From NCBI GenBank assembly GCA_902790495.1, contig CADASK010000017.1, positions 1 to 32,882 of the forward strand: a stretch of 32,882 bases of DNA, written 5' to 3'. Positions 1-32,882 of this stretch are shown here, in pieces. The DNA is from an uncultured Eubacteriales bacterium. Lineage in GTDB: Bacteria > Bacillota > Clostridia > Christensenellales > Aristaeellaceae. The notes below the pieces were generated by a model. That model worked only from the letters and a program-made list of their open reading frames with translations. It searched no databases and was not told the DNA's origin. The translations under genes were made by a program, and so were the position numbers. Position 1 is the stretch's first letter, and each line of letters begins with the position of its first letter.

Positions 1-965
1 ACCATGGCGCCGCCGGTGGCGGCGTTGTTCGCGGCTTCAGAGGCGGCGATGCCGTCGATGATGCCGGTGCCGAACTTCTCAGGATACTTGGAGAGCTTGT
101 TCTCCATGGTGTAGCACATGAAGGACGCGATGGTCGCGCCGGCGCCGGGCAGGATGCCGACGACGCAGCCCACGACGGAGCAGCGCAGCAGGGTCCACTT
201 GATGCTCAGCAGTTCCTTCACGGAGGGCATCTTGGTGTTGACCTTGCCCTTGTTGCCCACGCCGTCCTCGGCGGAGAGACGCTTCTTGCTGTTGGTCTGC
301 TTGAGCACCTCGGTCACGGCGAACAGACCGATCAGTACGGGGATCATCTCCATGCCGGACAGCAGGCTGCTCTGGCCGAAGGTCAGACGGGCGACGCCCG
401 CCATGGGGTCCTGGCCGATGCAGGCCAGCAGCAGGCCCAGCAGGCCGGAGATGATGGTGGTGAGCATGTGCTTGGTATCCAGCACCACCAGGATGGACAG
501 GCCCAGGAAGGTGATGGCGAACATATCGCCGTTGGAGAAGGCCAGGGCTGCGCGGCTCAGGGGAGCGGACAGCAGGAACATGACCAGGGCGGAGAACAGG
601 CCGCCGATGGCGGAGGCCAGCAGCGCCACGCCCAGAGCCTTGCCGGCCTCGCCGCGCTGGGCCATGGGATAGCCGTCAAACGTGGTCGGGGCGGATGAAG
701 GCACGCCGGGGATCTTGAACAGGATGGCCGTGATGGAGCCGCCGGTGATGGACGAGCAGTAGATGGCCGTCAGGAACACGATGGCGGGCACCGGGCCCAT
801 GGTGTAGGTAAAGGTCAGGCCCAGGGCCACGGCCATGGTGGCCGACACGCCGGGCAGGGCGCCGAAGATGGTGCCCAGAACGATGGCCACGATGACCATC
901 AGGAACATGGTACCTCCGCCCCAGACTGCGCTAAGGCCGGAAACGAACATTTCGCCTAAACTCAT
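1..965 (-). CDS. tctA: Tripartite tricarboxylate transporter large permease TctA (C-terminus outside window)
   Basis: Large membrane subunit of a tripartite tricarboxylate transporter, which imports organic acids with an ion gradient. My translation of the minus strand from ATG 965 gives 321 residues and runs off the left edge; the family is about 500 residues. Visible family hallmarks are a GALPGVSATM loop near the N-terminus, the signature PGVPSSAPTTFDGYPMAQRG, and a second GILPGAGATIASF loop near residue 280. Long hydrophobic helices lie between them. The start is preceded by AAGGAGGATGTGAAAC, a strong ribosome site. It is the last gene of tctC-tctB-tctA, starting 27 bases after the annotated tctB stop. 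The substrate cannot be read from the sequence. Confidence 0.93.
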   Translation of the reverse strand, partial: MSLGEMFVSGLSAVWGGGTMFLMVIVAIVLGTIFGALPGVSATMAVALGLTFTYTMGPVPAIVFLTAIYCSSITGGSITAILFKIPGVPSSAPTTFDGYPMAQRGEAGKALGVALLASAIGGLFSALVMFLLSAPLSRAALAFSNGDMFAITFLGLSILVVLDTKHMLTTIISGLLGLLLACIGQDPMAGVARLTFGQSSLLSGMEMIPVLIGLFAVTEVLKQTNSKKRLSAEDGVGNKGKVNTKMPSVKELLSIKWTLLRCSVVGCVVGILPGAGATIASFMCYTMENKLSKYPEKFGTGIIDGIAASEAANNAATGGAM

Positions 966-992
966 GTTTCACATCCTCCTTAGACCAGGTTT

Positions 993-1436
993 TCAAGGAA
1001 CAGGGAGAAGGACCGCAGGAAGGACACGGTGCCGCGCGATGGCCAGACGCCACCACTTCTTTTCGCCCAGCAGCATGCCGTAGCAGAACATGATCAGCGC
1101 GGCGGTCACCACGAAGCCCAGGGGCTCCAGGATGAAGGAGGCGATGACCAGCACCACCATGCCCAGGAACATCTTGGACTTGAAGAATTCCAGGCTGTTC
1201 TTGCAGAAGGCGGAGAAGGTGAACTCGGGGTTGCCCTTGTTCTTGCGGATGATCTTGATGATGTTGACGATCAGGCAGATCACCAGCAGGATGATAATAA
1301 CCTTCGGCCACACGCTGGGGTGCAGCACGTTGGGGTTCTTCAGATAGCTCTTCGGAACCTTGGCTTCCAGCACGTGCGTGAAGTAGGTGTACCCCAGAGC
1401 CACGAGCAGGAGGCAGTTGCAGATTAATTCAAACAA
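993..1436 (-). CDS. tctB: Tripartite tricarboxylate transporter small membrane subunit TctB
   Basis: Small four-helix membrane subunit that partners TctA. It is 147 residues from a TTG start that sits about 10 bases after AAAGGAG; I see no better ATG. Hydrophobic segments lie near residues 3-20, 44-60, 89-107 and 107-121, and the position between TctC and TctA supports the call. The C-terminus is odd. The annotated frame ends in a short proline-containing tail (HRVLPAVLLPVP), where the family normally has a fourth helix. A different frame from about position 1035 reads a hydrophobic tail ending FSLFLENLV at a TAA that overlaps the tctA ribosome site. A one-base indel, real or from assembly, is possible. 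Confidence 0.82.
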   Translation of the reverse strand: MFELICNCLLLVALGYTYFTHVLEAKVPKSYLKNPNVLHPSVWPKVIIILLVICLIVNIIKIIRKNKGNPEFTFSAFCKNSLEFFKSKMFLGMVVLVIASFILEPLGFVVTAALIMFCYGMLLGEKKWWRLAIARHRVLPAVLLPVP

Positions 1437-1500
1437 AAGGTTTCAGCTCCTTTTAATTTGCAGCCTGGCAGAAAAGCTCCCTCTATCGCGAAAAGCCGGG

Positions 1501-1558
1501 CGAAGGGTTGCAAGGGGCGATCGCAAAGCCCCTTGCCCGCGCCCGCAGGCGCGGAACC
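1501..1558 (+). repeat. Dispersed two-hairpin repeat, copy R1 (class A)
   Basis: First of ten copies of a family I define here. It begins CGAAGGGTT. Hairpin 1 has arms GCAAGGGG and CCCCTTGC around the loop CGATCGCAAAG. Hairpin 2 has arms CCGCGCC and GGCGCGG around CGCA, followed by AACC. It lies between tctC and tctB, antisense to their transcription. There is no U-tract in either direction, so it is not a standard terminator, but it could alter mRNA stability between the two genes. Confidence 0.85.
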
Positions 1559-1666
1559 CCGCAGCCGGATTGCATCGCAGTGTGGCAAACCCATCTGCCA
1601 AGAATCGCTGAAGCCGGAGAGGAGTCACCTCCTCCCCGGCCGAAAAGGTGTTCCGAAGGAATCAGA

Positions 1667-2659
1667 TTACTTCAGATCGTCGTAGTCCTTTTCCAGGGTC
1701 TCCTGCTCGAACATGTAGTCGCGCAGATCCTTGTATTCCGCGTTGGCGAACGCGACGGTGTCGGCGCCGGGGGCGGGCACTTCGCGCTGGTCATAGGCGG
1801 CGTTCTTCAGGAATTCCTGCCAGGTCGGATCCTGACGGCACTCCTCGATGGCGGCGACCAGGGTGTCGATAGCGCCCTGGGGGGTGCCGACCTTGGTGAA
1901 GATGGCGCGCCAGGGACCGGCGTAGCTGTCGATGCCCAGCTCAGCGGTGCACTCGCAGTCGGGCATGATGTCGATGCGATGCTCGCAGAACACCAGCAGC
2001 GGGATGATGTCGCCAGACTCGATCAGGCCGCTCATGTCGTCGTAGCCGCCGACGGAGAGGTCCACGTGGCCGCCGGCCATGTCGCTGTTGGCAGCGGAGC
2101 CGGAGTCATAGGTCACGGGGTTCAGGGCCAGGCCCTCGGTGGCGATCTCGAAGCACATGCCGTCAACGCCGGTGGCGGTCAGCATGGCCACGGACACCTC
2201 ATAGGGATGCTCGGCGGCATAGGCCTTCAGATCGGAGAAGTTCTTGATGCCGTACTTCTCCATGGAGATCTTGGAGCCGGCCAGCATGTTGATGGAGTGG
2301 ACCAGGATGTCCTGCGGCACGAACTCGTTCTTGAAATCGAAGTCCATGTTGCCCATCATGTCCTGGATGAACAGGGACTGGGTGCCCAGCAGGAAGGTGT
2401 AGCCGTCAGCGGGCTCCTTGTAGGCGAAGGTCGCGCCGGTCACGCCGGAGCCGCCGGTCTCGTTGCGGACGTCCACCGGAATGCCCAGCTTGTTCTGCAG
2501 CAGGGTGGCCATGGGACGGATGGTGCTGTCAGCGCCGCCGCCCAGACCCCAGGGGCAGACGATGGTGATGCCGCGCTCGAACTTCCAGTCCTCGGCGGAA
2601 GCCGCGCACAGGCCCAGGATCATGGTGAGAGCCAGAGCCAGAGCAAGGATTTTCTTCAT
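1667..2659 (-). CDS. tctC: Tripartite tricarboxylate transporter substrate-binding protein TctC
   Basis: Extracytoplasmic binding protein of the TctC/Bug family, 330 residues, the usual length. It delivers an organic acid to TctAB. A signal peptide ends at about residue 22 (ASA|ED). The mature protein starts with the family pattern ITIVCPWGLGGGADSTIRP, then RNETGGSGVTG near residue 65 and the ADGYTFLLG motif near residue 83, which build the ligand pocket. The start ATG follows AGGAGGAGAAACCC. It is the first gene of the operon and has its own promoter about 150 bases upstream. The gap to tctB holds repeat R1, so expression of the binding protein may differ from that of the membrane subunits. 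Confidence 0.93.
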   Translation of the reverse strand: MKKILALALALTMILGLCAASAEDWKFERGITIVCPWGLGGGADSTIRPMATLLQNKLGIPVDVRNETGGSGVTGATFAYKEPADGYTFLLGTQSLFIQDMMGNMDFDFKNEFVPQDILVHSINMLAGSKISMEKYGIKNFSDLKAYAAEHPYEVSVAMLTATGVDGMCFEIATEGLALNPVTYDSGSAANSDMAGGHVDLSVGGYDDMSGLIESGDIIPLLVFCEHRIDIMPDCECTAELGIDSYAGPWRAIFTKVGTPQGAIDTLVAAIEECRQDPTWQEFLKNAAYDQREVPAPGADTVAFANAEYKDLRDYMFEQETLEKDYDDLK

Positions 2660-2805
2660 GGGTTTCTCCTCCTGAATAGTGTATTTTCTTTAAGCGGAAG
2701 AGGCCCGGCGTCATCGAAGCACTGCATCCGCCCAAGGAACGGGTTTGACGGGGACCGCGCTGATGTCCATTCTGGCCCCAGCACAGCCACTTTGTCCGTG
2801 CCCTC

Positions 2806-2834
2806 ATTGTAAACGATTCTATGCAAAAGCGCAA
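2806..2834 (-). promoter_or_regulatory. Promoter of the tct operon
   Basis: On the minus strand TTGCGC (2829-2834) and TACAAT (2806-2811) are separated by exactly 17 bases. The resulting 5' leader is about 140 bases, long for a simple transporter operon. I see only weak pairing in it and no known riboswitch. Confidence 0.7.
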
Positions 2835-2910
2835 ATACATGTCTTGTTATGATGGGGATAACTTCTTTCTTATATTAGTTATGGCTGGGGGTTAACGAAC
2901 GCTTCTCTGG

Positions 2911-2950
2911 ACGCAAAGAAGGCACCCTCCTGCGAAGACGAGGAAGGTGC
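2911..2950 (-). terminator. Intrinsic terminator after the esterase pair
   Basis: Arms GCACCTTCCT and AGGAGGGTGC (one G-U pair) enclose a 9-base loop and are followed on the minus strand by CTTCTTTG. It starts about 15 bases after the stop codon of the esterase ending at 2965. The rest of the interval 2660-2964 holds only this terminator, the tct promoter and the leader. Confidence 0.75.
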
Positions 2951-2964
2951 ACAGGTTAACCGAA

Positions 2965-4242
2965 TCACTTTACGTTGGCGAAGAATTCAAAGGTTTCATC
3001 CATGACCTGCATCCAACCCATATTATGTGCGCCGCCGCACACACCGCGGAAGGTGATGTTCAGGCCCTTTTCCTTCCATTCCTTAAAGTTGGCGATCGCC
3101 TTATCATAACCATTGTTTTCGGTCGCGGCGACCACGCGGACCGGTGTATCGCCCAGCACAGACAGATCTCTGCCGTGGGGGTCAAAACCGGGGCTGGAAG
3201 AAATCGCAGCGAACATTCCGGGATAGTCGCAGGAAATCTGAATCGTGCCACGGCCACCCATGGAATTGCCCATCAGGAAAATGCGGCTTTCATCAATGTT
3301 GTATTTCGCTTTCACCTGCTCAATGGCAGCCAGCACTTCCATCTCACTGAGCACAGAAGCGCGGGCGACAGCAGGATCTTTGTCATTGGCTTTGTAACCG
3401 TAGTCAGCCTGGGCATATCCATTGGGGCACAGGCCAATGAAACCAAAGCGATCCAGAAGCATATCCCAGTCAGCGCCGGCTTCACCGCTGTAGTGTTTCG
3501 TGCGCTCCACGTCACGGTTATCGTTGCCGGTACCGCCGTGCAGGTACACCACCAGAGGCGTGGGAACCTCAGGATCATAGGAGGTGGGAATCGTCAGACG
3601 ATAGGGCATCAGCATCTGGGCTTCTTCAAACCAGTATACAGGCTGAATGACGCCATAGGTCTTGCCCGGAAGGGTAATCTGCTTGACGATACCGCTCGGT
3701 CCTGTGGATCCTTCGGGCAGAGCGGTTTCCTGATAAGACAGGTAGGTATAGCCTTCGCTTTCGCCAGTGACCAAAGCGAGCACCTTGGTGCCTACGCTGA
3801 CAGCGGGAACGCACAGCACGCCATCGACCTCGGCGGGAGCGGCTCCCAGCGTATCGGCCGCGCCGTCGATGGTCACGTCCTTGCTGCCGACGGTCATGTC
3901 AGCCTTGACATACTCGTCTTCCATATGGATCGCGCCGGTGGCGGCGTCATAGGTGTAAGAAAACTGAAACACCTTGCTCAGAGAATCCAGCGGGATCAGG
4001 AAGTCGTCGTCCACCTTGGCGATGGAGACGGGCTGGTCATAGCGCTTATAGTATTCGTTGTCGCGCTGTTCAAGCAGAAGCAGATCTGTATCAGCCTTGA
4101 AGAATGCGGCCTTGATGACGAAGTAGACGTTGGGGCCGCCTTCGATCTGGCCCGCGGGCACCTTTTCCCGGCCTTCGGCCAGACCAGCGCCGAGACTGAA
4201 CACAAACATGAGAGCAAGGACAAGAGCTAGAATCTTTTTCAT
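2965..4242 (-). CDS. Secreted alpha/beta-hydrolase esterase with N-terminal stalk-like domain (copy 2)
   Basis: 425 residues. A signal peptide ends at about residue 22 (GLAEG). Residues about 35-175 resemble the copper amine oxidase N-terminal-like domain used as a surface stalk (GQIEGG..VYFVIKAAFFKADTD; DFLIPLDSLSKVFQFSYTYD). Residues about 195-425 are an esterase of the PHB-depolymerase/feruloyl-esterase type: oxyanion loop HGG at 235-237, nucleophile Ser327 in GNSMGG, catalytic His406 in GGAHN. The acid residue is uncertain; Glu375 is the best candidate. The product probably removes acyl groups from dietary polysaccharide or other esters outside the cell. It lies 46 bases after its paralogue and is probably co-transcribed with it. 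Codon use is more AT-rich than in neighbouring genes. Confidence 0.85.
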   Translation of the reverse strand: MKKILALVLALMFVFSLGAGLAEGREKVPAGQIEGGPNVYFVIKAAFFKADTDLLLLEQRDNEYYKRYDQPVSIAKVDDDFLIPLDSLSKVFQFSYTYDAATGAIHMEDEYVKADMTVGSKDVTIDGAADTLGAAPAEVDGVLCVPAVSVGTKVLALVTGESEGYTYLSYQETALPEGSTGPSGIVKQITLPGKTYGVIQPVYWFEEAQMLMPYRLTIPTSYDPEVPTPLVVYLHGGTGNDNRDVERTKHYSGEAGADWDMLLDRFGFIGLCPNGYAQADYGYKANDKDPAVARASVLSEMEVLAAIEQVKAKYNIDESRIFLMGNSMGGRGTIQISCDYPGMFAAISSSPGFDPHGRDLSVLGDTPVRVVAATENNGYDKAIANFKEWKEKGLNITFRGVCGGAHNMGWMQVMDETFEFFANVK

Positions 4243-4288
4243 CGGTTTACGCCTCCTGCTTATTGATGATGATCAGACAGCTTATCGT

Positions 4289-5566
4289 TTACTTTGCGTC
4301 AGCGAAGAACTGGAAGGTTTCGGTCAAAACGTCACCCTGAGACCAAGCGGTGTTATGATAACCGCCGCCAACGCCGCGGAAGGTGATATTGACACCCTCT
4401 TCTTTGTAGGTTTTCACGACTTCAATGGCTTCATTATAGCCTTTGTCCTCGGTACCCATGACAACGCGGACCGGTTTGTCGCCAATGCCAGTCAGGTCAA
4501 ATTCATGATGGATTGCGCCAGACGGACTGAAAGCAGCGAACAGCTCAGGATAATTATGCGCCAAACTCAGGGTGCCGCCGCCGCCCATGGAATTGCCCAT
4601 CAGGTAAATACGGCTGCTATCAATATTGTACTTTGCTTTCACCTGGTCGATGGCAGCCAGTACTTCCTGTTCGCTCAGCTTGGAAATACGAACCTCAATG
4701 GGATCGTCAGACTCCGCGCCGCCGTAACGGCCATGGCCGTATCCATTGACCGAAAGACCAATGTATCCAAACCGATCCAATTCGTTATCCCACCATGTTC
4801 CGGTTTGCCCGTTGTAATTCAAGGTGCGTTCCACGTCGCGGTTGTCATTGCCGCTGCCGCCATGCAGGAACACAACCATAGCATTGGGAACTTCAGGATC
4901 GTAACTCGTAGGCACAAACAGGCGATAGGGCATCAGCATCTGCGCTTCTTCAAACCAATACACAGGCTGATGAATGCCATAGATTTTACCAGGGATGGTC
5001 AGGCAGCCAACCGAACCGCTAATGCCAGTAGAGCCCTTCGGCAGGCTGGTTTCTTCATAGGCCAGATAGGTGTATCCCAAGCTTTCGCCGGTCACCAGCG
5101 CAAACACCTTGGTGCCTACGCTGACAGCGGGAACGCACAGCACGCCGTCGATCTCGGCGGGAGCGGCGCCCAGCGTATCGGCCGCGCCGTCGATGGTCAC
5201 GTCCTTGCTGCCTACGGTCAGGTCGGCCTTCACGTATTCATCTTCCAGATGGATCGCGCCGGTGGCGGCGTCATACGTGTAGCTGAACTGAAAGATCTTG
5301 CTCAGGGAGTCCAGCGGGAGCAGGAAGTCGTCATCCACTTTGGTGATGGTGACAGGCTGATCATAGCGCTTGTAGTAATCGTTTCCTTTCTGTCCGATTA
5401 CGATCACATCGGTGTCAGCCATGAAAAACGCGGCGTTGATGACAAAGTAGACATCAGAGCCGCCTTCGATCTGGCCGGCGGGCGTCTTAGTGCGGCCTTC
5501 AGCGAGGGCGGATCCCAGACTCAAGACCATGATGATTGCGAGGATGAATGAGAAGTATTTCTTCAT
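4289..5566 (-). CDS. Secreted alpha/beta-hydrolase esterase with N-terminal stalk-like domain (copy 1)
   Basis: 425 residues from ATG 5566, preceded by AAGGAGCCATCAAC; the frame is open further upstream, but the signal peptide MKKYFSFILAIIMVLSLGSA fixes this start. Layout matches the neighbouring copy: stalk-like domain at about 35-175, oxyanion HGG at 235-237, nucleophile Ser326 in GNSMGG, His404 in GGYHN, and a TED motif at 372-374 as a possible source of the acid. The two proteins have the same length and align without large gaps, so this is a tandem duplication. Identity is very high in the stalk domain and lower around the active site, which suggests divergence in substrate. It is the first gene of the pair, downstream of a promoter and a set of palindromes. 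Confidence 0.87.
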   Translation of the reverse strand: MKKYFSFILAIIMVLSLGSALAEGRTKTPAGQIEGGSDVYFVINAAFFMADTDVIVIGQKGNDYYKRYDQPVTITKVDDDFLLPLDSLSKIFQFSYTYDAATGAIHLEDEYVKADLTVGSKDVTIDGAADTLGAAPAEIDGVLCVPAVSVGTKVFALVTGESLGYTYLAYEETSLPKGSTGISGSVGCLTIPGKIYGIHQPVYWFEEAQMLMPYRLFVPTSYDPEVPNAMVVFLHGGSGNDNRDVERTLNYNGQTGTWWDNELDRFGYIGLSVNGYGHGRYGGAESDDPIEVRISKLSEQEVLAAIDQVKAKYNIDSSRIYLMGNSMGGGGTLSLAHNYPELFAAFSPSGAIHHEFDLTGIGDKPVRVVMGTEDKGYNEAIEVVKTYKEEGVNITFRGVGGGYHNTAWSQGDVLTETFQFFADAK

Positions 5567-5642
5567 GTTGATGGCTCCTTCTCTGATTCGGTTGTGGGCT
5601 GGGCTGCGGCGCGCTTCCGGATCACGCGCCGCTATGCGGGTC

Positions 5643-5665
5643 TGTGAATTCACATCCAATGTGAT
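5643..5665 (-). promoter_or_regulatory. Overlapping palindromes downstream of the esterase promoter, candidate operator
   Basis: On the + strand TGTGAATTCACA (5643-5654) is a perfect 12-bp palindrome. It overlaps TCACAT-CCA-ATGTGA (5650-5664), a perfect 6+6 inverted repeat. The half-site TGTGA/TCACA therefore occurs three times in 23 bases. The array lies at about +6 to +27 relative to the predicted start of the esterase operon, a position that fits a repressor. The binding protein is not identified. Confidence 0.5.
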
Positions 5666-5676
5666 TTGGCAAATAA

Positions 5677-5705
5677 ACCATAACATTTGGACAAGGAAAA
5701 AGCAA
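5677..5705 (-). promoter_or_regulatory. Promoter of the esterase operon
   Basis: TTGCTT (5700-5705) and TATGGT (5677-5682) with 17-base spacing on the minus strand, about 110 bases upstream of ATG 5566. The -35 box overlaps one arm of the 5702-5740 hairpin. Confidence 0.55.
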
Positions 5706-5740
5706 ATACTTCTTTCCTAATCGGAATCATAAGTATTTGC
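5702..5740 (-). terminator. AT-rich hairpin, probable terminator of the glutamine amidotransferase gene
   Basis: A perfect 10-bp inverted repeat (GCAAATACTT / AAGTATTTGC) with a 19-base interior that holds a nested TTCC/GGAA pair. On the minus strand it is followed by TTTTTCC, as expected of a terminator for the gene ending at 5828. One arm overlaps the -35 box of the next promoter, so it could also act as an operator. Confidence 0.6.
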
Positions 5741-5827
5741 TTACGGTATTGACTTGATGAATAATTTTCATGTGATGGCGCTTTCGATGATTCTGGGCGG
5801 CAAGGAAGGCCAATCAGGCCATCCGCC

Positions 5828-6532
5828 TCAGGCTTTGCACGCCTCCACAAACGCCCGGAAAATCCCCATGGCCGAACTGTCCTTCGGCCAGAGGTACTCG
5901 GGGTGCCACTGCACGCCCCACATATATCGGTAGGAAGGCACCCAAATGGCCTCGATCAGCCCGTCCGGGGCGACGCCCATCACCTCGACGCCCTCGCCGG
6001 GGCGGTCCACCGCCTGGTGGTGCAGGGTGTTGACGCGCAGGGGCTGGCCGCCGCTGAGCTCCCACAGGGGCGTGGAGGGCAGCGGGCGCACCTCGTGGGT
6101 CGGCACGTCGTGGTCCTCCAGCTGCCGGTGGGCGATATTCGACGGGTGCTGGGCCGGGATGTCCTGATAGAGGGTGCCGCCGCGCATCACGTTGATCAGC
6201 TGCACGCCGCGGCAGATGCCGAGGATCGGCTTGCCCGCCGCCTCGAACAGGCGGAAGGCCGCGCACTCCATGGCGTCCCGCTCGGGGGAGATGCCCACGC
6301 CCACCGGCAGGATCTCCTGGCCGTAGCGCGCGGGGTCGACGTCGGGGCCGCCCGTGAGCAGCAGGCCGTCGCACCGGGCCGCCGCCTCCGCCAGCTCGCC
6401 CTCGTCCGCCGTCAGCGGGAGCATCACCGGCAGGCCGCCGGCCGCGGAGACGCCCTCCATATAGCCCGGGCGCATCCAGTGCTTCATCCGCACGTCCTCC
6501 ACCAGCGGGGTCAGTCCGATCAATGGCCGCAT
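5828..6532 (-). CDS. Gamma-glutamyl-gamma-aminobutyrate hydrolase-like class I glutamine amidotransferase (PuuD family)
   Basis: 234 residues from ATG 6532, which follows AAGGAGGACATCGCG; the open frame extends upstream, but MRPLIGLTP is the typical family start. Visible motifs are GLLLTGGPDVDPARYG (57-71), the nucleophile elbow ILGICRG with Cys107, and the catalytic His210 and Glu212 in VQWHPEY. The family hydrolyses gamma-glutamyl amides such as gamma-glutamyl-GABA in putrescine breakdown. No other putrescine genes are nearby, so the true substrate is open. It is a single-gene unit with a near-consensus promoter and its own terminator. Confidence 0.9.
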   Translation of the reverse strand: MRPLIGLTPLVEDVRMKHWMRPGYMEGVSAAGGLPVMLPLTADEGELAEAAARCDGLLLTGGPDVDPARYGQEILPVGVGISPERDAMECAAFRLFEAAGKPILGICRGVQLINVMRGGTLYQDIPAQHPSNIAHRQLEDHDVPTHEVRPLPSTPLWELSGGQPLRVNTLHHQAVDRPGEGVEVMGVAPDGLIEAIWVPSYRYMWGVQWHPEYLWPKDSSAMGIFRAFVEACKA

Positions 6533-6567
6533 CGCGATGTCCTCCTTGTGATCCGTGTCGGGTGACA

Positions 6568-6596
6568 GTATAGAACGCAGACAGGCTCCTGTCAAT
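6568..6596 (-). promoter_or_regulatory. Near-consensus promoter of the glutamine amidotransferase gene
   Basis: TTGACA (6591-6596) and TATACT (6568-6573) with 17-base spacing on the minus strand. The dyad GACAGG-CT-CCTGTC (6581-6594) overlaps the -35 box and might be an operator. Confidence 0.85.
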
Positions 6597-6721
6597 GGGA
6601 AAACACGGCTTTTTGCAGTTTTTCATCTCGAAACTTTCATTTGCTTCGGCAAGAACGGCCAAAATACAGAGAGAAAACAGAATAATTTGCATGAAATGAG
6701 GACAATACGTGCAATTTGTGC

Positions 6722-6750
6722 TTGACAGCGGGCGGATAGACCCTTATAAT
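6722..6750 (+). promoter_or_regulatory. Consensus promoter of the amino-acid ABC transporter operon
   Basis: TTGACA (6722-6727) and TATAAT (6745-6750), both perfect, with 17-base spacing. The leader before ATG 6816 is about 58 bases and contains GCCGGCAG..CTGCCGCCGGC (around 6763-6790), which can pair into a hairpin. Confidence 0.92.
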
Positions 6751-6815
6751 ACAAGTCACAGCCGGCAGATGAATGTCCCTGCCGCCGGCTCCCACGACGC
6801 AAGGAGGTTATTAAA

Positions 6816-7559
6816 ATGAAGAAACTGCTTTCTCTCGTTCTGGCCCTCGCGCTGGCCCTGTGCGCGGTTTCCGCCCTGGCCGAGGATTACGTCATCGCCA
6901 CTGATACGGCCTTCCGCCCCTTCGAGTTCGCCGATGAGAACGGCAACATGATCGGCATCGACATGGACATCCTCGCGGCTGTCGCCGAGGATCAGGGCTT
7001 CACCTACGAGCTGCGCGTGCTGGGCTGGGACGCCTCCATCGCGGCCTGCCAGGCGGGCCAGGCGGACGGCATGATCGCCGGCGCGTCCATCACCGACGCC
7101 CGCAAGGCCAGCGGCTGGATCTTCTCCGACGGCTACTATAACGCCGCCCAGTGCATGGCTGTGGCCGCGGGCAGCGACATCGCCGGCTTTGCGGATCTGA
7201 AGGGCAAGAACGTCGCCGTGAAGATCGGCACCATGAGCGCGGACTACGCCGAGAGCCTCTCCGGCGAGTACGGCTTCACCGTGGTGACCATGGAGTCCTC
7301 TCCCGACATCTACCAGGCTGTCATCGGCGGCCAGGCCGCGGCCTGCTTTGACGACGCGCCCATCATGGCGGACTACATCAAGTCCAACGGCGTGCCGCTG
7401 AAGCTGGTGGATGGCACCGCCAACGAGGGCGCGGACTACGGCTTCGCGGTGTTCTCCGCCGAGAAGCAGGAGCTGGTGGACAAGTTCAACGCGGGCCTGG
7501 CCAACATCAAGGCCAACGGCACCTACGACGCCATCCTGGCGAAGTACCTGGGCGAGTGA
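6816..7559 (+). CDS. Polar amino-acid ABC transporter substrate-binding protein
   Basis: 247 residues of the SBP_bac_3 family, which captures polar or charged amino acids (for example glutamine, cystine or arginine) outside the membrane. A signal peptide ends at about residue 22 (ALAED). The mature N-terminus carries the family pattern VIATDTAFRPFEF, then GIDMDILAAVAED and GWDASIAACQAGQADGMIAG, with ADYGFAVF near the end. There is no lipobox cysteine at the cleavage site, which is unusual for a Gram-positive binding protein and suggests a freely secreted or otherwise retained form. It is followed by a strong hairpin and then the permease and ATPase genes. Confidence 0.92.
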   Translation: MKKLLSLVLALALALCAVSALAEDYVIATDTAFRPFEFADENGNMIGIDMDILAAVAEDQGFTYELRVLGWDASIAACQAGQADGMIAGASITDARKASGWIFSDGYYNAAQCMAVAAGSDIAGFADLKGKNVAVKIGTMSADYAESLSGEYGFTVVTMESSPDIYQAVIGGQAAACFDDAPIMADYIKSNGVPLKLVDGTANEGADYGFAVFSAEKQELVDKFNAGLANIKANGTYDAILAKYLGE

Positions 7560-7592
7560 GCGAGCCGCTCCGCAGCGCATGAACCTGATTGG

Positions 7593-7624
7593 AAGGACGT
7601 TTCCAGCCGGAAGCGTCCTTCTTT
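7593..7624 (+). terminator. Hairpin between binding-protein and permease genes (attenuator or mRNA-stabilising)
   Basis: A 12-bp stem (AAGGACGTTTCC / GGAAGCGTCCTT, one G-U pair) with loop AGCC, followed by only CTTTCC. The short U-tract suggests partial termination or 3'-end protection. Either would give more binding protein than membrane components. Confidence 0.7.
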
Positions 7625-7692
7625 CCAGCGCAGGGAGATGCAGATATCCTATAGCTCTTTTATGATTTTTCAACAAGGGATGTGAAGCCGTC

Positions 7693-8358
7693 ATGGAGAC
7701 GATCCTGCGAAGCTACGGACCCCTGCTTCTGCGGGCGATGGGTCAAACCCTGCTGCTGGCGCTCTACGGCCTCTTCTTCGCCTGCATCATCGGCCTGATC
7801 GTGGGCCTGATGAGCGTGGTGAAGAGCAAGGTCAGCCGCGCGATCGCCGCCGTGTTTGTCAACCTGATCCGCGGCGTGCCGATGATCGTGCTGGCCTATA
7901 TGATCTACTTCGGCGTGCCCTACCTGTGGAACAACGTGCTCCATAAGAGCGGCCTCACCTTCACGGCCCTGCAGGCCGGCTCCATCTGCCTGGCCCTCAA
8001 CTGCGGCGCCTACATGGCGGAGATCATCCGCGCGGGCATCGAGTCGGTGGACGTGGGCCAGATGGAGGCCGGGCGCAGCCTGGGCCTGCCCTGGTGGCGT
8101 ACCATGCAGCGCGTCATCCTGCCCCAGGCCATCCGCACGATGATCCCCAGCATCATCAACCAGTTCATCATCACCCTGAAGGACACCTCCATCCTGTCCG
8201 TCATCGGCTTCCCGGAGCTGGTCAACACGGCCAAGAACGTGGTCTCCAAGACCTTCATGTCCTTCCAGACCTGGGCCATCGTGGGCGTGATGTACCTGAT
8301 CGTGATCCTCCTGCTGCAGTTCGCGGCCAAGGAGCTTGAGAGGAGGCTGAAGCGCTGA
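7693..8358 (+). CDS. Polar amino-acid ABC transporter permease
   Basis: 221 residues of the HisM/GlnP permease family. Hydrophobic helices start at about residues 20, 55 and 90 and near the C-terminus. The EAA loop that docks the ATPase is visible around residues 128-155 ([22 protein letters not shown]), followed by [11 protein letters not shown], typical of this family. The N-terminal pattern [13 protein letters not shown]-like (here [16 protein letters not shown]) is also characteristic. It lies 133 bases after the binding protein; its stop overlaps the ATPase start by one base (TGATG), implying translational coupling. Confidence 0.93.
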
Positions 8359-9113
8359 TGAGCGAGGCGAAGCGGAAGCCCAAGGTGCGCATCTGCCACC
8401 TGCAGAAGTATTTCAAGACCCAGACTGTGCTGCACGTGCTCAAGGACATCTCCCTGGAGATCATGGAGGGCGAGGTGGTGGTCATCATCGGCCCCTCCGG
8501 CAGCGGCAAGAGCACCCTGCTGCGGTGCATCAACGGGTTGGAGGAGCCCACCGGCGGCGACATCATCATCGACGATATGAACATCGGCAGCAAGAAGGTG
8601 AACATCAACCACGTGCGCGAGCGGGTGGGCATGGTGTTCCAGCACTTCAACCTGTTCAACAACATGAACGTGCTGCGCAACCTGATGCTGGCTCCGGTGG
8701 ATCTCAAGAAGGCCGACAAGGCCCAGGCGGAGAAGGACGCCATGGCGATGCTGGAGCGCGTGGGCCTGGCGGACAAGGCGAAGGCCATGCCGCGGCAGCT
8801 CTCCGGCGGCCAGAAGCAGCGCGTCGCCATCGCCCGCGCCCTGTGCATGAAGCCGGACATCATGCTCTTCGACGAGCCCACCTCCGCCCTCGACCCCGAG
8901 ATGGTGGGGGAGGTGCTGGAGGTCATGAAGGAGCTGGCCCGCGACGGCATGACCATGGCCGTGGTGACCCACGAGATGGGCTTTGCGAGGGAGGTCGCCG
9001 ACCGCGTGATCTTCATGGACGGCGGCATCATCCTGGAGGAGGGCACGCCGGAGCAGATCTTCGGCAACCCCCAAAACCAGCGCACCAAGGACTTCCTCAA
9101 CAAGGTGCTGTAA
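8358..9113 (+). CDS. Polar amino-acid ABC transporter ATP-binding protein
   Basis: 251 residues of the GlnQ/HisP family, which powers amino-acid import. Walker A GPSGSGKS is at 45-52, the signature LSGGQKQR is near residue 150, Walker [11 protein letters not shown] is near 171, and the switch histidine is in VVTHEMGFA. Length and motifs are complete. The start overlaps the permease stop by one base. A strong bidirectional terminator follows within 10 bases of the stop codon. Confidence 0.95.
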
Positions 9114-9115
9114 AC

Positions 9116-9162
9116 GAAAAGGACTGCCACAGAATGCTGTGATTCTGCGGCAGTCTTTTTTC
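9116..9162. terminator. Bidirectional intrinsic terminator
   Basis: A 15-bp stem (GGACTGCCACAGAAT with ATTCTGCGGCAGTCT, wobble pairs) with a 6-base loop, A-rich on the left and T6 on the right. It serves the ABC transporter operon on + and the hydrolase gene ending at 9168 on -. Confidence 0.9.
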
Positions 9163-9167
9163 CTTTG

Positions 9168-10355
9168 TCACAAAACGGGCTGCAGCCCCAATTCATCCGC
9201 GACAGCGGCATGAAAATGCGCGTCCTTCCGGTGCACGTAGCTCACCGAGGAGATGATCTCCCGGCCGTCCTCCCAGACGAACCTCCCGGGCCCGTCGGGC
9301 TCCAGCCCGTAATCCTCCCACGTCTTCCCGGCCTCCGGCGTCAGCCAGGTCAGCCGGTTCAGCACGCGGTCGCCGAGGTACAGGGCGAACACCCCGCGCT
9401 CCGGGTCGATGGACAGGTGATGCCCGGTGAAGCCGCTCAGGCCCAGGGCCTGCCGCCCCATGTAGGCGGGCACCTCCGAGTCGTACTGGTTCGGGTGCTT
9501 CACATAGCACAGACTGCCCAGGTACTGTGTCCAGCCGCCGCCGGGCAGCGGATGGCCGGAACGGTTGCGGGCCATCGCGCGCAGGGAGGCGGGGGAGAGG
9601 ATCTTCCCGCCCAGCACCGCCTGGGCCAGGCGCGCCATGTCGCCCACGGTGGCGAAGAGCCCCGCGTGGCCCGCGCAGTCCCCGCCCTCCGGCGAGAGCA
9701 CGTGGGCCTTGGGGTCGTGGGGTGTGCCCGGCAGGATGCCCTCGCGCAGGATGTAGCTCCCGCGTTCGAAGCGGTGCTCCCGGTCACAGCTGACGCAACG
9801 GCCGCGCAGCGCCTCCGGCACGCGTTCCCACACGGAGGTGAGGCCCGCGGGCCGCAGCACCAGGCGCGTTACCGCGTCGAAGTAGCTGCTGTCTGCCGCG
9901 CCCTCGATCACGTACTTCAGCACCATGGCGGGGATGTCGCTGTAGGCCCGGCCCTCGCCGATGGCGTAGGGCGCGACGGCGAAGAGCTGACGGAGCGCGC
10001 CCTCCTGGTCGGGCTGGGCGTCGATGCGCTCCGGTGTGCGCAGGCCGACCTCGAAGCCCAGCGCCTGATCCACCGTGACGCCATCCAGCTGGGTGAACTG
10101 CAGGGCGTAGGCGGTCACGGGCGCGGCGAGGTTCAGCCGGCCCTCCTCGTGGAGCGCCATCACCGTGAGGCCCGTGAAGAGCTTGGTGAGGCTCGCCAGG
10201 TCGAAGATGCTCTCCTCCGTGAGGGGATCGCCGGCGAGGTTCGTCACGCCGCCCAGTGCCCGCACGGTGCGGGAGGCGTCCCCGCACACGCAGGACATGC
10301 AGGCGAGGATGCCGGTCTCCTCGGTGAAATAGCGGACGGAATCGGTCAGGCGCAT
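9168..10355 (-). CDS. Beta-lactamase-related serine hydrolase (class C / PF00144 type)
   Basis: 395 residues from ATG 10355; the frame is open upstream inside the aminopeptidase gene, but the start two bases after that gene's stop fits a coupled operon. The Ser-x-x-Lys motif is SLTK with Ser55 and Lys58 (FDLASLTKLFTGL), and the second motif is Tyr138 in AYSD, where Asn is more usual than Asp. A HAGLFATVGDMARLAQAVLGG segment, typical of this family, lies near residue 230. There is no signal peptide, so it acts in the cytoplasm. The family includes esterases, D-amino peptidases and DD-peptidase relatives; pairing with an aminopeptidase suggests peptide or amide hydrolysis, which is an inference. 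Confidence 0.85.
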   Translation of the reverse strand: MRLTDSVRYFTEETGILACMSCVCGDASRTVRALGGVTNLAGDPLTEESIFDLASLTKLFTGLTVMALHEEGRLNLAAPVTAYALQFTQLDGVTVDQALGFEVGLRTPERIDAQPDQEGALRQLFAVAPYAIGEGRAYSDIPAMVLKYVIEGAADSSYFDAVTRLVLRPAGLTSVWERVPEALRGRCVSCDREHRFERGSYILREGILPGTPHDPKAHVLSPEGGDCAGHAGLFATVGDMARLAQAVLGGKILSPASLRAMARNRSGHPLPGGGWTQYLGSLCYVKHPNQYDSEVPAYMGRQALGLSGFTGHHLSIDPERGVFALYLGDRVLNRLTWLTPEAGKTWEDYGLEPDGPGRFVWEDGREIISSVSYVHRKDAHFHAAVADELGLQPVL

Positions 10356-10357
10356 GC

Positions 10358-11752
10358 TCAGAAGGCCTTCGCTTCCTTCAGGAAGGCGCAGTAGCACTTG
10401 TAGGCTTCCCAGATGTCGGCCTTGCTGACGATCTCCCAGGGCGCGTGCATGGACAGCACCGCGATGCCCGCGTCGATCACGTTCATGCCGTACTTGGCGC
10501 ACATGTAGGCGATGGTGCCGCCGCCGCCCACGTCCACCTTGCCCAGCTCGGCGGTCTGGAAGTCGACGTTCGCGCCGTCCATGATGCGGCGGATCTCGGC
10601 GATGAACTCGGCGTTGGCGTCGTTGCTGCCTCCCTTGCCGCCGCGGCCGGTGAACTTGTTGAAGCACACGCCGCGGCCCACGATGGCGGCGTTCTTCTTC
10701 TCAAACACGGAGGCGAAGTTGGGATCATAGCCCGCACTGACGTCGCTGGAGAGCATGCGGCTGTTGCGCAGGGTGCGGCGCACGCCCAGCTCGCAGTAGC
10801 TGTCGTTGGCGGCGGCATAGAGCTCGGCCACCACGTTCTCGAAGAAGTGGGAGTCCATGCCCGTCGCGCCGACGCTGCCGATCTCCTCCTTGTCGGTCAG
10901 AATGGCGCAGAGGGTGTAGGCCGGGGTGCCCTCGAAGTCCGCCACGGCGCGCCAGGAGGGATAGGCGCAGACGCGGTCGTCGTGGCCGTAGCTGGCGATC
11001 AGCGCGCGGTCGAAGCCGAGGTCGCGGGCCTGGCCGGCGGGCACGATCTCCAGCTCGGCGGAGAGCAGGTCCTCCTCCTCCAGGTCGTACTTTTCCTTCA
11101 GCAGCTTCAGCACGTTGGCCTTCACCGCGTCCTTCTCCTCGCCCTTGAGGCTCTGGGTGCCGACGATGAGGTTGAGCTGCTCGCCCTCCACCGCCACGGA
11201 GGCCTTCTTGGCCAGCTGCTCCTGGGAGAGGTGCACCAGCAGGTCGGAGATGTAGAACACCGGGTCGTCGGCGTTCTCACCGATGGCCACGGTCACCTTG
11301 CTGCCGTCGCGGCGCACGATGACGCCGTGCAGGGCCAGGGGCAGGGCCACCCACTGGTACTTCTTGATGCCGCCGTAGTAGTGGGTGTCGAAGTAGGCGA
11401 TGCCCTCCTCCTCATACAGGGGGTTCTGCTTCACGTCCAGGCGCGGGCTGTCGATGTGCGCGCCCAGGATGTTCATGCCCTCCTCCAGGGGCTTTTCGCC
11501 GATGATGAAGGCCATGAAGGACTTGCCCATCCAGTTGCAGTAGACGCGGTCGCCTGCCTGCAGCTTCCTGCCCTCGCGGATCACGCTGTCCAGGCTGCAA
11601 AAGCCCAGCGCCTCCGCCTGCGCGGCGGCCTCGGCGGCGCACTCGCGCTCGGTCTTGCCCTTGTCCAGGAAGCGCTTGTAGTCCTCCGCGAAGGCGAAGA
11701 CCTTCTGCATCTCCTGCTCGTCATACTGTTCCCATGCGACCTGACGCACCAT
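10358..11752 (-). CDS. M18 family zinc aminopeptidase
   Basis: 464 residues; cytoplasmic tetrahedral aminopeptidase that trims N-terminal acidic or neutral residues from peptides. Visible motifs are GAHIDSPRLD with zinc ligand His99, THYYGGIKKYQW, the SYGHDDRVCAY metal segment, TDKEEIGSVGATGMDS with the catalytic and ligand Glu pair, and SMHAPWEIVSKAD near the C-terminus with the last ligand His. I chose ATG 11752, 11 bases after AAAGGA; an ATG at 11764 directly abuts that site and is less likely. It is the first gene of a two-gene operon with the serine hydrolase. Confidence 0.93.
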   Translation of the reverse strand: MVRQVAWEQYDEQEMQKVFAFAEDYKRFLDKGKTERECAAEAAAQAEALGFCSLDSVIREGRKLQAGDRVYCNWMGKSFMAFIIGEKPLEEGMNILGAHIDSPRLDVKQNPLYEEEGIAYFDTHYYGGIKKYQWVALPLALHGVIVRRDGSKVTVAIGENADDPVFYISDLLVHLSQEQLAKKASVAVEGEQLNLIVGTQSLKGEEKDAVKANVLKLLKEKYDLEEEDLLSAELEIVPAGQARDLGFDRALIASYGHDDRVCAYPSWRAVADFEGTPAYTLCAILTDKEEIGSVGATGMDSHFFENVVAELYAAANDSYCELGVRRTLRNSRMLSSDVSAGYDPNFASVFEKKNAAIVGRGVCFNKFTGRGGKGGSNDANAEFIAEIRRIMDGANVDFQTAELGKVDVGGGGTIAYMCAKYGMNVIDAGIAVLSMHAPWEIVSKADIWEAYKCYCAFLKEAKAF

Positions 11753-11813
11753 AATACCATCCATCCTTTCAGCGGGCCTCCCTGCGGAAAGCCCCGCGCT
11801 GTGTTTCGCATCC

Positions 11814-11841
11814 ATTATAACGCGCGCCGGCGAAATTGCAA
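11814..11841 (-). promoter_or_regulatory. Promoter of the aminopeptidase operon
   Basis: TTGCAA (11836-11841) and TATAAT (11814-11819) with 16-base spacing on the minus strand, about 60 bases upstream of ATG 11752. Confidence 0.75.
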
Positions 11842-11877
11842 GCGGGGGAGGAAAAGGGGAGGCGTCCGGATTTCAAT

Positions 11878-11912
11878 GAACCTCCGCAAAGCGTGATGAT
11901 TTGCGGAGGTTC
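11878..11912. repeat. Perfect 13-bp inverted repeat between divergent promoters
   Basis: GAACCTCCGCAAA (11878-11890) and TTTGCGGAGGTTC (11900-11912) with a 9-base spacer. It sits between the aminopeptidase promoter (-) and the MATE promoter (+). Neither side has a U-tract, so it is not a typical terminator. It may be an operator for one or both promoters. Confidence 0.7.
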
Positions 11913-11937
11913 GTTGAACTGTGCACCGCCCTCACCC

Positions 11938-11966
11938 TTGCCATCCCCTGCCAGCTGTGTTAGAAT
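11938..11966 (+). promoter_or_regulatory. Promoter of the MATE efflux gene
   Basis: TTGCCA (11938-11943) and TAGAAT (11961-11966) with 17-base spacing, about 40 bases before ATG 12009. Confidence 0.65.
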
Positions 11967-12008
11967 CACCGCGTCAGCGTGAAACGCTGTGCGAAAGGCG
12001 GATGAACC

Positions 12009-13346
12009 ATGCGCGATATGACCGAGGGGAAACCGATCAGCCACCTGTGGCGCTACGCCCTGCCGCTGCTGCTGGGCAACTGGCTGCAGCTGGCCTACAA
12101 CGCCGTGGATTCCATCATCGCGGGGCGGCTGATCGGCCGGGAGGCGCTCTCGGCGGAGGGCATCGCCGCGCCGGTGATGAACCTCGTCATCCTCGGCATC
12201 TCCGGGCTGTGCATCGGCGCGGGCGTGCTGATGGCGGAGGCCTTCGGCGCGAAGGAGATGCACCGGGTGCGCAAGGCCCTGGGCACGACGCTGCGCTTCG
12301 GCCTGTTCTGCTGCGCGGCGGTCACGGTGCTGGGGGTCGTCTTCACCCCGCTGATCCTGCGCCTGCTGGAGGTGCCCCAAAACATCGCGGACGTCACCGC
12401 CGTGTACCTGCGCATCACCTTCCTCGGTGCGCCCTTCACCTTCCTCTATAATACGCTGGCCGCGGGGCTGAAGGCCGTGGGCGACACGAAGACGCCCCTG
12501 CGCTTCCTCGCCTTCTCCTCCATCCTCAACGCGGCGCTGGATCTGTTCTTCCTGGGCGTGCTGCACTTCGGCATCGTGTGCAGCGCGGTGACCACCGTGG
12601 TGGCCGAGGCCGCCTCCGCCGCCATGGCCCTGCTCTACATGCGCCGCAAAACGCGGGAGATCCTTCCCACGGCCGCGGACTTCCGGCGCGACGCTCCGCT
12701 GCTGCGGCGCATCCTGACCTACGGCGGGCCCACCGCTCTGCAGCAGATGATCCAGCCCGTGGGCAAGGTGCTGATCCAGCGCCAGGTCAACGCCCTGGGC
12801 GTGGACACCATCGCCGCCTTCAACGCCGTGACGCGGGTGGACGACTTCGCCTGCATCCCGGAGCAGGGCATTGCGGCCTCGCTCTCGGCCTACCTCGCCC
12901 AGAACAGGGGCGCGAAGAAAAAGGACAGGCTGCTGCCGGGCTTCCGCGCCGCCCTGGCGCTGGAGCTGGGGTACTTTGCGCTGATCTGCACGGCGGCCTT
13001 CCTGCTGCGTGAGAAGTTTGTGCAGCTCTTCCTGAAGGAGGGCGACGCGCCCCAGATCGTCGCCATCGGCGCGGACTACCTGCAGGTGATGGCCTTCATC
13101 TACGTGCTGCCCGCCCTGACCAACTGGTTCCAGGGCTTCTTCCGGGGCATGGGCCGCATGCCCATCACCATCGTGATGACGAGCATCCAGATCGTGCTGC
13201 GCACCACCTTCACCTACCTGCTGGCGCCGCGCCTGGGCATCCGTGGCATCGCCTTCGCCTGCGCCATCGGCTGGACGGTGATGATCGCCTGCGCCTACCT
13301 GTACTACCGGCGCATTCGCCGGGAGGAGTGGGGCGCCAACGCGTGA
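12009..13346 (+). CDS. MATE family efflux transporter
   Basis: 445 residues, the usual length, with about 12 hydrophobic helices in two halves. It exports drugs or toxic metabolites using a Na+ or H+ gradient. The start MRDMTEGKPISHLWRYALP matches the conserved MTEG-P-x-x-L beginning of Clostridia MATE proteins. Visible family features are the GNWLQLAYNAVDSIIAGRLIG helix, the PLRFLAFSSILNAALDLFF segment near residue 160, and the second-half start PTALQQMIQPVGKVLIQ near 240. The ribosome site is GAAAGGCGG. It is transcribed alone, divergently from the aminopeptidase; the drug range is unknown. Confidence 0.93.
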   Translation: MRDMTEGKPISHLWRYALPLLLGNWLQLAYNAVDSIIAGRLIGREALSAEGIAAPVMNLVILGISGLCIGAGVLMAEAFGAKEMHRVRKALGTTLRFGLFCCAAVTVLGVVFTPLILRLLEVPQNIADVTAVYLRITFLGAPFTFLYNTLAAGLKAVGDTKTPLRFLAFSSILNAALDLFFLGVLHFGIVCSAVTTVVAEAASAAMALLYMRRKTREILPTAADFRRDAPLLRRILTYGGPTALQQMIQPVGKVLIQRQVNALGVDTIAAFNAVTRVDDFACIPEQGIAASLSAYLAQNRGAKKKDRLLPGFRAALALELGYFALICTAAFLLREKFVQLFLKEGDAPQIVAIGADYLQVMAFIYVLPALTNWFQGFFRGMGRMPITIVMTSIQIVLRTTFTYLLAPRLGIRGIAFACAIGWTVMIACAYLYYRRIRREEWGANA

Positions 13347-13369
13347 CGCACCTCCGCCGAATTTGCCCC

Positions 13370-13398
13370 TTGCTTTTTCCGGGCCGATCGCGTATACT
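13370..13398 (+). promoter_or_regulatory. Promoter of the SRP RNA gene
   Basis: TTGCTT (13370-13375) and TATACT (13393-13398) with 17-base spacing; transcription would start near 13405, shortly before the recognised RNA. Confidence 0.75.
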
Positions 13399-13420
13399 GT
13401 TCCTTGCCGTACCTGTGATG

Positions 13421-13520
13421 AAGGCCGGGTCCCGTGCGATTTTCCGTCGTGAACCCTGTCAGGGCCGGAAGGCAGCAGCAGTAAGCGTCAGGTTGATGTG
13501 CTGCGGGGCTGCCCGGTCGG
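13421..13520 (+). ncRNA. ffs: Small signal recognition particle RNA (4.5S type)
   Basis: Bacterial SRP RNA, the scaffold that binds Ffh and FtsY and directs membrane proteins to the translocon. The conserved domain IV is clear: GTCAGGGCCGGAAGGCAGCA, with the GGAA tetraloop at about 13467-13470 and the AGCAGCAG internal loop. The ends pair (CCGGGTCCCG near 13426 with CGGGGCTGCCCGG near 13504), giving the short rod form without an Alu domain. The exact ends are uncertain by about 10-15 bases. A short T-rich stretch (GGTTTTCTTT) follows. Repeat R2 and glyA lie downstream. Confidence 0.92.
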
Positions 13521-13565
13521 AGCAGGCGCGGTTTTCTTTATAGCTTATAAAACTAAGCGAGGTTG

Positions 13566-13622
13566 CGAAGGTTTCCAAAGGGCGATCGCAAAGCCCTTTG
13601 GTCGCCGCCGGCAGGCGGCGAA
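13566..13622 (+). repeat. Dispersed two-hairpin repeat, copy R2 (class B)
   Basis: Begins CGAAGGTTT. Hairpin 1 arms CCAAAGGG / CCCTTTGG, loop CGATCGCAAAG. Hairpin 2 arms TCGCCGCC / GGCGGCGA, loop GGCA. It lies between the SRP RNA and glyA, in the 5' region of glyA and sense to it. Confidence 0.85.
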
Positions 13623-13662
13623 ATGTCTTGCGTGAAGCATTGATTGCCAGGAGGTACATCTC

Positions 13663-14898
13663 ATGGAATTGGAACAGATCCGCGCGGTTGATCCGGAAAT
13701 CGCGGAGGCCATCGAGGCCGAACTCGCCCGCCAGCGCAGCCACATCGAGCTGATCGCTTCGGAGAACTTCGTCTCTCCCGCCGTCATGGCGGCCATGGGC
13801 ACCTGCCTGACCAACAAATACGCCGAGGGCTACCCGGCCCACCGCTACTACGGCGGCTGCCAGTGCGTGGACGTGGTGGAGGAGCTGGCGAGGCAGCGGG
13901 CCTGCGCCCTCTTCGGCGCGGAGCACGCCAACGTGCAGCCCCACTCCGGCGCGCAGGCCAACATGGCGGTCTACTTCGCCATGCTGCAGCCTGGCGACAC
14001 CGTGATGGGCATGAGCCTGGACAACGGCGGCCACCTGACCCACGGCTCGCCCGTGAACATCTCCGGCAAGTATTTCCACTTCGTGCCCTACGGCGTGCGC
14101 GAGGAGGACGGCCGCATCGACTACGACCGGGTGCTGGAGCTGGCGCGGGAGTGCCGCCCGAAGCTGATCGTGGCGGGCGCTTCCGCCTACCCCCGGGCCA
14201 TCGCCTTCGACTGGCTGCGCGCCATCGCGGACGAGGTCGGCGCGCTGCTGATGGTGGACATGGCGCACATCGCGGGCCTGGTGGCCGCGGGTGAGCACAT
14301 GAGCCCCGTGCCCTACGCCGACTTTGTGACCACCACCACCCACAAGACCCTGCGCGGCCCGCGCGGCGGCATGATCCTGTGCAAAGAGCAGTATGCCAAG
14401 GCCATCGACAAGGCCATCTTCCCCGGCACCCAGGGCGGCCCGCTGGAGCACGTGATCGCGGCCAAGGCCGTGTGCTTCGCCGAGGCCCTGCAGCCCGCCT
14501 TCAAGGCCTACCAGCATCAGATCGTCCTCAACGCCAAGGCGCTGGAGAACGCCTTCCGCCGGGAGGGCATCCGCATGGTGTCCGATGGCACGGACAACCA
14601 CCTGCTCCTGTTGGACTTCAGCGGTACCGACGTGACTGGCAAGCAGCTGGAGACCCTGCTGGAGGAGGCCAACATCACCGTGAACAAGAACACGGTGCCC
14701 GGCGAGACCCGAAGCCCCTTCGTGACCAGCGGCGTGCGCGTGGGTACCCCGGCGGTGACCACCCGCGGCATGAAGGAGCAGGACATGGAGCGGATCGCCG
14801 CGTGGATCGCCCGCGTGGTGCGCGAGGGCGAGGCCGCCGTGCCCCAGGTGCGCGCAGAGGTCGAAGCCTTCATGAAGGGCTTCCCGCTGTACGCCTAA
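13663..14898 (+). CDS. glyA: Serine hydroxymethyltransferase
   Basis: 411 residues, full length. It converts serine and tetrahydrofolate to glycine and 5,10-methylene-tetrahydrofolate with pyridoxal phosphate in the cytoplasm. Visible motifs are the N-terminal [13 protein letters not shown] (30-42), [16 protein letters not shown] (51-66), [13 protein letters not shown] (198-210), and the PLP lysine Lys228 in [23 protein letters not shown] follows. The ribosome site is CAGGAGG. No clear promoter lies between the SRP RNA and glyA, so readthrough from the SRP promoter may contribute. A terminator follows at 15077. Confidence 0.97.
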
Positions 14899-14940
14899 TC
14901 CCAATTGTCAGCCAATCCTGCGAGCTCACGAGAGGGCGAG

Positions 14941-15060
14941 CGAAGGGTTGTCAGGGGCGCCGGACGCCCGGAAAACTCCACAGCGTGGAGTTTTCAGTGA
15001 GGCGAAAGCGGCAGCGACATGATCGCAAAGCCCCTGACCCGCGCCCGCAGGCGCGGAACC
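14941..15060 (+). repeat. Dispersed repeat, copy R3, long form with internal third hairpin (class A)
   Basis: Outer arms GTCAGGGGC (14950-14958) and GCCCCTGAC (15030-15038) match the family, as do the loop remnant GATCGCAAAG (15021-15030) and hairpin 2 (CCGCGCC/GGCGCGG). Between the first arm and the loop lies about 60 extra bases. They contain a perfect 11-bp hairpin, GAAAACTCCAC / GTGGAGTTTTC (14971-14995). Copy R7 has a related extension at the same point. It lies just downstream of glyA. Confidence 0.85.
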
Positions 15061-15076
15061 CTGTGTCGCAAACAGC

Positions 15077-15107
15077 AAGCCCTTTCCGGCCGGGAAGGGC
15101 TTTTCTC
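15077..15107 (+). terminator. Intrinsic terminator after glyA
   Basis: Stem AAGCCCTTTCC / GGGAAGGGCTT with loop GGCC and tail TTCTC after the TT-ended arm. It is separated from the glyA stop by repeat R3, so R3 lies in the glyA 3' leader. Confidence 0.75.
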
Positions 15108-15135
15108 AGTCAAAAATGTTCTTTTCGCAAAGGAT

Positions 15136-15190
15136 TTCGCGCCTGCAGGCGCGACCCGGGGGCTTTGCGATCGCCCCCGGGACCCCTTCG
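15136..15190 (-). repeat. Dispersed two-hairpin repeat, copy R4 (class B)
   Basis: On the minus strand: CGAAGGGGT, then arms CCCGGGGGC / GCCCCCGGG around the conserved loop, then TCGCGCC / GGCGCGA around TGCA. Opposite in orientation to R3, with the glyA terminator between them. The interval 14899-15235 is therefore fully occupied by R3, terminator, R4 and the ribosome site of the next gene. Confidence 0.85.
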
Positions 15191-15235
15191 CAGCCCGCGC
15201 TGTAGCTTTGACAGTCTGCTTTGCAGGAGGCACCC

Positions 15236-17374
15236 ATGACCGATCATCCTACGATCCCGACCCCCACCGACGAAACCCTCCTCCGCGAGGCCCTCGCCTC
15301 CGAGCAGCTGCGGCGCAGCGCCATGGAGCAGACCCTGCTCATGCAGAGCCGCGACCGCCGCGCGGACGAGCTGCAGGCCGTGCTCAACTCCTCCTGGTGG
15401 AAGCTGGCCAAGCTGCCGCGCCGGGGCATCTTCTGGGCGCGGTACATCGTCAGCCACCTGAAGGCCCTGGGCAGGAAGGCCGCGCCCTCGGACATCGCTC
15501 CGGTGGACGTGATCCCGCCCTCGCCGCTGTACAGCTTCCTCAACGAGGCCGGCACCGCCGTGACGAACCGCGAGGCCATCGAGCAGATGCTGCTGGAGCA
15601 GAAGGCCTGGCGCATCCTGCTGGTCGCCCCCGACCTGGCCGGCGAGAGCGCCCAAAGCCTGCTGCGCCTCGGCCGGGCGCTGCGGGAGCTGGGCCACGAC
15701 GTGCTGCTGATCGCCGCGGCGGAGGGCCCGGTGCGCGCGGAGGCCGAGGCCGCCGGTATCCCGACGGCTGTGTCCGCCGGGCTGATGACCCGCAAGGGCT
15801 GGCTGGACATCGCCTCGCCCTTCAACCTGACCGTGCTGGCGGGCGTGAGCTGCGCCGCGGCTGTGCGCGCCCTCAACGGTATGGACGTGCCCGTGCTCTG
15901 GTGGATGCGGGAGGAGGGCGCCCTCGACCCGCGCTGCATGGTGCACGCGCCTGAGACGCTGACGGAGGATCTGCACGTGGCAGCCGCCACCGAGGTCGCC
16001 CGCCAGCGCATCCTCAGTTACCGCCCGAAGTACGCGGTGCAGCTTCTCCGGGAGGACGGCGAAGGCTTTGCCGATGAGGCCGCCCGGGCGGTTTGCCTCG
16101 CGGTGACCCGGCATGCTTTCAGCCCGGAGGCGCTGCGGCGGAATGGCTGGCGTCTCGAGCCGTGCGATCCCGTGCGCGCAAGGGTCTCCGTGGTGATCCC
16201 CGCCTACAACGGCGAGAGCGACTGCGAGCGCCTGCTCAGCGGCCTCGACCGGCAGACCGGGCTGGAGAGCCTCGAGGTGGTGGCGGTGGATTCCGGCTCG
16301 CGGGACGGCACGGTGGCCTGCTGCCGCCGTCACGGCGCGCGGGTGATCGAGATCCCCAACAGCATGTTCTCCCACTCCTTCGCCCGCAACCTGGCCGCCC
16401 GCAGCGCCACGGGCGACATCCTGCTGTTCATGACCCAGGACGCGGCCCCGACCTCGGACACCTGGGTGCATGACCTGATCGCGCCCATCCTCAGCGGGGA
16501 GGCCACGGCGGTCAGCCCGGCGGAGGAGCCACCGGAGGGCACCGACCTGTACTATGTCCTCTCCTCCCTGAACCACCGGCACTACTGCGGCACCGACAAG
16601 GCGGATCAGCTCCACCGCGGCCTGGGCAGCGGCAGCCAGGACGCCCAGCACCGCTTCGGCGCGCTGAACGACGTGGCCACCGCCATCCGCCGCGACGTGT
16701 TCCTGCGCTATCTCTACCGGCACGATTTCGGCGAGGATCTGGACATGGGCCTGCGCCTGCTGCACGGCGGCTACAGCATCGCCCTGCTGAAGGACGTGAC
16801 CGTGCGCCACGGCCACAACCGGGCCGCGGGCTACTATGTGAAGCGCTCCCTGGTGGGCTCGGTCATCATGCAGGAGCGCATCCAGCACGTGGCCACCGAG
16901 GGCACCCTGCCGGAGAAGGTCGTCACCGCCCTGCTGGCGGAGGCATACGGCGCGGTGCAGCTGATGGCCGCGGAGCTCCACGGCAAGCCCTGCGGGCGCG
17001 AGGCCTTCACCCAAAACCTCGAGGCCTGCCTGACGCGGCTGTCGAAGATGAGTGCCCGGGCGCTGATTGAGGCCCCGCCCTGCCCGACGATGGCCGATGC
17101 GATCATCGACCAGACCATCGCGGACGTGCGGGCCGAGCTGGTGGCTCGGCCGAAGAAGATTCCGCTGTGCGTAGAGTTTATCCGGGACTACATGAAGTTC
17201 ATGTTCTGGCCCTATTTTGACCAGTGCGCGGTGTGGGATGACCAGACCACGCCGGATCTGGTGCTGGACTGCATCAACAAACACTTCGCCACCCTCATCG
17301 GCGCGGAGCTGGGGTGCATCCCCGGCGATACGCCCCTGACGCAGAGGATCAAGCCTCTGTGGAGAGGGGTCTGA
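15236..17374 (+). CDS. Multidomain glycosyltransferase (GT4-like N-terminal fold plus GT2 domain)
   Basis: 712 residues from ATG 15236, eight bases after GGAGGCACCC begins. Residues about 1-60 are helical and may mediate oligomerisation. Residues about 126-300 look like a Rossmann-type domain similar to the N-half of GT4 enzymes (WRILLVAPDLAGESAQSLLRL; ALRELGHDVLLI). Residues about 316-530 form a GT2 catalytic domain: VSVVIPAYNGESDC, DSGSRDGT (352-359), FSHSFARNLAARSATGDILLF and the metal site QDA (401-403). The FSHSFARN segment is typical of rhamnosyltransferase-like enzymes. The C-terminal 180 residues are unassigned. No signal or membrane helix is obvious, so it probably extends a cell-surface polysaccharide from the cytoplasm. 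It stands alone rather than in a polysaccharide cluster. Confidence 0.85.
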   Translation: MTDHPTIPTPTDETLLREALASEQLRRSAMEQTLLMQSRDRRADELQAVLNSSWWKLAKLPRRGIFWARYIVSHLKALGRKAAPSDIAPVDVIPPSPLYSFLNEAGTAVTNREAIEQMLLEQKAWRILLVAPDLAGESAQSLLRLGRALRELGHDVLLIAAAEGPVRAEAEAAGIPTAVSAGLMTRKGWLDIASPFNLTVLAGVSCAAAVRALNGMDVPVLWWMREEGALDPRCMVHAPETLTEDLHVAAATEVARQRILSYRPKYAVQLLREDGEGFADEAARAVCLAVTRHAFSPEALRRNGWRLEPCDPVRARVSVVIPAYNGESDCERLLSGLDRQTGLESLEVVAVDSGSRDGTVACCRRHGARVIEIPNSMFSHSFARNLAARSATGDILLFMTQDAAPTSDTWVHDLIAPILSGEATAVSPAEEPPEGTDLYYVLSSLNHRHYCGTDKADQLHRGLGSGSQDAQHRFGALNDVATAIRRDVFLRYLYRHDFGEDLDMGLRLLHGGYSIALLKDVTVRHGHNRAAGYYVKRSLVGSVIMQERIQHVATEGTLPEKVVTALLAEAYGAVQLMAAELHGKPCGREAFTQNLEACLTRLSKMSARALIEAPPCPTMADAIIDQTIADVRAELVARPKKIPLCVEFIRDYMKFMFWPYFDQCAVWDDQTTPDLVLDCINKHFATLIGAELGCIPGDTPLTQRIKPLWRGV

Positions 17375-17410
17375 GAAATCCGTCTTTCTCAAGACTCTTT
17401 CGCAAGGGGT

Positions 17411-17464
17411 TTCGCCGCCTGCGGGCGGCGACCAGAGGCTTTCCGATCGCCTCTGGACTCTTCG
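17411..17464 (-). repeat. Dispersed two-hairpin repeat, copy R5 (class B)
   Basis: On the minus strand: CGAAGAGT, arms CCAGAGGC / GCCTCTGG around CGATCGGAAAG-type loop, then TCGCCGCC / GGCGGCGA around CGCA. This copy has the most divergent arms, and both sides have changed together. Located just after the glycosyltransferase stop. Confidence 0.83.
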
Positions 17465-17520
17465 GGCCGCATCTGTTTAGGCAAACTATATGATTACAAA
17501 AGCTGCATAAAGGCGGCGGG

Positions 17521-17578
17521 CGAAGGTTTGCAAAGGGCGATCGCAAAGCCCTTTGCCCGCGCCCGCAGGCGCGGAACC
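17521..17578 (+). repeat. Dispersed two-hairpin repeat, copy R6 (class A)
   Basis: CGAAGGTTT, arms GCAAAGGG / CCCTTTGC around CGATCGCAAAG, then CCGCGCC / GGCGCGG and AACC. It is opposite in orientation to R5, 56 bases away, and 44 bases before msrA. The AT-rich spacer between R5 and R6 may hold the msrA promoter, but I see no convincing boxes. Confidence 0.87.
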
Positions 17579-17622
17579 TCTGCTGTCGAAATGCAGTTTC
17601 AATAGAGAAAGGAGCATTGCCC

Positions 17623-18162
17623 ATGCGCACCATCTATCTCGCCGGAGGCTGCTACTGGGGCGTGGAAAAATACCTCGCCTCCCTCCGCGGCGTCCTCGCC
17701 ACCGAGGTCGGCTTCGCCAACGGGAACACCGCCCATCCCAGCTATGAACAGGTCAAGCACGAGAACACCGGCCATGCGGAGACCGTGCGCGTCGATTATG
17801 ACGAGCAGGCCCTGCCGCTGCGGGCGCTGCTGCGGCTCTTCTTCCGCATCATCGACCCAGTGAGTGTGGATCAGCAGGGCCATGACGTCGGCCACCAGTA
17901 CCGCACGGGCATCTACTGGACGGACGCGGCGGACGAGGCCACCGTGCGGGAGGAGCTGGGGCGGCTGCAGGAGCAGGTCGGCCAGCACCTGGCCGTGGAG
18001 GCCCAGCCGCTGGAGCACTTCTACAGCGCGGAGGAGTATCACCAGAAGTACCTGGACAAGAACCCCGGCGGCTACTGCCATGTGCCGTGGGAGATGATCC
18101 GCTGGGCCCAGGGGATTGATCCCGTCAAGGAAGCGATGGGGGAGCCCTCTCAGTCAGCCTGA
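17623..18162 (+). CDS. msrA: Peptide methionine (S)-S-oxide reductase
   Basis: 179 residues; repairs methionine-S-sulfoxide in proteins using thioredoxin. The catalytic motif is GGCYWGVEKY with Cys10 (Tyr in place of the usual Phe). Other family motifs are GFANGNTAHPSYEQV, TGHAETVRVDYD, GHQYRTGIYW and EEYHQKYL, with GGYCHVP near the end. ATG 17623 lies 8 bases after AAAGGAG; a TTG two codons upstream is less well placed. The last codons (GEPSQSA and stop) lie inside the left end of a palindromic element at 18143, so the natural C-terminus has been replaced or extended. Function should be intact because the conserved part is complete. Confidence 0.95.
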   Translation: MRTIYLAGGCYWGVEKYLASLRGVLATEVGFANGNTAHPSYEQVKHENTGHAETVRVDYDEQALPLRALLRLFFRIIDPVSVDQQGHDVGHQYRTGIYWTDAADEATVREELGRLQEQVGQHLAVEAQPLEHFYSAEEYHQKYLDKNPGGYCHVPWEMIRWAQGIDPVKEAMGEPSQSA

Positions 18163-18285
18163 CGGCTGACAGCTCTCCCAAGGGGAGAGCCAAGGGGATG
18201 GAGGCTCGTCTGCGGCAGGGGCAGCGATCATCTTGCCTCTCCCTCTGGGAGAGGTGTCAGCGCCCTGGCGCTGACTGAGAGGGCT
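18143..18285. mobile_element. MITE-like palindromic element, 143 bp, overlapping the msrA 3' end
   Basis: The ends are a perfect 15-bp inverted repeat, AGCCCTCTCAGTCAG (18143-18157) and CTGACTGAGAGGGCT (18271-18285). Homology between the ends continues imperfectly for about 50 bases each side: GCTGACA-x-CTCTCCCA followed by GGGGAGAGCC on the left and its counterpart on the right, each making its own small hairpin. It has no coding capacity and no obvious target-site duplication. Similar CCCTCTCAGTCA palindromes are, to my knowledge, common in gut Clostridia. Confidence 0.75.
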
Positions 18286-18291
18286 GCACAC

Positions 18292-18332
18292 AAAAACGCG
18301 AACGCATCATGACAAATGCGTCCGCGTTTTTT
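18292..18332. terminator. Bidirectional intrinsic terminator between msrA and the LysR gene
   Basis: AAAAACGCG-A-ACGCAT pairs with ATGCGT-C-CGCGTTTTTT around a short loop. It is A-rich on one side and has T6 on the other, so it works in both directions for the convergent genes. Confidence 0.9.
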
Positions 18333-18333
18333 A

Positions 18334-18456
18334 GGTTCCGCGCCTGCGGGCGCGGGCAGGGGGCTTTGCGATCGGTCCGGGGCTGCCGCCCGCTCTCCGC
18401 TGAAAACTCCATAATATGGAGTTTTCCGGGCGCTCCGAGCCCCCTGCACCCCTTCG
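18334..18456 (-). repeat. Dispersed repeat, copy R7, long form with internal third hairpin (class A)
   Basis: On the minus strand: CGAAGGGGT, first arm GCAGGGGG, then about 60 extra bases carrying the perfect hairpin GAAAACTCCATA / TATGGAGTTTTC (18401-18425). Next come loop GATCGCAAAG, second arm CCCCCTGC, and CCGCGCC / GGCGCGG. The extension resembles that of R3 (shared CGCCCGGAAAACTCCA, GGAGTTTTCAG and GCGGCAGC). The interval 18163-18496 is filled by the MITE, terminator and this repeat. Confidence 0.85.
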
Positions 18457-18496
18457 CCCGTCTTCTTGTTTGATAAGTGTGCTTTGAGATATAGTG

Positions 18497-19432
18497 TCAG
18501 ACCGCCTCATCTTCCGGCAGATTGCAGGGCACATGCAGCTTGTCGCAGACGATGTGCACCAGATCCCGCACGTAGCGCGTCAGGTACATCCCCTGCTGAT
18601 AGCAGAAGTAGAAATGCCGCTCGTAGCTGCGGTTGCTGATGGGATACACATGGGTGCGGTAGCGGTCCACCATGCTGTCCGTCACATAGACGTTGGGCAC
18701 CAGGAACACGGCGTTGGCCCGGGCCGCGATGGACTTGGCTGCCTCGAGGTTGTGGGTCTCCAGGAGGATGCGCGGGTTCATCCCGTTCTCGCGGAAGAGC
18801 TGATCCTGCACGGAGCGGACGCTGTGGCCCTGGCTCATGGAGATGAAGTTTTCCCCCTCCGCCTCGGTGATGTCCAGGGTCGTCCCGTCGGGATAGCGGT
18901 GGGCCAGCTCGGTGGTCTTGGCCGCCAGCAGTACCAGCCGCTCGTTCTCGATCAGCACATAGTGCAGGTGATTGCGCTTGCTGTTGGTGGTCACGAAGGC
19001 CACGTCGCACTGGCCCTCGCTGACCATGTGCTCCAGCCGGCCGCTGCCTTCCTCCTGCAGCTGGATCTGCACGTGGGGATAGCGCTGCAGAAAGTCGGGC
19101 ATCACCTGGGGCAGCAGCTGCAGGCCGCGCTGGGTGGATATGCCCAGGCTGAAGCGGCCGTGCACCTGCTCCTTGACGTCGGCGATGCTGGCGTGCAGGT
19201 TGCGGTCGATCATCTGCATCTGCTGGGCCGCCTCCATGTACAGCTTACCCTCTAGGGTCAGCTCGATGCGGTGGGTCTCGCGGCTGAAGATGGGCGCGCC
19301 CAGATCCTTTTCCACCTGCTTGATGGTCTGGGAGAGGGCAGGCTGGGAGATGAAGAGCTTCTTGCTCGCGGCGGTGATGGAGCCCTCGCGGACAATGGTC
19401 ATGATGGCTGTGATGTGCTTGAGGTTGATCAT
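18497..19432 (-). CDS. LysR family transcriptional regulator
   Basis: 311 residues. The N-terminal helix-turn-helix is typical: LKHITAIMTIVREGSITAA followed by KKLFISQPALSQTIKQVEKDLG (about residues 4-45), then an effector-binding domain (PBP2 fold) from about residue 90. I chose ATG 19432, 6 bases after AGGAGGG; a GTG six codons upstream would place the ribosome site inside the gene. It has its own promoter and faces away from no divergent target. The closest possible target is the purine permease gene, which is transcribed toward it in the same direction, but the link is not shown by the sequence. Confidence 0.93.
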   Translation of the reverse strand: MINLKHITAIMTIVREGSITAASKKLFISQPALSQTIKQVEKDLGAPIFSRETHRIELTLEGKLYMEAAQQMQMIDRNLHASIADVKEQVHGRFSLGISTQRGLQLLPQVMPDFLQRYPHVQIQLQEEGSGRLEHMVSEGQCDVAFVTTNSKRNHLHYVLIENERLVLLAAKTTELAHRYPDGTTLDITEAEGENFISMSQGHSVRSVQDQLFRENGMNPRILLETHNLEAAKSIAARANAVFLVPNVYVTDSMVDRYRTHVYPISNRSYERHFYFCYQQGMYLTRYVRDLVHIVCDKLHVPCNLPEDEAV

Positions 19433-19464
19433 CCGGCTCCCTCCTGACACAGGATAGCACCGCT

Positions 19465-19493
19465 ATTATAACATAAGAACCGGCTTATGACAA
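19465..19493 (-). promoter_or_regulatory. Promoter of the LysR gene
   Basis: TTGTCA (19488-19493) and TATAAT (19465-19470) with 17-base spacing. It overlaps a near-palindrome CATAAGAACCGGCTTATG (19473-19490; arms CATAAG / CTTATG), a plausible autoregulatory LysR site. Confidence 0.85.
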
Positions 19494-19530
19494 GCATAAT
19501 GGAAAATGGATGATCCGTCCGAGGTGGGCG

Positions 19531-20844
19531 TCAGGTGAAGAGCCCGACGACGGTCTTGAGGATAAACAGCGCCGCCAGCACCAGCATGACGGGCTGCAGC
19601 TCCTTCCGCCTGCCGGAGATGAACTTCACCGCCACATAGAACAGCACGCCGAACATGATGCCGTCGGAGATGGAGGAGGCGCAGACCATCATGATGATGG
19701 TCATGAAGGCGGGCAGGCCCTCGGAGAGATCCTCGAAGTTGATGCTGCGGATGGGGGACATCATCATCAGGCCGACGATGATCAGCGCGGGCGAGGTGGC
19801 GGCCGCCGGGACGGAGCCGAACAGCGGCTGCAGGAAGAGGGCGGCGAGGAAGAGCAGGGCGGTGACCGCCGAGGTGAGGCCGGTGCGCCCGCCGATGGCC
19901 ACGCCGGAGGAGCTCTCCACATAGGTGGTGACCGTGGACGTGCCCAGGATGGCGCCGGCGGTGGTGCCCACGGCGTCGGCGAAGAGGGCATCGCGGCAGC
20001 GGGGGATGGAGCCGTCCGGCTGGATGATGCCGGACTTGCCCGCGCAGGCGATCAGCGTGCCCACGGTGTCAAACATATCCACGAAGAGGAAGGTGAACAC
20101 GACCATGCTGAAGTCGAAGATGGACTGGCCGCTGGCAAAGATCTCGCCGAAGGCAAATTCGCAGAAATAAGGCGCGCTGGGCAGGTAGCTGCCGCCGGCG
20201 TAGTGGGTGACGCCCAGGGGGATGCCCATCAGGGTCGTCCCGATGATGCCCAGCAGCAGCGCGCCCTTCACCTTGAACAGCAGCAGCGCGCTCGTGAGCA
20301 CCAGGCCCAGCATGGCCAGGCCCGCGGTGCCCCGGAACCACTCCTCGCTCAGGGCGGACAGCGTGCCCTCGGGATCCGCGACGATGATGCCCGCGTCCTT
20401 CAGCCCGATGTAGGCGATGAACAGGCCGATGCCCGCGCCGATGGCGCGCTTGAGGCTGGCCGGGATGCCGTTGACGATGGCCTCGCGGAGGTTGAAGAAG
20501 GTCATCAGCAGGAAGATGACGCCCTCCACCAGGATGGCGGACAGGGCCCAGCGCCAGGAGTAGCCCATGCCTTGGCAGACCGTGTAGGCGAAGAAGGCGT
20601 TCAGTCCCATGCCCGCCGACAGGCCGAAGGGCAGGTTCGCCTTCAGGGCCATAAACAGGGTGGCGATAAAGGAAGCGATGGCGGTGGCGGAGAAGACCCG
20701 GCCGAAGTCCATGCCGGCGGCGGACAGGATGGCGGGATTGATCGCCAGGATGTAGGCCATGGTGGCGAAGGTGGTGGCCCCGGCGATGACCTCCGTGCGG
20801 ACGTTCGTGCCGTTCTCCTTCAGGTGAAAGAAGCGCTCAAGCAT
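19531..20844 (-). CDS. AzgA-type purine permease (xanthine/uracil permease superfamily)
   Basis: 437 residues, full length for the AzgA (adenine/guanine/hypoxanthine) branch of NCS2-like transporters. About 12-14 hydrophobic helices. Visible motifs are NGTNVRTEVIAGATTFATMAY at the N-terminus, FGLSAGMGLNAFFAY near residue 85, the substrate-site helix FVDMFDTVGTL, and the segment TTYVESSSGVAIGGRTG. ATG 20844 follows GAAGGAGAATCACG; the open frame extends upstream but lacks these features. The 5' leader is only about 45 bases and holds no purine riboswitch. It imports nucleobases for salvage. Confidence 0.94.
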   Translation of the reverse strand: MLERFFHLKENGTNVRTEVIAGATTFATMAYILAINPAILSAAGMDFGRVFSATAIASFIATLFMALKANLPFGLSAGMGLNAFFAYTVCQGMGYSWRWALSAILVEGVIFLLMTFFNLREAIVNGIPASLKRAIGAGIGLFIAYIGLKDAGIIVADPEGTLSALSEEWFRGTAGLAMLGLVLTSALLLFKVKGALLLGIIGTTLMGIPLGVTHYAGGSYLPSAPYFCEFAFGEIFASGQSIFDFSMVVFTFLFVDMFDTVGTLIACAGKSGIIQPDGSIPRCRDALFADAVGTTAGAILGTSTVTTYVESSSGVAIGGRTGLTSAVTALLFLAALFLQPLFGSVPAAATSPALIIVGLMMMSPIRSINFEDLSEGLPAFMTIIMMVCASSISDGIMFGVLFYVAVKFISGRRKELQPVMLVLAALFILKTVVGLFT

Positions 20845-20896
20845 CGTGATTCTCCTTCCCGGATAGGGAATGTGGCCGCGCTGGGCGGACAGACTG

Positions 20897-20925
20897 ATTA
20901 TAGCGCCGATGGGGGAAGCGCGCAA
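20897..20925 (-). promoter_or_regulatory. Promoter of the purine permease gene
   Basis: TTGCGC (20920-20925) and TATAAT (20897-20902) with 17-base spacing on the minus strand. Confidence 0.8.
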
Positions 20926-20944
20926 TGCGTCTGTGCGCGCGGGC

Positions 20945-20988
20945 GCAAAAAAAGCCGGGGATGGACATGGGTCCAATCCGGCTTTTTG
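20945..20988. terminator. Intrinsic terminator after the small secreted protein gene
   Basis: AAAAAGCCGG pairs with CCGGCTTTTT around a partly paired interior (GGAC / GTCC). A-run and T-run on the two sides allow action in both directions; on - it ends the transcript of the gene stopping at 21005. Confidence 0.85.
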
Positions 20989-21004
20989 CCAGAGATAAGC
21001 GGAA

Positions 21005-21532
21005 TCACTCAGCGGCCTGGATCGAAGAGATCACAGCGCCCCAGACCAGCTCGGCGTTCTCCTCGGAGTAGGGAGCGCAGGTCACCTCGAACACGTAGCC
21101 GGCCTCGGTGGTGAAGGCCACGCTGACGGTGTCCTGGGCGGGCAGCCTGTAGGACACGCAGGGCAGGCCGTTGACGGTGCCCATCTCGACCTCGGTGGCG
21201 CCGGCCTCGGAGGCCAGCCACTGGGCATACTCCTCCAGGGACATGCCGTTCACGTCCACATAGGTGATGCCGACGGAGGCGGACTGGTCATCGGGCATGA
21301 AATAGCCGATGAAGCCCTTCTCCACGGCTTCCTCGGTCAGCTCCACGGGGTTGAGGCCTTCGGGCAGCCAGATCTTGACGGCGATGTCCTCGAAGGTGTA
21401 GAAGTCGCCGCTCACGCCGGCGGCCTCCAGGACCGGCTCGAAAGCCTCCCAGGTCAGTTCGGCGGTGTCCTCCGCAAAGGCGGCGGTCATCAGCATGCAC
21501 AGCATGAGCAGGGCGCACAAAAGCTTTTTCAT
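21005..21532 (-). CDS. Small secreted protein of unknown function
   Basis: 175 residues. A signal peptide ends at about residue 20 (AAFAED). The mature part is acidic, with one cysteine in GLPCVSYRLP and one in VTCAPYSEEN that could form a disulphide. I recognise no catalytic motif. The alternating pattern (AVKIWLPEGLNPVELTEE; YVFEVTCAPYSEEN) suggests a small alpha/beta domain like those of other short secreted Clostridia proteins. It lies downstream of the C11 protease on the same strand but has its own promoter. That promoter carries a 16-bp dyad resembling the one at the regulator promoter (26136-26151). Function unknown. Confidence 0.8.
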   Translation of the reverse strand: MKKLLCALLMLCMLMTAAFAEDTAELTWEAFEPVLEAAGVSGDFYTFEDIAVKIWLPEGLNPVELTEEAVEKGFIGYFMPDDQSASVGITYVDVNGMSLEEYAQWLASEAGATEVEMGTVNGLPCVSYRLPAQDTVSVAFTTEAGYVFEVTCAPYSEENAELVWGAVISSIQAAE

Positions 21533-21575
21533 GGGTCATACCTCCATATCTTGCTTGCTCGTTCGAGCTGAAAGC

Positions 21576-21620
21576 ATTATAGTCCGCCGGCCCTCCGCCG
21601 GCTACTGTCCTTTGGTACAG
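21576..21620 (-). promoter_or_regulatory. Promoter with upstream dyad of the small secreted protein gene
   Basis: TATAAT at 21576-21581. The expected -35 position, directly next to the dyad, reads only TAGCCG. The dyad CTGTACCAAAGGACAG (minus strand, 21605-21620) ends 23 bases before the -10 box. A weak -35 with a flanking dyad fits a promoter that needs an activator. Small hairpins (GCCGG..CCGGC, CATTCCT/AGGAATG) lie nearby. Confidence 0.6.
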
Positions 21621-21671
21621 GTTGGGTCGGACATTCCTCGGCAGGAATGCCAAACCTAATGAAAGGCGATG

Positions 21672-21727
21672 CGAAGGTTTGCAAAGGGCGACCGCAAAGC
21701 CCTTTGCCCGCGCCCGCAGGCGCGGAA
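21672..21727 (+). repeat. Dispersed two-hairpin repeat, copy R8 (class A)
   Basis: CGAAGGTTT, arms GCAAAGGG / CCCTTTGC around the loop variant CGACCGCAAAG, then CCGCGCC / GGCGCGG. It begins 5 bases after the protease stop codon (in the transcript sense) and lies antisense to it, so it forms the protease 3' leader. Confidence 0.86.
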
Positions 21728-21732
21728 TTCCT

Positions 21733-23697
21733 TTACACCTCGAACGCGATGACATCCGTCATATCCCAGTCACCGAAGACGTCGTTGAGAATGAAGCAGA
21801 ACATCATCTCCATCGGCTCGCCCTCGTCCCCCAGCTCCTCAAAGGTGACGGTCAGACCGTCCCGCCAGATGATCTCGTCGCCCTCGAACTCGTCCTCCTC
21901 CAGCTCCGCGTCCTCGTCCTCCTCCGTGCTGTAGTACATGGTGTAGACCGGCACGATGCGGTCGCCCGCCTGCAGGCGGGTCGTGTGGCGGATAGGCAGG
22001 CCGTTCTCGTCGTAGCCCGCGTTGGCCCCGATGATGCGGCCCTCGGCGCTGCCCGCGGGGAACTCGACCACCAGGTAGGTGTACTCGCCGTTGAGCTTCA
22101 CGGGGATCAGGCTCCGCCGGCCGTACTCGTTGTTGATCTGGTCGTACAGCGGCACCAGCTGGCCGTCCAGGATGGGCCAGGCCCCGTCGAAGAGGCTGTA
22201 GATCGCGCCGCTGTTCCAGTCGATCACGTTGTTCTGCATCAGGCCGAGGTCGACGAAGGCGAAGATCTCCTCGTCGCTGACGTCCATCATCAGCATGCCC
22301 TCGACGTAGTCCAGGTACTGCAGATCCTGCGGCGTCAGGGTGGCGCTGAAGGCGTAGTCGCCCTCTCCCGCCGAGATCGCGATGTCGGACGCCTCCTCCT
22401 CCACATAGACCTGATCGTCCTCGTCCCAGCTCCACGCGCCGGTCTGGAAGATGCCCGCGATGTTCGCCAGGAAGCCCGAGCCGGTGATGTTCTGGGGCGT
22501 GGTCTGGCCGAAGCTGTAGCTGCCGCCGGTCAGCTGGCCGGCGTAGGCCTTCACAAAGCCCGTCCAGTTGGGGATGTACAGCGAGAGATCCAGGCCCGCG
22601 GCGTAGCTCTCGAACTCGTTCTTCGTGTCCTGGGGGATCAGCACCGAGAGGCCGCAGCAGGGGTTCAGGTTGTCCGTCTGCCGGCTGAAGAGCACGGCGC
22701 TGTTCAGCGCGGTCCGCGCCTCCGCCGCCCCGCCGGGATCCAGGTGCGCGTAGGCGTCCAGCATCGCGCCCAGGTCCACCATGTCCCAGCTGCCGTCCAC
22801 AAAGGAGCCGAAGGTGTACAGGCGGCTGCGCCCGCGCCGCAGCTCGGCGGCCCTGCCGTCCGCCAGCTCCGTGTGCAGGGATGCGCCGAGGCCCTCCATG
22901 GCCGCCTGCAGGGGCTGCATCTGCCGCAGGTCGACGGCGCTGAGGGTCAGGTAGTCGTCCGGGTAGTCCTCCAGGCCCGCCTTCATGTAGCTGTCCGCGA
23001 TGAGGGTGCACAGCTCCGATGTGGGCAGGGCCGGGTTGCGGTCGAGGGCCTCCAGCCAGGGCGTGTAATGCCAGCCCGCGCCGGGCTCCAGCTCCTCGCT
23101 GGCCACAAAGTAGTCGATGTCGTACTGCGAGAGCATCACGGCCATCTCGTAGGTCGCCATCATGCAGGCGTCGCAGCCGAACAGGTCGATGTGGAAGCCG
23201 TCCAGCTCCCGCTCCAGCGTCCGCAGCGCCCCGTCGATCTCCAGCAGGGACAGGCCGTCCTGATCCGCCGTGGTGTCGTCAAAGCAGATGCCTGCCTCCG
23301 AGCCCGCGCCGTGATCCCAGAGGATGACAGCCGTCCGCTCCGCCGGATACTCCGTGAGGCCGTAGGCGAGGAACTCCTCCAGGCTTTCCTGACTGCCCAT
23401 GGAGGCCCAGCCCCAGTCCGTGACGGACTCAAAATACCCGTCGCGGATGGTGACCAGGTTCCGGGTGCCGCCCTCGATCTCGTCGAACACCCATTCCGAC
23501 GAGCCGCCCGCCAGCACCACAAGGTTGACGTTCTCGCCGGTCTCGGCCAGGCCCATCTCGTAGATGTCCTCGCAGGCGTCCTCCGGCATGTCGGAGCCGC
23601 ACAGATACATCAGCAGGGTGAAGTCGCCCTCGGCGCCCGCGCCGGCGCAGGCCAGCAGCAATCCGGCCAGGAAAAGCAGCGTGATGATCTTCTTCAT
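21733..23697 (-). CDS. Clostripain-family (C11) cysteine peptidase, secreted
   Basis: 654 residues. An N-terminal signal (MKKIITLLFLAGLLLACAGAGAEG) may be cut by signal peptidase I at AGA|EG, or processed as a lipoprotein at Cys17 (LLAC). The C11 fold is visible: FTLLMYLCGSDMPED near residue 26, catalytic His129 in ILWDHGAG, and catalytic Cys178 in FGCDACMMATYEMA. The C-terminal half (about 380-654) is unassigned and very acidic near residue 600 (STEEDEDAELEEDEFEGDE). It cleaves proteins outside the cell, probably after basic residues as in the family. The start overlaps the stop of the regulator gene by 4 bases (ATGA), so the two are translated together. Confidence 0.92.
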   Translation of the reverse strand: MKKIITLLFLAGLLLACAGAGAEGDFTLLMYLCGSDMPEDACEDIYEMGLAETGENVNLVVLAGGSSEWVFDEIEGGTRNLVTIRDGYFESVTDWGWASMGSQESLEEFLAYGLTEYPAERTAVILWDHGAGSEAGICFDDTTADQDGLSLLEIDGALRTLERELDGFHIDLFGCDACMMATYEMAVMLSQYDIDYFVASEELEPGAGWHYTPWLEALDRNPALPTSELCTLIADSYMKAGLEDYPDDYLTLSAVDLRQMQPLQAAMEGLGASLHTELADGRAAELRRGRSRLYTFGSFVDGSWDMVDLGAMLDAYAHLDPGGAAEARTALNSAVLFSRQTDNLNPCCGLSVLIPQDTKNEFESYAAGLDLSLYIPNWTGFVKAYAGQLTGGSYSFGQTTPQNITGSGFLANIAGIFQTGAWSWDEDDQVYVEEEASDIAISAGEGDYAFSATLTPQDLQYLDYVEGMLMMDVSDEEIFAFVDLGLMQNNVIDWNSGAIYSLFDGAWPILDGQLVPLYDQINNEYGRRSLIPVKLNGEYTYLVVEFPAGSAEGRIIGANAGYDENGLPIRHTTRLQAGDRIVPVYTMYYSTEEDEDAELEEDEFEGDEIIWRDGLTVTFEELGDEGEPMEMMFCFILNDVFGDWDMTDVIAFEV

Positions 23698-26069
23698 TTG
23701 ATATCCCCCAGTTCCGCGGCGCGGCTGAGCGCCTCCGCCCTTGTGCCCACGTGGAGCTTTTGATAGATGAGTCCGCAGAAGTACTTGACCGTTCGCTCCG
23801 AGATGCCGAGGATCGAGGCGATCTTGGCGTTCCGGTAGCCCGCGATCATCAGCGAGTACACCTGGTATTCCCGGTCGGTGAAGACCGGCTTGGCGGCCGT
23901 CTGCTTCATGTAGTTGGGGTAGAGGGCGGCCTGGCGGCGGGTCAGGGCCAGCACGCCCTGCTCCCAGGGGTCCCCGGAGAGGGGCAGCTCGTTGAGCAGG
24001 TCGATGATGGCGATGCCCTCGGCGGCGATCACGCGGCACAGGCCGTAGCGTTTGGCCAGGCTCAGGGCCTCGCGCAGCCGGCCGCGCCACGCGTCGCTGC
24101 CGTCCCGGTAGAGGGAGATGGCCTCCAGCAGGCCCAGCTGGATGCGGATGTAGGGCCTGTCGTAGCGCTCGGCGTATTGCCTCAGCAGCGTCACGAGGAA
24201 GGGCACCCGGTCGTGCCGGGCGAGGATGATGTACAGCCGCAGCTTCAGCATGTAGCGGTAGCGGTCGAGGATCACGAAGTCGCTGGTCTCGTCCGGGGCC
24301 TGGGTCTCCAGCCAGCTGCGGGCGTCGGCGATGTCCCCGCGCAGCAGCATCAGCTGCAGCCGGTAGACATTCAGGTTCTCCCGCAGCCTGCGGGGCTGGC
24401 GGTCGGACAGGGAGGCGATGGCGTGATCGATCATGGAGAGGGCGGCGTCCAGGTGGCCCTGGGCGGCCTCGATACGGCTCTGGACACCGATGGCGGCGTA
24501 GGTGATTTCCGGGTTGTCCGCCGCGCGCTGCAGGCCGTCCCGCACCTTCATCAGGGCGGCGGTGTAGTCGCCGTCCAGGCGAGATTCCAGCTCGCACTCG
24601 GCGATGGCCACGTCCGACACGCCGCTGCCGCTGCGGCCCAGCGCCAGCTCGATGGGCTGCCGGAAAAGGCGGTAGATGCTCCATCCGTGGGGCACCCAGC
24701 GGCAGAAATCCAGGCCGCCGTTGAGCAGGCTGACGCTGTTGCCCGACACGCTGAAGCCGTTGCGCCAGGCGGCGGAGCGGAGCAGGCCGGGGGCCCTGGC
24801 GACGGCCAGGAGGCGCTTGAGGGTGTTCCGGGAGCCGCGGTGGGCGAGGGACAGATCCAGGTAGGCCCTGGCCTCCAGGGCGGTCTGGCGGCGGGCGTCC
24901 CGGGCGGGCGTCCGGCGGATGAAGGCCTCCAGGGCCTCGTACCACCTTTCGCTCTCCTCCGCGTGGCCCTGCAGGCACTCGATGATGCACTTGCCCTTGA
25001 TCAGCTCGGGGTAGGTGAGGATGGTCTCCTCCCGCAGCAGGGCGTAGCCGTCCCGCAGGTCGACGTAATCGCCGTCCGCCAGCCGGTTGAAGGTGTCCCG
25101 GATCAGCAGCTCCCGGATCTTCTCCACGTCCCCGAGCTGCCTGTAATAGGAGATGGCCTGGGGGATCCGGTTCTGCAGCTCCTCGTAGAGGGCCGCGCGC
25201 TTGTACTGGCCGTTGATGTAATCCTGGGTGTAGAGGCTGCGCAGTTGGGCGAACAGCGCCTGCCGGACGATGGGGATGAAGGTGTAGACGTCCTCGCCGC
25301 TGCGCAGCAGCAGGTGGGATTTCCGGGCGATCTCCTCCATCAGGCGGGGCGCGTCGTTCCGCCCGGTGACCAGGCGGGCCATATCCTCGGAGAAGCGCTC
25401 GAAGGGCGAGAGGCTGTAGAGCAGCTGCCGCTCCTGCTCCGGGAAGGCCAGCACCACGTCCGTGATCAGGATGCGCTTGATGTCTGCGCGGGTGTCGTCG
25501 ATCCGGGCACGGAAGGGCTCACGGCCCCGCCGGAGGATCTGCTGGGCCAGCATGTGCAGGCTGAAAGCCCAGCCCCACAGCTGCTCCCGGATCAGGCGCA
25601 CTTCCGGCGGCAGCAGCTCGATGCCGTACTCGAGGAAGAGCTGAACGATCTCCTCCGGGTCAAACATGATGAAGTCCCGGTCCAGCGTCGCGATGACGCC
25701 CGAGGCGCACAGGCTGTGCAGCTCCGCCGGCATCTGCCCGCGCCCGGCCAGGATGGCGCACTGCCCTTCGCCCAGGCCGGCCAGCAGGGCCGTCAGCTCC
25801 GCGGTGTTCATGTCCGGCGCCGGGTCGAGGCCGTCGATGACGAGCAGGGCCTCCCGCTCCCGCACGGCCTGGCTGTGGAAGGCGGCCCAGTCGCCGCTGT
25901 CGGAGCGGTAGCGCAGCACGGGCCCGTCCCAGGCCTCGCAGAGCTGATCCAAAAAGATCGTTTTTCCGCTGTAGAAAAAGGCGGAGAGGTACACGATCCT
26001 TCTCTCCTTCAGCAGCGCCGCGGCTTCCCGCAGCTTCTCCGTTCGGCGAATGACGGGCGGCTGTGCCAT
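23694..26069 (-). CDS. LuxR-family STAND/MalT-like transcriptional regulator
   Basis: 791 residues. The N-terminal ATPase region has a Walker A-like AFFYSGKT (30-37), with Ala in place of the first Gly, and Walker B ALLVIDGLD (74-82). The middle (about 250-700) is helical and repeat-like, as in MalT and other large ATP-binding LuxR regulators that sense ligands or proteins. The C-terminal LuxR helix-turn-helix is at about 730-791 (FTDREYQVYSLMIAGYRNAK; ASILGISERTVKYFCGLIYQ). ATG 26069 follows AAGGAG. A dyad sits at its own promoter, which suggests autoregulation. Coupling to a secreted protease suggests it controls proteolysis outside the cell; this is an inference. Confidence 0.9.
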   Translation of the reverse strand: MAQPPVIRRTEKLREAAALLKERRIVYLSAFFYSGKTIFLDQLCEAWDGPVLRYRSDSGDWAAFHSQAVREREALLVIDGLDPAPDMNTAELTALLAGLGEGQCAILAGRGQMPAELHSLCASGVIATLDRDFIMFDPEEIVQLFLEYGIELLPPEVRLIREQLWGWAFSLHMLAQQILRRGREPFRARIDDTRADIKRILITDVVLAFPEQERQLLYSLSPFERFSEDMARLVTGRNDAPRLMEEIARKSHLLLRSGEDVYTFIPIVRQALFAQLRSLYTQDYINGQYKRAALYEELQNRIPQAISYYRQLGDVEKIRELLIRDTFNRLADGDYVDLRDGYALLREETILTYPELIKGKCIIECLQGHAEESERWYEALEAFIRRTPARDARRQTALEARAYLDLSLAHRGSRNTLKRLLAVARAPGLLRSAAWRNGFSVSGNSVSLLNGGLDFCRWVPHGWSIYRLFRQPIELALGRSGSGVSDVAIAECELESRLDGDYTAALMKVRDGLQRAADNPEITYAAIGVQSRIEAAQGHLDAALSMIDHAIASLSDRQPRRLRENLNVYRLQLMLLRGDIADARSWLETQAPDETSDFVILDRYRYMLKLRLYIILARHDRVPFLVTLLRQYAERYDRPYIRIQLGLLEAISLYRDGSDAWRGRLREALSLAKRYGLCRVIAAEGIAIIDLLNELPLSGDPWEQGVLALTRRQAALYPNYMKQTAAKPVFTDREYQVYSLMIAGYRNAKIASILGISERTVKYFCGLIYQKLHVGTRAEALSRAAELGDIK

Positions 26070-26107
26070 AGCGTGATCTCCTTAGGGTTGTCCCATTCTC
26101 TCACCTG

Positions 26108-26151
26108 ATTATAGCACACCCTCTGCGGCCTGTCACTGTACAAAAGTACAG
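26108..26151 (-). promoter_or_regulatory. Promoter with dyad of the regulator-protease operon
   Basis: TATAAT (26108-26113) and GTGACA (26131-26136) with 17-base spacing on the minus strand. The perfect dyad CTGTAC-TTTT-GTACAG (26136-26151) abuts and overlaps the -35 box by one base. The centre lies near -43, typical for a class II activator site. Confidence 0.75.
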
Positions 26152-26193
26152 GAAAGGAGGCGGGGTGGGCGTTTTTGTCCCTCCGCAGAGACA

Positions 26194-26226
26194 CAAAAAA
26201 ACCTTGAAAGCGTTGGCTTTCAAGGT
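26194..26226 (-). terminator. Intrinsic terminator of the tRNA gene
   Basis: A perfect 11-bp stem (ACCTTGAAAGC / GCTTTCAAGGT), 4-base loop, and T7 on the minus strand, right after the tRNA. Confidence 0.93.
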
Positions 26227-26229
26227 CCG

Positions 26230-26302
26230 TGGAGCATAGCGGATTCGAACCGCTGACCCCCACACTGCCAGTGTGGTGCGCTACCAGCTGCGCTAATGCC
26301 CC
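26230..26302 (-). tRNA. tRNA-Ala, anticodon GGC
   Basis: 73 bases without an encoded CCA. On the minus strand: acceptor GGGGCAT / ATGCTCC with one G-U pair, D arm GCGC-AGCTGGTA-GCGC, anticodon arm CCACA-CTGGCAG-TGTGG giving anticodon GGC, T arm AGCGG-TTCGAAT-CCGCT, discriminator A. It reads alanine codons GCC and GCU. Own promoter and terminator on either side. Confidence 0.96.
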
Positions 26303-26314
26303 TCAACAGGCAGT

Positions 26315-26343
26315 ATCATAGCACAGAACCAGCGCTTTGTAAA
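26315..26343 (-). promoter_or_regulatory. Promoter of the tRNA-Ala gene
   Basis: TTTACA (26338-26343) and TATGAT (26315-26320) with 17-base spacing on the minus strand, 13 bases before the tRNA 5' end. The upstream GNAT gene has no clear terminator of its own. Confidence 0.8.
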
Positions 26344-26387
26344 GGGGTCAGAGAAAATATTTTTTCGTACTTTTTCTGCGGATAGAA

Positions 26388-26921
26388 TCAGGTGGCGGCG
26401 GAACCGCTGATTTTCTCATACGCCAGGCGCGGGTCGTCGTCCTCCGCGATGGAGATGATTCCGCAGCGGGTGAAGCCGAGCTTGCCCAGGAGGTTCTGCA
26501 TCACGGTGTTGTCCGGATGGGTGTCGATGCGCAGGTGGCCGCACTGTTCAAAGGCCCAGTCGATGCACCGGGCGCCGATGCCCCTGGCGCTGCCGTCGGC
26601 GGCGATGCGGTGCACCACGCCGTAGGGGGTGTCGCTGAGCCATCGGCCGTCGCGGATGACGCGGTAGGTGGGCTCGATGTCCGGGCCCACGTCGAAGTAG
26701 AACACGCCCGCCACGTGGTCGGTCACGCAGACGTAGCTCTTCCGCCGCTCGATGTCCTGGCGGATCAGCTCCTCCGGCGGCCAGCCCCGGGCGGCCCACT
26801 GGCGGGGATTGCCGTGGGAGGCCATGAAGTCGCGGGCACGGGCGTAGATCGCCAGCAGCTGGGGGAGGTCGTCGGGCGTGGCCAGGCGGATCTGCATGGG
26901 ATGAGAGGCTGTTTCAGACAT
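26388..26921 (-). CDS. GNAT family N-acetyltransferase
   Basis: 177 residues. Transfers an acetyl group from acetyl-CoA to an amine. The N-terminal MQIRLATPDDLPQLLAIYARAR is the usual GNAT beginning, and the acetyl-CoA loop is GSARGIGARCIDWAFEQ (about 110-126), followed by LRIDTHPDNTVMQNLLGKLG and FTRCGII, the family C-terminal pattern. Substrate not predictable. ATG 26921 follows AAGGAGATTTCCC. It is divergent from the sugar acetyltransferase gene. Confidence 0.92.
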   Translation of the reverse strand: MSETASHPMQIRLATPDDLPQLLAIYARARDFMASHGNPRQWAARGWPPEELIRQDIERRKSYVCVTDHVAGVFYFDVGPDIEPTYRVIRDGRWLSDTPYGVVHRIAADGSARGIGARCIDWAFEQCGHLRIDTHPDNTVMQNLLGKLGFTRCGIISIAEDDDPRLAYEKISGSAAT

Positions 26922-26968
26922 GGGAAATCTCCTTGCTTCAAGAACAAAGCTTCAAATGAAATTCATGA

Positions 26969-26997
26969 TTGAAGAAACCCGGTCCTCCCGGTATAAT
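26969..26997 (+). promoter_or_regulatory. Promoter of the sugar O-acetyltransferase gene
   Basis: TTGAAG (26969-26974) and TATAAT (26992-26997) with 17-base spacing, about 60 bases before ATG 27057. CCGG-TCCT-CCCGG lies in the spacer. Confidence 0.82.
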
Positions 26998-27056
26998 GGA
27001 ACGCGGAGGCCCAGGAGCGGGCTATCATCCTGAGGACCAGAGGAGGACACAGGCAA

Positions 27057-27698
27057 ATGACAGAGCAGGAGAGAATGAAGGCCGGCTATATGTGGCTGGA
27101 CGACGCGGAGAACATGGCGATGCAGGCCCGGGCGCGGGAGGTGCTGGCGCGGTTCAACGCCCTTCCGGCGGAGGCCAACCGCGAGCGCATGGAGATGAAC
27201 CCCGAGATGTTCGGGGCCTGCGGCAAGAACGTGTGGATCGTTCCGCCGCTGAAGTTCACCATCGGCAAGCATATCTCCATCGGCGAGGGCTGCTATTTCA
27301 ACCAGGGCGCGACCTTCATCGACGACTGGAAGATCGAGATCGGCGACCACTGCCTCTTCGGGCCGAACGTCACCCTGTGCACCACCGGCCATCCGATCTC
27401 CCCGAAGCACCGCGGCGACGGCATGTATTCCTTCCCGATCCGCCTGGGCAGCAACGTGTGGCTCGGCGCGAACGTGGTGATCCTGCCCGGCGTGACCATC
27501 GGCGACAACAGCGTGATCGGCGCGGGCAGCATCGTGACAAAGGATATCCCCGCCAACGTGGTGGCCTTCGGTGCGCCCTGCCATGTGTACCGCGAGATCA
27601 CCGAGCGGGACGACGAGTATTATTTCCGCGATTACCGCTTCGACGCCCAGCCCGAGCGCACAGGCGACGGCCCGGTGTTGGACTTTATGGATGAATAA
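27057..27698 (+). CDS. Sugar O-acetyltransferase, maltose acetyltransferase/NodL type
   Basis: 213 residues of the left-handed beta-helix acetyltransferase family (Maa/NodL/LacA), which acetylates the 6-hydroxyl of sugars using acetyl-CoA. The N-terminal Mac domain (about 1-55) is followed by hexapeptide repeats. Visible motifs are FNQGATFIDDWKIEIGDHCLFGP and the catalytic-site His in TTGHPI (near 119), then GSNVWLGANVVILPGVTIGD and NSVIGAGSIVTKDIPANVVA, ending AFGAPCHVYREI. A good ribosome site (GAGGAGG) precedes the start. It converges on the DAHP synthase gene with no gap. Confidence 0.94.
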   Translation: MTEQERMKAGYMWLDDAENMAMQARAREVLARFNALPAEANRERMEMNPEMFGACGKNVWIVPPLKFTIGKHISIGEGCYFNQGATFIDDWKIEIGDHCLFGPNVTLCTTGHPISPKHRGDGMYSFPIRLGSNVWLGANVVILPGVTIGDNSVIGAGSIVTKDIPANVVAFGAPCHVYREITERDDEYYFRDYRFDAQPERTGDGPVLDFMDE

Positions 27699-28715
27699 TT
27701 ACACACTTCTCCCGATGACGCCCGCGATGGCGCGCAGATCCTTCATCACCTCGGAGAAAACCTCTGGCTTGATGGACTGCTGGCCGTCGCACAGGGCGTG
27801 GGCGGGATCGTTGTGTACCTCCACCATGATGCCGTCCGCGCCGATGGCGATGGCCGCCCGGGCCATGGGCTCCACCATCCACGCCTTGCCGGTGCCGTGG
27901 CTTGGGTCCACCAGCACGGGCAGGTGGCTCAGCCGCTTCACCGCGGGGATGGCCCCCAGATCCACCGTGTTGCGCGTGTAGGTCTCGAAGGTGCGGATGC
28001 CCCGCTCGCAGAGGATCACGTTGGGGTTGCCCTCCGAGAGGATGTACTCGGCGCTCATCAGCCACTCCTCGATGGTGGCGGAGAGGCCGCGCTTGAGCAG
28101 GATGGGCTTGTCGATGCGGCCCAGCTGGCGCAGCAGGTCGAAGTTCTGCATGTTGCGCGCGCCGACCTGGATCACGTCCACCTTGTCCATGAACACGTCG
28201 ATGTCCATGGGGCTCATCAGCTCGCTGACCACCGGCAGCCCGGTCTCCCGGCGCGCGGCCTGCAGCAGCTCCAGGCCCTCGTACTTGAGACCCTGGAAGG
28301 AGTAGGGCGAGGTGCGGGGCTTGAACGCGCCGCCGCGCAGCAGGGTCGCGCCGGCCGCCTTGACCGCCTTGGCGATGCCCACGATCTGCTCCTCGCTCTC
28401 CACGGAGCAGGGGCCGGCGATGACGGTCAGGGCCTCGCCGCCGATGACGCTGCCGCCCACGCGGACGGTGGTGTTGACCGGGTGGAACATGCGGTTGGCT
28501 TTCTTGAAGGGCTCGGCCACGTGCATGATGCGCTCCACGCAGTGCTGGCTCTCGATCTGGTTTTCATCCACGCGGGTGGTGTCGCCCACCAGGCCCAGGA
28601 TGGTCAGGTCGGTGCCGATGATGGGCGTCACGGTGATGTCGCCCATGGCGGTGATCCGCGCGGTCAGGCTGTCGATCTCGCGCTGGGCGGTGCCCTGCTT
28701 CAATACGATAATCAT
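27699..28715 (-). CDS. aroF: 3-deoxy-7-phosphoheptulonate (DAHP) synthase, AroF/KDO8P-synthase-like type
   Basis: 338 residues. Condenses phosphoenolpyruvate and erythrose-4-phosphate, the first step of aromatic amino-acid synthesis. This is the type I-beta enzyme with an N-terminal ferredoxin-like regulatory domain (about 1-70, MIIVLKQGTAQREIDSL) and a catalytic barrel. Barrel motifs seen: VIAGPCSVESEEQ, LLRGGAFKPRTSPYSFQG, VIQVGARNMQNFDLL, PILLKRG, LCERGIRTFE, LPVLVDPSHGTG and GADGIMVEVHNDP. GGAGGGATGCACTT precedes ATG 28715. No T-box or other leader switch is visible. Its stop codon is adjacent to that of the convergent acetyltransferase gene. Confidence 0.96.
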   Translation of the reverse strand: MIIVLKQGTAQREIDSLTARITAMGDITVTPIIGTDLTILGLVGDTTRVDENQIESQHCVERIMHVAEPFKKANRMFHPVNTTVRVGGSVIGGEALTVIAGPCSVESEEQIVGIAKAVKAAGATLLRGGAFKPRTSPYSFQGLKYEGLELLQAARRETGLPVVSELMSPMDIDVFMDKVDVIQVGARNMQNFDLLRQLGRIDKPILLKRGLSATIEEWLMSAEYILSEGNPNVILCERGIRTFETYTRNTVDLGAIPAVKRLSHLPVLVDPSHGTGKAWMVEPMARAAIAIGADGIMVEVHNDPAHALCDGQQSIKPEVFSEVMKDLRAIAGVIGRSV

Positions 28716-28737
28716 AAGTGCATCCCTCCGAGGAAAA

Positions 28738-28767
28738 TAGATACCTTCTGAGGGGGAGACCTGTCAA
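28738..28767 (-). promoter_or_regulatory. Probable promoter of the DAHP synthase gene
   Basis: TTGACA (28762-28767) with TATCTA (28738-28743) at 18-base spacing on the minus strand, only about 20 bases before the start codon. The -35 is perfect, the -10 is weak. Confidence 0.6.
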
Positions 28768-28811
28768 GAGGAGAACACAGAAAGAACAAACCCTGTCAGG
28801 GGTGGCAAAAA

Positions 28812-28853
28812 ATGAGAAAGCCCGCGGGAGACGCTGATGGTCTCCTGCGGGCT
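28812..28853 (-). terminator. Intrinsic terminator of the secreted-protein operon
   Basis: AGCCCGCAGGAGAC pairs with GTCTCCCGCGGGCT around a 7-base loop; the minus-strand tail is TTCTCATTTTTTG. Starts about 20 bases after the stop at 28873. Confidence 0.87.
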
Positions 28854-28872
28854 GCTTTGTACTGATATGAGA

Positions 28873-29451
28873 TTACATCTTGTTGAAATCCATCTCGCTG
28901 AAGAAGTCCAGCATCATGGCGACCTGCTCCTCGGACAGGGTGGTCACCTCGGAGTCGGGCTCGAAGGTCACGACGCAGTCGATCTCATAGGACTCGTAGA
29001 TGCTGTAGAAGTCCACCACGCTCACGTCGTTGATCTTGCCGCGCACGATCATCAGCTTGGTGCCGTAGGCGGACTCGGTGTACTCGAAGGTGACGTCGTC
29101 CATCTGATCCATGAAGGTGGCCTGGATCTCGGCGAGCTCCTCCTCGGTCAGGTCGTTCATCTTCAGGGCCTTGCCGTCCACGGTGTACATGTCGCTGAAG
29201 GCGACGTTGGTGATGATGGTGGGCTTGTTCTTGTCCTGGGAGGACACGACGGCGGTGATCATCGTGTTGGTGGAGTCGATGATGTTCACAGTGTAGCCCT
29301 CGGGGATCTTGCACTTGATCTCAAAGGCGCCGTTGACATTCAGGGTGCCCAGGTATTCCTTCTGCGCCGCGGCGGGCTCAGCGGTCTCGGCGAAGGCGGT
29401 GCCGCACAGCAGCAGGGCGGCGCACAGCATCAGAGCAAAAAGCTTTTTCAT
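28873..29451 (-). CDS. Secreted protein of unknown function
   Basis: 192 residues. A signal peptide ends at about residue 21 (TAFAET). The mature protein is acidic and mixed alpha/beta: strands such as FEIKCKIPEGYTVNII, then an acidic helix (LTEEELAEIQATFMDQMDD). It has two cysteines (near residues 47 and 160). No known catalytic motif. Third gene of a three-gene unit with the SH3-domain protein; 41 bases separate the two. Strong ribosome site AAGGAGG. Confidence 0.8.
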   Translation of the reverse strand: MKKLFALMLCAALLLCGTAFAETAEPAAAQKEYLGTLNVNGAFEIKCKIPEGYTVNIIDSTNTMITAVVSSQDKNKPTIITNVAFSDMYTVDGKALKMNDLTEEELAEIQATFMDQMDDVTFEYTESAYGTKLMIVRGKINDVSVVDFYSIYESYEIDCVVTFEPDSEVTTLSEEQVAMMLDFFSEMDFNKM

Positions 29452-29492
29452 TGGATTCTTTCCTCCTTATGTCTGCGGGTATCGGGCGTCCC

Positions 29493-30089
29493 TTACTTCA
29501 CCACGTACGAGGAGCTGACATAGCCCACGTAGCCGGTGTTGGGATCCTGCACCTGATACCAGCCCTTCAGCTCGGCGATCACGTTCAGCTCGTCGTTGGC
29601 CTTCAGGGTCGCCATCACGCCGGTGGACTTGCTGGGGCCGAAGCGCAGGTTGACCCAGCCGCTGGCGCGGGTCGGGCGCACCATGATGCGGTAGGGGGCC
29701 ACGACCTTCAGGGTCTTCCAGAGGCGGTTCATCTCGTCGAGGGTGTCGGCGTAGCCGGTGCTCTTGGTGTTGGTGTCGGTGTAGTTGGCGGGACGGGCGG
29801 TGGGCTTCTCGTTCACCAGGAAGCGGGTCTGCACATACACGTGCTCATAGGCGCCCGCGCCCATCAGGGCGGTCCAGCCGTTGCCCAGGTGGTAGTCGAC
29901 GGCCACCTCCGTGCCGAAGTCCAGCTGGCCGATGACGTTATTGCCCGTAGCCGGCTCGGTGCGGACATTCAGGGTCTTGCCGTTGGTCGTGTAGACATAC
30001 ATGGTGAACACGGCCTTGGCGGAGAGGGGAGCAGCCAGCCCGACCATCAGCATGGCGGCCAGCGCGAGGGCAAGGATTCTCTTGGACAT
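29493..30089 (-). CDS. Secreted protein with two SH3-like domains
   Basis: 198 residues. A signal peptide ends at about residue 25. Two bacterial SH3-like domains bind or recognise cell-wall peptidoglycan in this family: domain 1 at about 28-95 (TTNGKTLNVRTEPATGNNVIG), domain 2 at about 130-198 (ASGWVNLRFGPSKSTGVMATL; DELNVIAELKGWYQV). There is no catalytic domain, so it is more likely an anchor or sensor than a hydrolase. Strong ribosome site AAGGAGG. Middle gene of the secreted operon. Confidence 0.9.
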   Translation of the reverse strand: MSKRILALALAAMLMVGLAAPLSAKAVFTMYVYTTNGKTLNVRTEPATGNNVIGQLDFGTEVAVDYHLGNGWTALMGAGAYEHVYVQTRFLVNEKPTARPANYTDTNTKSTGYADTLDEMNRLWKTLKVVAPYRIMVRPTRASGWVNLRFGPSKSTGVMATLKANDELNVIAELKGWYQVQDPNTGYVGYVSSSYVVK

Positions 30090-30141
30090 GGTTCGTTCTT
30101 CCTCCTTATCTTATGGTCACAGCGGGGTTCCGGCAGCGGTG

Positions 30142-30738
30142 TCAGTCGGTGATGCTGACCGGATCCCAGCCGTAGTCCTGGAAGGCCTCGATATCCAGCT
30201 CGTTTGCCTGCGCGTAGGCGAGGACGAAGGCGCGGCGGTACTGGGGCAGGTAGCCCTCGGTGGCGTCGCTGGAGACGGCGTACTCTTTTTCCAGCGCCTC
30301 ATCGCCGCCGGCGAGCTTCTTGATGCTGGCCTCGAAGGCCTCGCCCTCCTCCGCAACCTCCAGGGAGGTCACGGCCCAGGCGCCGTCCTTCTTCTCCAGC
30401 TGCATGACGCCGGGGCATTCGCCGCCCGCGGTGCACATCAGGATCTTGCCCTCGAGCTTGTAGGCGAAGAGCCAGAAGTTGCCGTAGACCTTGGCCTGCG
30501 TCTCGTCCTCGTTCACGTCCATCTTCAGCACGATGGGCGCGGGGATCAGCACGCCGCCCTCCTCGGGGGTGTAGCCGAACTCCTCCGCGGTCACCATGTA
30601 GTTGGCGACGGCGGCGAGGATGGGTTCCTCATCGGCGAAGGGATAGCTGTAGGGCGGCAGACCCGAGGCTTCTGCCATGGCGCCGCACACTCCCAGCGCC
30701 AGCGCGAGGGCCAGCATAAGGGTAAGCAGTCTTTTCAT
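30142..30738 (-). CDS. Secreted protein of unknown function
   Basis: 198 residues from ATG 30738 (AGGAAAGGAG upstream; the open frame begins earlier but the signal peptide MKRLLTLMLALALALGVCGA fixes the start). The signal is cut near AMA|EA. The mature part contains PPYSYPFADEEPILAAVANY and an acidic C-terminal half; strand pattern TQAKVYGNFWLFAYKLEGK resembles small secreted beta-rich proteins. Two nearby cysteines (CTAGGEC) could pair. First gene of the secreted operon; unknown function. Confidence 0.8.
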   Translation of the reverse strand: MKRLLTLMLALALALGVCGAMAEASGLPPYSYPFADEEPILAAVANYMVTAEEFGYTPEEGGVLIPAPIVLKMDVNEDETQAKVYGNFWLFAYKLEGKILMCTAGGECPGVMQLEKKDGAWAVTSLEVAEEGEAFEASIKKLAGGDEALEKEYAVSSDATEGYLPQYRRAFVLAYAQANELDIEAFQDYGWDPVSITD

Positions 30739-30790
30739 GTGCTTGTCTCTCCTTTCCTGTTCCAGGATGGCCATTGGCCTATTCGTAAAC

Positions 30791-30819
30791 ATTGTAACGT
30801 GCGGACATCACTTTGTCAA
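30791..30819 (-). promoter_or_regulatory. Promoter of the secreted-protein operon
   Basis: TTGACA (30814-30819) and TACAAT (30791-30796) with 17-base spacing on the minus strand, about 55 bases upstream of ATG 30738. Confidence 0.87.
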
Positions 30820-30920
30820 GTATTCTGTAAGATTTTTGTAACAATATCTAAATCATTCCATTTCCTTTTTGACATCTTTCCGCGCGCCGGGCCGATGGGC
30901 CCCAAGGGGCGGCGCGGCGC

Positions 30921-30949
30921 TTGACACTCCCGCCCCATGCCGCTATACT
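30921..30949 (+). promoter_or_regulatory. Promoter of the metNI operon
   Basis: TTGACA (30921-30926) and TATACT (30944-30949) with 17-base spacing. The leader is only about 33 bases, too short for a SAM or other riboswitch. Confidence 0.88.
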
Positions 30950-30956
30950 TGCATCG

Positions 30957-30974
30957 GGCGGCCGCTGCGCCGCC
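30957..30974 (+). promoter_or_regulatory. Hairpin directly before the metN ribosome site
   Basis: GGCGGC / GCCGCC (6 bp, 6-base loop) ends one base before ATGGAGG. It would form in the short metN leader and could hinder or time ribosome binding. Confidence 0.5.
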
Positions 30975-30987
30975 ATGGAGGCTTTCT

Positions 30988-32025
30988 ATGATTGAACTGA
31001 GAAACCTGTCCAAGAGCTTTGTGACGGCGGACGGGCCGGTGGACGCGCTCAAGCACGTCAACCTGACCATCCGCGATGGGGATATCTACGGCATCATCGG
31101 CATGAGCGGCGCGGGCAAATCCACGCTGGTGCGGTGCATCAACATGCTGGAGCGGCCCTCCGAGGGCGCGGTGCTGCTGGACGGCACCGACCTGAGCTCG
31201 CTGGATAAAAAGCAGCTGCGGGAGATGCGCCACCGGGTGACGATGATCTTCCAGTCCTTCAACCTGCTGATGCAGCGCACCTGCCTGCACAACGTGATGC
31301 TGCCCCTGCGCCTGGCCCATATGCCGAAGCAGGAGGCCGAGGCCCGCGCCCGGGCGCTGCTGGAGACGGTGGGTCTGCCGGACAAGGCCAACGCCTACCC
31401 GGCCCAGCTCTCCGGCGGCCAGCAGCAGCGTGTCGCCATCGCCCGCGCCCTGGCGACCAACCCCTCGGTGCTGCTGTGCGACGAGGCCACCAGCGCCCTG
31501 GACCCGAAGACGACCCACGCCATCCTCGAACTGATCCGCGAGATCAACCGCAAGATGGGCATCACGGTCATCGTCATCACCCACCAGATGAGCGTGGTGC
31601 AGGAGATCTGCAACCGCGTCGCCATCCTGGAGAACGGCACGGTGGTGGAGGAGGGCGACGTGAGCGCGGTGTTCTCCAACCCGCGGGCGAAGGCGACCCG
31701 CAGCCTGGTCTACCCGGAGATGGCGGACATGGACGCCGTGACCCGGGTGCGCGGCCAGGCCGTGCGCATCACCTTCCACGGGGCCGCCGCCGCGGACAAG
31801 CCCCTCATTGCCTCCATGGCCATGGAGCGCAGCATCGCGGCCAGCATCCTCAACGCCTCCACGCGCACCGTGGGGGACAAGGTCTACGGCTACATGCTGC
31901 TGGACATCCCCGGCGGGCCGGACGTGCTGGCGGAGGCCGTGAAGTACCTCAGCGCCGAGCCGGACGTCTCCGTGCAGGTGGAGGCCAACTACGGCGTGAA
32001 CAGCGGTGAGGAGGTGAGCGAATGA
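30988..32025 (+). CDS. metN: Methionine-type ABC transporter ATP-binding protein MetN with NIL domain
   Basis: 345 residues. Powers import of methionine or its derivatives. Walker A GMSGAGKST (38-46), the signature [16 protein letters not shown], Walker B LLCDEATSALDPKT with the diagnostic Ala of MetN proteins, and VITHQMSVVQEICNRVAIL. Residues about 255-335 form a NIL domain, which senses methionine and inhibits transport. ATG 30988 follows GGAGG and matches the MetN beginning MIELRNLSKSF; the open frame continues upstream. Its stop overlaps the metI start by 4 bases (ATGA). Confidence 0.94.
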   Translation: MIELRNLSKSFVTADGPVDALKHVNLTIRDGDIYGIIGMSGAGKSTLVRCINMLERPSEGAVLLDGTDLSSLDKKQLREMRHRVTMIFQSFNLLMQRTCLHNVMLPLRLAHMPKQEAEARARALLETVGLPDKANAYPAQLSGGQQQRVAIARALATNPSVLLCDEATSALDPKTTHAILELIREINRKMGITVIVITHQMSVVQEICNRVAILENGTVVEEGDVSAVFSNPRAKATRSLVYPEMADMDAVTRVRGQAVRITFHGAAAADKPLIASMAMERSIAASILNASTRTVGDKVYGYMLLDIPGGPDVLAEAVKYLSAEPDVSVQVEANYGVNSGEEVSE

Positions 32026-32732
32026 ACCAGTTTGAGCGCGCCTTTACCCCCGAGGCCATGGCGGAGGCCTGGGAGATCTTTCAGCGCGACTTTCCCCAGG
32101 GCCTGTGGGACACGGTGTACGTCACTTTCGTGGCGACCTTCTTCGCCATCGTGATCGGCCTGCCGCTGGGCATGCTGATCGTCGCGGGCGACGAGAAGGG
32201 CATCCGGCCGCTGCCGGCCCCGCTCATGAAGGCCCTCAACGTCATCATCAACCTGCTGCGCTCGGTGCCCTTCCTGATCCTCATCGTGATGGTGATCCCC
32301 CTGACCCGCGTCATCGTGGGCACCTCGGTGGGCACCACGGCGTCCATCGTGCCGCTGGTTATCGCGGCCTTCCCCTTTGTGGCGCGGCTGGTGGAGTCCA
32401 GCCTGCGGGAGGTCAGCCCGAACATCATCGAGATGGCCCAGTCCATGGGCGCGACGCCGATGCAGATTCTGCTGCGGGTGATGCTGCCCGAGGCGGTGCC
32501 GTCGCTGATCACGAACTTCACCCTGGCGATCACCACGATTCTGGGCTACACGGCCATGAGCGGCGCCATCGGCGGCGGCGGTCTGGGCAAGATCGCCATC
32601 ATGGTGGGCTACAACCGCTACAAGTACGCGGTGCTGTACCTCGCGGTGATTGTGCTGGTGATCCTGGTGCAGGTGATGCAGTCCTTTGGCACATGGCTTG
32701 CGCGGAAGTGCGATAAGAGGCTGAAGCACTAA
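32022..32732 (+). CDS. metI: Methionine-type ABC transporter permease MetI
   Basis: 236 residues, five to six hydrophobic helices, of the MetI family. Visible motifs are GLWDTVYVTFVATFFAIVIGLP near the N-terminus, NLLRSVPFLILIVMVIPLT, the EAA loop IIEMAQSMGATPMQIL near residue 140, and YTAMSGAIGGGGLGKIAI near 185. It forms the channel for MetN; translation is coupled to metN. No binding protein (MetQ) lies between metI and the window end; it may lie downstream or elsewhere. No terminator follows; two dispersed repeats do. Confidence 0.94.
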   Translation: MNQFERAFTPEAMAEAWEIFQRDFPQGLWDTVYVTFVATFFAIVIGLPLGMLIVAGDEKGIRPLPAPLMKALNVIINLLRSVPFLILIVMVIPLTRVIVGTSVGTTASIVPLVIAAFPFVARLVESSLREVSPNIIEMAQSMGATPMQILLRVMLPEAVPSLITNFTLAITTILGYTAMSGAIGGGGLGKIAIMVGYNRYKYAVLYLAVIVLVILVQVMQSFGTWLARKCDKRLKH

Positions 32733-32784
32733 AGCTAAGTATTATCTATCAGCCATGGAATTCAGTTTGCGTTAAGAGACGATG

Positions 32785-32841
32785 CGAAGGGGTGCAGGGG
32801 GCGACCGCAAAGCCCCCTGCCCGCGCCCGCAGGCGCGGAAC
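32785..32841 (+). repeat. Dispersed two-hairpin repeat, copy R9 (class A)
   Basis: CGAAGGGGT, arms GCAGGGGG / CCCCCTGC around CGACCGCAAAG, then CCGCGCC / GGCGCGG. Head-to-tail with R10, four bases apart, just after metI. Confidence 0.85.
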
Positions 32842-32844
32842 CCG

Positions 32845-32882
32845 CGAAGGTTTCCAAAGGGCGATCGCAAAGCCCTTTGGTC
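32845..32882 (+). repeat. Dispersed two-hairpin repeat, copy R10 (class B, cut by window edge)
   Basis: CGAAGGTTT, arms CCAAAGGG / CCCTTTGG around CGATCGCAAAG. The last visible bases GGTC match the class B junction into hairpin 2, which lies outside the window. Confidence 0.8.

Follow-up and report, generated by a model that had tools for sequence, protein, structure and literature searches.

The window analyzed here, a stretch of 32,882 nucleotides from an uncultured, probably gut-type Clostridia genome, carries a dispersed repeat of two hairpins in which the arms vary in sequence while the loop is conserved, and raises the question of what kind of element would be constrained in this way. 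A first-pass annotation had claimed ten copies (R1–R10), and all ten are present in the window.

Layout of the repeat copies

In the following list the putative third strand is the spacer between a 5' tag and hairpin 1, arm and arm' are the two sides of hairpin 1, and code gives the spacer positions that follow the rule described below.

1500–1554 (+): R1, short form; tag 1500–1503, putative third strand 1504–1509, arm 1510–1518, loop 1519–1527, arm' 1528–1536, hairpin 2 1537–1554; arm 9/9 bp, tag-loop GC, code 5/5
13565–13621 (+): R2, short form; putative third strand 13569–13574, arms 13575–13583 and 13593–13601, hairpin 2 13602–13621; code 5/5
14940–15056 (+): R3, long form; putative third strand 14944–14949, arm 14950–14958, insert 14959–15020 (62 nt), loop 15021–15029, arm' 15030–15038, hairpin 2 15039–15056; code 4/5
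15137–15191 (-): R4, short form; arm type CCCGGGGGC; code 4/5
17412–17465 (-): R5, short form; switched pseudoknot pair (CCGA with TCGG), 8-bp stem, 5-nt putative third strand; code 4/4
17520–17574 (+): R6, short form; code 5/5
18338–18457 (-): R7, long form; 65-nt insert 18374–18438; code 5/5
21671–21725 (+): R8, short form; GACCGC loop (A.C at the fourth tag-loop position); code 5/5
32784–32838 (+): R9, short form; GACCGC loop; code 5/5
32844–32882 (+): R10, starting 5 nt past hairpin 2 of R9 and cut by the window end after hairpin 1; code 5/5

The loop 10-mer, allowing at most one mismatch, has 11 matches in the window, where shuffles average 2.7 and never exceed 6; ten of these are the repeat copies, and the eleventh (29317) falls within ORFs and lacks hairpin arms. 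As had been described, the arms differ yet pair in 10/10 copies (9/9 bp in nine, 8/8 in R5), and hairpin 2, included in nine of the copies, retains 7–8 bp in each. In R3 and R7 the simple hairpin plan is interrupted by 62 and 65 nt inserted between the 5' arm and GATCGC, at the pseudoknot junction, and the inner hairpin of the insert has 67 perfect copies in the genome. Neither these inserts nor the spacer code described below had been noticed in the first-pass annotation. An outer stem, GCGAAGG/CCTTTGC, was considered as a universal feature and rejected, as it occurs in some copies only and inverted flank repeats are not enriched overall in G000.

The conserved loop pairs with a 5' tag

The loop had been taken to be sequence-specific. 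Its conservation stands, but it is not merely sequence-specific: on the 5' side of hairpin 1 stands a tag, xCGA, that is paired with CGx' of the loop, the pair switches between G-C and C-G, and the loop is conserved because its bases pair with the tag. In R5 the change of the loop C to G is accompanied by a change of the tag G to C, and in the GACCGC copies the fourth tag-loop pair is lost. Tag and loop agree in 290 of 294 distinct intact copies (full arm and CGAAG tag), which are the survivors of a filter on 374 deduplicated cores that left out 86, 78 without a full arm and 8 without a tag. An upstream tag-like motif is carried by 53 of these 78 cores, with the loop base concordant in 39 and discordant in 14. 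The pair is present in 101/102 selected copies, where the best of 10,000 shuffles reached 73; another tag-loop comparison left out 15 of 135 copies, those lacking the 5' motif. The arm types CCAAAGGGC, GCAAAGGGC and CCAGGGGGC each carry both states of the pair.

Selection on, or copying of, a folded structure had been proposed, and covariation strongly supports constraint on the fold. When 28 copies were aligned with the pseudoknot included, covariation was significant, with paired cells at 97% versus 86% in shuffles and double-change cells at 67 versus 20.6, though the 13 further pair types in this alignment were not above shuffles (13.1). The arm changes form a limited set of types, so that independent events are fewer than copies.

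The spacer follows the stem as a third strand would

The 4–7 nt between the tag and hairpin 1 follow the stem: read towards its base, the spacer places G opposite G-C and T or A opposite A-T. Judged by sequence, this rule is the code of the antiparallel purine-motif triplex. Counted from the second spacer base, the copies in the window obey it at 47/49 positions, and 0 of 5000 shuffles were as good. Over 50 of the 51 arm types (one left out) and counted from the third spacer base, it holds at 162/191 positions, with none of 20,000 shuffles as good (maximum 0.682); other registers over these types reach at most 0.65. A count from the third base over 40 types, which left out 11 of the 51, gave 138/161, where shuffles reached at most 0.683. 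Since the copies are related to one another, such shuffles overstate independence. The code is broken at 29/191 positions, and each copy has only 3–6 coded triplets; the code does not cover the first base of the spacer, which is A opposite G-C. In 34/50 types the spacer is 3 nt shorter than the stem. Opposite A-T the spacer base is T in 47 cases, A in 6, and C and G in one each; Watson-Crick pairing of the spacer with the 3' arm, which would need A at these positions and is possible for G-runs only, was rejected.

Elements of three other bacterial families (f77, f79 and f82), which have no GATCGC pseudoknot loop, also fit the spacer code by a small margin, at 89/113 positions (22 types), where the best of 5000 shuffles reached 0.772, in a set from which 20 of 48 automatic parses were dropped and in which several stem ends are misplaced.

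Arm pairing could in principle arise without selection, if template switching copied arm to arm (quasipalindrome correction) and the resulting types spread by copying. Such a process fits the limited set of arm types and the existence of chimeric copies with mismatched arms (L132:12857–12954, L121:13833). It cannot, however, write the spacer, whose mirror order, and whose T where the purine strand of the stem has A, make it neither an inverted nor a direct copy; nor does it readily give a tag-loop switch on several arm types, and we regard it as improbable.

We favour reading the unit as two hairpins, the first of them a class I intrastrand-triplex hairpin with a pseudoknot. We assign a probability of about 0.6 to the reading that this is a dispersed non-coding repeat written to fold as a single strand, in which a third strand would occupy the major groove of the hairpin. 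Three things are established at the level of sequence: that the arms pair, that tag and loop covary, and that the spacer follows a code with a register and a length tendency. On this basis the arms would pair and loop CGx' would join the 5' tag xCG in an H-type pseudoknot, which would bring the spacer alongside the stem, where it could form the reverse-Hoogsteen triplets G.GC, T.AT and A.AT. The strand order of a class I intrastrand triplex (third strand, purine strand, pyrimidine strand) is found together with the G.GC, A.AT and T.AT code. Such coordinated changes suggest that evolution preserves a triple helix locked by a pseudoknot.

Family size, placement and the choice between DNA and RNA

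Further copies, for which the first-pass annotation had proposed a genome-wide search, number in the hundreds. The 15-mer GCGATCGCAAAGCCC occurs 226 times genome-wide versus 0 for the reversed pattern, and 88 cores in 431 kb scale to 414–504 per genome, the sample being the window plus 20 stretches, several of them picked because they held copies. An autonomous copy or distant half-elements were sought in the 431 kb, which yielded truncated and chimeric copies and many chance matches of the short 5' pattern. Neither the repeats nor the longer inserts approached the gathering score of any Rfam covariance model, text searches of papers with the core 10-mer and with the arms turned up no published family, and a scan of IMG/VR gave one match, without the hairpin. 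In a separate scan, which had at least 50 matches, those listed from outside the Clostridia lacked the hairpin and were dropped as chance. Hammerhead and HDV-like ribozymes were set aside on topology, and there was no Rfam match to them.

Predicted genes exclude most copies (70/81 lie outside them), and where neighbouring copies are less than 300 bp apart the pairs are mostly inverted, head-to-head or tail-to-tail (12/14). Orientation relative to flanking genes shows at most a weak bias (26 with, 16 against). Tested against GC skew, the cores are weakly biased in strand (56/88, p 0.014), a result to which we attach no weight because neighbouring copies are not independent.

GC-rich hairpins between genes might be plain intrinsic terminators, against which the first-pass annotation had already argued. 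A terminator scan of 20 kb covering R2–R10, a terminator being a hairpin with a T-run after it, flagged one of the nine copies (hairpin 2 of R8), and inserts, a pseudoknot and a spacer code are not terminator features; the idea is hardly credible here.

A transcribed repeat, folding as an RNA version of the H-type pseudoknot and protecting, pausing or regulating mRNA, would likewise account for the pseudoknot topology, the A-rich loop 3, the covariation, which is equally expected of RNA, and the position of most copies outside ORFs; its spacer would lie in the deep groove through RNA base triples. Against this, gene orientation is at most weakly biased, and the third-strand polarity and the G.GC/T.AT/A.AT code are those of the purine motif, which is stated by Holder et al. 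2015 (PMC4666352) not to form in RNA. We consider the RNA version unlikely; given this polarity, the putative triplex-forming element would act as single-stranded DNA. Most likely it would be a knot specific to one strand, stalling polymerases or shielding an extruded hairpin.

Mobility and the relation to REP/BIME elements

The resemblance to REP/BIME elements noted in the first-pass annotation holds for habit and not for membership. Short palindromic intergenic repeats with a tagged hairpin, inverted dimers and hundreds of copies are common to the present family and to the GTAG and CGTC superfamilies. In a published description, however, the REP tag is GTAG or CGTC and is not base-paired (PMC3733652), whereas here a [GC]CGAAG tag is paired with the loop. 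The suggested search for a TnpA-REP (Y1 transposase, RAYT) gene found none in the high-copy genomes, Y1_Tnp (PF01797) being absent in G000, G005, G001 and G010 (92–94.5% complete) and in G002 (66%); among 12 genus genomes it is present in three, G009, G006 and G007 (4, 32 and 0 model matches), none of them high-copy. Because the tag differs and pairs, and the Y1 transposase is absent, REP membership fails, and MITE-type target duplications in other genomes also speak against a REP/BIME family moved by such a transposase, which we consider very improbable.

MITEs with differing ends enclose the unit in two other Clostridia genomes, G172 and G002. An exact 8-bp duplication flanks 9/19 TIR-bearing copies in G172 (controls average 0.1, with at most 2 in 2000 shuffles). 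A TNA duplication is found at 13/18 copies in G002 (maximum 10 in 5000 shuffles) with the MITE end moved one base further in after inspection of the flanks; the first choice of end gave 0 duplications of 2–11 bp in 17 copies. We take the MITEs with 8-bp duplications to be ISL3-like and those with TNA duplications to be IS5/IS1031-like. An ISL3 transposase was absent in 17/18 genomes tested, G172 included. G010 has both ends in only 3/21 copies, with 0 duplications. In the window's genome no 8-mer duplication is enriched at any offset from the unit edges (n = 74) and no such MITE ends are recognisable, and target duplications at unit edges gave no signal in G000, G005, G001 and G010. Direct repeats in the wider flanks are slightly more frequent than in controls (0.07 versus 0.03 in the window genome, 0.14 versus 0.03 in G005, 0.30 versus 0.04 in G010), and a comparison with G005 gave no clean empty site, the intergenic DNA being too diverged. 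One small module, which in the window lacks MITE ends, is thus common to two MITE backbones of different ends, and its position between their inverted ends in G172 and G002 suggests that it may spread as a passenger.

Comparison with known triplex and pseudoknot systems

We put at about even odds the wider proposal that this is a natural DNA element whose intrastrand triple helix is maintained by selection. On that view changes in the stem, the third strand and the loop pseudoknot are coordinated in hundreds of copies and several genera, the code fit persists in other families, and the knot is carried inside MITEs that differ in their ends while itself receiving modules at the pseudoknot junction. 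If true, the proposal would supply evidence, from evolution, that folding of DNA into a triplex has consequences in cells. None of the papers searched combined intrastrand triplexes with covariation.

Telomerase RNA is an example of H-type pseudoknots with a major-groove triplex, and the predicted fold resembles these in that loop 1 would follow the deep groove of stem 2. Unlike that of telomerase RNA, the third strand here is G-rich and antiparallel to the purine strand, with the geometry of the DNA purine motif.

According to Holder et al. 2015 (PMC4666352), the class I potential intrastrand triplexes of the ITxF database have the same domain order (reverse-Hoogsteen, purine, pyrimidine) and the triplets AAT, GGC and TAT, and the ITxF criteria are at least 6 triplets and loops of 1–6 nt; window copies, with 4–5 coded triplets and a 9-nt apical loop, would not qualify. 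The same study reports that a related E. coli triplex motif folds in vitro, that in vivo footprinting did not support a stable triplex and that earlier in vivo functional tests saw no effect. Three-way covariation is another kind of evidence on whether such repeats act as triplexes in cells, and it makes that question testable with defined variants. The BoxC/PIT elements and TM_ECO (PMC4666352) resemble the putative triplex of this family in being short, many-copy, G.GC-based, antiparallel within one strand and of no known function. TM_ECO has the order C-G-G, whereas the family here has the class I order, with the third strand at the 5' end, and fewer triplets, and it differs from both in its 9-nt tag-pairing loop, its second hairpin, its loop inserts and its uncultured Clostridia hosts.

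Distribution of the repeat in the window's genome

All ten copies (R1-R10) claimed by the first-pass annotation were located, and their arms pair as it had described. The loop 10-mer is much commoner in the window than in shuffled sequence. Throughout the draft genome (G000; 2.47 Mb, 78 contigs, 94.5% complete) the 15-mer GCGATCGCAAAGCCC occurs 226 times against 0 for its reversed form, and the 88 cores in the 431 kb examined scale to an estimated 414-504 per genome. A simple ORF caller places 70 of 81 copies outside predicted genes, 3 of these 70 being at the edge of a stretch. Of 14 pairs of copies within 300 bp of each other, 12 are inverted. Other carriers among the database matches listed are Clostridia MAGs, several of them from rumen, omasum or faeces. 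The window also contains the following features:

13423-13521, bacterial small SRP RNA gene (Rfam, 65.9 bits), just upstream of R2
26229-26302, minus strand, tRNA-Ala (GGC)
3410-3990 and 4734-5314, duplicated stretches (~73-84% identity, 1324 bp apart), perhaps tandem paralogous genes

A further repeat-like stretch in this genome, GGCTCCCCTATGAGGGGAGCTG...GACTGAGGGGTTGG (L132:7823-7962), is absent from the aligned site of the congener G005; similar letters recur in L056.

The loop pairs with a 5' tag

The loop is conserved, as the first-pass annotation held, but it is also predicted to be base-paired: its TCGx' is complementary to xCGA, a tag lying 5' of hairpin 1, and in R5 and its kin a loop change from C to G is accompanied by G to C in the tag. 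A CGAAG tag and a full arm are present in 294 distinct copies; 168 of these have G-C as the pair and 122 have C-G, leaving 4 exceptions (290/294 concordant). Concordance is 101/102 in a redundancy-reduced set, where the best of 10,000 shuffles gave 73. For three arm types, identical arms are found with either state, so the switch is not simply one old split. In this set the fourth loop position is T in 89 and C in 13 of 102, which makes three of the pairs sure and the fourth optional. Agreement is lower in copies failing these filters (39 of the 53 that are preceded by a tag-like motif), as expected if broken or chimeric copies lose the rule, yet this counts against its perfection. On this covariation, it is the putative pairing with the tag, missed in the earlier reading, that explains the conservation of the loop.

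The stem dictates the spacer

A second layer had also been missed: the spacer, which separates the tag from the arm, follows the stem sequence. When the spacer is read starting at the tag, and the stem downwards from just below its closing pair, G-C pairs face G and A-T pairs face T, sometimes A; the first spacer base is A, outside the code. Thus AGGTTT goes with arm CCAAAGGGC, AGGGTT with GCAAGGGGC, AGGGGT with GCAGGGGGC, AGAGT with CCAGAGGC and AGGT with CCAGGGC. Counting from the second spacer base, the code holds at 47 of 49 positions in the window, a score that no re-pairing reached in 5000. For 50 distinct spacer/arm types, counted from the third base, 162 of 191 positions fit (re-pairing mean 0.56, maximum 0.68 in 20,000), and alternative registers reach at most 0.65; a count over 40 types gave a similar result. 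Among the 29 positions that do not fit are T or C facing a pyrimidine interruption, A facing G-C, and cases from chimeric copies. In 34 of the 50 types the spacer is 3 nt shorter than the stem.

A covariance model built from the short form R1 and run across 391 genomes of the class matched 8, including G000; the seven others, from three further families (f77, f79, f82), were weaker. The elements parsed there have 3-6-nt loops lacking GATCGC. Even so, the code tends to hold between their spacers and stems, GGGAAAT going with CCAAAAGGGC and GGATT with CCAAAGGC, for instance: 89 of 113 positions in 22 types fit, a value never equalled in 5000 shuffles (maximum 0.772), the margin being small because the automatic parse is rough, and the R1 spacer columns of the model bias slightly towards code-fitting matches.

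Inserts and related domains

The long forms R3 and R7 carry structured inserts of 62 and 65 nt exactly at the pseudoknot junction. The inner hairpin of the insert has 67 perfect copies in the genome, spread over several arm types. At three loci in two other Clostridia, JAUNQH and JAKSQH (G172 and G173), a larger domain, possibly homologous, occupies the same position. In G002, a congener, some copies (L349-L357, e.g. L352:5792-5869) have a short extra hairpin, GCCAGTCCGGCTGCGGA, inside the 3' arm. Units abut head to tail in L319 and L322 (G172) and L327 (G173); some of them consist of hairpin 1 alone, which suggests that the unit can do without hairpin 2.

A similar domain without the tag-loop frame adjoins tRNA genes (ARAGORN) in the genus g43. 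It lies directly 3' of tRNA-Ala and tRNA-Met genes in L186 (~1320-1750) and L233 of G116 and in L201/L214 (~1430-1720) of G155, with the layout GAAA-stem-TTTCTCAAxCGAAAAGGAGC-hairpin-GCGACTATTGAGxTTGCGGA. Its CAAGC/GCTTG stem varies (CAACC/GGTTG, CGCCC/GGGCG, CAATC/GATTG), and the sequence that follows reads as putative copies of the tRNA T-arm, with an inverted T-arm-like copy on the opposite side in one case. In another genus of the family, short hairpin-unit arrays with ~100-bp spacing and loop GAGCGGAAA occur in L244 and L245 (G041) and L246 and L247 (G084).

Spread and carriage by MITEs

Model matches range from 0 to at least 150 per genus genome: at least 150 each in G000, G010 and G002, 97 in G005, 71 in G001, 32 in G006 and 0-7 in the remaining six. 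Family-wide BLAST, with unit and larger domain together as query, matched 32 of 150 genomes. Of the 39 distinct cores examined in G172, 19 are flanked by inverted ends that match GGTTCTTCACGGAAA with no more than 4 mismatches. Exact duplications of 8 bp accompany 9 of these 19, where 2000 shuffles averaged 0.1 and peaked at 2; no other duplication length was seen at more than 1 of 19. Different ends, TACCAATCTCA, occur on 18 of 56 copies in G002; 13 of the 18 have TNA duplications, a count obtained after the end was redefined one base further in (maximum 10 in 5000 shuffles). With two end types, each with its own duplications, the unit rides within at least two MITE backbones that differ in their ends. 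The window's genome has no such target duplications at unit edges, G010 has G172-type ends in 3 of 21 copies with 0 duplications, and no transposase of the Y1 and ISL3 families looked for could be tied to the repeat.

A predicted triplex fold in single-stranded DNA

The spacer code is that of purine-motif triplets (G.GC, T.AT, A.AT), the purine strand and the putative third strand having opposite polarity. The pseudoknot also requires this polarity, as it makes the spacer start beside the loop and end at the foot of the stem. This domain order, with the same triplets, is termed class I in the text of Holder et al. (2015, PMC4666352), which also states that RNA cannot form triplexes of the purine motif; we therefore favour single-stranded DNA as the probable acting form. 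Exposure of the strand in lagging-strand synthesis, transposition or an extruded palindrome would let hairpin 1 close, the tag would then lock the loop, and the spacer would lie against the stem's purine side, giving a one-sided knot. At a palindrome apex such a knot could stall polymerases or nucleases, and might be tolerated between genes. PIT elements (potential intrastrand triplexes) are described in the same text as blocking DNA polymerase in vitro, without effect in vivo (PMC4666352).

Comparison with known systems

Bacterial intrastrand triplex repeats are a known kind. No earlier description of the present variant was found in the open-licence papers searched, and as far as these searches go it is new in that class I order and three-way covariation go together with a second hairpin, a pseudoknot through the loop, modular inserts and carriage by MITEs. 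The window copies fall below the published size limits for such motifs and are thus not filed as PIT or ITxF members; their sequences nonetheless read as though meant to act in the same way, and PIT elements are their closest relatives in kind.
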